Shown one piece after another: positions 1 to 64,000 of a stretch of 64,000 nucleotides of DNA. The DNA comes from Chlamydoabsidia padenii (lineage: Eukaryota; Mucoromycota; Mucoromycetes; Mucorales; Cunninghamellaceae): positions 558,001 through 622,000 of the forward strand of contig JAIWND010000013.1 in NCBI GenBank assembly GCA_025330725.1, in the 5' to 3' direction. Position numbers and translations under genes: made by a program. Numbering within the stretch: position 1 is the stretch's first letter; every line of letters starts with the position of its first letter. The notes under the pieces were generated by a model, which saw only the letters and a program-made list of their open reading frames with translations, did not search any database and was not told the origin of the DNA.

Positions 1-858
1 TAAAAAGATCTTCGGTAGCAAAGTCAGGATTTTCACCCGCCAATTTATCTGCTTCTTCTGCCTTGAGATTCTTGATACCTTGAGCAGTTTTAAAGTGGAA
101 TTTGACATAATGTATTTGATTATCTTTGTTGACCAAAGAGAGTGTGTGAGAAGAGTAGCCATTCATGTGGCGGTAGCCATGAGGCGTACCCCGGTTGGAG
201 AAGAGGATGGTGACCTGATGGATGGATTCGGGGACTAGAGACAAGAAATCCCAAAACATGTTAGGGTCCTTGAGGTTGGTTTGAGGATTACGCTTTTGAG
301 TGTGGATAAAGTCGGGGAATTTGGATGGATCACGGATAAAGAAGACTGGCGTGTTGTTGCCCACCATATCCCAGTTGCCTTCTTCGGTGTAAAACTTGAC
401 AGCAAAACCACGAGGATCACGGGCAGTATCCGCACTACCTTTTTCACCTCCCACAGTGGAAAATCTGGCAAATAATGGCGTCTTTTTTCCAACTTGATTC
501 AAAAACTTGGCCTTGGTAAGATGAGTGATATCGTGAGTCACCTCTATAAAAAGAGACAAAGTGGGTTATCAACCGTTTTTTTTTTTTTTTTTTTTTTTTT
601 TTTCTTACCAAAATAACCATGAGCACCAGCACCTTTCGCATGGACCACACGTTCCGGAATCCTTTCACGATCAAAGTGGGCTAAAGTATAAGTAAAAAAG
701 ACGTCAGTATTACATCATACCCATCATTAAATTCACTTACAAAGTTTGTCAATCAAATGAAAGTCTTGAATAAGGACAGGACCCCAGTATCCGGCAGTTT
801 GTGATGTTTGATTATTATCAACAGGATTACCACTGGATGTTGTTAATGTATTGGCCAT
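1..858 (-). CDS. Catalase, 3' end outside window
   Basis: Haem catalase that breaks down hydrogen peroxide. Exons on the minus strand are 858-741, 680-609 and 543 to the window edge, joined by two GT-AG introns; the C-terminal part is missing. The catalytic histidine lies in [13 protein letters not shown] (about residue 53). The distal Asn lies in [15 protein letters not shown], and the conserved [20 protein letters not shown] and [14 protein letters not shown] blocks follow. Splicing restores [17 protein letters not shown], the family consensus, which supports both junctions. No N-terminal signal peptide is seen; the missing C-terminus would show whether a peroxisomal signal is present. The second intron starts with a run of A right after the donor. 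A promoter-motif copy lies at 951-962. Confidence 0.96.
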
Positions 859-1552
859 GTTGGGGGTTTGTTTGTTTTTTTAAGAAACGAATAGAAAAAA
901 GAAAGACAAAGGAAATGGAAAACCCCATGACATTTTAAACATTTATAATTTTCACATCCCGCTCGGCGAATCAAAGTGCCGGATTTACACTCGGTAAATG
1001 CTTACCTGTAAACTTCTTTAACCATACTGATTGGCTAATGATGTTGTATGAAAGAGGATGGATGAACGTGATCATTGTACGATGGGAAAAATTAATTGCA
1101 TTAGAAAAAGCTCTCATCATACTGAAATCATCTCTTTCGCCATAACAACAAAACTTGCATGGATCGGTGATTTAAAAAATGTCGATATCACTCTGATGCA
1201 TTGATGTTTGAATAGACCTGGTCAAATATAACCTAGTGATAATAAGTATCATGGTAGTGATTAAAAACCTGTCCAAGAATCACAAGATTCATAATTCCCT
1301 TCTCCCACACCACCAATATCATCCGGCGTTTTTCCTTTTTTGTGCAACTAATGGATTTATATGTGATGCATTAATGTAGAGTTTCTCCGAAAAGTAAACT
1401 ATATTCCTTAGTACCATGACCCAAAGTATTTTAAAAAGAGACACAAATACTGTAGATTGGTAAAAAAAAAAAAAAAGTATGTTTTATTGATTTGGATTGT
1501 AAAAAAAAAAAAAAGGAGAGAGAGAGTGTGTGTATAATGTATAACTAAGGAT
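859..1552. other. Intergenic: catalase promoter and MPP-beta 3' end
   Basis: This holds the upstream region of the catalase gene and the 3' untranslated region of the MPP-beta gene. Two A runs and a short GA/GT repeat lie at 1460-1535. I see no coding potential. Confidence 0.6.
951..962 (-). promoter_or_regulatory. Candidate promoter element upstream of catalase
   Basis: TTCACATCCCGC on the plus strand, about 95 bp upstream of the catalase ATG. It is a variant of the window-wide GCGGGATTTSAAAT element. Confidence 0.45.
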
Positions 1553-3076
1553 CTAACGAATTAAATTAAAGTTGGTCATTTTATCTACAGGACCAATACC
1601 TACAATAGCAGCATCCCTATTCAAGTAATCAGTAGCTACTCGACGCACATCGTCCACCGACACCTTGGAGACAGCTTGTTCGACTTGCTTGGGGGACATT
1701 CGTTCACCAGCAGTAAGTAATTGACGACCAATATCTTCAGCAATAGGAGTAGACCCATCCAGACCTAAAAGCAAACCCGCCTTGAGTTGTTGTTTGGCAC
1801 GTTCGATTTCCTCGGCCGTGACCGCCGTACACAATCTATAGAATTCATTACGAGTACACCTGAGCAAATCATCGATGCGATCTGTATTTTCCGTGACCAT
1901 ATAAATACCCCACAGCCCAGTATCCTTGTAAGACGTGTTGAATGACATGAATGAGTTGGCCAATTGATGATTATGGACCATGGAGGATAGACCCGAGGCG
2001 ATATGACCCGTTGCACCCAGCGATCGATCCCACGAGCCAATGATGGATTGCATCACCAAGAGAGGGAAATAGTCAGGCGATGTCCAGCTCGCACCTTCCA
2101 CCGCCACAGCAATATGAGCTTGAGTGGCATTGGTATCCATCACCTTGAATTCAGATCCAGAGAAGACGGCTTTTTTCATGGCACTCTTGCTGGATGCCGC
2201 ATCACGCACGTTGGGAAGTTGACCAAAATGTGTTTGAGCCAAGTCCACCAAGGCATCATGGTCCACACCACCCGCACCCACCAGGATCATACGTTCGCCC
2301 GTATAGTTGGTTCGAATATAGTCCGCCAAGTCTTCCCGAGTCAAAGATTGGATGTTTTCTTTAGGTCCCAAGATCGTCAATCCCAAAGGTTCCGACGGGA
2401 AGGCAGTGGCGTGAAGATGATCAAAGACGACTTCTTCCATTTGCTTTTCCACTTCTTCTTGTTCGCGCAGAATCACATCCCGTTCTCGTTCAATCGCACC
2501 CAAATCGAGTCGTGAATGTTGTAAAATGTCAGAGAGGATTTCCACCGCTTGAGGTACATCGTATTTGAAGGCTTTGGCGTAATACACTGTTTGTTCCCGT
2601 GAGGTGTAAGCATTCAAGTGGCCACCCATGTTTTCAATCTGGAGTTCAAGATCCCGCTGTGTTCGAGTTTTGGTGCCCTATATAAATATACATAACAAGT
2701 ATTAATTAGTATCCTTCATAGCCAATTCCAGAGTTCATTTATTCTATTTTTACCTTGAAGGACATATGCTCTAAAAAGTGTGCTGATCCATTGTTTTTGA
2801 CATTTTCAGCACGGGAACCAGCATCAATCCAAACGCCCACTGTTGCTGTTTGAGAAGCAGAGTTTTCTTCAGTGGCCACCGTAAATCCATTAGGTAATAC
2901 TGTTTTACGAAGGGTTGGTAATAGTTGTGTTGCTGTGGCTAATGATCGACGGCCCTATATTGTTAATGTTTATATAATGGTCAGTAACATTTATGTAAAA
3001 GTGTACTTTATAGTTCTCTTACCAGTAAAGATCGAGAAACCAAGTGGTTCGAAGAGCGTAAGAGAGAAGTGAGCAT
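1553..3076 (-). CDS. MAS1: Mitochondrial processing peptidase beta subunit
   Basis: Catalytic subunit of the matrix peptidase (M16 family) that removes presequences from imported proteins. Exons 3076-3023, 2954-2754 and 2677-1553 give 459 aa, the usual family length. The inverted zinc motif is HFLEH at residues 77-81, followed by the conserved MSFKGT, with the downstream acidic helix ([12 protein letters not shown]). The first exon encodes [18 protein letters not shown], and the next continues GRRSLATAT. This is a basic, Ser/Leu-rich presequence, so the protein itself is matrix-targeted. The start was chosen because it gives this presequence; longer ATG-initiated frames upstream are not presequence-like. 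Promoter-motif copy at 3161-3174. The alternative, a bc1 core protein, is less likely because HxxEH is intact. Confidence 0.96.
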
Positions 3077-3160
3077 TAAGAGGACGAGGAGGGAAAAAAA
3101 AAATAAGAAAGAAAACAGAAAGAAATGGAAACAGCCAGTCGGTTCCTTTTTCCACACTAA

Positions 3161-3174
3161 TTTTAAATCCCGCC
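3161..3174 (-). promoter_or_regulatory. Candidate promoter element upstream of MPP-beta
   Basis: TTTTAAATCCCGCC on the plus strand, about 85-98 bp upstream of the MPP-beta ATG. A strong match to the recurrent element. Confidence 0.5.
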
Positions 3175-3349
3175 CCGACCACTCACCCGCACGAGTCATA
3201 ATCCAAAAATGACTTTGCCTTCCGTCTATTACTAAGAGTTGATACAGTAAAGTGAATACATATATATTTTATTGTTATATAACAAGACTAAATACTAAAA
3301 TAATGAGTTACTAAAACTATTGACTACACAAAGATAAAAAGATACAGTA

Positions 3350-6300
3350 CTAATCGATTCGGATATGGATTTCACCAGTGCCTTCAGGGGATAAAGTCAA
3401 CCAGCCTAAAATTGAAAAAGAAGAGATATAGATGAGTGGCATGGATTCCTTGTTGCTTTTTTTTTTTTTTAACCTACCATCAAATGATTCTTCAGTTTGC
3501 AACATCTGGGCAGCATCAAATACAACACCACCAATGTCATGATCAGTCAAAGTGTTATGATCCTTGACCATGATATCAATCTTCCCATAGTCAGCCTTGG
3601 TGGTGAATTTTTCATTCCTGTTGTTGTCATAGGTCAATATAAAAAAGGTGAGTTACATGCATCCCTTTACCCAGTAGTGTTCATCTTTACCATTCAGGTG
3701 TGAGGGTTTTCTTGATATGCTTGGTTTTATGTACCACCTTTCCACCAATTCGGACACGTGCATAAGGATCACTGGTGCCACCTCGATCCATGGCCTTTAG
3801 ATTTCGAGCACCGAGAATAGTCACTTGGAGACTTTTACCACCTGCATGAATCGTATAAAATGTCAGCAAATTTATATCATATATATAATCAATTTACTTT
3901 CTTACCGTCAACTGATGTGCTTGGTTCATTGTTACTGCTGACAGTCGAAGCGCTGAGACGATTCGAGTCAGAAATACCAGAGGAGTTGGGCACCGGTGGT
4001 ACTTCTTCCTTCTTTTGACCCAGTTTTGTAAAGGTACGGAAACCGCCACCGATGCCATCACCAATAGCACCCAAAGCCTTGCCACCAGCACCAATACCAG
4101 CACCAGCAAATGTTTTTCCGGCACCGAGAGCGGATCCAGGAGCTTGGGTAAACATACGTGTAGTGGCCGAAAACAGATTGGTTCCAGTACGTTTGCGAGC
4201 CAAGAGTTGAGGTTGCCATAATAATCGTACTCGGAATGTTCCACCTTCTGTCAAACTGATATCAAAGTCTTTGGCGGTAAAGCTTTCCAATTCTTCACCA
4301 GTAAAGGGGATGGTTCCTTCGCCAATCAGTGTGTCGGAGCCAACTTGATCCCAGTCAAAGACTGCCACCTTGAGCATAGATTGGATACGACAAGGCTAAA
4401 GAAAAAAAGAGTGAGTGGGGTAGCTCTTAGTTTTTATAAGTATCCATATACTTACCACAGGGATGGTAAAGACTTCATTCTTGAAAACAGGATTGAGAGT
4501 CTTTTTCAAAATTTCAGTCTTGTGGACTTTTTCGCCATCAAGCATAAACACAGCATATGGATCACTTGTACCCGATCGATCAGCTGCCTTCAAGTTGGTG
4601 GCCTTCAAAGCCGTCACTGTCAGATTACCTTGATCTATTATTAGCCAAGCAAAAAAAAAAAAAAAAAACAAAAAAAAAACAGTTAGTTAGTATTTAATAA
4701 CGAATAGACCGTTCAGATTTTTTTTTATTACTTACTTTCCAAGCTTTCGGCAGGGTCGAGCTTGAACCGGATCACAGGAGTAAATTTGAATGCCAAGCGA
4801 GCCATACCACCAGCACATTCGAGCAATTGGACTTCTTTACCAGCTTCAGAGTCATGTTCACCACTCATGATCTGTCTCACAATATCACGTACAGGTGTTG
4901 TGTAATAGCCAATGACTTCGTTTTCCTTGTCGTTGTCTGACCAGCGTCGTACATTCACCATCAATCGAGAAAAGTCCATTTCCTTGACAAAGGCGTCACC
5001 AGTTTCATGATAAGGTAGTTCCACACCTCGAAGTTGCGACGTGGTGAATTGAGGATCGTTCGAGTCGACCAAGACATCCACCACAGTACGGTTTCGGTTC
5101 GGGATCTTGACATTATGGACAGTGACAGAGAGAATACCTGATTCGTAGGCAATCAAATTAATCTTCTTGTCTTCGGTATACTTGATTGTTTCACCATGAA
5201 TATCCTTTTCAGGAAGAGTAGGCTCCACCGCAGAGGGAGTATCCTTCTTTTCATCAGATTGTTCGCCCACAGCCATTTCCTTGACATCAGTTTCAGCTTG
5301 GTCCTTGTTTTCTTCTTCCTTTTTGTCTTCTTGCTTGGCCAGTTCGAGAGTAGGATAGAAGGACGCAGCATAGTGAATGGTGCCTTTGCTTTTTGTGCGT
5401 TCCAAGTTAGTTAGATCCACAGTTCTAGTAATAGGGAGTAAAAAAAAGTAAGTTCATGCCATGTTTCGATTAATGTCAAGCTTATTTTTACCTGTCAAGA
5501 GACTCCTTTGCTTCATAGATTGATTGACCATTTTCAGCTGTGCGTTCTTCGATAAGATCCTTGAGAATGACACTGGTGACACCCAAGCTTTTATCTTTAG
5601 AGATATCATTGTAATCCATAACTTCGATGACAAGGTCTTCGCGGATAGAGTGGACAGGGACATATACGACAGTGTTCCAATCAGGATTGAGTTCGTCTTC
5701 GATATGTTCAGTTCGAGCACGGACTTGCATACCAGAGAGGACACGAGCATAAGGATCAGATTTACCGCCAGTCAAAGATTCGACGTTCTTGAGATCACGA
5801 GCACCAAACAAGTTCATGCGAACAACACCAATAGGATCAGCTAAATGTATAAAAAAAAAAAAGAAGATAAAGTTAAACATCAATCGATCATCGATTAACC
5901 ACATGTTACTTACTATAACCCAAACCACTAGCGGCATCCAAGTTGATACCAGTCATTATGACGGGTTTCCATGTCATACTGAGATGAATACGACCAGCTC
6001 CATCAGTTAAATTCCACCAATCTTGAGAATCATTGGTAGTCTGTTCTTGGAATTGGACCAGACTAGAGTTCCATCGGCCCATCAAAGTGTCATCGGCAAA
6101 TTCATTCGAGTCCCAGATAGTTACAGCCAAATCCATATTGTTCTTGTCTGGTACGAATACATCGATATACTTGTTCCAGGTAGGGTTGATGCTTCGCTTG
6201 AAGGGCTTGGTGCGAAGTTTTTCGTGGCCATTCACTTTGATCACCGCATAGGCACTGCAATCAGATTTCAATAGACCAAACGCTGCCTTGCGAGTATCAC

Positions 6301-8470
6301 CACCCAGTTGCTTGCATTCATGTACATAGAATCGTAATATACCACTGTCTATTATTCATTGGTTTCAGATAAAAGGTTAATATTATGCATGGGTCTGGGA
6401 TTTTATTATTGACAGCAAAATTACCTGATTCAGGAGGAGGAATGATTGTACCGTCTTCTTTCTTTTCGGGCTTAGAGACAGGAAGATAACGAATGTCGGC
6501 CTTTACTTCACCAACAGCTTTACCATTTCGGAGAACCACCATATTCCTTTTTTTGAAAGAAAAAAAAAAGTTGATGATGAGTATGCTATATATATATATT
6601 GTTTTTGTTATTTGAGTACTTACTTTCCCTCCATGGCGTTGCCCGATTCAAGTTCCTTCAGTTCCATACTAGCCACACCGATTTGAGCATCTTTACGACC
6701 AGAGTTACGATCCATGACTTGGAAGTAAATGGATTGGTCGAGATTGTTGAGCAGGATAAAGTGAGTTTCGTTCCATTTGGGATTCTTGGTATCTTCGATA
6801 GCCTTTGTTTCAGCAGCAGATGGATTGTGGATATTGCCAACATGGAAAGTAACATAAGGATCCACAGAGCCGAAAATATCAGCAGCCTTGAGATTTGTAC
6901 CCGAGTAAATAGTGACAGCAGCCACACCATTGGCATCATCTATGTTATGAATAACAAACAACGTTTAAATTAAGTTTATGCATCCTTGTTGTTATTGTTA
7001 TAATTACCTAGGGACGCAACGTTGCCGGTCATATCCACAGTGTAAACATTAGGAGCATACATCATTGGACCCAAAGTAGCATGAATTTGTTCTTTGATAA
7101 AGGGTTCCAAACCAGGTATCTTGATAAATAAAAACAAGCGGGTTAGTATCATTCTAGTTGTCTTTTCTACAAGTGAGTATCACACTTACCATATTGATAT
7201 CAAATCCAAATGTATCACCACCCACAGGCTTGAGGGAATAATCGATTTCAGGGACTTCCAAGAAGGATGCTTCAATAGTCTTGATATGAGGGAATTCATT
7301 GTAAAATTTGAATTTCAAACGCATGTTGCCAGAGAAAGAGATATCTTCCAACAAAATTGGCATACCAGCACCAACCAGACCTTTACCAACACGGACAGTC
7401 AATACAATTTTGGGGTTGATCTTGGCATCCACTTCACGTTTTGTCAAATCAGTGGTATCATTGGGGACAAAGGACACCTTCCAATCCATACACTACAATA
7501 CAGTAAACAACAAGTTTTAGTTTCCCCACCTTTATTTATCTCTCTCCCTTTTTTTTTTCTTATTCTTGTCTTACCACCACATTAGGTTCAGTACGAGGAT
7601 AAGTCTTGATACCTTCAATGCGAGGAGCTTTGGTACCAAGAGTAAAGGTGGACAAACGGATCGAGTCCAAAAAGGAAGGAGTATTGTCGATAAGAATGGC
7701 ATCAGCAGTGTTGATGATTTGAGCAGAGAGACCAGGTTCATAGATAAGCCAGAAACGCGACATAAAGTTGTTAATCCAATCAGCCGATTCCACATCCGTC
7801 AATAATCTTGTGGTCATCATTTCTCGTTGGAGATCATCTCGCATATTACGACGAAGACGTCGAATGGAGGTTTGATAATAAGTACCTATTAAAGGAGAGA
7901 AGAAAAAAAAAAAAAGTGAGTCAGGTGTAGTTATATATATATTATCATCATTTTTTTTCCTACTTTACCCAAAAAAGCACCAATCACTAAACAGCCCATC
8001 AATCCACCGCCTAGTTTTGTTTGTACCCAAGTCGAAGCAACAGCAAAGATCATGACACCAGCGTTATGATACCATTCACCATAATAAGCTTCACTAAGAT
8101 AATGTGCAATCAAATCATGTTTGCTGGAACCCTTGTCAGGTCGAGAAGTGCTAAAGATATCCACCACCGCGTCAGAAGAGCCACCCAATGATTTCTTGAG
8201 TGTTTCCAGGTCTTGTTCTTGTCCAGGGTTAGGAAGGTCAGAGAAGGAAGTCCAACCAACATTATACCACTCAGGAAGATTACCATTACTTTTCTTGAAA
8301 CTACCAGGCGCATCGGAAGTAGTTGGTTGTGTATCACTAGTTGTAGGAGCATCTTGAGTTGGAGAAGCATTTTTAGTGTCCTTGTCATCAATGGAAGTAG
8401 GAGGAGAAGGTACAGGTGAAGGGGCAGTGGGTGCTTCAACTTGTGGATCGTTTTCAACTGGTGAAGCCAT
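3350..8470 (-). CDS. TCB: Tricalbin / extended synaptotagmin (SMP and C2 domains)
   Basis: ER-plasma membrane tether and lipid-transfer protein, 1384 aa from 14 exons: 8470-7969, 7885-7575, 7492-7190, 7119-7008, 6939-6624, 6546-6425, 6348-5914, 5840-5492, 5424-4736, 4634-4456, 4395-3906, 3841-3691, 3617-3478, 3405-3350. A Pro/Thr/Ser-rich N-terminus (1-125) precedes a membrane hairpin (about 136-168). The SMP domain follows (about 190-405, including DWINNFMSRFWLIYEP). Six C2-like modules come next; the strongest carry SDPYA / TSDPYAVF calcium-loop motifs. The fourth (about 900-1040) is divergent, and a Gly/Ala-rich linker lies near 1200-1250. Yeast tricalbins have fewer C2 modules. The summed exon length is in frame. 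The upstream motif GCGGGGTTTCAAA is at 8578-8590. Confidence 0.95.
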
Positions 8471-8577
8471 CCTAAAGTTAAAAGTTATGTTAAAAGAAGA
8501 ATGTAAAGAGGGAAAGAGGAGCGAAAAAAAAAAAAAAAAAAGAATGGTACAAGTTGCCAAAAGTTTAAGTGCCTTTT

Positions 8578-8590
8578 GCGGGGTTTCAAA
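8578..8590 (-). promoter_or_regulatory. Candidate promoter element upstream of tricalbin
   Basis: GCGGGGTTTCAAA on the plus strand, about 108-120 bp upstream of the tricalbin ATG. Its orientation relative to the gene is opposite to that at MPP-beta. Confidence 0.4.
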
Positions 8591-9755
8591 AAAGAGTAAG
8601 TGTGGATCTGTTTCAAAACAATATATTAGTTTTTAGAGGGCGCCTTTATGCAATCCTTTTGTTTTCCGACTACAGATAAACAAACAATTTGTTTTGTTGT
8701 TTTTCATATAAAAAAGATATCATAGATGATTTCATTCTTTATTGTGACATGAAATATAGTCTTGGTTGACCCAACTCAAAAACCTACCCCAAGTGATTCG
8801 ATTCAAATGCCGCTTGTGTCCAGCTTGACCAAAAATAGAATCTTGACCGAGAATGAGCCTTGATATCTTTGGGAGTATGTGTCAATGTGGGAAAATAGAA
8901 CAATCATTGTTATTTCATGCACGTTTATGCTTTTCACAGACTACAGATCCAAACCTTGTTCCAAGGTAGCCTGATATCACCGAATTGGTGCTAATCACAT
9001 CAAGGTAAGATTTTTGGCTTTCTCAAGGGTTAATGGTCTCGATTAAAAAAGAACCATTGATGTAATAAGTCTTGGATCTTTACCGAGTTTATCCAGTCGG
9101 GTCGGGATTTAAATGTAAACTCCACCAATCAAAAGTGATATCTGATCAGAGAGTACCAAAGCTTATTAGTGTAGCATATTATTAAATGCATGAATAGGAG
9201 CTACTCGGTAACAAGGAGAAAGCACGAAACTAAAATGAAATGTACTAACATGAAGATCTCAAAAGGAGGGACGGGCAAAGACGAGGTCAGTTACCATATT
9301 TGATCTCATTTTGACAGGTACTGTCGATCCATTGAACAATGAGCGGAATCAACACATGTACAAGTGTGATCATAATCATACACACATGTAAATTATCGAA
9401 GATCGTCGCAGAGTTTAGCACTTTTTTTTTATTTTTATTTTTTTTTATTAACTTTAGCATTCAAAGAAATTATGTTTTTTTGATACAGTCAAAACAGTTG
9501 TAGATACACTAGAGCATTTACATACATCACAAAAGTAAAAGTTTTCCAATTTTGACTCTATCGGCGTTTCAAAATATATAGAAACAGGAACTGGAATTTG
9601 ATATATAAAGCCCGTGCTGTCTATCTTTGCTTCTTTACACCAGATTAACAAAGATTTGATCCAATATATTATACATTTGACAATAAAGTGGTATTGCGCA
9701 TGTTGGTTCTTTCGAAATCATCCCGGATCAATACCTTAGCAGACGGGAACCTAGT

Positions 9756-9767
9756 CGGGATCTGAAA
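9756..9767 (+). promoter_or_regulatory. Candidate promoter element upstream of SF3B2
   Basis: CGGGATCTGAAA, about 88-99 bp upstream of the SF3B2 ATG. Confidence 0.4.
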
Positions 9768-9854
9768 AAACACTTTTTTGAAAAGAAAAGAAAAAAAGAA
9801 ATCTATTTTTCCCGCTCTTTCACTCACTCACATCTTATTATCACTCAATGGCCC

Positions 9855-12063
9855 ATGGGCAAAGACACAAAGGGCAACACGAACGACACAGAACCGGTAT
9901 TGGACTCGATCAGTATGGAGGAACGTAAACGAGCCCTCAAATTACGAAAACGAGTCAAAAAGAAGATTCGGAAACAACAAGGCAAACAGTCCATTTGCAC
10001 TGACCAGCACGACAATGTAAGTATTGGAAAAATTTGTCTTGATCCTCTTGCTCACTTTTATGTTGTTTTCTTTTTTTTAGATACCTTTAGCCAATCCCGA
10101 GGCATCCGTGGAACAAAGTCAACAGCAACAAGATATACCTACACAAAGTCACAATTCAACTCGAACGTCAACACAACAGGATAACGAGGATGCCATTGAA
10201 TACGTCACATCGCCTATAGATCTCTCTTCACTTGATTGTTATGGACCTAATGTGGTGCAGCAATTCAGCAATGTCTTTAACAATTTTGAACATTTAGGCA
10301 ACACCAAGAACTATCCACAGAAACCACAACGCAAAAAGTCCACCAAGCATCAACAAACCAAAGTTAATCCAACCACAACACCTGAACTATCGAAAAAGAA
10401 ACTAAAGTTGGCACAACGATATACCCTGGATGAATTGAAAACTTTGGCAACGGTACCAGAGGTGGTGGAGGTAAGTGAATCACTTACTTTTCTTTATTTA
10501 ATACTAATAGGTTTACTTGTTCATAGGCTTGTGATACTTCAGCAAAAGATCCATTATTACTCGTCGATCTGAAATCCTATCGAAATACTGTGCCTGTCCC
10601 TAATCATTGGTATCAACGACAAAAGTATCTTTACCGCTACAAATCAGATGAAAAGCCACCATTTGAACTACCTGGTAAGTATATGAAAAGAAGAAAAGGA
10701 CATGAGGAATACTGCTAACTCTCTCTTTGGTCTATGTGATAGAATTTATCAAGGATACTGGTATCATGGAAGTCCGCGATAATTTGAAGAAACAGGAACG
10801 ACAGAAACGACAAAAGTCCAAAACACGCGAACGACGAAGACCAAAACTCGGGAAACTGGATCTGGATTATCAGTCGTTACATGATGCCTTCTTTAGGTTT
10901 CAAACCGAACCTCATTTGACTCGACATGGTGACTTGTAAGCAATAAAATAAAATACGATGATAATGATTACTAATAATGGATTAAATTCATGTTGATTGT
11001 TAGGTACTATGAACGAAAAGAAGCCATCTCTAAACTCAAGAATATGAAACCAGGTCAAATGTCTGATGAACTAAAAGAAGCTCTTGGTATCCTGGAGACA
11101 CCTTTGGCACCACCGCCTTGGCTTTTCCAAATGCAACGTTATGGGCCACCACCAAATCATCCTCATTTGAAAATACCTGGTTTAAATGCTCCACTTCCAG
11201 AAGGCGCTCAATGGGGTCGACAAAAGAATGGTTGGGGACAAGTGCCAGTGGATGCTGTAAGTAGTCTGTATGAATTAAGAGAAGTAAAGAACAGGAAATT
11301 GACTTTAGTATTTTATAGTTCAATCGTCCTCTTTATGGTGATGTCCTCCAATCAACTGCCATATACAATGATAAAACAGCCAATGTTAGTATCCAACTTT
11401 TTTTGTTTACCTGATGACCTCTAATTCCTCTTTCTTTTTTTTTTTTTTTGTTTTTATTTTTGTTTTACATAGGACACGGAGAAACAGGATATACAAAGGA
11501 CACTGTGGGGTGAACTAGAGGTTGGCAGCGACGACGACGAGGACGACGACAATTCCACTCAAAACAGCGACACCGACGATACCGAAGACAAAGTGACGCC
11601 GATGACAACTATGGATACAGACGAGGTGATACCCATTACTATGGATGTTGCATTGGAACTAGAAACGAAGAAACGCAAACGACGGTCGGACAGCACCTCG
11701 GATCAACCACTACCCAAACTATATGACATTATACCTTTGAAAAAGACCACCACCATCACGGGATTACTGGGATCCGATCATGTATACGACCTACCTCCTT
11801 CCAAAACACATTCTAATAATAACATTTCTCACACATGGAACAAGTCTGAAGATGTCACCGTCGCCCTGGATCCTTCTGATTTGGGCAACTATGGTGCTAC
11901 AGTGCAAGACATGTATGAACAGGCGCAAAAGGAACATCGACCAATGGGTGTAGGTGGTCAAGAACTCAAGACAATGTATACTGACCATGTCCGACGCCAG
12001 GCCAAGAAAAAACGACAATTGGAACTTAAAAACATGGACAAAAAGAAGGACTTTAGGTTTTAA
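9855..12063 (+). CDS. SF3B2: Splicing factor 3B subunit 2 (SAP145 / Cus1)
   Basis: U2 snRNP component needed for branch-site recognition. Exons 9855-10016, 10081-10470, 10527-10674, 10743-10935, 11004-11256, 11319-11384 and 11473-12063 give 600 aa. Diagnostic stretches are VPVPNHWYQRQKYL, EKPPFELPEFIKDTGI, KLGKLDLDYQSLHDAFF, the PSP-type block PPPWLFQMQRYGPPP...LKIPGLNAPLPEG, and DIQRTLWGELE. An acidic Asp/Glu run follows near residue 420. The C-terminus is Lys/Arg-rich. The first ATG at 9848 is out of frame and soon stops, so 9855 is the start. The gene is convergent with BRL1. Confidence 0.96.
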
Positions 12064-12201
12064 TAGATTATAGTATAATGGTTTTTATTAATTAAATTAG
12101 TATAGATATAGGTTGTTTATTCAACCAAATAAAATGGTTATTTTACAATTGGAATACTATAATAAATTTGTGTGTGGTGGGGTATAACTAGACCTTCTTT
12201 T

Positions 12202-12969
12202 TTACAAGGCAAAGGAGATAAGAATGGAGCCAAAGAACAATAGACCAAGGGCAAACTATCAAAAAAAAAAGTTGGGATCAGTAACACATCCAAATCAAGA
12301 CGTCGTCCTTACCATAGTTTTCAATGTCAATGCATTAAAAAATGAGTTGATCAGTTCACCAAAGACCCTGGCGGCAATGTGGGCCCTTTTAACCACGTGG
12401 GGGTTCTTTTGCATACACGTATTCTATCACATCATAAAGTTAAGGGTAATCAGAGGAGGGTGAGAAGGTTAGATATATATATATATGTATATAAAAGGAT
12501 ATTTAAGCCATTCTTCACAGTATGAGGCAAGGATCGAAGAGGTAGCCATGGTTGAACATTGGTTTTCACGATACTTTTGTCGACATTGTGCAATACTTGA
12601 CTCAAGATCTAGTATAAAAAAAAAGTGATAAGGGAGTGTCTTTTTTTTGGGGGGGAGGGGGAAGAGGGTTCTTACCATATGTATGTTCATCTATACGAGC
12701 AACAATTTCAAGTTGAATGGCACTTAAAGCGTGATAAATGAGCATTAGGCTGGTAATCGTAACGATGGTGTAAAATATCAGTCCTGCATAACTAAGTATC
12801 AAGTTGTTAATTCATACACGTATGGGGAAAGGTGAGATTACCTAGAGAGGATAAGAGGTGTGTCTGGAGAGAAAGCCAAGTGACGAGTCAGGCCAGGATT
12901 CCTTGGTAAGTGTGAGATGCTGTTTGATTCATGGGTGACTTTACGCCGTTTGTTGGTAGGTAAAGTCAT
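12202..12969 (-). CDS. BRL1: Brr6/Brl1-family nuclear envelope protein
   Basis: Integral nuclear-envelope protein of the Brr6/Brl1 family, which assists nuclear pore assembly and membrane fusion. Exons 12969-12842, 12791-12676, 12608-12503, 12418-12313 and 12255-12202 give 169 aa. There is a first membrane segment (about 45-65) and a lumenal domain with the family's four cysteines (IAQCRQKYRENQC, SYCEEWLKCM). The conserved FGELINSFFNALTLKTM block and a final membrane segment follow. The third intron (12502-12419) is AT-AC and U12-like. Only that junction restores the family sequence EEWLKCMQKNP. The protein is short because the N-terminal extension of yeast Brl1 is absent. It is divergent from ESS1, with starts 168 bp apart. 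Confidence 0.92.
12419..12502 (-). other. U12-type AT-AC intron in BRL1
   Basis: On the coding strand the intron begins ATATCCTTTT, the U12 5' splice consensus. It contains CCCTTAAC (12446-12439) as branch site and ends AATAC about 21 nt after the branch adenosine. Length 84 nt. No GT-AG combination restores the reading frame or the protein family sequence. Confidence 0.9.
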
Positions 12970-13030
12970 TCTTAAATAAGAAAAAGGAATAAATCAAGTT
13001 TGGCCAAAGGAGATGGAGGTGGTGGATTTC

Positions 13031-13066
13031 CGGGGATTTAAAATCAACCTATCGGGTATTCAAAAT
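13031..13066. promoter_or_regulatory. Two promoter-element copies between BRL1 and ESS1
   Basis: CGGGGATTTAAAAT (13031-13044) and CGGGTATTCAAAAT (13053-13066) lie in the 168 bp between the two divergent start codons, 62-107 bp from either. Confidence 0.45.
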
Positions 13067-13137
13067 ATCCTTTCTTTCTTTCTTATTTCCCCTTCTCTGT
13101 TCTTTCTTTATCTCGCTCTCTCTCATCTTTTGACATC

Positions 13138-13732
13138 ATGGTAACTACTTGCTTGCAAAAAGAATACATATCAAATTACGATACAGTTTAATTAATTCTT
13201 TTATTTTGATAGGATTTGCCTGCCCCTTGGATCATTCGTCACTCACGCACTTACAACAAAGATTACTATTTTAATCCTACCACCAAAGAATCACGTTGGG
13301 ATGCTCCTCCTCCAGCTGACCGGGTTAGAGCAAGTCATTTACTTGTCAAACATGCTGAATCCAGACGACCCAGTTCTTGGAGAGAGGTAACTAGAATCCC
13401 CTTTCCTACACACTCAAATTAACGTTTCTCTCCTTTTTTTTTTTTTTTTTTTTTTTTTGACCTAGGAAAACATCACTCGTAGTAAAGAAGAAGCGTTGGT
13501 TATACTCGAAGGATATCAAAAACAAATACAGAATGGTGTGGAAACTCTCAGTGCTTTGGCAACCAATTACTCTGACTGCTCAAGTGCCAAACGAGGTGGG
13601 GATCTTGGCTACTTTGTACCTGGACAAATGCAAAAGCCTTTTGAAGACACGACATTTGCTTTACAAGTGGGCGAACTTAGTCAACCTGTTTGGACTGACA
13701 GTGGCGTGCACCTGATCTTACGAACTGCATAA
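13138..13732 (+). CDS. ESS1: Peptidyl-prolyl isomerase Ess1/Pin1 (WW and rotamase)
   Basis: Parvulin that isomerises phospho-Ser/Thr-Pro bonds, for example in the RNA polymerase II C-terminal domain. Exons 13138-13140, 13213-13386 and 13466-13732 give 147 aa. The WW domain has Trp7 and Trp30. The catalytic domain starts at [20 protein letters not shown], which holds the Lys/Arg phosphate-binding residues, and carries [15 protein letters not shown] with the Pin1-type Cys. The linker is short, as in fungi. The first coding exon is only the ATG, immediately followed by GTAACT. No other in-frame Met precedes the WW domain, so this odd structure is needed. The second intron contains a run of more than 20 T. 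Confidence 0.94.
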
Positions 13733-14062
13733 ACTTTGGATCTTCTTTTTTTTGGATTTACATACTACATAGTTATCTTTTTTACTTTGATACATTTGAT
13801 TCCTTTTTATATATATATACATAATAAAGAATGTTGTTGTGTACATCATTATGTCTATCTGTCTGTAATCGGGGTTTTAATACATATCATATAGAAGGGA
13901 CTGATGGTTTTTATTAAAAAGGTATTTATTTTTTTATTACAGGGCGTATAACAATAAATGAGGGCATAATGGGGCATGCAATTATATCATAAAAGTAGGG
14001 TATGATGGGGATAAAAAATAAAAAGAAGGAAGGTATATACATACATGACTATAACTATTAAA
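13733..14062. other. Convergent 3' ends of ESS1 and bHLH gene
   Basis: AT-rich spacer between two convergent genes with an AATAAAG polyadenylation-like signal (about 13820) and TTTATT-type signals for the minus gene. No coding potential is seen. Confidence 0.6.
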
Positions 14063-14765
14063 TTAATGGAATTGGTGTGTAGGAGCAGACTGGGCCGAGA
14101 ATCTGGTGGTAGTATCTTGTAAGGCATGGAATCCATTAGGCATGATTGTATGTTGATGTTGTTGTGACAAAAAAAAGTCAGGATGTTGTTGATGATGATG
14201 CATGTACGAGTTGTTCTCTTTGACCGTGGTGCCTATATATACAAACAGAGAGAATGAGTGCCCTAGTCGGTTATCTCCTAATGTAATCATTAATGACTTA
14301 CTATTGAAATCACATGGTTTCATATCCACATCCTCTGGGGTGGGCATAGTGTGAATATACTGATGACTAGCTGATATCGATGGTGCAGTGATTGAGGTAG
14401 TTTGTGTAAACAGATCTCCATTGTTGTTGAAGGAAGGCATTGTTGAAGAGATTGGATGGATTCCCTGTTTATTAGTGGCGGATGATTGGAATGATAATAC
14501 TGAAGGTTGTTGAGTGTTTGTTGTTGCTTTTTGTTGTTGAGACCAGAATGGATTTGTTGAGGGTTGATGCCATACTTCAGACGAAAAAGACGACAAGGAA
14601 GGAGTGTGTTGTTGTACTGACACTGGTTGAGGAGTAGATACCATTGGCATTTCATGGGTAGTAGTGGTACGGAGTCTTCTTTGTTGTTGTCGTTTTTGTC
14701 GTTGCTGAGGAATGACTATGTTGGAGTTAAATTGCTGAGTATTATTGTTTGATGGTTGATGATAA

Positions 14766-14817
<52 letters not shown>

Positions 14818-15935
14818 GATGATGATGTTGATGTTGATGATGGTTTTGCTGCGGCTTTTGTTGAATCATGTTTGCCTTATACTCTTGTGGTTGTGACGGC
14901 ATTAAAGGTGGAGATGAATCACCAGAGGACAGGGACGAAGGAGAAGAGCCACGAGTTGCTGGAAGTGATGTTGTAGGAAGAGGAGGAGTTGAGGCATTGA
15001 TGTTAGGTGAAGTTGCTTTTGTACTTAGTTGATCATCCGAATCCATCACTTCACTGTTTGAGTCTTGTCCAGTTGTCAAATGTGTCAATTGTTTCAACAG
15101 TTGTCTATTAGTATGGCGGAGATCCTTGATTTCATGCCGATAACGTTCTTCTTTTTGTATGGCATCCTTCACTACATTAGGTCAAAAAAAGTAAGATTAG
15201 TTTCACAAAGTCCTTTATTTTTTCACACACACACACACACACTTCCCTTGTTCCTTTTGTTATCCCGAAACCTTTTTTTTTTATCTCTTAAAATGACTAT
15301 GCATGCACAGATCACTTTACCCTCTTCCCTACTATTTATAACTGTACTTACCAAATTCCAGAGTCCGTTCAATGATAGTTCCTTTAGATGGACGAGTATC
15401 ATGATGCAAGTTGGGCAAAAGGTGAGCCAATTGTAGGAATCTTGTATTTAGACCTTCCCGCCTAGCGCGTTCAATAGCATTGTGTTCAGCCCTTTTTTCA
15501 GCCTTGGATTGGACTCTATAAACAAAATACAAAGTAATTAGTCAAAATGATATTTATAAATAGACTCTAGGAGGGTTTACCTTCGGTTAGCTTGGCCCGA
15601 AGAAGAAGTCGAATCACGCCGCTGGTCATACATTGCTATATGATTTAAAAGGATATAAATAACAATTTACACCTATTGCCATCCAGCCCCTTTTTTATAA
15701 ACTTACCTTGTTGTTGTTGTTGTTGTTGTTGAAGAACAAGAGCTTGGTGTTGTTGTAATAGTTGGTGGAATTGTTGGTTATCAGTCACAGACACTTCTGG
15801 TGCAAACTGGAGATCAAACAAAGGTTGCGATGCTGTGGATGTAGTTGTTGGTGTTGAAGATGGAGCAACAGATGGGTCAGTATAATAAGGTGAATGACTT
15901 GAGTTTGTTGCTGGTAATGTATTGTACGAATTCAT
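14063..15935 (-). CDS. bHLH-zipper transcription factor, polyglutamine-rich
   Basis: Exons 15935-15707, 15635-15581, 15515-15352, 15171-14302 and 14232-14063 give 495 aa. The basic helix-loop-helix reads AEHNAIERARREGLN...LAHLLPNL...RPSKGTIIERTLEF. The His/Glu/Arg spacing is that of class B factors, which bind CACGTG-type E-boxes. A heptad-like helix (RYRHEIKDLRHTNRQLLKQL) follows as a short zipper. The rest is low-complexity Ser/Thr/Gln. One Gln run of about 17 is encoded by the CAA repeat at 14767-14819, and there is a shorter one near residue 70. I cannot assign a target pathway; similarity to the sterol/phospholipid bHLH group is only general. Confidence 0.88.
14767..14819. repeat. Trinucleotide (TTG/CAA) microsatellite
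   Basis: About 17 TTG units in a coding exon of the bHLH gene, encoding polyglutamine. Confidence 0.95.
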
Positions 15936-17133
15936 GGTGTACTTTTTGGATAAATGTAGAAAGCAAAGTTATATATATAAAACAAAAGAGGTACACACCA
16001 AATGGGGTTTATGAAGTAAAAAAAAAAAAAAAAAAAAAAAAGTGGGAAAGAAAAACGAAAGAAGAAGAAAAAAAATAAAGTCGGAGACCTTGGGAATTTA
16101 TCTTTTTTGGGGAGGGCCGGACTTTATGGCGACACAAAAAGTCATGGGTTCCCATTTTTACACCTCACACAAAAAATATATATAGTACCTTCTCTATTTA
16201 AGATCAAAGGGAGAAGGGAGAAAATCATACTTTGATATCATTCAATGACGCTTTGATCATCATCTTTTGTAATCGTGATCTTCTCTATTTTTAAGGCACT
16301 AGGCTAGTAAGAAAATACAAGATCAGGGGGAGGATATCGGAGTAGCCTAAACAAGAGAAGCCGACAATGAATGTACCACCTAGTGAGTATGGACACACAA
16401 CAGTCAAATGAAAATAAAGAGTCGGGCGTGTGATTCGGCGGGTAAAGAAAAAGAAAAAAAAAAAAAAAGAACGCTCGAGCCCTACTTTCATGCACCGAGC
16501 GAGCGGGGTTGAAATACGTGTTCAGGCACATGAAATTAGACTCATTTCCTTAATAATGGCACATCCGGCTTTCATATAGAAAGAATCCCACATTGAGTAA
16601 CCATAAGAGATATCATGGGAACAAGGAGAGACAAGCAAGTTGTACCATCTTGGGTGTAAATCCTATCCCACCCTATCACAATACCTACCCATGATCATTG
16701 CACACACATAAAAGATTTTTATACCAGTAAATGTTTGATCATAATCAAATATAAATACGTTTAGTTTATTGTTTTGTTCTAGACAGAAAGGGTAAAAGAA
16801 TGAGAAAAGTATTACATACACAAATCTATCATTCCAATCCATTCTAAAGAGAGAGGGAATTAAAAAACACGATTAATATAAAAAGGGGGGAGGTGAGAGA
16901 AGGAGAGTTTAAAAAAAAAAAAAAAGAAACGCATGCAGTTTGTAAAAGAAAAAAAGTTGGTATGAGTATAACTAGAAGAGAAGCCTAAAAAAAGTGTAAT
17001 AGTCAGAAGTGTAAAAGAATAAAAAAGGTAATAAGAAACATAAAGAAGATGCAGTTAAATAATAGGAGTAACAGGGGGAGGAGGGTTGACAATAAAGGGG
17101 AAGATCATATAAGTAATCGTCCACCATTGGTAT
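15936..17133. other. Intergenic upstream of the bHLH gene
   Basis: Holds the bHLH promoter, A runs (16018-16041, 16456-16468), and the 3' region of the zinc-finger gene. Two short minus-strand frames near 16300-16530 are interrupted by the A run and have no support. I see nothing else. Confidence 0.5.
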
Positions 17134-18176
17134 TTACATATAGGAAGGCATACAGTTACTGAAGGAAGCGTGTCGAGAAGATGGTGATGATGCTGAGGAT
17201 GATGAGGAAGAGCTGCTGTTGTTTTTAGTGTTGGGAAGTTTTTCCTTGTTAGTGTGTCGATGAATACGAATGTGTTGATTCAAGTTATCAGATCGAGAGA
17301 AGCGTTTGGAGCATGTTTGATAAGGACATTCAAAAGCTAAAAGTAAAAAAAAGAAAAAAAAAAGGTTAAAATCCCGCCATTGGACTCTTCCCCCTGAGAT
17401 TTTTCTGTCAACTTACGTTTTTCCAAGGTGTGAATAGATCGAATATGTCGTTTCAAGTGTTCCGATCGTTTAAAGATTTTACCACAGTCTTCGTGCTTAC
17501 ATGTAAACATCTTGGCACCAAGAGTAGGGTTGTTGGAGACACGACGACCTCTTGATCGGTATTGCTTGACCTTCCCTGATTTTGTCAGTTTCACTTGTTG
17601 AGGGTCGGAAGGTGGCATTTCCTCCGTTTCACCAAAGGGAACCATGTCAGACAAAGCAGTGGTTGAATGATTAGAAGTGCTGTTGTTCAACATCATGGGT
17701 GAGGATTGGCCAGACACTTGATAATTAAACATGGTCGGGACGAGGTTTGACAAGGCATCACCGGCTGAATAAGACATGGATCGTTGTTGGTAAGGTACAT
17801 ATCCCAAGGAAGAAGGAGGAAGCATCGACATGTTGTTCAATGGTTGGAGGTAATCAGTCGACAACATGTAGGAAGGTGATTGTTGTTGATAATAGCTCGC
17901 TTGTTCAATCATACTCATACGTCGCTTTTGTTCGTCCAAAGGATGTTGAAGATGTTGCTGTTGTTGGAAGATATAATCCTCGTATCCATTAGAAGGCGAA
18001 GGTGTTTGTTGTTCGTAATCAGACAGGCTAGATTCGCTTTGGTTAGATAACAGATCAGCATAACTGAATCGTCGCATATAGTCCATTCCATTAGATGCAT
18101 CCAATTGATGGTTGTTGTAAAGTCCATCGACACCGTCAAAAGTAGGGGTTTGGATATTGTTAATGGGTGAGTACAT
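17134..18176 (-). CDS. Msn2/Seb1-like C2H2 zinc-finger transcription factor
   Basis: Exons 18176-17417 and 17336-17134 give 320 aa. Two adjacent C2H2 fingers at the C-terminus read CKHEDCGKIFKRSEHLKRH and CPYQTCSKRFSRSDNLNQH. This pair (SEHLKRH then SDNLNQH) is the hallmark of the Msn2/Msn4/Seb1 stress-response class that binds CCCCT elements. The intron falls exactly in the linker between the fingers (TLEK/PFEC). The N-terminal 200 residues are Ser/Gln/Tyr-rich, as in an activation domain, and a Ser-rich tail follows the fingers. A 5'UTR intron lies at 18256-18193 and a promoter-motif copy at 18387-18400. Which paralogue it is cannot be settled from sequence alone. Confidence 0.9.
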
Positions 18177-18192
18177 TTTGAAGTGAGTGAAT

Positions 18193-18256
18193 CTATAAAT
18201 ATATAAAAAGTTAGTTACGATAAATACAAACCATGTTAATAAAACAAAAAACTTAC
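18193..18256 (-). other. 5'UTR intron of the Msn2-like gene
   Basis: Coding-strand donor GTAAGT (18256-18251), branch-like ACTAAC and acceptor TTTATAG, 16 bp before the start codon. Removing it leaves the reading frame untouched. Confidence 0.7.
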
Positions 18257-18386
18257 CAAATTAAAGAATGGTAAAAAGTATTATTAAAAAAAAATGTGAA
18301 GGAAGGAAGGAAGAAAAGTGTGATAATGAAAAAAATGAAAATCCGACTCTGGAAATTGCTTTTATAGCCATATTCATTCCCCGACA

Positions 18387-18400
18387 CCGGGATTTCAAAT
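18387..18400 (-). promoter_or_regulatory. Candidate promoter element upstream of Msn2-like gene
   Basis: CCGGGATTTCAAAT, about 210 bp upstream of the ATG but only about 130 bp beyond the 5'UTR intron donor. Confidence 0.4.
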
Positions 18401-19840
18401 TGTAGTAGAGTTGTTTCTTTCATTTATGCAAACCTGAATGAATGATATGAATTGAAATGAAATCGACCAATCAATCATCATGGTAATGAATCACGGGTAT
18501 CATTCTAAATAAAGGATGTCATCAATGTTAATTAGCCGGATCAGCCTATCCGAGTCCATCAAATCAAAAAAAGGGGGGCAAGTCAATCAAGAGACTGAAA
18601 TAGGGGATGTATCGTCATCCAACTCGATGCAGATTACTATAAATGAAAATGTCGAAGGATCGACTTGTAAAGTTTATATGATATGATCTTCCAACCCATT
18701 TCATATAAATAAAAACGATGTGGGCGTAAGAAGGGGACGTGATGTGATGACTCTCATTGTTCACTCGAGTCTCGTTCTTTCTTGTTGTCCTTTTTTTTTT
18801 TTTTTTTTTTTTTTTTTTGACGAGTATGAACCCTGTTGAAGGAACGAATTAAGAAAGTGTTCTAGTTGACATACGCATGAACATGTTTGATCTATAAATA
18901 GATCCTACCCTTCATCTAAGGGTTTTTCTTTTTTTTTTCCGTACTACTTCCTTTTTCATACTCACTAATCAGAGTTTTATTTCTCATTGTTCGAGTTTCT
19001 AAAGATAGTATGGTTTTGAAGCTTGCTTGAAAGGATAGTTTTTCAGGGGTACAAGTTTCATGCGTGAGATTCCACTTCATTTCATTTTTTCAAATGCCGA
19101 TCCACTTGACTGAGATTTCTATTTTCGTTAACAAGCTGTCATGTACATGACCTCTCTTTAACGATGCAAGAAATAGGAGTTCATTAGAGATCTTGTTTTC
19201 TTTCAAACACGTTTAATTCAATGGGCTTTTAGGTCATTTGCATAAGAAAGGATATCTTTTTTGTTTCGCTGACTCCCCTGATTATCCTTCCCCCCCCTTT
19301 TTTTTTCTGTAGATAGATAGGAATTTACGGAGTCCTTCTTGATCTTTCAAGAAAAAAAAAATTGAGTCAAGGGGACTCTCATATCTACTTTTGTATGTCT
19401 TGGACATTTTGAATCCCCTTTTTCGTATACAAATAACGTGGACACAGACCTTTTCTTTCTCGTCCCTGGTTTGATTCATGCCTCAATGCATACCTCATGT
19501 CTAGAAACGATGATTGGCTTATAGATGCATAAATGATCTTTTCAAGTTAAACAAGATAGTGACTGGAAATTAGGTCTGTAAGGACTAGACTGATGATTGA
19601 GAGAGAGAGAGAGAGAGTAATAAACCATACTTTATTTAAATCCATTTATGTATTAATAAGTAAGATATATTGATTTGATAACTATACTAATGAGATCAAT
19701 AACTATTGATTAAGACTATAGCTATGCTGTATAATAATGATACCCCACCCAGATGGTTTTTGTGTGCCAAACTTTGTCCCAGCGCCAATGTTGATTAATG
19801 CAAGTCCAGGTTGTCGTTTTTTTGTGTCAAGCCAATAACA

Positions 19841-20295
19841 TTACCATCCTATACCTTGAAGAGAGAGAGAGAGAGATCCAAAGAGTAATGAATCCCAGAG
19901 GCAGTAGGGTGATTGGTGTGCATTGTCTATATTCAAGTAACCAAAGGGGTGAGATGTGTCAATACCTGCCCATGGTTTTTTCTTCCTTTCTTCTTTTTCG
20001 TTGTCCTTACCAGTAGGTGCTTTCAGACCACAAAGGAGAGAGTATTCATTTGAGATGACTACAATCACGTTGATCCCCTAACGTATCATTAGTCCATGAA
20101 GAGAGCAAGTACAAAAGTGGTCAATTCGTCAATAACAAAAAAAAAAAAAAAAAAAAAACCAGGATACCTGAATCGCAACCACCTTTCCCCCTTTTTTTTT
20201 GTTAGTTTGGCTTACCTTTTACTTACCAAGGTGTGATGAGTTGGTGTTGCCTTTTCAAAGTCCACCACCGTCGCGCGAGTTTCCTTGAGAACCAT
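19841..20295 (-). CDS. Candidate three-exon hypothetical ORF, unrecognised
   Basis: Possible exons 20295-20227, 20077-20011 and 19926-19841 join in frame through GTAAGT/GTTAG and GTAAGG/ATATAG junctions to a 73-residue product. It starts MVLKETRATVVDFEKATP and continues GINVIVVISNEYSLLCGL. A polyadenylation-like signal lies about 200 bp downstream. I recognise no family, and the last exon runs into a GA repeat encoding SLSLSL. It may be part of a longer or non-coding transcript. Only splice signals and frame support it. Confidence 0.25.
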
Positions 20296-21060
20296 TCAAA
20301 ATCACAAGACCACGATATATACAGTAAGTGATCAACATTTACCTATCCAATAAAAATCATGTTAAAAGCAATAAAAAAAGTGATATGAGCATACTTTCCC
20401 CCCCTCTTCTTTGCTTGTGCTCCTTAAAATCGGTCACATTTCTTACTTTGGATAGATTTACCTAGCGAGGCTTGGTTAGCTTGGTCCATATCGTCGGAGC
20501 ATATATGACTCGGTATAAGGCACTTGGTTGGTAGAATCAAAACCCCCCCCCACACAGGATGACTTGCCTCTTATGGTGGGTTGGTTGGGTTGCAGCATTG
20601 AAGTTACTAAAAGACAGAATAATCCCCCCGAGTCGTCATGCTACGTATATACAAGTGGGTTTTATCAGTACCATCATTATCACCATACAATATCATTCAT
20701 GTTCACTTTTTTGTATCCAATTACCTTTATCCGAGTGCCATTTTTATCTTTTTGTGATGGGAATAGAGTTGATTTTTGTTGTGGACATACACCACGATGC
20801 CTACATGTGATCGAATGGATGCAGCTATCCAAGGTAAGCCAGCAGAAAGAGAGGGGAAAAAATCTAAGACTGTCAGTAGAGTGCCATAATATAAGTTTGA
20901 ATCCATTGCTTTCCTTTTGAGCCAAGGTGACCACAGCCCAAGGTCACTATCAACTTAAACAAGAGAGTGAGTATATTCAAAAAAAAAAAAAAAAAGAGAG
21001 CAATGGACAATTGTTCATAATCTATTGTCACTTACCACGCCGGATATAGCAAACCAAGAA

Positions 21061-21307
21061 TCAGACAATCAAAGTCGAATCATAGATCTCTTTGCCACCC
21101 AGGTCGGAAGAGTGGTTCTTTTTCTTGATTCGTACATTCTAGTTAAAACAAAATGGTGTCAAGTTAGGTTACATTCTTTACAAATGATATGGATTCATCA
21201 ATAAGCATCCTTTTTGTTTTTACCGCATAATAGAACTCCAATGATCTTTTCGTTGACTTGTCAGACGTTTCAGAGTGAATGAAGGAAAGAGAAGAGAAAA
21301 ATGTCAT
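21061..21307 (-). CDS. Candidate two-exon hypothetical ORF, unrecognised
   Basis: Possible exons 21307-21224 and 21138-21061 (donor GTAAAA, acceptor TTAACTAG) give 53 residues starting MTFFSSLSFIHSETSDKS. The start lies about 42 bp downstream of a perfect promoter-motif copy (21349-21363). All three frames of the second exon stop before the strong GTAAGT donor at about 21053, so a longer exon would be non-coding. No homology recognised. Confidence 0.25.
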
Positions 21308-21348
21308 GCGCGCACATTTTTTTTTTTTTTTTTTACTCTTTCAAAAAG

Positions 21349-21363
21349 ACGGGATTTGAAAAT
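21349..21363 (-). promoter_or_regulatory. Orphan promoter-element copy
   Basis: ACGGGATTTGAAAAT, not adjacent to any recognised gene start. It points to a possible minus-strand transcript running through 21.3-19.6 kb. Confidence 0.4.
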
Positions 21364-21648
21364 CATGTTGAATGGAAACCATCACATTGAAGACGCTACT
21401 AAACCAACATGACATTTTTAAAACAGAAAGGTGACGACAAAGTGAGTGAGGGTTTTATTATTATTAGTTATGCATTGGACAATAAAGGTAACCAACTAGA
21501 TCTAAAACTGGTATCTAAACTAAGGGTTTATTCCAAGTGCTGTAGGACGACCCATCATTGTTGACCATATCATTTTTTATTGACTAGATAAAACATAAAG
21601 TAAAACATAAAGTAGCATGGTGAATTCCATACATCGTTTTTATTTATT

Positions 21649-21832
21649 TTATTGATGGTCCTTGATGATAATACTATTCTTTTTGTCAGCATATTCAGTC
21701 CAACTACCATCGTACACCGAGATATTCTTGGCACCAGCACGTTCCAAAGCAAAGTAAAGCACAGAAGCAGTAATACCACTACCTATAAACAACAAACCAT
21801 TTAGTATCAATACACTACCTCCTCCCTCAACT

Positions 21833-21868
<36 letters not shown>

Positions 21869-22831
21869 CATCACTTACCGCAAGTGGTGATGATAGGTCG
21901 ATCAAGATGAACACCTTTTGATTCAAACAGGGCACGCAATTCTTCATCCTTCTTGTACAGACCATCTTGAGTAGCCACCAGTTGGAAGGGCACACAAATC
22001 GATCCAGGCATATGTCCACTTGAAAGACCAGGACGAGGTTCAGGGGCTTGACCAGTGAATCGATCCAAGGCACGAGCATCGAGGATGTGCGGTACTTTAT
22101 CATCACCTTGTTGATACCGTTGACAGTGTTCGAGTACTGTGGCATGATCACGGACCAGATCAGGATTCAGTGTAGCTTGATAAGTAGCAGGTGGGGTGGA
22201 AGGTACCTCTTTTGTCGTATCCACAGGCAATCCTTGTTGAATCCATAAAGGTAGTCCTCCATTGAGGATCGAGACGTGTTCATGTCCAAACGCTTTGAAG
22301 GTCCAGTATACCCGTGCCGCTGACATGGGGCCCAAATTATCGTAGACCACCACATGATCATTGTTACTAATACCCAATTTCCCTAATAATAATAAAAACA
22401 TGGTAAAGGTGAGTTTGTCATTCCTAGCTTTTAACCCCTCTCTCTTTTTTTTTTTTTTTTTTTTTTCTTCTTACCAACAGAATTGGCAAAGACAGTGGCA
22501 CTGGGTAACATGTGAGGTAAATCCACAGCGGTGTCTTTAATAGTGTCAATCCCGAAAAACCGTGCGCCTGGAATACGTTTGTTGAGGAATTCTTGATAAG
22601 GGTCGCGGTTGGTGTTAGGCATATGCCAGGAAGCATCCAGTACCTTGAGATTCTTTTGCTTGGAATCCAAACATGATGCAAGTTCTTGGGTTGATATCAG
22701 GGTCGAAAAAGGGCGTAACGTGGTCATCTTGGCTGTACAAATGAAGAGATAAGTCGTGAGAAGAGTGTGCGAAATGGTATGGTTTATTTACCTGTGGTGG
22801 ATTTGTATAAACTTGTTGAAGCGCGCAACAT
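21649..22831 (-). CDS. TUM1: 3-mercaptopyruvate / thiosulfate sulfurtransferase
   Basis: Tandem-rhodanese sulfurtransferase that moves sulfur from 3-mercaptopyruvate or thiosulfate, in yeast feeding tRNA thiolation. Exons 22831-22792, 22732-22475, 22382-21879 and 21782-21649 give 311 aa. The C-terminal rhodanese domain has the active loop CGSGITAS (catalytic Cys split across the last intron). CGSG(V/I)TA is typical of mercaptopyruvate enzymes. The N-terminal domain has LKVLDASWHMP and no active Cys. The first exon, MLRASTSLYKSTT, resembles a mitochondrial presequence, and a second in-frame Met at 22727 could yield a cytosolic form. An (AT)n repeat lies in the last intron. Confidence 0.95.
21836..21866. 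repeat. (AT)n microsatellite in the last sulfurtransferase intron
   Basis: Uninterrupted TA dinucleotides between the donor and the acceptor of the last intron. Confidence 0.9.
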
Positions 22832-22905
22832 TGTTTCTAGAAATAAAAAGGAAAGAAAAAGGCGCAAAAGAAAGTTTGGATGAATCATTTTAAAATAAAG
22901 ATCTA

Positions 22906-22920
22906 ATTTCAAATCCCGCC
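22906..22920 (-). promoter_or_regulatory. Candidate promoter element upstream of the sulfurtransferase
   Basis: ATTTCAAATCCCGCC, 75-89 bp upstream of the ATG; one of the best matches to the consensus. Confidence 0.55.
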
Positions 22921-23099
22921 TATCCATAAACGTGTACCGATGAATCATGCAAGTGATATCAAATTCCATCCCCCACACACAAATCAATAGGTACTTTTTG
23001 TTTTTAACATAATATGATTTATTTATTTAAATGACACCTATTCTATACTAAACTATAATTAGATGATAAAGAAGAAGAAGAAGAAGAAGAAGAGATGCA

Positions 23100-23243
23100 T
23101 TAGAATCGAATACCAATATTGGGACGATCCATGTTGGGAGGAAGAGGTTGACCTTGAGCAAAACTACCTTGGCGTTGTCGAGACAAGAACGATGCATTAT
23201 ATTGACCACCTACTGTTCCTGATTTAGTTGCTCTTGGTGTCGG

Positions 23244-23275
<32 letters not shown>

Positions 23276-25100
23276 CAGGAGTATCGTAGTGTTGCTTTGG
23301 TTGTGCCAGCCTTCGCAAGTTATTTTGATGAGATTCGGCAGGTGATGGAGGTGGCTTTTGGAATTGGTATTGCTGTGATGAAGAAGAGACAATCGAGTTT
23401 GGTGTGTAAGGCACATTGTGATGATCATCCATGGTCGAGTGTATGGAAGATGAATAAGAAGGTGTCATGGGTACAGGAGGTGGAGAGAATGACTTTGTGC
23501 TGTTCAATTGTTGTTGTTGTTGGAGCATTTTACGCGTGTTGATCATCACCCGGAGAGCCCGGATCTGAAGTGCAGTACGACAGGTCAAGGCGGCAGCCTC
23601 GTAAACCATACTGGCGGTCGAGATGGTCAAGATCTGGTGCAACGCATGTGTCGTCAATTGAATCAGTCGAGGCATATCAAACATATGGGCCAATATCAAG
23701 AGTCGAGAGAGGATATTTGGTTGATGTTGTTGAGCCGTCATGAGATGGTCGGTATAGAGATATTGCAAGAATGCCAAAGTCACCGCATAGGATTCCGTAA
23801 ATTGTAGTCGTTTCTGTTGTTTCCTTCCCTCCTTGTCCATCAGATCGGCAAAGTATTTCCATCGTTGAGCCAATACTGTCGAGTTGATAGGGATGGATTT
23901 CCGATCGGTAGAGATGATTTCCATGTCAGCCATATTAGGTTCGTTGAGCATACTGAGACCGAGTTCTTGAGCGATAGGTGCACATGTTGATTCCGGATGA
24001 GTATAGATCCCAAAGGCTTCCAAGTCGACAATGGCCACATGATCAAAATTGATCTGTCGATGATTATAGTCTTCCAATAAATCCCTATCCCTGTTACCTA
24101 CCACGTAGAATTTCTGTTGATCATGATGAAGCACACCACGATTCCAAGACCCAGCAGATAAAATAGAGCCCGTATCCACCCGCACCCACACCAGATTCGC
24201 CAAATTTAATGCCCACAGGTGGAAGGACCGATGAGTAGGTGTGAGGTAAGTTCCTGTCATGATCATGTGGTGTCCTAGTAGATGACCAGAAGGGAATCGT
24301 AAACCTGGAGGTAATAATGTACCTGACATATCGTCCGAGTGATCCTTAAAGGTGACAGGGTGATCATGAAGAGGTCGACAGCTTTGTAAATCCCGAGTGA
24401 CATCAGCAAAGTTGTAGTTTGAATACATGCATAGTGGAATATCGTTATTGTTGTCACTTTGAGGCCAGAGTGGTGAGTTGCCCTTGTTGATAGGAAGAGG
24501 ACAAAAGGCGACAGCTCGATAAGCACCATATTGTTGATCCACAGGACCACCTTGTACCCAAGCCGAGAGTTTCAAATCAAAGATATTGATTTCATTGATA
24601 TATTGATTCGACATGTCTTGACCACCAATCACCATCAATTTATCGTGAGCACATTCAGCCAAGTGAGCATACCTTGCTTGAGGTGTAAAGATACTAGGAC
24701 TGACTTGAGGGTAAACCCAGGAGAGTGTTTCCAAGTCAAAAAGGCACAGGTCGTCCAGCGCACAAAGGCCTTGTGTAGCCGAGTTTCGGTGAGCATGACT
24801 CATTCCACCAAAGATGACAAGAGACTTGTTGTAAATGTTAGCGGAATGAAAGTAACGAGGTTGAGGTGGTGGACAAGAGTCAGGTGGACCAATATGTCGT
24901 TCCCATACCAACGTAGTAAGGTCAAGTATATAGAGATGATTCGTCATTTGTCGTGAGGCTACTAGTCTTCCACCAAATACATACATGTGGTTACCAACAA
25001 TTGTTGTAGAAGCACCGACCAGCGGTGGAGGTATTTCTCCACTTGTCGATCTAGTTTCAGTTGTCAAATCCGCGATGGACGATTGAATACCAGTTGTCAT
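23100..25100 (-). CDS. Kelch-repeat protein with C-terminal BTB domain
   Basis: Single-exon gene, 666 aa. Residues 25-360 contain Kelch blades (MYVFGGRL, LVIFGGMSHAHR, LMVIGGQDMSNQ). A BTB/POZ domain follows at about 385-500 (ADMEIISTDRKSIPINSTVLAQRWKYF, LQYLYTDHL). The last 150 residues are Gln/Pro/Ser-rich with a run of about 11 Gln. Proteins of this kind act as substrate adaptors or polarity scaffolds. The Kelch-then-BTB order differs from animal BTB-BACK-Kelch proteins and resembles LZTR1-like proteins. No intron is needed, which is rare in this window. No clear promoter-motif copy was found upstream. Confidence 0.9.
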
Positions 25101-25276
25101 TATAAAAGAGTTCCAATAAAGTAAGGTAAAGGTATGTTAATGTTAAATGTATGTATATAAAATAAAATTAAAAAGAGTATAAAAGAGTATAAAAGAGAAG
25201 TTGGACCTCCTTTTTCGATATAAAAGTAGATCCACCTTTATTGAAGGTAAAAAGGAATGAAAGAAAGGGAAGAGAG

Positions 25277-25307
<31 letters not shown>

Positions 25308-26825
25308 GAGGGGGGAAAAAGGTTGACCGGAGAAGTAAAATTTTGGCTTGTATCACATTTGATCGATGTTCAAAAAAAAAAAAAAAAAAAAAAATTAAAA
25401 AGGGAAATAGGGCCCTTTATCTTTTTCCCTCTTCTTTTCTTATATTTTATATTTGGCACTACTAATCAACATTTGGTGTTAGACTAACAAATATTTTTAT
25501 TTGACCATACTGCTTATCATATCATTCACTCGTGCCCAATATATCTTCAGTTGGACTTTGGCTTGATCAAGGTTTTGGGACAATACACAATGGATTGGTA
25601 AGAAAACAAGAATGGTAGTATATATGAACAATGACTAAAAACAACTGCCATCTTCTTTATAGATCTAAATAACAGATACCACGACTGTGGTAGGAAACAC
25701 CATTTGTATGACAAGTCCGACTATCCTATTATATAAAACTGCTGTGTTGTTTCCCTGTGTATGGTGGATGATCTCGCTTTATTGGTCCGCCTCTTTCCCC
25801 GCATTCCACAGGTAAAATAACTACGCACTCTCTTCATAGGTATCTCCTATCATCTCCTTTGATTCTCCTAACTGTCTTTTTTTTTTTTTTACTCCCTTGA
25901 CAATGAAGGATATGAAACTATAAGTAAGATAGATCATTCTCCTTTTAAATAATATATATATATATATATTAGATGGGTTGTATTATCAACAAAAGGGGGC
26001 CAAACCTTACAATGGATAGGTAACAACATAGTAAAGACCAGGGTCATATCATCAAGCCTATATCAAATCCTTCTCCCCCTCTAGTTGTAGCATAAATAGT
26101 ATAAATCCCCTTATTAAATCATCTTAATAAAGTTTGTTTTATTATATCTTTGGTACATTGGGTAAAGAGGTACACGACCACATTATTAGTGACACAGTTG
26201 GTTGTGTTGCCTCCATTATACCGTATGGGCATTTATACCCATTTTTATTATATACTCCATCCATAGATAAAAGTAGTCATCCTTATTCCAGGTATGTACT
26301 TGGCATGATTTTTTTAAAAAAAAAGATATCAACCATACGCCCTTGAATTCTTCGTCGAATAAGCGGAGAATGAAATATCAGTTAGTATTATGTGTAAGTA
26401 TGTGGTTTCCTTTTACCGTTGGCCAAAGCCCTGTACCCTTCTCTCTCAAAGGAGGGGTGCCAGTCATATTCTCATCCAAGAATTGACTGACAAGTTGTTG
26501 TTGTTTGTTAAAGGCTAAATACTCCGCCCTTTGAACGGCGGGGTTCCAATATCGTAACAGCCAGTATGGAGATCAATGCATTCAAGTAAAAGACGGTTCC
26601 AACCCCATTCTCCGTGGACATTTTACATATTTCACAAGACAATCATGGGTTACACAATACACAGTTTATTATTTGGAGAAGGGTAAACAAAGGATTAAGG
26701 ACTAAACTACATTACTATATTAAACCAAGTTGATGCATAGAGCTGGACAATTTATATAAAAGGGACCAGTGGGTAAGAGGTAGCCATTTCAAACACCAAG
26801 ACATGATCAAAACAAAACCTATATT
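25101..26825. other. Intergenic upstream of Kelch-BTB gene
   Basis: AT-rich, with A runs at about 25278-25304 and 25371-25394, an (AT)n stretch near 25950 and several C runs. The right end is the 3' region of the RPC4 gene. No ORF has believable composition. Confidence 0.5.
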
Positions 26826-28552
26826 TTATTTCCCTTCTTCATCTTCAAGTAAAGCATTCATATTAGGCACACATGTAAACTTTTGCACAATGTGACCCAA
26901 TTCCACCGCCTGTTTCTTTTCAGCATCCACAGACATGACATTTTCCAAAAATGATGATCGCATGCCTTGTTCTACATCTAGTAGTACATTTCCAATCTTC
27001 AGTTTCATTTTGCCGCTTTTTAGTACCACTAACTTGCCAATCTGTCCTTCCGGTATTTTAGACAAGTCCATTGCCGCCATTTGATCGTCAATTGTTGACA
27101 TTTGAGCTGCCAATGGTAGTTGTTCCTTGACTTTGGTCTTGTCGTTTTCGTCCTTGACTTCCATCTTTATTTCGTCGCCTTCATCTTCTTGAGTAGTAGG
27201 TTTTTCAAATTTAGGTACCACAGCAGGAAGTTGGAAGAATAGGAGTTCATCGTCAGCTACAGACACTACTTTGTTCTAAAGAAAACGAAGAGTCAGTTTG
27301 ATTCTGTAATTGTAAAAACAAGGCATACCTTTTCATTGACAGCAAATATGTTTTGTGCAGGAGCATCATCATCCATCATCCATGATTCCCGAGGCGGTAA
27401 TACTTGATCGTCGTCATTATCATCATCCATCTTGATTGCGTCCTTGGGTTGGTCATCAGAATCAGAATCATTTCCATCTTCCGATTTCACTACAACAATG
27501 ATACACTAATTAGTCCAATGATCCCCTTTATGATGACATCCACCCTTTACCCCCCCCCCTCCAAATATTACCTTGTGTCATTTCCACATCAGTATCCTCC
27601 TTGTCGACCTTTGCTGGAGGAGTATTGATAGTCAACCATGGTATCTTTTCCTTTGGATTAGTGAGATCAGCCGGATCCAATTCACCCGCCAACCTTGGTA
27701 CATGAGGAAATACAACAGGAGTATAACCATCGTTTGCCTCGGCAAAAAGCACACTCATATCTGTTTCCGCCCCGTCGTCTTTTTCTATCCTTGAATTATC
27801 ACCACCATAAGTAGCAAACGCACCCCCTGATCCCGCCATACCAGATCGAGCACGAGAAGCTATATAATATAAGAATAAGGTTAATAAAGGAAGGTTTAGT
27901 ACATGACTGAGAAAAAGAGGAGGGGGAGGAACTTACACATCGCTGAAGGTCCCAAGGAGAAGATACCAGAGGCCGTTACTTCTTCAACCACCATGCCACG
28001 ACCACGGCCACGTCCACGTCCACGTCCACGACCACGACCACGGCCTCGACCATCACCTCTACCACCACGATGACCACGGAATCCATCACGACCTGTTTCT
28101 TCAGATTTCGTTGCTTCGTCAGTTGGTACTCTATTGAATCCAAGGTAATAAGATTAGTAATTAATAGAAGATATCCACAAGTCAACTTACACTTCCTTCT
28201 TATTTCGTTTAGTTGGAATCGTTGGCTTGAATTTCATCTATTCAAAAAGAAAATAAGAAGGTGAGTAGTGTTTTTTTTTTGACGAGGTCATTACCTTTAT
28301 AGCACCACCTCTTGTTTTAGGACCATGGATACTTTGGAGTCGACCTTCTGTTGGTTCAGATCGCATATGACCAAGTTGTGCTCCATTATCGACTGGTGTA
28401 GAGTCGGCTGGTTCCGTTGTTGCTTCAGGTGTTGTTGTAGGAGTGGCACGATCACTTGGACGTCCTCGACTGCCGCCACGGAGAGTAGGTGCGAATCGTC
28501 GTGTTTGCTTCTTTACGGTCGAATTAGTGGGTGTTTCTGATGGATTGGACAT
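26826..28552 (-). CDS. RPC53: RNA polymerase III subunit RPC4 (Rpc53)
   Basis: Subunit of the TFIIF-like Rpc53/Rpc37 module used in Pol III initiation and termination. Exons 28552-28295, 28237-28191, 28130-27937, 27859-27572, 27489-27329 and 27275-26826 give 465 aa. The C-terminal domain is diagnostic: GQIGKLVVLKSGKMKLKIGN, followed by LDVEQGM...FLENVMSVD and ending FTCVPNMNALL. The N-terminus has the basic RFAPTLRGG...GAIKMKFKP stretch seen in RPC4. Exon 3 encodes an uninterrupted Arg-Gly repeat (about residues 118-140) and exon 5 an acidic run. Promoter-motif copy at 28641-28653. Confidence 0.94.
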
Positions 28553-29284
28553 TATTCTATAGGAGGAATTAAAAAAGAAAGAAAGAAAAAGGGAAAAATT
28601 GAAAAAAAAGGGTGCTGTCTAATCAGCCACAGCACAATGAGCGGGATTTCAATGACCGAGAAAAAAAAAAAAAGATGGGTGTCCCTGAGCATGATATGAA
28701 CTCTTCTGCAGAATCACCAACACTTCTTTTTGAATGACACACTCAAACATACTGTAGTATCTAAAAAACAAAAAATTTTCCTGAACAGTATTTGTAAATT
28801 GTCGTTTTAGTTGGTAAGCATGAAAGAGTGAAAATCACTCATGGAATTGGACAATGATTGGCTCCCTTTTTTAGGAATAGGTTGGTGGGGTTAGTCCTCT
28901 TACTCTTGAACCATGTATCATTTCATGGTTGGCCTATATATACTACCCATAGCATTGATATATATATATATTTGATAATAAAACAGGAATCAGCTATATA
29001 ATTTAGGAATTCATTTTACAAAAAAAAAAAGCGGGATTTGAATAGTTGACATCCCGCTTGCATGATTCTCCCCCTCCCCTTGTCCGTACACTTGTTGATT
29101 AAAGATGTTTCAAGATGAATAATGGAAAAAAAGACACAAGATAATAATAAAGAGGCTTTATTAATTGATAAAACACCAATTCTAATCTAACTACTAATTG
29201 TCCATATAATCAAAGAGAGAATTCTACAGTATAAATGAAGAATCTAATTTACCGCCAATGGGGGAAAGCACCATCATGTTACGA
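28553..29284. other. Intergenic: RPC4 promoter
   Basis: Contains the RPC4-proximal promoter element and, 480 bp further up, an inverted pair of the same element (29031-29057). A short AT repeat lies near 28960. No gene is seen. Confidence 0.5.
28641..28653 (-). promoter_or_regulatory. Candidate promoter element upstream of RPC4
   Basis: GCGGGATTTCAAT on the plus strand, 89-101 bp upstream of the RPC4 ATG. Confidence 0.5.
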
Positions 29285-30588
29285 TCAAGCCAAAAGATAT
29301 GCCGGAGGAGTATCATTAGGATCATAAGGAGGAGGATAATTAGAGTGACAAGATGGCGGGGGTAAGAATCTTGGTTTTGTAAGCATGGTATCATCAGCCA
29401 AGATATCAGGGTGAGTAAAAGGTACCAAAGCCGCCGGCGGTTTGATCTCCTGACCAAGAGTAGCGAGGTGGATGGGCACCGTGATGGATTGTTTCTTCTT
29501 GGTGCTGGCAGATAATCGAGAAGATGGACGCAGTTTGGCAGAGACAACGATATAATACTGGATCCTAAATTTCTTCGAGTAGTCCATGGTGGGATGAAGG
29601 TCGGGTGGTAATGGAAGCTGTAGATCCAACCCATGATGATGACCTTGATCCCAGGTCTTTTCCACCCGGCCGAGTGTGGTGCTGTCCTCTTGGTACATGG
29701 TGGTGTGTGTTACCTTGACTAGTCGTTGTAGTTTTGCTCGTATCGTGATGGGTGTCTGACTTGTCCCCGACATGTCTAGTCGAATGGGAATGGTGGTGGT
29801 CTGAGGTAGTGTAAAAGAGTGCTGAGGTATGACTAGTTGCATGGTGAGAGTTGTTGTTGGTATTGGTATCTTTTGGTGGATTGGACAGTGAGGTGGTGAT
29901 GGCTGGTGGATCAGTGTTGATCTTGTCAAGGTCACAATAGGTGTAAAGTCCAGAGTGATATGTTGTGTTTGGAATGGTCGCTCACCTGGTCGTTCCAGGG
30001 ATGCAAATAAAGTATAGTCGCAAGAGACATAAGGATGGAAGAAGGAAGGTGGGTAGTTGACTAAGGGCATTTCGACCATGAATGAGAATTCGTGATGACC
30101 AGATTCAAGTATAGGCCAAGCTTCCCTTAAAGTATCGTCATGTTGGTGAATTCCCCATAAAAGTGTTCGGACGGCAAATATACGATTATCTACCAGTTTG
30201 TGTTGTAGTTTTCCATGTGTGGCGATTTTTTCTAAAAAAGAGAGAGAGAAGAGGAGAGTTAGAAATCAATTTCAAATCCAGGTGGGTGATAAATCTTCTC
30301 CCCCCCCCTACCTTCCCCTTTGAAAATCAATTTCAAATGCAGACACATGAGCGGTTCTGCCAATTCCACCTTGACTTTGCCTTGGAAAATTGAGCCTGGC
30401 TGACAAGATAATCGATGATTACTACATCCCGAGTCAGTTTCAATGTAAAACCTTTGAGGTGCTCGTCTATACTGCCGAGAATTGATCGCCGCATAACGTA
30501 GTGGTGTGGTAGGTGAAGTGAGTGGTGGTGCATCACGAATATCTTGTATTGACAAGTGTCGTTCCAATGAATACTGTGGAGTCGTCAT
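29285..30588 (-). CDS. Alpha-arrestin (ubiquitin-ligase adaptor)
   Basis: Exons 30588-30312 and 30231-29285 give 407 aa. The N-terminal arrestin fold contains GSIFQGKVKVELAEPL and FKGEEKIATHG. The C-terminal arrestin fold includes VNYPPSFFHPYVSCDYTL and FTLPQTTTIPI, and ends FRIQYYIVVSAKL. The tail carries a PPxY motif (NYPPPYDP) that would bind the WW domains of a Rsp5/Nedd4-type ubiquitin ligase. Such proteins direct ubiquitination and endocytosis of plasma-membrane transporters. The start is the first in-frame ATG after the upstream stop region; the promoter-motif copy is at 30671-30684. Which transporter it serves cannot be told. Confidence 0.88.
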
Positions 30589-30670
30589 ACTGTGTTGTTT
30601 AGGGAGAAGAGGAAGAAGAAGAAAAGAGAAAAAGAAGAAAGGAAGAAAGGGGGCAAAGGGTGGGTAATAT

Positions 30671-30684
30671 ATTTTAAAACCCGC
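30671..30684 (-). promoter_or_regulatory. Candidate promoter element upstream of alpha-arrestin
   Basis: ATTTTAAAACCCGC, 83-96 bp upstream of the ATG (AAACCCGC variant). Confidence 0.4.
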
Positions 30685-31814
30685 AACCCATCCTATTATA
30701 GGCATCGGCTTGGTTTTTTGCTTGGATGATAATGACTCACGATAAAAGGTCGGAATTCCTAGTCTTACTGGAATTATTGTACTATTAATTAATTATCAAT
30801 AGCGTAGGTGCAAATGCTATTCTACCACACACCTACCTGTATGCATTATATCATATGTATGCATACATAGGGTACCAACCGAAACAATCGCATTGAAAGG
30901 TTATGATCATGATGATTCGCACTGTATCACAAACCAACTTTTCCCATCCCCCATCTAGTAATAATATAATTGAATTTCGAAAGGCTAAGCTGTATCATTT
31001 TTATTTGTTGGTTTTCAATATATATATATAAAAAGTAACGGGAAGATACTAGATGTCTATAACTAAAAGTCTATAACTAAGGTACTATATCTACCATAAA
31101 GCACAATTTGCCGAGTAAGTTCATTTTCTATCTATTCGACTGGGATGATACTTTAGCTGATTAGCCAGGTAAATTAAGCAGAGACAAGATCTTGAGCCAT
31201 CCAACCAATATGATACATGATCATGTCAAGGTAGCCCTAGCAATAGAATGTCTGATTGTCGAGTATCCTTTGTGTAAATTCCAAACAGCATTACTTCTTC
31301 GCATGTGACCAAAAAAAAAAAAAAAAAAGATCGGAAGCCAACGATTAGCCAGCCCGCTACATTGGATATTTAAATGCAGATCACAGGTTACACCGATAGA
31401 TCTCTATTGAGAAGTTACTGTAGTTGATGTGAGACATTACTTGATTTCAATCCACCATTATCCATTTAAAAATAAAAATAAAACCCTTCCGATTTTAATA
31501 TCGCCATGCAAACCTGTCGATATGGTTCGAGTGTATATTAATGATTGATTCATAAGCGTGATTGACAAGATGCCCCGATGTTGCTTGTAGATGATCAGTT
31601 AGACATTGGTATGTGCCAGCCAAGATATTGCTGTCCGTGTCGCTAGATTGTAAGTCGAGCTGGATAATAACCTGTCCTATACATTAGAGGTGTTAGTAAG
31701 AAAGTATCAAAGGGAGAGGTGCGTCTCCAAAGTACCCACCGTTCCAAACATATACACTTGATGTAGAGAATACAGTCCATAAAAACAAAATAAAAATAAA
31801 AATGACCAGAATGA
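30685..31814. other. Intergenic between alpha-arrestin and GEP4
   Basis: AT-rich spacer of about 1.1 kb with one A run (31310-31328). The GEP4 3'UTR lies at the right end. No coding signal is recognised. Confidence 0.5.
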
Positions 31815-32800
31815 TCAATTTGTTGTTTTATTATCGGTATAAAAAGTATGAGGTGGTGGTTTGACATCTAGGTGGTGAAGCATTTTAACGAGTTGGTATT
31901 CTATGCGTCGTATCTATGAAAAGTAAAAAGATCATCAAGCTGGCCAAGACGAGTGCTGATTTCATTACTTACCCAAACAGCTGGCTTGTTATCACCTTTT
32001 TCGGATATCACTTGCTTGGTCCAAATCGTCAGATTGCCATTCAGGTTACCATACATCACATCTGTCAAAATACGGTCCCCCACAAATGCGATCTGGTCAG
32101 GAGGTATTTGGAGATGATGGGTCAATGCCTCACCACCAGAGGGCTTTTTATCTGCATGTCGCAATACATGCACACCTATGTCAGATAAATGAGTTGGTCA
32201 CATTGTTTATCAAGATAGCCGTGTATATCACTTACCAAGAGATTGTTCCAGTGCTTGCGCCTGTATTAACAAAAAAAAAAAGAAAGAGAGAGAGAAAGAG
32301 AAAGAGATTAGATCAATCGTGCAATGTTGATCTTTGCCTGTCCCGTCCTTTTGATAACATTACTTATCTTTTCCATCCTTGTCGTCCAGAGTGCCCGCCG
32401 AATTCGAGACAATCACCACATTGTCTTTACCAAATGTTTCTTTGCACCTGTTCCACGCATCCTAATTGTAAAAAAAAGACCTTTATAGATTAGACTGTGT
32501 TTTTTTTTTTTTAAAAAAAAAAAGCGTCAAACTAGTTTACCTGAAAAGGTGGATGTATTGTTGGTATATATGGTGCAGTCAAGCAGTTGTCTTTGTCATA
32601 AGCCATTGCCTTGATGCCATGTTTTTTTAGCTGTTCCATGGGTATTTCACGAATGTCTGTAAAAAACGGAATGAGTATAAGAATCAAGGAGACGAAGAGG
32701 TAAGCTTACCGGTTACAATGATTTGGGGTAAAGCCAAGCTTGGATTGGCAAGTAATCTAAAAGCATTGAGAATACCAGATAGATTGAAGTTTTGCACCAT
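31815..32800 (-). CDS. GEP4: Mitochondrial phosphatidylglycerophosphate phosphatase Gep4
   Basis: HAD-family phosphatase that makes phosphatidylglycerol for cardiolipin at the inner membrane. Exons 32800-32710, 32656-32541, 32461-32368, 32262-32236, 32175-31973 and 31913-31815 give 209 aa. The N-terminus NLSGILNAFRLLANPSL is the family signature. HAD motif I is YDKDNCLT, motif II is VSNSAG, the Lys is in LRHADKKPSG, and motif III is VGDRILTDVMYGN. The third intron is non-canonical: no GT-AG pair gives the correct phase. ATAAGT...TTAATAC restores KDGKEAQALE, matching the length of the yeast protein here; GATAAG...ACAG would delete one residue. A promoter-motif copy is at 32859-32872. Confidence 0.92.
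32263..32367 (-). other. Non-canonical (AT-AC or GA-AG) intron in GEP4
   Basis: Coding strand GGAAAAG/ATAAGT...GTTAATAC/AGGCGC, 105 nt. ATAAGT is the 5' site known from U2-dependent AT-AC introns. Shifting by one base on the left and two on the right gives GA-AG instead. The only GT donor nearby (GTAATG, 32363) is in the wrong phase for the only AG acceptor. Confidence 0.75.
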
Positions 32801-32858
32801 CGTTTGAAAGACAAATAAAGAAGTGTGAAAGAATGAAAACACGGAAGTATAAAGTCCA

Positions 32859-32872
32859 ATTTCAAATCCCGG
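32859..32872 (-). promoter_or_regulatory. Candidate promoter element upstream of GEP4
   Basis: ATTTCAAATCCCGG, 59-72 bp upstream of the ATG. A second partial copy (GTAAATCCCGCCC) is near 32939. Confidence 0.5.
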
Positions 32873-33413
32873 TCAATGGCGGGGGTTGAATTTGCATGGA
32901 GGCCTTCTTTGTGAGATACAAATTTCATTCACAGATAGTAAATCCCGCCCACACTCGCTTGTTCCATTACCAGATCTAGAAAAACCATTCTCAGACCGAT
33001 TGTCAAAGGGTGCCCAGTGATTTCAGTGGCTAGTAGTTTTGGTGATCGACACGCCCAATTGATTTGTAATCTACAGCCGTGTAGCAAATGTCCTGATCAA
33101 TACTCGAATCATGCATGATCTGGTTACTGTTACACACGAAACAAACCATCTTAAATCATAACATGTAGCGCCATGTAGTATATAGCTGTTACTAACCTTT
33201 TGATGAGGGGTAACACATGCTGTATACTGTATGCGCCTATAATGTTAAAAAAAAAGGACAGATACATAATTCTATTGCCCATCATAATGTTACAGTTAGA
33301 TCACCGTAACAATCATACACTGTAACCCATACACAAGAATGTTATTATAAAAACCAACTACAAACTTTATTAATTGTTATAATAATACAATGAGCTATTG
33401 TTAAATTTCTAAT
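32873..33413. other. Intergenic: GEP4 upstream and ISWI 3' end
   Basis: AT-rich region with the ISWI polyadenylation area at its right end (TTTATTAATTG near 33368). No gene is seen. Confidence 0.5.
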
Positions 33414-35432
33414 CTACTTGAATGATCGGCGTACCCGTATGGGTTTCTACAAATGATATAACACAAGGTGAGACAAAAGGTTATATGGGGGTGGTTTCTT
33501 TTGATTTACCTTTTTGTTTTCTTCTTCCACCTCCGAGTTTTCCTTCTGGAGCAAACCAATCAGCGTATTACATCTTCTTGCGATTTCTTGAGACGTTCTT
33601 GACTTCATAAACCAATCAAATCGGAAGAGAGGAGAGTTTCGAATGTCTTGTCGGATATTGTCGTAGACGCTGTCATTGCCATAGCCATAGTGTTCCAACA
33701 TCACCAGTAGGAATCGATCTTCTTCTTCGGTATAATTTTTGCCTTTTGTCGGTTGTGTATACTGTATCTTCAGTTGCTGGAGGGGGATACGCAGTTGGGA
33801 GATTTTCTCGGTCAGTTGTGCTTGGATTTCGCCCCGTTTTTCCAATTCGTTTTCACCTTTTTCGATTTTGCTGATATATTTGTCATAGTCTATAGGTATT
33901 AGCGCAAAGGTGAGTTCGTTTTCTTTACCCCTTCTCCCACCTTTTAGGCGTTCTTACCGTTGAGTTCCTGGTATCGTTCCCAAAAGACTTTGGCGTACTG
34001 CTCCACCTCCTGTGTTGTTTTTCCTTCTATTTCTTGGGCGATTAGGTCAATATTGGCTCTATTTGAAAGAGTCAAAAGAATGGTTAGATCGACATTAGGA
34101 CAAGTTGTATTTTACCTTCCGTATTTGGCACATGCATTGACAAAGGTAGAAAAGTCTTTTTTGCTCCAGTTTGTGAATCCTTCTGAATACAGTTTTCTTC
34201 GTTCTTCTTCATCTTCGTCTGTCAATGGCTGGGCTAAAAGATAGTTGGTGAAGAAGTTAAAAAGGTTAGCTCCAAGCAAGTGCACTCCAAGATTATGCTC
34301 CTTACCATTTTTTATTTCTTCCTGTTCTTGTTTGCGACTATTTTCCAATGTTTTCTTGAGTTCAGGTGTGACATTGTCAGGTATGGTGGGCAGTCGATAG
34401 CCTGTCGTTTTCTAGATGACAAGGAATTAAAAGAGGTGAGTTCAATTGTCATACTATTATTCAGTTGAGCCTGTTTTCAAACTTACTCTGTTATATCGTG
34501 TTTCCCGTAGGTTGAGTTCCATCATTCTTGGTGGAAAGAATTGGTAGTCCTCCCTACAACAATAAAGCGATGTATAAGAATATGTTGGTTACGCTATTGC
34601 TCATTCGTATGTTCCTACTTACATGGTATATTTCTTTCCCCGAGTGCCTTTGGTGCTGGTTGCCTTTTGCGGTGTTCGAAGTGCATCCTTATAATAGTCA
34701 TCCACCGCATAATTGATCTTGCGTTCGCGTTTCGAGGGTCCCAGCCAAGGTAAACCAGATCCGGCTTTTCGCTAGTATTATAGTCAAAAAAAAAAAAAGT
34801 CGTTGTTAGTATTCTTCACATTCATGCCATCCCCTCCTCCTCCTTTTTTGTCTGTTACCTTGTTACTCCAATCTTGGCCATTCCATTTATAAGCACTTTC
34901 CGAAGAAAAGTTTTTCAGATCGTCGATATTGTAGTTTTCGTACTTTTTGTTGAGTTCAGCTGTCTTTTCTTCACCATGGCGTAATATTTCATCGATATCA
35001 TCCATTGCCGCATCTTCGTCCGTATTGTTTTCTATATCCTTAAATATCTTTTCGGCGCCATGTTGAATCATCGTCAAGAGTTCGTCCTTTGATGCAGCTA
35101 GAAATAAGGTTGTGAGTAAATCGAGTTTGATTTCATAAGATAGTGATAACACAAGTATCACTAGCTCTTATGAATTTACCTTTTTGTGATTGGAGAGCGC
35201 GGCCTTGTTGAATGACCAGTTGATCCAGTCGTAGCTTTTGAGCAGCTCTTTCCAAAACCTTGTCCTCGATTGCATTCTTTAATAATAGTAATAATGAGAC
35301 CAAGTGACAAAACCATGCTTTTTTTCTTTCTTTCTACTTACTTCAGTTACAAATCGGAATACATAGACTTGTTTTGTTTGACCAATACGGTGAGCACGAT
35401 CCATAGCTTGAAGATCTACTTGAGGATTCCTA

Positions 35433-35467
<35 letters not shown>

Positions 35468-37205
35468 TTGTTAGCACACAAATACAATAAAATGATCATC
35501 CCACACCGTATATATTTACCAATCGCTGTCGTAAAGAATTACAATATCAGCAGATGTCAAATTAATACCCAACCCACCAGCACGAGTGGTGAGCAAGAAG
35601 ATGAATTTATCACTATCAGGTCTATTGTAGTCGTCAATGGCATCCACTCGTTCTTCTTGATTTGTTTGACCATCAATTCGGCAGTATTCTATCAGTATAA
35701 TAAAGATAAAGTTGGACTCCGTATGTATCTTTGTTCCTTGTTTCCTTACCATATCCTTTCCACCAACAGTAATCTTCTAATATATCCAACACGCGGCTCA
35801 TTTGACTGAAGAGGAGGACACGGGACCCTTGTGCCTTGAATCTTGACAGTAGCTTGTCCAAAACAGCCATTTTCCCTGCATTGTCGACAATATGTTGATC
35901 TGTTGTATAAGGTGGACCAGGTTCCTATCATTAAAGACATAAACATAAAAATAAAATGAGCCTATCAAAGCATTATCTTGTTTCCCATATTGTTAGTTGT
36001 TACTTACAGCTCCATCAAATAGGTAAGGATGGTTACAACATTTTCGCAATTGCATGACAATGTTTAAGAGTCGAGTCTTGCCTTCACGCTTTGTTGTACT
36101 AGCACCTATAGTTATAAAAAGAGCAAATTAGTCATTGATAATTATACCAGTCATTTAGTATGTCTTGTTCTTGTATTGTAGGTTTACCATTGACAGCATC
36201 CAAGTCCTTTTCCAAGATTCGCTGATACCACTTCTTTTGCATGTTGCTCATGCGGACATAGATGTTGATTTCTTTTTTTGGCAGTAAGGATTTTTCCACA
36301 TCAGATTTGATCCGTCGAAGCAAGAAGGGCCGCAATACCTTGTGTAGTTGTTCCACCACCTTTTTCTGATCCCCATTTTGTTGTTCAAACCATTCATCAA
36401 AGGCTTCGGATGAGCTAAAGACATCTGGTAGCAAGAAGTTTAAAAGGGCCTATTACCAACAAAGCAAAAAAGTAGATTATTAATTATACAACGTCCTTTC
36501 CATTTTGATGTCTTTTTCTTCTTCTGCTTTCTTTACCCAAAGTTCATGCAGATTGTTTTGAAGTGGAGTGCCGGTAATAAGCATACGGTTTCTTGAGTTC
36601 AGTATACGGACAATTTGTGATAGCATAGAGTTTTCGTTCTTGATACGGTGTGCTTCGTCAATGATAATGTATTCCCACGCGACTTTCTTAAAGTGTGTCT
36701 TTTCCATTAAACAAGTTTCGTAGGAAGTGATGCAGACTTCAAAGTTAACTGGTTGCAGCCTAGATTTGACCAATTCAGCCTTGTAAATAAAGAAGAAAAA
36801 AAGCTATTAGTAAATAGGATGATGAATATATGTATTTTATCTAACTTACTCTTGTATCCTTTGTTCCATGGAAGACAAAGGCATCAAAGTCGGGTACCCA
36901 TCGATCGAATTCATTTTTCCAGTTGTGTAGAGTTGATTTTGGCACCACCACCAAATGAGGTCCCTTGATATCCCGCATATGCTTCAAGTATCCCAAAAAG
37001 GAGATGGTTTGTAGCGTTTTCCCAAGACCCTATATATCAGTTAAAGACAATATGTTATGTTGAAGGTTTCTCTTTATATATAATGATCCATTATTTACCA
37101 TTTCATCCGCCAAGATACCATTGATACCATTTTCAAATAGTGAGATCATCCAATTTAGTCCTTGTACCTGATACGATCGCATAGTTCCACCAGTGACATC
37201 TTTAA

Positions 37206-37284
<79 letters not shown>

Positions 37285-38178
37285 GATTATTAGTGCTTTT
37301 AGTTACTAACAAGACACACATCATTCTTTAACACGATTATACTTACAGGAGGGAGATTCAGTGAATACCGTCAATGGACCATCTTCCTGTTCACCAGATT
37401 CACCCTTCAAGATTTCTTCGTCCTCCTCCTTTTCAGTTTTCCTTCGACGCCTAGTAACACAATTAAAAAAAAAAGAAGAGAAGGAGTGTGAAGATAGCAT
37501 AACATGACTTTTTTTTTTTTTTTTTTTGGCATATCATGGTGATATTTACCTTTTAGCCATTTTGGATTTCTTTTGTTCAGCCAATACAGTTTGTAGAGCA
37601 CCGTCCTTTTCGTTTTTCAAGTTCAGGAAATGTCCAAATAGTTCAGTTTGACCCAGAAGATAACGGTATCGTTTCAGCCTGTTTTCATACTATATCATAC
37701 GGTACCAAAATAAAAGTGTGGGCGGGAAAGAGAAGATTAATACGCGATACGTGTATAGTGATGAGCTTACCGATGCCGGGGATGAGTCAGACTTGCTTGA
37801 TCCTTTTTCGGTTGCTTTACTAGAATCGTTGGCCTATATGATAGAAAGGGGAAGGGTAGGGTGAGTAAAAACAGTTTGTTCGAGACACATATAAAGTCTA
37901 TAGTGAGGTGCTGTGGTTGATGCATGCTACTTACCGAATCATCTTGAGAGGCTTGTTTATGGGATTTCTATTAGTCAAAATAAGAAAAAATAAAGATGAG
38001 TTCAACAAGAAGGTATCTTTTTAAATTTTACCTGTTCGCGATCTATGTCCATTTTCGCCTTTTCAAGACAAAGATAAAGGTTAGGAGGAAGCAATATAAG
38101 ATGTTGGAAGTGTTGATTATCACGTTAGAGTTTGTTTTTTTAAAATAAAATAAAAAAAGAATACGGTGGTCTTACCAT
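33414..38178 (-). CDS. ISW1: ISWI-type chromatin remodelling ATPase
   Basis: Nucleosome-spacing SNF2 ATPase, 991 aa from 23 exons: 38178-38176, 38058-38032, 37967-37935, 37833-37771, 37689-37550, 37450-37347, 37199-37099, 37029-36850, 36779-36537, 36449-36188, 36105-36008, 35924-35750, 35688-35520, 35429-35342, 35276-35180, 35097-34859, 34771-34623, 34553-34487, 34411-34306, 34233-34116, 34058-33958, 33889-33510, 33446-33414. Walker A is [11 protein letters not shown], then [22 protein letters not shown] and the SF2 motif VI block [15 protein letters not shown] ([13 protein letters not shown]), SANT ([18 protein letters not shown]) and SLIDE ([20 protein letters not shown]) domains identify ISWI. 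The first coding exon is only ATG. Intron 6 contains about 75 consecutive T on the coding strand. Confidence 0.95.
37209..37283. repeat. 75-bp homopolymer (A on plus strand)
   Basis: Unbroken A run inside ISWI intron 6. On the transcript it is a U tract just upstream of the TTATATTAAAG acceptor. Confidence 0.9.
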
Positions 38179-38284
38179 TATGGTTTTGCGATAAAGGTAA
38201 AAAAAAAAAAAAAAATAGGGGGAAGAAGAAGAGGGAAATTAAAAACCAGCGCATTATGGATGGATAAAAGCTGTGAGCTGTGAC

Positions 38285-38298
38285 GCGGAATTTCAATT
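38285..38298. promoter_or_regulatory. Candidate promoter element between ISWI and RBM26-like gene
   Basis: GCGGAATTTCAATT in the 221 bp between divergent starts, 107 bp from ISWI and 102 bp from the RBM26-like ATG. A one-base variant of the consensus. Confidence 0.4.
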
Positions 38299-38399
38299 TC
38301 CGAACAGAAAAAATTGGCTTTATTTATGACCACGCCTTTTTTTTTTTTTTTTTCTCTCTCTTTGCTATTCCTCTTCCCACTGTTGAACTATTGTATACC

Positions 38400-40656
38400 A
38401 TGCTATTCTCACCTGAAGATGCCACTTCTTTAAAAGCCTATCTTGGTGATCTTGTTGCCTCGGAGTAAGTATCTTTTTTGTATTTGAATAGCTGACGTTG
38501 TGGAAATCTATAGCGTAATTAAACAGGGTCTCCACAGACGCGCGTACTTGTCCTTGTAATCAGATAACTAACTTCTTCTTTGTAATAGATCTGATGCCGA
38601 CCCACAAGTATTAGCCGACTTTATGTTTGCTTTACTTCAAGCCGATGCCACGGAAGATGTCCTTTATGCACGTTGTGTTGAAGAACTCTCTGTCTTCTTG
38701 GAAGAAAGTAAGTGTGTATACAAAATATAGATCTCAACTGTCTTGACACCTTCTCTAATCTTGTGATTATTTATTTTAACAATAGAAACCGAAGATATTG
38801 TCAAACGTGCCTTTGATGCTTTAAAAGGTAAATCCTACTTGCCCAAGGAACAGCGATTACCAGCAACTGAAGCCACAACAGCCACAGCTCCTCCAACAGC
38901 GCCTACCTCTACAGAACTCAGTAAACTGACAGAGACAACATCATCTCGGCCGTATCAAAAAGAAGACGATGACGAAGACGATGACGAAGACGATGATACA
39001 AACTTTAAGCGTCGTAATAACAGCGGCAAATCGAACTCGACATTGGAGACAAATAATGCAGGAAATCAGACACAAAAGCGACCCTTCTCATCTGATGATC
39101 ATACAGATAATGGTCCTATCAATAAGCAACAACGCCATAATACAAATGCTGGACCAAACTCAACACAGAACTTGCTTTTTCAACAAAGGTTAGGAGGTGT
39201 CCGCCGATTCAAGAAACCTTGCTTTGACTATGAAAGTAAGTGATAACTAGAATTAGGCGTCACAAAAGAAGCACCATCTAGAACCCTCTAATCTGACCCT
39301 CTCTGTCTCTCTTTTATGTGCTTACTTAGGAAAAGGTTATTGTATGCGTGGTGACTTTTGTCCTTATGATCATGGCGAAGACCCTGTAGTAATGGAAGCC
39401 AACAATGGTGGCGTCATGGAACCTATGAACAATCAAATGGGGAATGGCTTCAATAGCAATACTGGTGCAGGTGGACCGATGCGAGTCAAGGGTCATGGCA
39501 TGTCTCGTAACGAAGATGGCATGATGAAGATGATGGGCAACAACCGTAAACCAGAAGATGTACCTTACACAAGTCGATATACTCCTTACAGCACCAAAAT
39601 TGTCGTGGAAAAAATACCCGAAGAAAATTGCAACATCGACTCTGTGACGGGATTCTTTGGTAAATTTGGTAAAATGGTGAATCTCTCGGTCCAACCAGAT
39701 GTATCACGGGCGTTTTTACAATATGCAACTCATCAAGAAGCTTTGGCGGCATACCAGTCTCCTGCGGTCATCTTTAACAATCGATTCGTCAAGGTGTTTT
39801 GGCAAAAGGTGAATGAAGAAGAAGAACGAAAGGAATTCATTGAACAACAACGTTTGGCATCTTTACCTGATCCTGAAGCAGTCAAGGCGAAAGCAGCACA
39901 ATTGGCCAAGGAACGGGAAGAACGACAAAAGAAACAACAAGAACACCTCAAAAAAGTATTGGAATTACAAAAACAAAAACAGCAATTGATAGAACGACAA
40001 ATCGAAGAACAAAAGAAACTGATGGAAAAATACGAACAAGCATTACCTGGCAGTAAAGAACGAGAAGATATCATGGTGGCGATCAACAACCTCACTGATT
40101 CTATCAAGTCTAACAAGGCTTCAGCTATCACACCCACATCAGTATCATCAACAGCAACAACAACATCAGCTATACCACCTCAGGCATCAAGTACCACAAC
40201 AGCATCATCACCATCATCATCAATAACACCGCCATCATCAGGACCTCAGCATTCGGTAACAGGATCAACGTCTCCCAGCCCAGCAACTACCTTGGATGCG
40301 AAGAAGGCGGAAATGGAAAGATTAAAAGCGAAACTGGCCAGCTTGGAAGCGGTAAGTACATATGGGATTTATGTCGTCTAAATTACAAAAAGTGATTATA
40401 CTGACTCATATCGCAATAGGCAAAGAAATTTGGATATGCTTCTCACCGTGGAGGACGTGGCGGCATGAATACTTGGTCAGGTCGTGGTGCACGAATCTTC
40501 TCACTTGACAATAGAAAGAAACCAACTCCACCTGCTCCTACACCAACTACTACAGCTGAACACACTCCAGTAAATAGCACCGAGAAAACGAACGACAACC
40601 AACCACAAGAAGAAGGACCCACAGTAAACAATATAGTACCCACTTCAAACGCATAG
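38400..40656 (+). CDS. RBM26/27-like RNA-binding protein (PWI-like, CCCH, RRM)
   Basis: Nuclear RNA-binding protein of the RBM26/27 family; its fission yeast counterpart works with the MTREC/exosome RNA surveillance machinery. Exons 38400-38464, 38589-38707, 38786-39235, 39330-40351 and 40420-40656 give 630 aa. An N-terminal PWI-like helical domain (1-75) is followed by an acidic/Thr-rich linker. The CCCH finger is CFDYERKGYCMRGDFCPYDH (C-x7-C-x5-C-x3-H), then an RRM (TKIVVEKIPEEN...FGKFGKMVNL). A long charged coiled coil (KEREERQKKQQEHLKKVLEL) follows, and the C-terminus is GRGG-containing. The finger is assembled correctly only after removing the intron at 39236-39329. Confidence 0.93.
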
Positions 40657-41404
40657 ATATCTATGATAGTAATAGTATTGTTGATAACTTCCTTTATCGT
40701 TGTTTCATAATAATAAAAACCTCTTTTTTTTTTTACTCACACAAACACACACACTCTCTCGTTTATGATGACATGATTGTACATTATACTGACTTTTTTT
40801 TTCCGGGGGATCAACCGTTTGTTTCAAACCAAAAGCTAGAATGGAAACCTCACGTGTAGAGGTAACCCGAACTTGCTTTGATCATAGGGTGAATCAAATC
40901 AGGCATCTTTACCCCCCCCCAAAAAAAAAAAAAAAAAATTTAAACAAAACCAGTTCTGTCAACGTGGCAGCCTCTCAAAGGGGATAAAAAGGAGAATCAT
41001 TATCAGTAGAATCCCCCCCATTCCTTTAACAAGATAGCCTATTCACAATGACGCCACTCAACGTTTTGCTTTTATCGAATATAACCTAGATAAATACAAG
41101 TGATCACGATGATGTCTCTTGTTATGGGTAAGCGTTCGTTAATAGTGTCAAGGGAGTTGTTTTGCTGAGCATGGGCGCCGGTGAAATGGTTCAAGCCGTC
41201 GATCACAGCGTGCGGGGTTTGAAAATTTGTCGATCCCAACCTGATTGGCTCAGACGAAGCGATTGTTTACATAGGCTGCATGAACTTTCTTTTCTCTCTC
41301 CTTTATGTCTTTTTTCTCTCTCCTTTTTCTTTGAATCCATAATCTTCTCTCTCCTTTCTATCAACTTTTTTTTTTATTACTTGTGCCAATTAACTAACAT
41401 ACTG

Positions 41405-41665
41405 ATGATGAGAATGGAACACCCCGATCATAGTTACTATCCAAGGAAAAGAGGTGATCCGAGAATAGTAATAGATTATGCGAGGCACCATATTTATTCT
41501 AAATGGGCTGAAAAGGATCTGTTTTGCTGTTCTGTTGATATGCACCATACCCCGCTCTCTCTTTTCATTTATTCTTACTCATGGCCAAAAACCCGGATTA
41601 TGTCCGTTCATAGCCACCATCCTGTTGGTTCATTCCTCAATCTCTCTCACTCTTTGCCTTATTAG
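41405..41665 (+). CDS. Candidate small ORF, unrecognised
   Basis: 86 codons starting MMRMEHPDHSYYPRKRGDP. It is preceded by a pyrimidine-rich leader (TTTCTCTCTCC repeats, 41285-41370) like those before the RPN3 and dehydrogenase starts, and by an orphan promoter-motif copy 180 bp upstream. The second half is low in conserved-looking features, and I recognise no family. It could equally be a 5' exon or chance. Confidence 0.2.
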   Translation: MMRMEHPDHSYYPRKRGDPRIVIDYARHHIYSKWAEKDLFCCSVDMHHTPLSLFIYSYSWPKTRIMSVHSHHPVGSFLNLSHSLPY

Positions 41666-42500
41666 AGTAATGAGCAATATCATTTCTATGTTTGTTTCTT
41701 TACATGAGGTGGATGATGAATCGGGAGATGAATCACAACTTTTTTGCTCTTACCCCTGATTTTTTCAATCGGTGATTGAATATGTCAAAAAAAAAACTGG
41801 AGTGAAGGGATACAGTCCACCACGTTGTCGTTGGTTTCCCCCCCCCCAAAAAAAAAGGCAAGTATTTGAATGCTTGGTTTTAGACAATGTGAATAAAGGT
41901 ACGGCGTTTAGTAATAAAATGGATGGAAAACCGAGAATAACGACGACGGATCATGACAGATGACCAATCGTACGTATGATATAATTCCATGTTAATGGTG
42001 TGTGTGTATGTGTGTGTGTGGAAAACAATATTGATGCACAGACAAAAAAGAAATGGCAAAAAAAGCCAAGAAATGCGCTCATTGTCCAATAAAGTATGTT
42101 GCATCTTCTTTTTCTTGTTCACGGGAAAACAGCTCGGCTTACCACAAACGTGATCTCTCTCTACAAAATGGTGATCCACTTTTATCTAACCTCGACCCCA
42201 AAATAATAGTACCCTAACCTCACCTTTTTTTTTCGATATAGTCAAGGGAAAAAAAAAGAAAAAAGAGGGAAAGAAAACAAGCACGTTTTGATCTCTTGCT
42301 CAATAAATGCAGGGCGTACTTTATATGCCACGTTTTTGTGTTGTTGTTGCTCTCCCTTTGTCTTATTTATAGAAGCCAGCCGAAGATGAGTACAAATCAA
42401 GATAAAGAACAAATCAATGCGTTAGCTTAACCTTACGATGATGAATAAGTTCACTCACGCAAGGTTACACAGGTGCCTCTTCCCCCATTGTCTCCATCAA

Positions 42501-42513
42501 ATTTCAAATCCCG
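42501..42513 (+). promoter_or_regulatory. Candidate promoter element upstream of NRG1-like gene
   Basis: ATTTCAAATCCCG, about 155 bp upstream of the ATG, followed by a CT-rich leader. Confidence 0.5.
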
Positions 42514-42665
42514 ACTAATGAAAGAATATAAAATCTCTCCCAACTTGAAATTCTTTTTTCTTTCTTTCTCTCTTCCTCTTCCTTTTCTATAGTTCACACT
42601 TTTTTTATTTTCCACTTTTTACTACACACCTCTTTTACTCTTCTTTGATCTAAAAACTGATAAAA

Positions 42666-43749
42666 ATGATGCAATCTGATTCTACTTTATCTGTGAAAGA
42701 TGCAACTGGGCGGCAAATTAGTCTTTTGAATGATCATCAACAACAACAACAACAACAACAAAATGTTTCTTCTTTGCATGGAAAACGAAAATACCATTGT
42801 ACTGAATCTGGCTGTCATAAAAGCTTTACTACAAGGTAAATCATAACAAAAAAAAAAAAAAAGTAATGATAACTTTTACTAATACTTTTCCTTTTTTTTC
42901 TTTGGGCTTATTTATAGTGGTCATCTTGCTCGCCACCACCGTATACACACAGGAGAAAAGAACTTTCATTGTCTTCACCCTGGATGCCCATCACGATTCT
43001 CTCGTCAAGATAATATGATGCAACATTACCGTACTCATCTCTCACCCAAAACTCGTCGTCAACAGGTGCAACAAAGAAGTAAACAGACGAACACTAACGA
43101 CTACCCACGTTTGCATTGTCATACCCTGGTTGGATCAGACGAGGATAATGCCATGCACCCCTTGATCAATCCATCCGATGAAAGAATGGAACATACAACA
43201 ACGATTGTCAACAGATCTCGCCGGGCCACCACTTTACCTTCCTCATTCCATCCTTATCATCATTTATCATCATCATCACATGTGGATTACTTTTACAACA
43301 TGACAGTCAGACAGAATCATCATTTACCTACTTTGATTCAACCATTATCGACCATGGAGAAGCCTTTACCTATGGAACCTGATTCGGCACCCAGTCCATC
43401 ATCATCCATCATCACTTCACCTACTATGATGAACAATAGTACTGCGACTTCACCTGATACTTATCATCATCACCATCATCATCATCCTTACCAAGTATCT
43501 CGTCGACCTCAACGTGCTCATTCTTCTTCTTCCACTTGCTCAACCACTTCTTCTTCGTCTTTTTTATCTCCACGTCCAATGTCCCCTCCACTGGTGGATC
43601 CAACCGACATCATCTACCCCAAGCATTTTATCCAACTACCACCTCCACCACAACAACACAAGAACCACCATTACAACATCGTCTCCCATGGTCATCATCA
43701 TAGACAAGGTTTATTGGATTTGGCACATACGGTTAGTATATTTGGTTAA
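42666..43749 (+). CDS. NRG1: Nrg1-like C2H2 zinc-finger repressor
   Basis: Exons 42666-42835 and 42918-43749 give 333 aa. Two C2H2 fingers lie at about 46-100. They read YHCTESGCHKSFTTSGHLARHHRIH and, after the linker TGEKNF, HCLHPGCPSRFSRQDNMMQHYRTH. FTTSGHLARH followed by FSRxDNxxQHYRTH is the Nrg1/Nrg2 signature of glucose and hyphal-gene repressors. The intron splits the first finger between FTT and SGHL. A Gln run precedes the fingers; the C-terminal 230 residues are Ser/Pro/His-rich with a His run. A GTTAGT near the 3' end (43730) could be a donor for a further exon, but none is evident, so I use the stop at 43749. Confidence 0.88.
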
Positions 43750-43759
43750 ATCCCCGTCG

Positions 43760-43791
<32 letters not shown>

Positions 43792-44637
43792 CCTTGGCCC
43801 ACCCCTTCTTTTATTTATCTACTCATTCCTTCCTTTTAATGTTGTTAACTGACCATTCTATGTATCCTTCATTTTGATTTCATGCTATATTATCCTATCT
43901 TTTTATATATACACACACACACACTTTGTTTACTATGCACCCTATTCACATATATACAGCTACTTTTATATCCATACACACACATTGATAGATCTCATTA
44001 TTTAACCCCCTTTTTTTTTGTATACTTCTCATTGTATCCCCTCTCTCCCTTTAGTGTATTATAATGTAAACCCATGTATGCTTCTTCTTTTTATTATTAT
44101 GAATAAAAAAACTACTACATATCTCTCTCATCCATCTGTCTTACTAATAAAAACAATAATGCTTTGTGGCGGGATTTAAATATAGTTACACAGTTGACAC
44201 AAAAAAAAAGGTTCATGTATGCTCGAGCTTGGACTTGATTGATTCTTGTATTGACTATCCCCCTTCTTTCTCATCTTTATAATAAATGATCCTCCCTTAT
44301 TTAGGGTCACGCATTCACCCTGGGTTCAATGGCATTTTGTTGTTTTGGGGTCTTGTATTGTTTTGTCATTAAGGACCCCCTTTATTTGTTTTCCTGTTCT
44401 ACAGGTACAGTATCAAAGCATCACACTATAAATAAAAAAGGAAGAAGGGAGTGCTCTACGCATGATTCACATACTAAAGAGCAAGTTTAACCTGTTTTAA
44501 AATAATCATCAATTATATGATATAAGAGTTGTTTATTTAAAAAAAAAAAAAGTTCTAATTTTGGCTAATACTAACATCAATGGTAATGTAACAAGTAAAT
44601 TATGGTAAACGGGGGAGGGGAAGGAGGGAGGAGGAGA
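43750..44637. other. Intergenic between convergent NRG1-like and RabGAP genes
   Basis: A T run (43761-43788), CA repeats near 43905-43925 and AATAAAA-type polyadenylation signals. An orphan promoter-motif copy (GCGGGATTTAAATAT, about 44169-44183) has no matching gene start. No ORF is supported. Confidence 0.5.
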
Positions 44638-47091
44638 TTATTTATTTTTCAAATGACTAGGGGCATTATGGAATAGTGTTTTCCACATGTAAGCTTCCGA
44701 CAATAAGAGTTCCACATCCTTTTCTTGCCAGTCTTCTGTCGGTAGTTGTTGTAAAAAGATCATGATTTCCTTTGGATTATGCAAAAAAAAAAAAAAGTTA
44801 GTACCCAAACCCCGCCATATTAAAACCCCGTGAATTTTGTATTACCTGGAAATCCATTGTCTGTAATTGAGTCGACCATTTCACCAAGAAAGCCGCACAT
44901 ACATACACATGGAATTCCGAAAATCCTTCAGAAGAGCCTTCCGCCAAGTAGGTATCCCACATTCGAATCGTGTTCTTCAATGGTAGTTCCCGCATCAAGA
45001 GACAATTCATCCACCTAAATGCGAATTGAATGAATTCGATTCCTTCTTGTTGCAAATGGCTTGCCAATCGGGCTAGATAAACTATAGTTAGTTTTTCTTT
45101 ATCCCTGTAGTTTCATTAGTTGTACTTGCCATCAATTCTAGATACCAGATCCTTCAATGTAACAATTTGTCGTTGAATCCCCGGTTGTGCAAATGTATAA
45201 TTGTCCTATGTATTATAAAGATGTCAGTCAAAAGAAGTATCCATGGTAATAGTGTATAAAAATATTACCTGTATACCATCCAACAATTTTGAAAGACACC
45301 AAAAACTGTCAGCTTCAACCACATCCAGGACATTTTGGTTCAATTTGTTCATATCGTATTCCTCTGGCTTTGTATCTATAATAAAGTAAAGGGAAGTGAG
45401 TATGATTTCTTCTTTTAATCTATTTACTTACCAATATAAGCAGATAAAAAGACTTCAAATATGGGAGTTACCAAGTCATTGATACCCTGAACATAACCAC
45501 TAGCAGGATGTCGTATGGCCCATTGATATAAGATACGTTCCAAACACTAGTATATAAGTAGTTGCAAGTTTAATAATCATCTATATCATGATGTCACTTT
45601 TTACCTCTTGAGTTAATGATGATTGATATAAAAAGACACCTGGGTTTGTTCGAAGAATGTCGATATGAATCTAGATCTAAAAGTTAATAGAGTTCTCCTT
45701 GTTTTAATATTTCATTGTCTTACTTGATGCCATAATGTTTGATCCAAACCTTCGGTCCCCTTTGCATAAGTTGCTTTTACACTATCCAAATATTCTTTAC
45801 GTTTTCTTGCCAAAGTTTTCATTCTTCGTTCCGAATTACATGGCAAGTAACCCTATAAAAAAAAAAGGGGGGGGGTTTGTTAGTTTCATCGTACATTTTT
45901 CTTTCTTGCTTACCAATAAAAGTTGCCAGGCGATTAGTCTAAAGTCCGGAGGGATGCCACTCCAACATATTCCTCGAAGAGCCACTAGATTTTTTTTTTT
46001 TTTTTTTTTTTTTTTGCCAAAAAAGAAAGAAAGATGAGTGATCACGACCTCTTGTATAATTATGTTCTTACCTAAATCAACATTTGGACTGCATAAGATG
46101 TCCTTCATTTTCTTGATTCGTATATAATCTTGAGCTTTTTCATCAGGTTCAATATGACGCAATATAAACGTTGGATCTATAAATTAAATTGAGCAAGTTT
46201 ATCATTATAATCATTTTATCATTTACCTTTCAATACATCCAAGACATTATCAATCACCCCATTGATGTTTGATGATTTCTTGTAAGTGGCTACTGATGTA
46301 GTTGTTGATTCAGGTTCCGCCAGTGTCAATTTGTTGATGATAAGGTCTTGTTCTAGTTCTGGTACAAGGAAGGTCGGTGCTATAGCAGTAGTTGTTGTGG
46401 TAGTAGAATTATCAGGTATTGGCGCAGTTGATACCTTGGGTGCTGCTGTTGGTTTATCTTTCTTGTTGTCTTCCATTGAATCGTTCCATTCTTCATTGGT
46501 GTCTTCCAAAAAGGCATTAAATGTCTTTTTATGAGGAGCAGTTGAAGACGTCGGTTGGTGTTTTTGCAGACTCTTTTTTGGTGGTGGTGGTGAAGAGGTG
46601 GAGTGGACTAATGTGGTGCTCTGTTGATTACTATTGTCATTTGTGGTATTGTCAAAAGACGCTGTTGGGTATTGGCTGGTGGTAATAGGTGCAAGTGGTT
46701 GTTCAGATCTTGGTTGGGGTTTGGTGACTAGACTTGTGTAAGAAAACCGGGCGTCCAGCACCCCGGATTCCAGATGAGGTTCATCGATAGTTCCACCATT
46801 TTCACCTTGGATTATTGGCACAATACGTACACTAAAAACAAGATGATTCGTTATCTTTTTCGTTTATTTAGTGGAATCAGTGTTATATCCAGTAATCTAC
46901 TTACCTTCCAGGCAACTTGACATTACTTCTTCGCCAAAAAGATCTACAAAGGAATACCATCAAACCTAGTGAATTTCTTACCAGGACCAAAATGTATCAA
47001 CTTACTTTCGTATGATTGTATCTATTATACAGGTGGAGTTCGTGTTAATAACTGTTATTTTCAAGTCAATGTTTTACTTACTTTCATCCAT
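44638..47091 (-). CDS. GYP1: TBC-domain RabGAP, Gyp1/TBC1D22 type
   Basis: GTPase-activating protein for Rab/Ypt GTPases, in yeast Ypt1 at the Golgi. Thirteen exons: 47091-47082, 47021-47006, 46943-46905, 46831-46227, 46176-46072, 45984-45914, 45852-45724, 45670-45605, 45546-45432, 45375-45269, 45205-45130, 45072-44846, 44769-44638; total 565 aa. The catalytic Arg finger is in HIDILRTNPG and the Gln finger in SGYVQGINDL. The Gyp1/TBC1D22 class is shown by DEAKxx-type spacing, LARKRKEYLD and FAFRWMNCLLMREL...MWDTYLAE. The 200 residues after exon 3 are Thr/Ser/Pro-rich. The first two coding exons are only 10 and 16 nt. Intron 11 is GC-AG. Confidence 0.93.
45073..45129 (-). other. GC-AG intron in RabGAP gene
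   Basis: Coding strand GATG/GCAAGT...TTATCTAG/CCCGATT, 57 nt. It restores RIDARLASHL, the family sequence. Confidence 0.85.
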
Positions 47092-47165
47092 GGCGCTTTA
47101 ATCTGTCAACAAAAAAGAAAAGAAAGAAGAAAGAAAAAAAATGATGGAGGGATCGCGCTTTACAG

Positions 47166-47180
47166 GCGGCATTTCAAAAT
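47166..47180. promoter_or_regulatory. Candidate promoter element between RabGAP and dehydrogenase
   Basis: GCGGCATTTCAAAAT, 75-89 bp upstream of the RabGAP ATG and about 270 bp from the dehydrogenase start. Confidence 0.4.
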
Positions 47181-47448
47181 ATGCTAAGTGGGGCAAAGAA
47201 AAAAGTAAGGACTGTATGAACAGAGCTGTAGTGAAAATGGCAAAACAAGAATGAGCAATAAAACAGATTACAATTGTATAAACATTGTACTACTTGCTTC
47301 CTAATGCTTCTGATAAGCACTTGGTTCTCTTTGTTACATCGTTTGGTGAGCTCTTTCCCCACAGCTTAATTTTCAACTTCCGCTCCCCCTCATTTTCCCA
47401 CATGTCCAAATTTCCCTGTTCTCTCTCTCTCTTTCCCACTTTTTTGTC

Positions 47449-48676
47449 ATGTTTTCTTCTCTTCGAACACAACCTATCAAATGGACCACCCCATCACTTA
47501 TCAAACGACTTTATACTGGCGGGCGTCTAAAGGGTAAAACTGTCTTCATGTAAGTAGAGACACATGCCATATAAAGTAGGATGGATTGACTGACTTTTGT
47601 TTTTTTTATACATAAATATAGAACGGGTGCTTCTGCTGGTATCGGTCTTGCTACAGCCCATGAATTCGCCAAAGCAGGGTCCAACTTGGTAAGCATATAT
47701 TAATACTAATACAGGCGGACATTACTATTATCCTTCCCTCCTTTTTTTTTTTTGGTAAAATAGATTCTCACTGCCAGGCGTATGGATCGACTGACCAGCT
47801 TGAAACAAGAACTACAAGATACTTTTGCAGGAATTCAAGTACATACAATGGGATTAGATATGCGGGATAAACCAAGGATTGACAAAGCAGTAGCGGATCT
47901 TCCTGAATCTTTTAAACAAGTGGATGTGTTGGTGAATAATGCTGGATTAGTGATTGGTATGGATCCAGTGGAATCGGTGACGGAGGAAGCGTATGATACC
48001 ATGTTTAATACCAACGTCAAAGGTCTTGTCTTCCTTACTCAAGCTATCTTACCTATCATGAAGAAGAGACAGCAGGGTCATGTGATCAATATGGGCTCGG
48101 TGGCTGGAAAGGAAGCTTATCCTGGAGGAAGTATCTATTGTGGTAAGTCACTTGTCTTTTTGCAAAATAAAGGGAGGGAAATACTAATAGACTTTATTAT
48201 TATTGTATATAGGAACTAAACATGCGGTGGAGGCTATTACTAGATCGTTACTATTTGAATTGATGGAAACACCAATCCGTGTAAGCCAGATCTGTCCCGG
48301 CATGGTCGAAACCGAATTCTCCAAGGTCCGTTTTGGTGGTGACAGTCAAAAGGCAGCCGATGTTTATGACGGCATGACTCCTTTGATGGGACAAGATATT
48401 GGTAAGGGTCTTCCTCACTTTATAAATAATCCATTGATGATGAATAACTAACTTAACTCTCTTGTTATAATATAGCCGAACTTGTTGTTTTCACCGCTTC
48501 TAGACCTCCACATGTTAACATTTGTGATATGCTAGGTAAGTCTTCACACCTATCCTCCCTTTGTAAGAAATTTAGGAATAACAACCATGCCTTTATATAT
48601 ATATATATATATATATATGTCTCTAGTATTCCCAACAGCGCAAGCATCGGCTCGCATGGTACACCGTAAAAAATAA
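47449..48676 (+). CDS. NADP-dependent short-chain dehydrogenase
   Basis: Classical SDR of the YMR226C/YdfG 3-hydroxy acid dehydrogenase type. Exons 47449-47549, 47622-47688, 47764-48142, 48213-48401, 48476-48535 and 48627-48676 give 281 aa. The cofactor motif is TGASAGIG followed by ARR, which favours NADP. NNAGL, the catalytic Ser (NMGSVAG) and YxxxK (YCGTK) are all present, as is PGMVETEFS after the active site. An N-terminal extension of about 30 residues (MFSSLRTQPIKWTTPSLIKR) is basic and Ser/Thr-rich and might be a mitochondrial presequence. The start is preceded by a CT-rich leader. The last intron contains an (AT)n run. Confidence 0.93.
48594..48618. repeat. (AT)n microsatellite in dehydrogenase intron
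   Basis: TA dinucleotide run just before the last acceptor (TCTCTAG). Confidence 0.9.
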
Positions 48677-49510
48677 CTTGGACTAGATTAGACAATTCCC
48701 AACCACCAGTTTTAGTATACATTATATTATTCAATAAAACTACATATACTTTGTCTTTACTATCTGTTACTAGCGTGATGATGGGGCAGGGATGATATGG
48801 TATATTGTTAAATAAGGCATAATTTTTATTTATTGTAATATGTTTATACCAATTCTATACTACCAAACTATACTATTTCTACCAGGGGGGTTCCATTCTG
48901 TTGCCATATTTTCCGTGCGTCGGTGTAGGTTAGCCATCTCGGTTCAAGAAGAGGCTGTTCATTTACACAACCCACCTACTGAGATCCAAGTGCCTACATT
49001 CAAACAAGAGAATGTGGTGTCAATATGCATTCTGTAACTTGTTAATTGCCAATCATTAATCACTTCATGTCATTACCGTCCAATACTTGTGTCTGTTATT
49101 GTCGTCAGGTCGTCACTTTTTATTCTTATTGTTCGTCCCTCCAACCAAACATTATCACCATTATCAAAGTTAAAGGTATGGTGAAGGTATCCCTATTAAT
49201 GTCCATTACATAGATATACTTGTCCTAATAATGTAGAGGAAAAGAATGGGATAACCCCCCTCCAATCCTTTTTTCCTTTAATATAAATAGCCCCACCCCC
49301 GCCCCCCACCAAGCATGTCGGGATGTGAATTCATCCCCCCTTTTTTTTGCATGATCTTCAGCCCCCCTGAATACTGTTTTCCAATACCATAATCAACTAA
49401 AAAAAAAGTTTCTGTTTATTAAAAAGGAATGATTATTAAAAAGGAATAAATAAAAAAGAAGGGTAAATTAAAGGAATGGGTATATACTAGTAGGGGGGGA
49501 GGGGAATAAA
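48677..49510. other. Intergenic, convergent 3' ends
   Basis: Polyadenylation signal AATAAAAC (48733) for the dehydrogenase, C/G runs near 49245-49310 and A-rich 3' sequence of the next minus-strand gene. A 65-codon plus frame at 48840-49037 lacks any support. Confidence 0.5.
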
Positions 49511-50755
49511 TCAAGACCGAGCAGGTTCCAGCAAAGTGCACAGCCGAGTCAAGAGTGCGTAGCCTTGTTCGATTTGTAAAGCCCGATACATAGCGGCCAA
49601 AGTATCAGTGGCGACTTGATAGGGAGCCATTTGTTGTTGTTGTATCCTTTCAATGTCTTGAATCCACGTTGTATAGTAGTGTTGTCCCACCTGCAAAAGA
49701 TGTTCCGATAATAAACCCAGACAAATCGATCCACCCTGCACCATACTGGTATCTTCCTGCATCATGCCGGTATTTTCCTGTCGTTTTGTGATACCATCCG
49801 GCCATATTATGTCGTCGGTAGAATCGTTGTGCATGGTGGTCACACAAGGTTGAACGAGTGACGCCAAAGGCGGTGGAGTGGCCGTGGTGAGTGCCAAACA
49901 AAGACGCTGAATATCTTCGGCCAAGAGAGGATCGCCAGTGTGGTGAAAGAGGGAGGAGTACAGTTGATGCATTCGTTCCTTGTTTTGCCGCGCATTTTCT
50001 TCAAACACACCTTGAAAGTCCTGGATCAATTGTCGGATCTTGGTGTGGCCATCAGAGCGTACCAGGAGATGTAAATGTTTCCGCCGTCGTTTGAATCTCG
50101 TTGTTGTTGTCCTTGTCGTCTTTATTCCAAACCAGTTTTTTAGATTGCTAACCAGTCCCGAGGAGGAAGATTTATTTTTTTCTACCACCAGAGGATACCA
50201 AGCATGACCATGTCGCTGTGTGAGTGTGTTAGGAGAGGAGGAGGGTGGTGACGCGAGGGTGCTGACAATAGGCTGAATCCGATCCAATGTCCATTCTCGG
50301 CGTAGCAAAGAGAGTGCACGATGTAGGTGATGTAATTCGTCATAGACTTGGCTGGATAGATTCAGTCGTCCACTCAGTCCATGGATTACCTTTAATTGTT
50401 CGTATCGTTCCCTGTCGTTTTCCAATGGCCGTATTTCAAATTGTTGCATTGCCGCTCCGTACTGGTTCCTGAGAGTGGCGAGATGGTGGTAAAGTTGCCT
50501 TGTTGCTTTTTGTTGGTAGAAACGAGCGAGGATAGGTGTTGATTCGTTTATGCAAGTCCCTGGGTCGGCCGTGTGTTGGATGTGTGTAATCGTTTGGTGG
50601 ACTTTTTTCACCAATTTCTCCAGACGTCTTTTTTCTTTTTGATTCAGGAATGGAAGTACATGTTCATGTTGGTCATCTGTGTTGAAGAAGAAGACAAGAT
50701 CCCGATCGATGGAATGTAGTGGATCCATTTGGTCAAGTGTCATTCCAAAAAGCAA
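49511..50755 (-). CDS. Hypothetical 414-aa helical protein, intronless
   Basis: A single open frame with no intron. The product is predominantly helical and charged (EKRRLEKLVKKVHQ, YQQKATRQLYHHLATLRNQY, DELHHLHRALSLLRREW). It has a central basic cluster (RFKRRRKHLHLLV) next to NLKNWFGIK, and a C-terminal helical segment with Gln and Leu. No domain is recognised, and no signal peptide or membrane segment is visible. A good promoter-motif copy lies 99-112 bp upstream, and the codon use fits its neighbours, so I believe it is a gene. The second Met (50743) is an equally possible start. Confidence 0.75.
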   Translation of the reverse strand: MLFGMTLDQMDPLHSIDRDLVFFFNTDDQHEHVLPFLNQKEKRRLEKLVKKVHQTITHIQHTADPGTCINESTPILARFYQQKATRQLYHHLATLRNQYGAAMQQFEIRPLENDRERYEQLKVIHGLSGRLNLSSQVYDELHHLHRALSLLRREWTLDRIQPIVSTLASPPSSSPNTLTQRHGHAWYPLVVEKNKSSSSGLVSNLKNWFGIKTTRTTTTRFKRRRKHLHLLVRSDGHTKIRQLIQDFQGVFEENARQNKERMHQLYSSLFHHTGDPLLAEDIQRLCLALTTATPPPLASLVQPCVTTMHNDSTDDIIWPDGITKRQENTGMMQEDTSMVQGGSICLGLLSEHLLQVGQHYYTTWIQDIERIQQQQMAPYQVATDTLAAMYRALQIEQGYALLTRLCTLLEPARS

Positions 50756-51798
50756 AAAGGGGAAAAAGTGAGAGAGAAGAAGAAGAAGAAGAAAAATTGA
50801 GGAGAGTGGAACGTTTTCCGATTTTTTGAGTGGGACAAAACATTATCTGACATGCGGGATTTGAATTCCATTCATTCATGGAGAACATGGACGATCCCCC
50901 AAAAAAAAACTTGATTGAAGATGACAAATAGCGATAGGATAGCTTATAATTAAAAGAAAGCACATCATATGTTTTTAGAAACGAGTTTTTTTTTCTTTTT
51001 TTTTTTTTTTTTTTTTTTTTGGCTGATCGTTGTAGTAATGGATGGATAAATGGTACGATATTTAGAGAGTACGAGAAGATCAGGCCGCCGCATGAACGTT
51101 GTATTTCAAACCCCGATTCTACCTCGTCCCTTTTTTTTTTTTTTTTTGGATGAGAGAGAGGATCATGAGTTAAGGCCCGCCTTACTGGCAGTCGATTTTG
51201 GTTGCTTGACTTTTCAATACCTCGACTTTCTTTATACCCACTGTATGTGTGTTTTTCTTGAAAGTAGGACAACCACCGTTTTTTATCCAAGGTACAACCC
51301 TCATGCACGATGACATTCCCCTTAAATGGAAACTTGTTGATGCCCCCCCTCAATGGGCTTTGCATTGGCAGTCAGTGTCAACCGTGCACGTGTGTCTACA
51401 TATGAAATTGTTGTGAGCCATTTGTTTGTTGTCCAGAGGGCAAAAGAAGTTTCATTACATGCAAATGACGACGGTCGTTGTACACAGAGCCTAATCACAT
51501 CGTATGTTTGTGCGTTGCCTGCCTTTTTTTTTGGGCGGGAAGTAAACAGGTTTTTATGTATACTTTGCCTATGTAAATAAAAAATAAAAACCAGGGACAC
51601 AAGAAGAATGTTACATATAAACAAGTGAGATCAAGACACAAGTTAAAAGTTTATTTAAAAAGGTATATACAAAGAAGATACAGTCAGCTTGATAAAAGTA
51701 AGATGGAGTTAAGATATATAAATGGAAGGGGAAGAGTAAACAATGGGGTGGGAGGGGGGGTATCATATACAAATATAAAACTAAATAACTAAATAGCA
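50756..51798. other. Intergenic upstream of the 414-aa gene
   Basis: Contains the promoter element at 50854-50867, a second copy in reverse (ATTTCAAACCCCG, about 51102-51114), T runs (50986-51019, 51131-51148) and the 3'UTR of the coiled-coil gene. The minus-strand frame 50733-51365 crosses the T runs and is not believable. Confidence 0.5.
50854..50867 (-). promoter_or_regulatory. Candidate promoter element upstream of the 414-aa gene
   Basis: GCGGGATTTGAATT, 99-112 bp upstream of the ATG; near-perfect consensus. Confidence 0.5.
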
Positions 51799-53685
51799 CT
51801 ATCGTTTCCTTTGTTGTTGTTGTTGAGTCAATATCGACAGGTTGTTGAGAGCTTGGTTGATTTGTTTTTCCAATTGACGCCGAGATGTGGTATGTTCACG
51901 CGCTTGTCTAGACACTGATCGTTTCAAAGCATCCATTTTTTCCACCGTATCGGTCACAGATTGTTGCAAGCATTGTCGTGATTGAGATTCCTTTTCCACA
52001 GATGTTTCCAGGCGACTGATACGTTTCATCCATTCATCCAATTGTCGAGTATTGCTTGGTCGTCTAATCGATGAGGAATGGGATGCCAGTGAAGGTGAGA
52101 TGAATGGTGAAGAAGTGGCGGTGGATAGAGTTGGTGAAGGTGGTGTTCGTTGTTCCTGATACTTTTTCATAAAGGTATCCAATCGAGACATGGTAACTTG
52201 TTGTGTTCGTTGAATCTCTTGTCGTTTACACCGTTCTTCTTTTAAAAGGCATTCCAATTGTTGCATTCTTTCGTGAGCACGGGCTTGTTGGTCTTGTAAA
52301 GTCTTGTGGAACATTTGGACGAGTTGCACCATGCCGGTCTTTGTTGTGGGGGTCGCTGATACCGTGGATCGGGGAACTTGTGAGGACGAGTAAATGGAAT
52401 GTCGATTGTGTTGGTCAGAGGTCATTTGTACTGCTGTAGTGGTGGATTTGGTGAGTGATAATTCATACATTGTGTTGCTATTGTCATAAGAATGCAATGG
52501 TTTGATGAGTTGGTTTGTTGATGATTCTGATGGTCGGGCAATCCAGGGTTTGTTGCCATGTCGAAGTAACCGATATCGTCGTACGTAATGCTTCTTTGTT
52601 CCTTCATTGGGTGGCGATAAATGATCACAAGTTCGCTGGAGTAGTTCCCCTGATGTCCATCGTTTTCCTAAACAATACAAAAGTAGGATGAGGGAGAGGT
52701 ATTTGACAAGTTGGGATAAACAAAAATTTCTTACCTGCATTGCTTTTAAAGTTTAGGTCAACATCGTGTATAATTCGCTTGTTAGGTATTGATACCAAAG
52801 ATGTGGAGGATCGCTTAGAGTTGGAGGATTTATGACTGTTGCTGTTGTTGATGTTAATGACAGACGACCGTGCACTTGACTTTTTAAGCAAAGAGGTAGA
52901 TCGCTTCACGTTGGTGACCCATTCCATCACCGCCTTTTCCTTTTTATTGTCCTTCTTTTGATGAGTAGGTTGTTGCTGTTGTTGTTGTCCAGAAAACCAT
53001 TCATCCAAGGCACTTTGGTCAGGCTCCTTGGCAGGTGTAGATAATCCAGGATTGACCATCAAGATAGAATTTGATTGATGAGCTAGAGATGAGAATGGCA
53101 CATGTTGATGATGTTGTTGTGGTGGTGTTGATAAAGGGGCAGGTAAAGTTGGTGATACATTTGGTGCAGTAATGGTATGTTGCAAAGATGATAATCGTTG
53201 TCGTTCAGCAGTAGAATTCGCCAGTTTCTTCAATAATCGCGACCTTGGTGGAAATTCATATTGTTCTTGTTCTGGAGCAAGGGTCTGGGGTACCATTATT
53301 TCTTGAGTGCCATCGGGATATCGTTTGATCACAGCCTAAATATAAACCAATAAAATGTTTAAAAAACAGTATTCTTCACTTGTTCGTGTTCATTTTCAGT
53401 TACCTTTCGATTGTCACCCCAAAACATATATGACCTCGGTTGCCTTTTCCGGACTTGAGCCATAGCGGTCGCCGCCCGAGCAGCAATCCGACGTTGTGTT
53501 TCCTTTTGTTCATCCGTGAGTTTCTTTTGATTGGTAATCGAAGTAAGTGAGCCGCGGTCTGAGCGTTGTTGTGTTCCACGTCGAGTCGTTGTTGTTGTTG
53601 TTGTTGTTGTTATAGATGGTTTTTTGGTGCCTGATATCGTGTTCGTTCGAAGTGTGCTGGCGTTTGATGTTTTCCGGTCATGCAT
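51799..53685 (-). CDS. Hypothetical coiled-coil protein
   Basis: Exons 53685-53404, 53335-52735 and 52667-51799 give 583 aa. The N-terminal part is Ser/Thr-rich with a Thr run, followed by QKKLTDEQKETQRRIAARAA and SYMFWGDNRKAVIKRYPDG. The middle is low-complexity with Gln, Pro and Ser. The last 180 residues contain two coiled-coil stretches (MFHKTLQDQQARAHERMQQLECLLKE region and the heptads around LETSVEKESQSRQCLQQ), ending in Gln and Lys/Arg. I recognise no family. MFWGDNRKAVIKRYPDGTQEI looks like a conserved core and would be the best search query. Confidence 0.78.
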
Positions 53686-54488
53686 CAAAGGATAAAAGAG
53701 TGATAGTGATAAGAATAATAATACAACAACAAAGGAAGAGAATGGATATATAAGATAAGAATGGCAGGGAAGATATATATAGTAAGATCAAGATGTCTGT
53801 GTAAGCCACGAGTAAATAAATTTGTCGTGAGTATGGATATATATACTTTAGTATGTATAATGTTTATGTGTATTTATGTACGTGTGTAAAGTAAAAAAAT
53901 AAAAAAATAAAAAAGATACAAGAGGAAGAGGAAGAAGGGAAGAGAATGAGGAGGATGGGGAGATAATAACATAAAGGGAGAAGGGATGTCCTTACTGATT
54001 TCTCTCTTCCATCTATATGTAGTAGAGTAGTACGTTAAGAGTTTGTGTTTTCAAGCCGACAACAACAAGGAGTAATGGATGTAGTAAAAGATATAAAGTA
54101 AACAGATATTGATACAATATCAGAAGTATAAAAGATAATTGATAGGAATAATGTAATTAATAAACAATAGTATAGGGTAAGGAAGAAGTAAAGTAAGGAT
54201 AACGTAAATGTGGAAGAGAGTAATCAAGTAAAAAGACAGTGATTGAGAATGAGAAAGAGAAAAGAGAGAGAGAGAGAGAGATAAAAAAGGGGGAAGACAA
54301 AAAAAAAAAAAAGGGAGGACCAGGAAATAAAAGCGGGTTTTTAAATAAAACCTTATTGGAGCAAATGTGGGTGTAAAGATGTAAGGGTGTTGTAAAGTCC
54401 GAGACGGAAGGAGTTGCCATATGTCTTGTTCTTTGCATGAGGGATCTATGGATCAATAGTAGTAATCCATTAATTAACAACCCCATAG
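53686..54488. other. Intergenic upstream of coiled-coil gene
   Basis: Purine-rich plus strand (GGAAGAGG, GAGAGA near 54250-54280) and one A run (54299-54312). A minus-strand frame at 54157-54486 reads through this simple sequence and is not supported. Confidence 0.5.
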
Positions 54489-56390
54489 TTACTGATGGAG
54501 TTTCTGTGGAGTCAATGGTGGGGTTAAAGCAGATCTATGACAAAAAAAAACACCGCAGTCAGCTACTATAAACGTGATGGTACTTGCACACCTATTCCTA
54601 AAACAACTATTGTTGTGATCTTCCCCCTTCTTTATTTATTTACTTACCCATGATATCCCGGAGCACTTGATGAAGACTGTTCATTGGTTTGATTTGTATT
54701 GTCAAAAGGGTCGAGGGTTCTACTTGGTTCAGCCGAGGACGCACCGCCACTATAATAACATTTGATTTAATAAAACCTCCTTGACATGCTTGTGATCCCT
54801 ATTATATATATATATATTACCTTGTTGATGCTTCCATATGAGTGCTTGTACCAGTTGTCTCCGTATTAATCAACGTTTCATCCTAATGAATATTTAAAAT
54901 GAATTGATAAGTATGCATACTAACAGTACCAGACATTTCATTTTTTCAACGTGTGGGGCTTAAGGGGGGGGAGAGGTGAGGTTACCTGACGAGTGCCACG
55001 ATGATTGACAGCACGTGAATTGTTTGTTGCAGCATCCAACGCACGACGTTCTAACATGTCATCATAGGCCTTGAATGAGTTGATTAGTTCACCATTGGCA
55101 AGGATCAGCGCAGCTATAAATAAACAGTTCATGTCAGTTCCTGTATCCATTTCGGCATTCCTTTTTATAGTTATTATACAATAATCTTCATCATTCACTT
55201 ACATATCTTTTCGGAGTCATCGCAAGTTTCTAAATGGCCAGATATCACCCGTTGTAGCATTTTGCATTTTGCATAGAATTCCTATCGTACATGTAAAGAG
55301 AAATCACATGTAGGTTAGTATACACACAGACAGTTAGAAGCTTCTCATTACTTCTAGTACAATATACTTCTTATTATTATTTTCCATGTACCTGAATTAG
55401 TTCATTCTTGGTGATGTCTTCTTGTATCGGATCGGTAAATGATAGAGTTTGGGACAGCAACTGAGCGTTGTTCTTGGCGATTTCCACATCCGACATGATA
55501 TGGGTTGACTATAAATAGGTATAATTCAAAAACAAGTTAGTAAAGAGGGAGTGATTAGTATGATACTTTTCTTACTTTGACTAATCTTGGTTGTTGATAG
55601 GCAGTAGGATGAGGATGAGGATAAGGAGTGTTTCTTGATGTCATCATTGAGGATGGAAGTTGATAAGGTTTGAAGAAGTTTCCCCCGAGTCGTCCACCAG
55701 ATTTCATGGAAGGAGCACCATGCATCACTAGTTCATGCACACGACAAATGGATCCAAATGCTGGATCCGATCCAAAATGACTAACCCAGTTCTGAAGACA
55801 CTGAACAAGTTTGCTGTGTACTTGATCGTCCGATGCCTAGAAGAAATATTATTAGTATCCCTTTTATGTCTTGTATATATATACTTGCCTTTTGTGTTGC
55901 CAGTGTTTCCAAATCTTCCCCGAATGATTTGGCAGCAAGTTGACCTAGAATGGAAGATTTAGTTTGTTATGTTCTTGTCATTCTACTGGCATACTGTACC
56001 TTTAAACCTGTCGACAGAGTTTTCTGATAAAGCATTCAATACCTATTATTCAATAAAGTTATGAGTAATTTATAGATAGATCACGAAGAAGAGGGGTTTT
56101 AACTTACCTCCAAAGCAAGAGCCTGGGTCTTGGGATCGTCAGCAAGCATTTTCTTTTGTAAAAGTTTCCTTGATTCTTTAGCACCAAGAGTAGAGGTGTT
56201 GACCAATTCACATACTTGGAAAGTAAGACCCCAATCTAGTTCTTGTTGTTCACTTTTAAACATCTTGTCTATAGGAATTAAAAGCGAAGAATAATTAGTA
56301 CAGACATGAGAGATGGGGAGGGAGCTGTCAGACTTTACCAAGCATAGTAGTTATTTGGGTGGGTGTTATCTTTTTTGAGAATAGAGGCAT
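54489..56390 (-). CDS. LSB5: VHS/GAT-domain protein, Lsb5-like
   Basis: Ubiquitin-binding endosomal/actin adaptor. Exons 56390-56339, 56268-56108, 56042-56000, 55944-55889, 55836-55576, 55508-55392, 55281-55203, 55113-54986, 54882-54821, 54749-54648 and 54534-54489 give 368 aa. The VHS-type superhelix covers about 17-150 (DWGLTFQVCELVNT, ALALEVLNALSENS, SDDQVHSKLVQCLQNW). The GAT-like three-helix part is about 190-290 (EIAKNNAQLLSQTLSF...KCKMLQRVISGHLE...NGELINSFKAYDDML). The tail is Ser/Thr-rich and ends PPLTPQKLHQ. Lsb5 is favoured over GGA or Hse1 because there is no GAE or SH3 domain. Intron 4 is GC-AG. Confidence 0.86.
55837..55888 (-). other. GC-AG intron in VHS/GAT gene
   Basis: Coding strand CAAAAG/GCAAGT...TTCTTCTAG/GCATCG, 52 nt, joining ATQK to ASDDQ in frame. 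Confidence 0.85.
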
Positions 56391-57027
56391 GATGGTGATA
56401 GATCGTTCGTGTTATTTCTTCTTGTTGTTGTAATAGTTAGTTTATGTGAGTTGTAATTGTCGGATTACTGAAGGTACGTTTAAAAAAAAAGGGGGAGAAA
56501 GAAAGTGGAGAAGAAAAATGAGCCAATGCCGGTCGACTTGGTTAAAACCCAGTTCTTGGCAGCAATTCCGTCCGTGTGACGTCGGGATGTGAAATTAAAT
56601 ATTCGATTCCTGCCATTTTGATTGACCAATTGGTAGTAGCTCAATCGTCTGTGCTCAAATAAATGGGATTACATGGAAAACTTTGCTGACCAATAGAGTT
56701 GAATCAAAGGCTTAGGGAGAGATCATTGTGCTATCTTTTTTTTTTTTTCTGTATTATATTAATTGGAATGAAATCGAGACAACCTGTGAAGAGATAAGAG
56801 ATATTCATGCACACGTTGTTACACCAAACGGACTCTTGTGTTTGATTATGATATAGACAAATACAAAGTGATGATGATGATGATAAGTAAACAAGTTTTA
56901 TTGAAGGGTAATGTAAAAAGTAAATCTATGTAGTAAAGAGAAGAAGTGAACATATATTTATATACAAATATTATAGCTATAATTACAAAATATAAATACA
57001 TAACAATAGGTCATAAAACACTATAAT
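56391..57027. other. Intergenic: VHS/GAT promoter
   Basis: Contains CGGGATGTGAAAT (56583-56595), a variant promoter element about 195 bp upstream of the ATG, and the 3'UTR of the PH-domain gene. No ORF. Confidence 0.5.
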
Positions 57028-58257
57028 CTAAAATCCATGAGACAAAGGAGGAGACGATGTACCACTATTATCAGGAGCAGAATCCTTGTATAGTAATTTC
57101 GAATGACCCGCCACCATATCGTCTTCAAAATGAAACAGTTCATAAGGTTGCCAATCTTTTCGAGGGGATGAGTTTGGCGTATTGATAGTACAGTTGTTCT
57201 TGTTATTGCTAATGGAAGAGGCGGATGTCGTCATACTGTCGTAAGATCCAGTAGGACTTTGCTGTTGATTGTTGTAATGTCGAATACCATGTTGATTTTT
57301 GAGGTTGGAAAGTGATCTTGATACAAAGGAGATGGGATTTGAATGACGCTTGTTCAATGATGATGATGATGATGATGATGGAGGTTTCTGTTGTGAGTTG
57401 GTGAATGAACATGCTTGGGATGATAATTGTTGATCAATACTGTTACCGGGATTGTTGTTTGTAGTGGGATACAAGATGATATTTTGACCCATGTATGGAC
57501 GAGAGCCAGCCGATGATGATAATGAGGTTATTTCTGATGGTAGACTGTCCAAAGAATCGGTCGATATTCGACAAGGTCGTGAATTTGGTGAGATGGGAGA
57601 AGGTGATGATGCCAATGGACTAGTCTGATGAGTGTTGTATGTTGAAAGAGAAGATACTGTGGTGCCACTTTTATTTGATTTTGAAGGTGGTGAATGTACA
57701 AGTGGTGGTGGTGAGTTTATACGAGTCACTGGCGATAATGGTCTTTGCTGATGATGATGCTGATGATATATCGGTGAGTTATCATTAAGGTCTAATCGAT
57801 TAAGCCATTTATCTAAAACACTATAAGAATCGTCCATAGGAGGTGGGAAAGCAGCTTCAAGAGTATCGTATTGTCCTTTCTTGAGAAAGTTGATGGTATC
57901 GTTGATGTGTTCAATCCAGTGTTGGCATTCTTTTTCATGGTCGGCATAAAAAAGATACGATCGATGGTGTTTAGACTGTGCGACAACCCGGAAGCCATAG
58001 GGGTGATGTTTTCCGGAATCCTTTTCGGCAATCATATAGTAATTAAGATCGAGTACCCCATGAGGACGCAAATCTGCCTAGTAAGAAAAAGGAGGTCAGG
58101 TTAACAGTTGAATGGATACGTTAGGAATGTCTCTTACCTTGTGTTTGTAGTATTTTAGTTCGTTTTCAATGAGAATACAGTATCGTGCATGTCGAGTAGG
58201 TACCAGACCGAGTGTAGCATGTTTGAATAGCCATCCTTCTGTAACAGCGCTGGGCAT
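57028..58257 (-). CDS. PH-domain protein
   Basis: Exons 58257-58138 and 58077-57028 give 389 aa. Residues 1-110 form one pleckstrin-homology domain. It starts EGWLFKHATLGLVPTRHARYCILIENELKYYKHK, which is cut by the intron, then LRPHGVLDLNYYMI, YGFRVV, RSYLFYADHEKECQHWIEHINDTI (the usual C-terminal Trp helix). The rest is Ser/Pro/Asn-rich without a recognised domain, with a Ser run encoded by a TCA/TGA repeat (57357-57380). It is likely to be a phosphoinositide- or membrane-associated adaptor. The partner is unknown. Confidence 0.85.
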
Positions 58258-58548
58258 AATGGTGTAGGAAGAAGTAAATGTGTATGTGGGAAAATGGCAA
58301 AGAAGGAAAGGAAAGAAAAGAAAGAGAGGGAAAAAAAAAAAAAAAAAAAAGTCGAGCTACCCCTTTTTGAAGGAATTTTTCAAGCGCCGATTTTCCTAAC
58401 GCCATTATCCTATCAAACCCAAGTGGTGAAATCATTCTTACCCTCATTTTTTTTTTTACAACCCGACCCTTAGCGCACGTGGATTTGGTATCACACTACT
58501 TCAAACAATGGCATTGGGACAATAACGAGTACACACCCTCTTTATTAA
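58258..58548. other. Spacer between PH gene and zinc-finger gene
   Basis: Short intergenic stretch with one A run (58329-58350). No promoter-motif copy is clear here. Confidence 0.45.
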
Positions 58549-59884
58549 TTAATACAACATACAACAATTCCGTAATCTATTCAAATAATCTATTCTAGTT
58601 TTATTATCTATTCCTACTAGTAGCAACTGCGTATCGCCATTGGTTACTCCGAGATCGAGATGATCCATTTCCCGTTTGAGTTCATTTTCCAAGGTGAGGT
58701 AATCGAGATCCCGTCTAGCCCTGGCGATCTTAGACAGGAACTAAGAGTAAAAAAGTGCCAAGCGATGGAAATCAGATCATTGTTAGTTATGCGGGGCATG
58801 AATGTTTTGTTCTATAGTTTACCAAGAGTTCAGGATGAAGTGAGCCATTTGGCGATGAATGTATACGCCGATCGATCTTGTCGATTCGTGGGTAGTCATC
58901 TACGATGAGAGGTTAGTTGTCAACCAAGTTGCTTTTTGTTGTAGTTACCTTTTTCAACCGAAATCAAGAGGATTGAGAAGAAGAGTAGCATGGCAGTAGT
59001 ACTATCTTGTGCAGTTAAAGAGGAAGACATTAGATGATCGGCATAGAAGAATCGAATGTCCAGGGAACAATGAGGTAGGCCAATTGAATCATAGATCTTG
59101 AATAAAGTAAAAAAAAAAAAAAAAGAATCGGGCGATGATTAGTTTTAATATCCGCAATGAGACCCCTCCTATCACACGTCTAGACAAAAAAAAATTAATG
59201 AATGTAATACCTGTGATATCATGGGGTAAAGCTCGAAGGATCTAAATAAGAATAGACGATGAGATCAGAAGGATTCTCCACCATCGAATTATGTTCTTTT
59301 CTGTTCTATTCCTTACTTTTTATCGTCATGGAAGCCAATAGATGCAAGCCCATACAACACAATCGATATCTTTTCCGCCAGATTTTGTTCCTTCGATCCG
59401 TTGACAGCAGTGTTTGTCTGAGCAAAGGCACCAGCAACTTCCACCAATAAAGACCCAGGTATGGATGTCTTAGTGTCTTGCATCAATTGTATACATCTAT
59501 CCATCATAGCAGTAGCAGACTCCCTATCGCAACACTAACACTAAAACAGTTAGGTGATGATGATGACCTTTTGGAATTTTACCTTGGCCAACTTTATAAT
59601 GTCATCCTTCTTGATCTTCCACCTGTCTTCTAGTATATAAAGATACAAGTCGTAGGCCATTTCCATTTGACGATTATAAAGGCAGTATAGGCGTGCCATA
59701 GCGAGTTGAGCCAACCAGTGATTGTCTGTATCCACCAAGTTCAAAGATATCAAGGCTGTCAATGCATTTGCCATGTATAAAGGTCGTTTTTGCTGGTAAA
59801 ACTCTATATTAAACAATATCAGGATCAAATAGGGTTAGTAAGTCCACTATTAACATGTCGATAATGTATGATAGATACTGTAAA

Positions 59885-59934
<50 letters not shown>

Positions 59935-60623
59935 TTTGGATAGTTTCAAGTAAGCTAGTTCAGCTTCTTTGGGTATCAGTTCTGCAATGTTTGTCATGAG
60001 CCGTAAGGATTCTACAAATATATAAAGATAATGTTATCTACCATATCACATACATTCTATGTAATCAAGTTTTGCATTTTACCTGTAGTTTCGGGGTTGA
60101 TAAATCCTTCTTGAGTGCTGCTGGGTTTGGCTTGAGGTACAGCTACTTGATATCAATAGTAAGTTTAACATGATCCTTATCGACTGTTACCCCTTTTCAT
60201 TTTTACATATTATCACATTGCAAGTCACCATAACATACCTTTTTTACCGGTACCAGTAGCCTTCTTCACAGCAGCCAAATGTTTCGCACTCCTCAAGTGG
60301 TTTTGCATAGTGGCGTCGTTATTGAATTTCTTTTTACATTCTTTACAGTACAGATTGTTGGCTATTGGTGTTGTCTTTGTAGGTGTTGTCACTTTTGGTG
60401 AAGCAAGTTGTTGAGTGTCTTCAGTTTTAGATCCAGTGCAAAGGGACGATCTGTCAATCGTAGATCGCATATATGGTTGGAGAGGTAAGGGCTGGAAGAC
60501 TATATAAACAAAACAAATGAGAGTTATTTCATAAAGATAAACTAATAAAACGTTCTTTATACCATTCAAACAAGTTGTATCTAGTTCAGGATCATAGAGT
60601 GGGAATAGTTCTTGATTGGGCAT
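58549..60623 (-). CDS. C2H2 zinc-finger protein with helical repeats, uncharacterised
   Basis: Exons 60623-60563, 60499-60239, 60142-60083, 60011-59934, 59803-59583, 59534-59317, 59241-59211, 59096-58949, 58899-58823 and 58740-58549 give 448 aa. One U1/JAZ-type finger, YCKECKKKFNNDATMQNHLRSAKH, lies at about residues 80-103. The remaining 330 residues are helical with TPR-like pairs (LAQLAMARLYCLYNRQMEMAYDLY, SLLVEVAGAFAQTN, EKISIVLYGLASIG). They end in a charged coil (FLSKIARARRDLDYL). JAZ-type fingers often bind double-stranded or structured RNA; the role here is unknown. Every junction keeps frame. Intron 4 has a run of about 43 A on the coding strand directly after the donor. Confidence 0.85.
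59888..59931. repeat. Homopolymer T run (about 43 bp) in intron
   Basis: Lies immediately 3' of the donor on the coding strand (GTAAAAA...). Confidence 0.9.
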
Positions 60624-60701
60624 GGAGAGTAGAATGATTTATAAGGACAAGAGGGAAAATAAAGACGAGTCAAAAAAAAAAAAAGTCGAGGTTCCAGCTA
60701 T

Positions 60702-60716
60702 CGGGGGTTGAAAATT
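60702..60716 (-). promoter_or_regulatory. Candidate promoter element upstream of zinc-finger gene
   Basis: CGGGGGTTGAAAATT, 79-93 bp upstream of the ATG; a divergent copy. Confidence 0.35.
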
Positions 60717-60900
60717 GATGTTCCTTTTTGGGTTGAAGAATGCGTATTGTCGAAGGCTGCCAGTTACTGAACGTGCAAAAGATAACATAATAACACTGTA
60801 TCCTCCGTACTATTACCTATCTTCTGTAAAGTAGAATCTATGGTATTACCAAGTTTCAGATCTATAAATGGGGTACTTGGTCATGAAAAAAAAAAAGCAT

Positions 60901-60914
60901 ATTCAAATTCCGCC
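60901..60914 (+). promoter_or_regulatory. Candidate promoter element upstream of RPN3
   Basis: ATTCAAATTCCGCC, 125-138 bp upstream of the RPN3 ATG, followed by a CT-repeat leader (61001-61022). Confidence 0.4.
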
Positions 60915-61038
60915 TGCCTTACAGTGACGTGGAGTTGGGATGCCGCGTAGTCAAATAAATGTTGACCTGCTCCTTTTTCATTTACGTCGCTTCTCTTTTA
61001 TTCTCTCTCTCTCTTTCTCTCTCATCCTATTATAAATC

Positions 61039-63163
61039 ATGATAAACGCCGGACCAAAACAAGACAAACTAGACCACGTTGATGCCATGGAAGTTGAAGA
61101 AGACGAAACAGCAAAACAACTACGTCTGGAAAAAGAAGCAGCCACGTCATTATATAACGGTAAGTAAAAAAGATGGATACTCAATAAAAGGCAACTCATT
61201 CCTTTGTACTGTATAAAATTGACTATTTAGATCTGAAACGGAACTGTAACCTGCTGGAAAGAGCTGTGAATACCATTGAATCTCGCTTTACAACACGTGT
61301 CTTACGCACCTTACCCTCTATTCGACGTCGGCTTACTGCTCCTGTGTTGGCACGAATCATTACAGAATACTATGGTACTAGTAAGTTTATGCTGTTACGT
61401 GATACACTATGTCTGGACTCACTTTTTTCACTTTTTTCTTTTTTTTACACTAGATGAAAAGAAGAATGAACTCTTACAACTCTTGGGCCAAGTAAGTATC
61501 CTAGACATGTAACGAGGAATGACTGGCACTCCTTGGGTGAACTGATATACATTTATTTATACCGTGATATATTAGACGGCGAATGATATGGAACTAGATA
61601 ATGACGACAAGAAATCAACCACTCTACCCGAAATCGATATCTATTTACACCTAAATGTGATCATTTATTTGCTCGATAAGAAGGAATTGGACAAGGTAAA
61701 AAGTATGATATGGATACTTAAACAGTAATTAACATGGGGGACAATAGGGTACTCGTTTGGCAAATGCAACAGTAGAAAGATTGGTGCCTCTTAATCGTCG
61801 TACCTTGGATTTACTTGCTGCTAGAGTATACTTTTATCATGCACGATTTTATGAATTGGCTGATCGATTGGAGGAAATTCGACCGTAAGTATATACTAGT
61901 AATAGAGGGAAACAAAACAAGTATTTACTAATTGTATACTTCTTGTTTATGTATAGAATGCAATTGGCTGCCCAAAGAACGGCTAGTCTACGACATGATG
62001 ATGAAACTCAGGTAAAAGACATTTAAATTGGACCAACTGATTTATGATAGACTAAACTATTATCATCTCTTCTAGGCAACCTTACTCAACCTATTATTAC
62101 GAAATTACTTTGTCCACAACTTGTATGATCAAGCGGACAAACTTCTCTCTAAAAGCAACTTTCCTGAAAACGCCGGAAACAATCAAGCTGCTCGGTATAC
62201 ATACTATCTCGGTCGAATCAAGGCTCTTCAACTAGATTACACCTCAGCACATACCTTCCTCACCCAAGCTATTCGTAAAGCCCCTCAAAACAATCTCACA
62301 GCTGGCTTCCAACAAACGGCAAGTCATCCGATAATCAATGCAACATCATCACTTTTGTACTAATCGATCTATTTGTTGCTGGGTTCTAGGTTCACAAATT
62401 CTTCCTTGTTGTCCAGCTGTTGATGGGTGAAATTCCTGAACGATCATTATTCAGACAACCTATCCTGAAGAAGGCTCTTGCTCCTTATCTCCATATCACT
62501 CAAGGTAAACAAAAGAAGAAGAAGAAAGAAAGAAAAAAAAACCTTGATCTCAACGAACTGCTTTTTATTCCCCTCCCCTTGTCAATAGCTGTCCGTGTTG
62601 GTGATTTAAACAAATTCCAAGAAGGTTTGGCTCAATTCGGTGATGTATTCAAGAAAGACAAGACCTACACGTTGATTCTTCGTTTACGTCACAATGTTAT
62701 CAAGACCGGGATCCGTATGATCAGTTTATCTTACTCCAAGATTTCGCTACGGGATATCTGTATCAAGTTACATCTTGATAGTGAAGAAGATGCTCAATTC
62801 ATCGTGGCCAAGGCGATTCGGGATGGTGTGATTGATGCTACTTTGGATCATAACCGTGGATACATGAAGAGCAAAGTAAGTTAAAAGAATAATAGGAGGA
62901 TATGTTTTATATCAACACCCCTTTTATATATATAATAGGAAATCGTCGACATCTATTCTACAAACGAACCTCAGACGGCCTTCCATCAGCGTATCACCTT
63001 TTGTTTGAATCTACATAATGACGCTGTCAAGGCCATGCGATTCCCAATGGATGCTCATCGAAAAGAACTGGCCACGGCGGAAGCTGCTCGTGAACGTGAA
63101 AAGGAATTGGTACAAGAAATTGCCGAAGGTGACATGAACGATGGAGATGATTTTTATGATTGA
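61039..63163 (+). CDS. RPN3: 26S proteasome regulatory subunit Rpn3
   Basis: Lid subunit of the 19S regulatory particle. Exons 61039-61159, 61231-61380, 61454-61491, 61576-61695, 61748-61884, 61957-62011, 62076-62318, 62390-62504, 62589-62875 and 62939-63163 give 496 aa. N-terminal helical repeats carry [17 protein letters not shown] and [21 protein letters not shown]. The C-terminal PCI domain includes [35 protein letters not shown] and [15 protein letters not shown], with an acidic DDFYD tail. All match PSMD3/Rpn3. The intron at 62319-62389 is GC-AG; reading through it would end the protein early and lose the PCI domain. Confidence 0.96.
62319..62389 (+). other. GC-AG intron in RPN3
   Basis: CAAACG/GCAAGT...GGTTCTAG/GTTCAC, 71 nt. 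It joins GFQQT to VHKFFLVVQ in agreement with the family. Confidence 0.88.
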
Positions 63164-63759
63164 AACATATCCATCTTTGGGGTCTTTAGTTTTAGTAAAC
63201 ACAACATAGTCTTTTTTTATACAACTTGAATAAACACAAAGGTTACTTCCCTCACTATGCCGGGATACCCCTTCAACATGAAATTTTTTTATACATGATG
63301 CCCAGCTGCTTAAGGGTGATTGGGGCAAACCTGTGGTGAATCGAAACTGACGGGGTTTGAATTTTTAGCGTTCGACCCTGGCGGGATTTCAAAAATCGGG
63401 GATCGACCGGGATTTAAAATTTGCGAAAATCATGCAGATACGGATATGGAGAACGTTGGTTCCTCCGGTAATGATGATTTTGATTCTACTGATATAATCA
63501 CTCTATGATGACATTACCTATGGAGTAGTACCAGTCAAACAGTTGATTGCAAAGAGTTTTATTTGTAACAGATGTAACAAAATCACATTGTGTAACCATT
63601 TCCCTAATCATGATTTGTTTATTTCACACATGCACGTTGCCCTACATCCCTACACACACATACAATACAACAAAAATGATAGTATGTCACAGCATTTGTA
63701 ATCTCCAGTTTATTTCCGAATATATGTTTGTTATGATAAAAGATAAAGAAGAGAGATTA
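63164..63759. other. Spacer with three promoter-element copies
   Basis: Between the 3' ends of RPN3 and the partial Kelch gene. ACGGGGTTTGAATTTT (63350-63365), GCGGGATTTCAAAA (63381-63394) and CCGGGATTTAAAAT (63408-63421) lie within 75 bp. A 20-codon frame starts at about 63447 (MENVGSSGNDDFDSTD). No recognised gene starts here. Confidence 0.5.
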
Positions 63760-64000
63760 TCAAGTAAAACTAGTGTCAATGGAGAAGTTTGTAATCTGGG
63801 GCAAATACGCGCATGAGGATAATTCTAATACATAAAGGTCATTAAAGAATTTCTTGCCATCATATCCACCAAACATAAAGAGACGGCTGTCATAGAGTAG
63901 CATAGTGTGGTATCCGCGGTTACTTGGTGCATTGCCATATATCTTGCGGACTTCCCATGCCATTGTCACTGGAGAGAGGTAAGAAAGGATGGTTAATTTA
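63760..64000 (-). CDS. Kelch-repeat protein, C-terminal fragment only
   Basis: The last exon (63968-63760) is preceded by an acceptor CTCTCCAG; the gene continues beyond the right edge. It encodes one Kelch blade, WEVRKIYGNAPSNRGYHTMLLYD followed by RLFMFGGYDGKKFFNDLYVLEL, then a short tail to the stop. Nothing can be said about other domains. Confidence 0.75.
   Translation of the reverse strand, partial: KLTILSYLSPVTMAWEVRKIYGNAPSNRGYHTMLLYDSRLFMFGGYDGKKFFNDLYVLELSSCAYLPQITNFSIDTSFT

Follow-up and report, generated by a model that had tools for sequence, protein, structure and literature searches.

A rigid, non-palindromic DNA word upstream of many predicted genes of a mucoralean fungus, probably the site of an abundant nuclear factor

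Copies of the element in the window

The window, by which we mean the whole 64-kb stretch analysed, holds 27 predicted genes of at least 80 codons. A site of one short recurrent element lies within 300 bp of the predicted ATG in 17 of them, in agreement with the original prediction of at least 16 gene starts, and 10 are without one. In 13 of the 17 the site is found at -72 to -132. The copies considered here, with their scores on the fitted matrix described below, are as follows.

949..962, minus strand: copy 98 bp upstream of the predicted ATG of a catalase-domain gene (45-858, minus); 19.8 bits
3160..3173, minus strand: copy 91 bp upstream of an M16-peptidase gene (1553-3076, minus), probably a mitochondrial processing peptidase; 20.5 bits
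8578..8591, plus strand: copy 114 bp upstream of a gene without Pfam match (7560-8470, minus); 16.8 bits
9755..9768, plus strand: copy 94 bp upstream of a gene without Pfam match (9855-12063, plus); 14.8 bits
13030..13044, plus strand: weak copy, register shifted by one base, about 100 bp upstream of a PPIC-type rotamase gene (13138-13732, plus); 12.8 bits
13052..13065, plus strand: second copy for the same rotamase gene, 80 bp upstream, with more than three mismatches to GCGGGATTTSAAAT; 13.1 bits
22906..22919, minus strand: the window's only copy without mismatches, lying 186 bp ahead of a rhodanese-domain gene (21649-22727, minus); 23.3 bits
28641..28654, plus strand: copy 95 bp upstream of the RNA polymerase III RPC4 gene (26826-28552, minus); 16.7 bits
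30671..30684, minus strand: copy 90 bp upstream of an arrestin-like gene (29285-30588, minus); 15.6 bits
32859-32872, minus strand, and 32879-32892, plus strand: opposed copies with no predicted gene start of at least 80 codons within 300 bp; 19.6 and 19.4 bits
38285..38298, plus strand: copy 109 bp upstream of a gene (38400-40656, plus) whose largest exon has no Pfam match; 13.2 bits
42501..42514, minus strand: copy 161 bp upstream of a gene (42669-43749, plus); 21.5 bits
47370..47383, minus strand: copy 72 bp upstream of a short-chain dehydrogenase gene (47449-48451, plus); 18.4 bits
50854..50867, plus strand: copy 117 bp upstream of a gene (49511-50743, minus) with relatives in Absidia; 17.8 bits
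58377..58390, minus strand: copy 127 bp upstream of a PH-domain gene (57028-58257, minus); 13.5 bits
60701..60714, plus strand: copy 84 bp upstream of a zinc-finger gene (60057-60623, minus) divergent from PSMD3; 19.4 bits
60900..60913, minus strand: copy 132 bp upstream of a PSMD3-like proteasome gene (from 61039, plus), in the divergent region shared with the copy at 60701; 19.1 bits

The recurrence of the element is real, as the window contains 41 matches to GCGGGATTTSAAAT with at most three mismatches against 12.8 ± 3.5 expected, and none of 100 shuffles reached 41. Eleven of the twelve positions originally quoted (3161, 9756, 22906, 28641, 30671, 32859, 42501, 50854, 60901, 13031 and 38285) match with 0-3 mismatches, some of them one base off, and the twelfth, 13053, is found by the matrix alone (13.1 bits at 13052-13065). 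The copy at 32859 had been listed as lying upstream of a gene, which our gene models do not bear out, the only reading frame within 300 bp of the opposed pair being one of 39 aa. Pairs of copies, which had been pointed out in divergent promoters, are as frequent as chance predicts, with 15 within 80 bp against 15.0 expected.

At >12 bits the matrix gives 52 sites for the window, of which 47 are intergenic, 4 intronic and 1 coding. A matrix trained only on part of another contig (C1:200001-400000) finds 46 there, compared to 4.1 for 50 column-permuted matrices (maximum 12), and is not fully independent of the window because its starting consensus was derived from both sequences. The gene models come from our own unvalidated hidden Markov model, trained on the same 264 kb, which splits some genes; two pairs of models in the window resemble fragments of single genes (SLIDE with SNF2, and two parts of PSMD3). 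A comparison of the window and eight loci with Rfam gave no match. Among 10 other proteins, the five hits that carry a name are from Absidia glauca, Absidia repens, Absidia cylindrospora, Halteromyces radiatus and Chlamydoabsidia padenii, in support of a mucoralean host.

The word and its spread through the genome

The element is a non-palindromic word of 12-14 bp in which an almost invariant CGG is followed by TTT-N-AA. Its consensus, GCGGGATTTGAA, places a GC-rich half 5' of a TTTGAA-like half, and the core of the fitted matrix reads [AG][GT]CGGG[AG]TTT[GAC]AA[AT]. The 34.2-Mb assembly contains 487 exact copies of GCGGGATTTSAAAT and none of the reversed pattern. At the threshold of >12 bits, the 264 kb hold 229 matrix sites against 13.0 in Markov-3 shuffles (an average over three shuffles), and these divide into 204 intergenic, 13 intronic and 12 coding sites. 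The spacing within the word is rigid: CGGG-N2-TT[GAC]AA occurs 97 times against 2.2 expected, most alternative spacings are near chance, and genome-wide the word with one T inserted is found in only 3 copies and with one T deleted in 15.

Spread of the word by repeats or transposons is mostly refuted, and we regard it as extremely unlikely. A family of tandem and inverted repeats of about 240 bp does contain the word and forms the largest group of repeat flanks, its unit having at least 157 matches in the genome (40 of 382 first-look candidates were scored), and 41 of the 229 sites have flanks that resemble those of other, non-neighbouring sites. The other 188 have no such similar flank, and the information in the matrix falls to about zero beyond the edges of the word.

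The reverse complement of the element contains TTCAAATCC, which we take to be the core of the tRNA T-arm, or B box. A B-box-like site bound by TFIIIC without Pol III, as at extra TFIIIC sites, would share this sequence on one strand. The invariant CCCG of the element nevertheless falls outside the B box. TTCAANTCC without a subsequent CG is at chance (7 versus 8.1), TTCGANTCC and GGTTC[AG]ANTCC give 4 versus 2.4 and 1 versus 0.3, and TTCAANTCCCG gives 37 versus 0.15. With B-box-like words lacking CCCG at chance this candidate was dropped, and its probability is close to negligible. Among the 36 sources scanned, ARAGORN detected a single tRNA.

A third possibility is a hybrid E2F and CHR (LIN54) site of the DREAM/MuvB complex, comparable to C. 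elegans DRM Motif 1 and the human CDE/CHR. The element has GCGGGA and then TTTGAA, which is the order of halves given for the hybrid motif in passages of PMC3093354, and six E2F_TDP domains are found in the genome. In the human case, CDE and CHR are described in part of PMC5716687 as separated by four nucleotides, whereas the halves of the element keep a fixed gap of about one; with a gap of four nucleotides there are 89 matches genome-wide against 54 for a reversed control, and 9 of the 89 are identical copies on four contigs. The CHR half alone is not enriched (TTTGAA 220 versus 215, TTCGAA 32 versus 59), nor are the E2F words TTSSCGC / GCGSSAA (GCGCGAAA 1 versus 0.6, GGCGGGAA 2 versus 1.0), while GCGGGAAA is weakly enriched (6 versus 1.5); the third base is strictly G (0.99). 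Searches of the genome for LIN54 (CXC) and LIN9 (DIRP) with PF03638, PF06584 and a CXC query returned no match and their controls were equally mute; a CXC codon pattern gave 5 one-mismatch matches against 3 in a control. The genes that carry the element are not cell-cycle genes. We dropped this candidate after the tests of spacing, half-sites and homologues, the last of which had no working control, and consider it very unlikely.

Position relative to predicted genes and pyrimidine tracts

In the 264 kb, a site at -300..-1 is present in 71 of 117 predicted promoters, compared to an average of 2.3 (maximum 5) for 60 column-permuted matrices and 0 for the reversed matrix. When repeat-related sites are dropped, 63 of 117 still have one. 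A site within 300 bp is missing from the remaining 46 of the 117 predicted genes, and the upstream DNA examined for the two TBP genes contains no site >12 bits, one of the two stretches being only ~60 bp. Site density is 5.6 per kb at -51..-100 and 0.3 per kb at -1..-50 from the predicted ATG, with a peak at -76 to -125, so that the original estimate of mostly 60-110 bp was roughly right. Non-repeat sites at -150..-50 number 45, where uniform placement gives 23.6 ± 4.1 and at most 41 in 2000 placements. Both orientations occur, as had been noted from the window, and do so equally often, with 28 sites in the same direction as the gene and 26 opposed. Predicted coding DNA is avoided (12 sites in 132.6 kb), close to the complete absence from exons first described. 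The carriers belong to unrelated Pfam families, in line with the functionally unrelated genes named at the outset; calling them housekeeping genes was too loose, since they include catalase, arrestin-like and C2H2 zinc-finger genes besides RPC4, peptidase and proteasome genes.

The element is often accompanied by a pyrimidine-rich tract. A site is present in 56 of the 67 promoters that have such a tract and in 15 of the 50 that lack one. A tract lies 15-100 bp away from 70 of 83 promoter sites and from 507 of 1345 random promoter points. The distance between element and tract is loose, with quartiles of 35-61 bp and the element upstream, and part of what tightness it has is built in because sites were chosen by their distance to the ATG and the tract was sought in -150..-1. 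Tracts also accompany 50 of 121 non-promoter intergenic sites against 770 of 3423 random points, an excess that suggests missed promoters, and 21 of 30 exact copies. With the element masked, no further complex word was strongly enriched in promoters (best z 4.6) in a search that excluded low-complexity and all-pyrimidine words by design. TATA and CCAAT were rejected, having neither a peak in position nor a link to the element. The control word TTTAAA was associated with the element (p 0.0017), perhaps because a variant of the element contains it.

The original prediction offered two readings, a general core-promoter element and a site bound by an abundant factor. Its promoter enrichment and preferred position are borne out; the first of these readings is the less supported. 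A true core-promoter element would be bound by TFIID or a variant TBP, set the start site and substitute for the TATA box. Consistent with this, few promoters contain a TATA box (23 of 117, sought in -220..-35) and these boxes show no association with the element, the tract follows the element at a few tens of bp, and the genome has two TBP genes. A pair of TBP genes is reported for Mucorales in passages of PMC4133162. On the other hand, the orientation of the element is not fixed as in TATA- or Inr-type elements, and its distance to the tract, used as a proxy for the start site, is loose; a proximal factor site therefore fits better than an element that defines the start site. The two TBPs differ at a single residue across their last ~138 predicted residues, which rules out a diverged, TRF2-like second TBP. 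We judge a core-promoter role unlikely.

The distribution also bears on the idea that the element serves chromatin or replication between genes generally, as a barrier, terminator roadblock or origin-factor site, with promoters as just one location. Distal intergenic DNA holds about 2 sites per kb. Exact copies are frequently distant from predicted ATGs: of 30 examined, 28 are intergenic and 23 of these have a predicted downstream ATG in reach, at a median of -323 and with only 5 at -60..-140. Of the divergent regions, 22 of 24 have at least one non-repeat site; the figures are 46 of 69 for tandem and 12 of 22 for convergent regions, and site density is highest between divergent genes. Equal frequency between convergent genes, which would have refuted the original prediction, is not observed, but the difference is only a factor of 2.4 (1.03 versus 2.43 non-repeat sites per kb; 3.0 in regions <1 kb), and the density there is far above the chance value of ~0.05. 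Against a general intergenic role stand the strong bias of sites towards -50..-150 and towards divergent rather than convergent regions, together with the tracts enriched even at non-promoter intergenic sites, and we consider it improbable. There is evidence against a purely promoter role as well: the sites between convergent genes, the exact copies far from an ATG and the repeat-like flanks on about one-sixth of the sites.

A proposed factor and its likeness to known promoter systems

From the word, its enrichment, position, rigidity and orientation neutrality, and its link to the tract, all of them observed directly, we infer that the element is probably bound by a single nuclear factor, abundant and sequence-specific, that marks, and probably opens, the promoters of a large share of protein-coding genes. 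Such a factor would read the rigid word on whichever strand it lies, in most cases a few tens of bp before the pyrimidine-rich tract, which we take to be the transcription start zone directly ahead of the ATG. By analogy with yeast Reb1 and Abf1 or Drosophila DREF and M1BP, the bound protein may keep the region free of nucleosomes and aid recruitment of the pre-initiation complex, and it would not fix the direction of transcription. As for its class, our guess is a multi-finger C2H2 protein, because the word is long, contiguous and asymmetric. More tentatively, and with considerable doubt, a single putative, undescribed factor could by default define the promoters of most Pol II genes in this Mucorales lineage. 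The standard promoter would then consist of the 13-bp site and a downstream pyrimidine tract, which would take over from TATA, CCAAT and the various general regulatory factors known in yeasts.

Promoter grammar is known mainly from yeasts, flies and mammals. Among the matches listed, a literature search by topic and by the letters of the word found no description of the element and nothing on Mucorales promoters; the literature on early-diverging fungi yielded work on DNA methylation and TBP duplication and no promoter element. The 6mA target motifs given for Mucorales in parts of PMC11258239 and PMC12695648, VATB and AAAACA, differ from the word and were set aside. Present at 71 of 117 predicted promoters, the element could be used as bait for its factor, to annotate start sites and in synthetic promoters for these fungi, and it allows us to ask how a lineage comes to depend on one general factor.

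As is typical of general regulatory factors, the element is promoter-proximal at many unrelated genes and occurs in both orientations. CGGGTAA, which we take to be the Reb1-type word, is not enriched (4 versus 4.7 expected in the noncoding sample), and we rejected a Reb1 site. The system nonetheless resembles yeast Reb1 and Abf1, described in passages of PMC12541377 as barrier factors on specific motifs with roles in promoter nucleosome-depleted regions, in that one short site per promoter region serves many unrelated genes; it differs in the word and in that the majority of predicted promoters carry the site. In Drosophila, DREF and M1BP are reported in part of PMC10183819 to bind housekeeping promoters and recruit, for example, TFIIA without instructing the exact start site. 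The sequence-specific factor proposed here would be similar to those acting through DRE and Ohler/Motif 1 at the promoters of many genes, although the word and lineage are different and flies divide the work among several motifs, where here we find a single complex word.

A rigid word in noncoding DNA

The recurrence of the element, which the original prediction placed upstream of at least 16 gene starts in the window, lies well beyond chance, with 41 copies of GCGGGATTTSAAAT there at three or fewer mismatches against 12.8 expected. The assembly, of which the window is C5:558001-622000, has 34,228,448 bases in 95 contigs and contains 487 exact copies of the word (forward 246, reverse 241), and its backwards-read pattern has 0 occurrences. 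In a close-read sample of 264 kb, comprising the window and C1:200001-400000 (pieces L031-L050), CGGGATTTGA is the top over-represented upstream word bar simple repeats (25 against 0.1 in dinucleotide shuffles). A weight matrix fitted by iteration gives C 0.84, G 0.92, G 0.99, G 0.71, A/G and T 0.67, followed by T 0.82, T 0.91, G/A/C, A 0.92, A 0.94 and A/T, with information nearly nil beyond about 15 positions. At a cut-off of 12 bits it finds 229 sites in the 264 kb (204 intergenic, 13 intronic, 12 coding), whereas three Markov-3 shuffles average 13.0. A matrix fitted on the C1 stretch only picks out 46 window sites, compared with 4.1 for column-permuted matrices.

The element is one rigid word rather than two loose halves. 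CGGG and TT[GAC]AA stand two nucleotides apart 97 times (against 2.2), three apart 11 times and eight apart 8 times (each against 1.6), with other spacings mostly around chance. Genome-wide, 3 copies carry an extra T and 15 lack one, against the 487 exact, and most single substitutions in CGG or TTT-N-AA leave no copies in the noncoding sample, where the base following TTT and the final A are free to vary.

Promoter position and the pyrimidine tract

Gene starts were predicted with a small gene-finding HMM, which returned 131 models, 117 with at least 80 codons. The element lies within 300 bp of the predicted start in 71 of these 117 and is missing from 46; 60 column-permuted matrices match a mean of 2.3 promoters (maximum 5), and the reversed matrix none. 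Site density before the ATG is 0.34/kb in the last 50 bp, 5.62 at 51-100, 3.92 at 101-150 and about 2 thereafter; after stops it is about 0.5-0.7/kb over the nearest 100 bp, and between 150 and 350 bp it stands at about 2. With repeat-related sites excluded, 45 of 160 intergenic sites fall at -150 to -50, against 23.6 +/- 4.1 under uniform placement (the highest of 2000 trials gave 41). In this same set, divergent regions carry 2.43 sites/kb, tandem ones 1.31 and convergent ones 1.03; pairs no more than 80 bp apart stand at chance (15 against 15.0 expected), and orientation is split 28 to 26.

A Pfam scan matched 17 of 27 window proteins or exons to a family. Genes near the element include those for catalase, M16 peptidase, PPIC rotamase and rhodanese, as well as RPC4, arrestin, short-chain dehydrogenase and PSMD3; those without include a kelch-BTB and a tricalbin-like C2 gene. 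For one window protein, the nearest relatives that bear a name come from Absidia and its kin. Past the PSMD3 gene, at window 63350-63420, three strong copies lie in 71 bp, all on the + strand, probably in the promoter of a gene beyond the window.

A strongly strand-biased tract (C+T, almost no G) directly precedes many predicted ATGs in the sample, of which it is a second general promoter feature. Element-aligned promoters show no TATA peak; read toward the gene, the strand becomes rich in pyrimidines and poor in G about 40-90 bp past the element. In predicted promoters the mean best 25-bp pyrimidine count is 23.6 with the element (n=68) and 19.7 without (n=49; p=1.6e-10). The median distance between the element and the start of the tract is 47 bp (quartiles 35-61), although a few tracts sit on the element's opposite side. 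Where a strong tract is present, 56 of 67 promoters have an element within 312 bp (permuted 1.4); where it is not, 15 of 50 do (permuted 1.1). Element-less promoters may partly be false starts of the HMM models, so coverage of real promoters is perhaps higher.

Distal sites and repeats

Far from ATGs, site density stays above chance, which speaks against a pure promoter element. So do the ATG-remote copies among 30 exact ones fetched (L009 and L010 overlap the C1 sample): 28 are intergenic, and the 23 of these with a predicted downstream ATG lie at a median of -323, 10 within 300 bp and 5 at -60 to -140. A tract lies 15-100 bp to one side of 21 of the 30, compared with 22.5% of distal and 37.7% of promoter random points; much of the distance may therefore reflect missed genes and 5' leaders that are long or spliced.

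Repeats account for part of the convergent-region excess; with these set aside, 7 sites remain in 6.9 kb of convergent regions under 1 kb. When the flanks of 257 sites were compared, 44 sites were linked to non-neighbouring ones (41 of 229 matrix sites and 3 of 28 added exact copies). The largest group, of 17, is part of a family whose ~240-bp units form short tandem arrays, with up to about eight units in a row and some arrays facing each other in opposite orientation. One unit has at least 157 matches genome-wide (40 scored of 382 first-look candidates), the element itself being verified in units from fetched DNA. A search of the window and eight loci matched no Rfam family, and the units resemble either elements of the foldback type or promoter-like units that have been repeated.

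Arrays of ~240-bp units
L048:411-1666, fetched, carrying the element
L039:4783-5194, fetched, carrying the element
L004 and L025, fetched loci, carrying the element
C4:745214-747573, genome-wide example
C7:48221-49589, genome-wide example
C34:64984-66785, genome-wide example

Separately, contigs C82, C87, C88 and C90 hold identical matches to the four-nucleotide-spacer pattern discussed below, at intervals of about 10.78 kb with a single one of 11.28 kb, which we guess are probably ribosomal DNA repeats.

Candidate readers and known systems

The element resembles the hybrid E2F/LIN-54 motif described for C. elegans in PMC3093354. In human CDE/CHR sites, four nucleotides separate the two halves, according to PMC5716687; in C. 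padenii this spacing is hardly in excess (89 against 54 genome-wide), which makes that identity unlikely. Searches of the genome for LIN54 and LIN9 relatives gave no match, with the caveat that their controls gave none either. The genome holds six E2F_TDP domains, three at 88-97 bits and three at 68-72 bits, possibly the E2F and DP types. Likeness to the tRNA B box fails.

E2F_TDP domains and TBP genes
C7:409295, E2F_TDP
C56:775491, E2F_TDP
C19:83438, E2F_TDP
C67:231154, E2F_TDP
C1:2062540, E2F_TDP
C8:577276, E2F_TDP
C1:466527-467220, TBP gene (L051)
C26:235667-236317, TBP gene (L052)

Mucorales carry two TBP genes, as stated in PMC4133162, and so does C. padenii. The two are near-identical, and thus neither is a TRF2-like reader of the element. 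They have one predicted difference in the C-terminal core and differ in their promoters; within the fetched DNA, no element above 12 bits lies upstream of either.

From the shape of the word, our guess is that its factor would be a C2H2 array. The surplus of C2H2 over Zn-cluster factors in Lichtheimia, also reported in PMC4133162, fits this guess but proves nothing. As far as literature searches show, this word and its reach in the lineage have no published description. The kind of element is already known: we judge it to be the putative site of one abundant factor, likened in mode of action to the general regulatory factors of yeast (PMC12541377) or to DREF/M1BP of the fly (PMC10183819).
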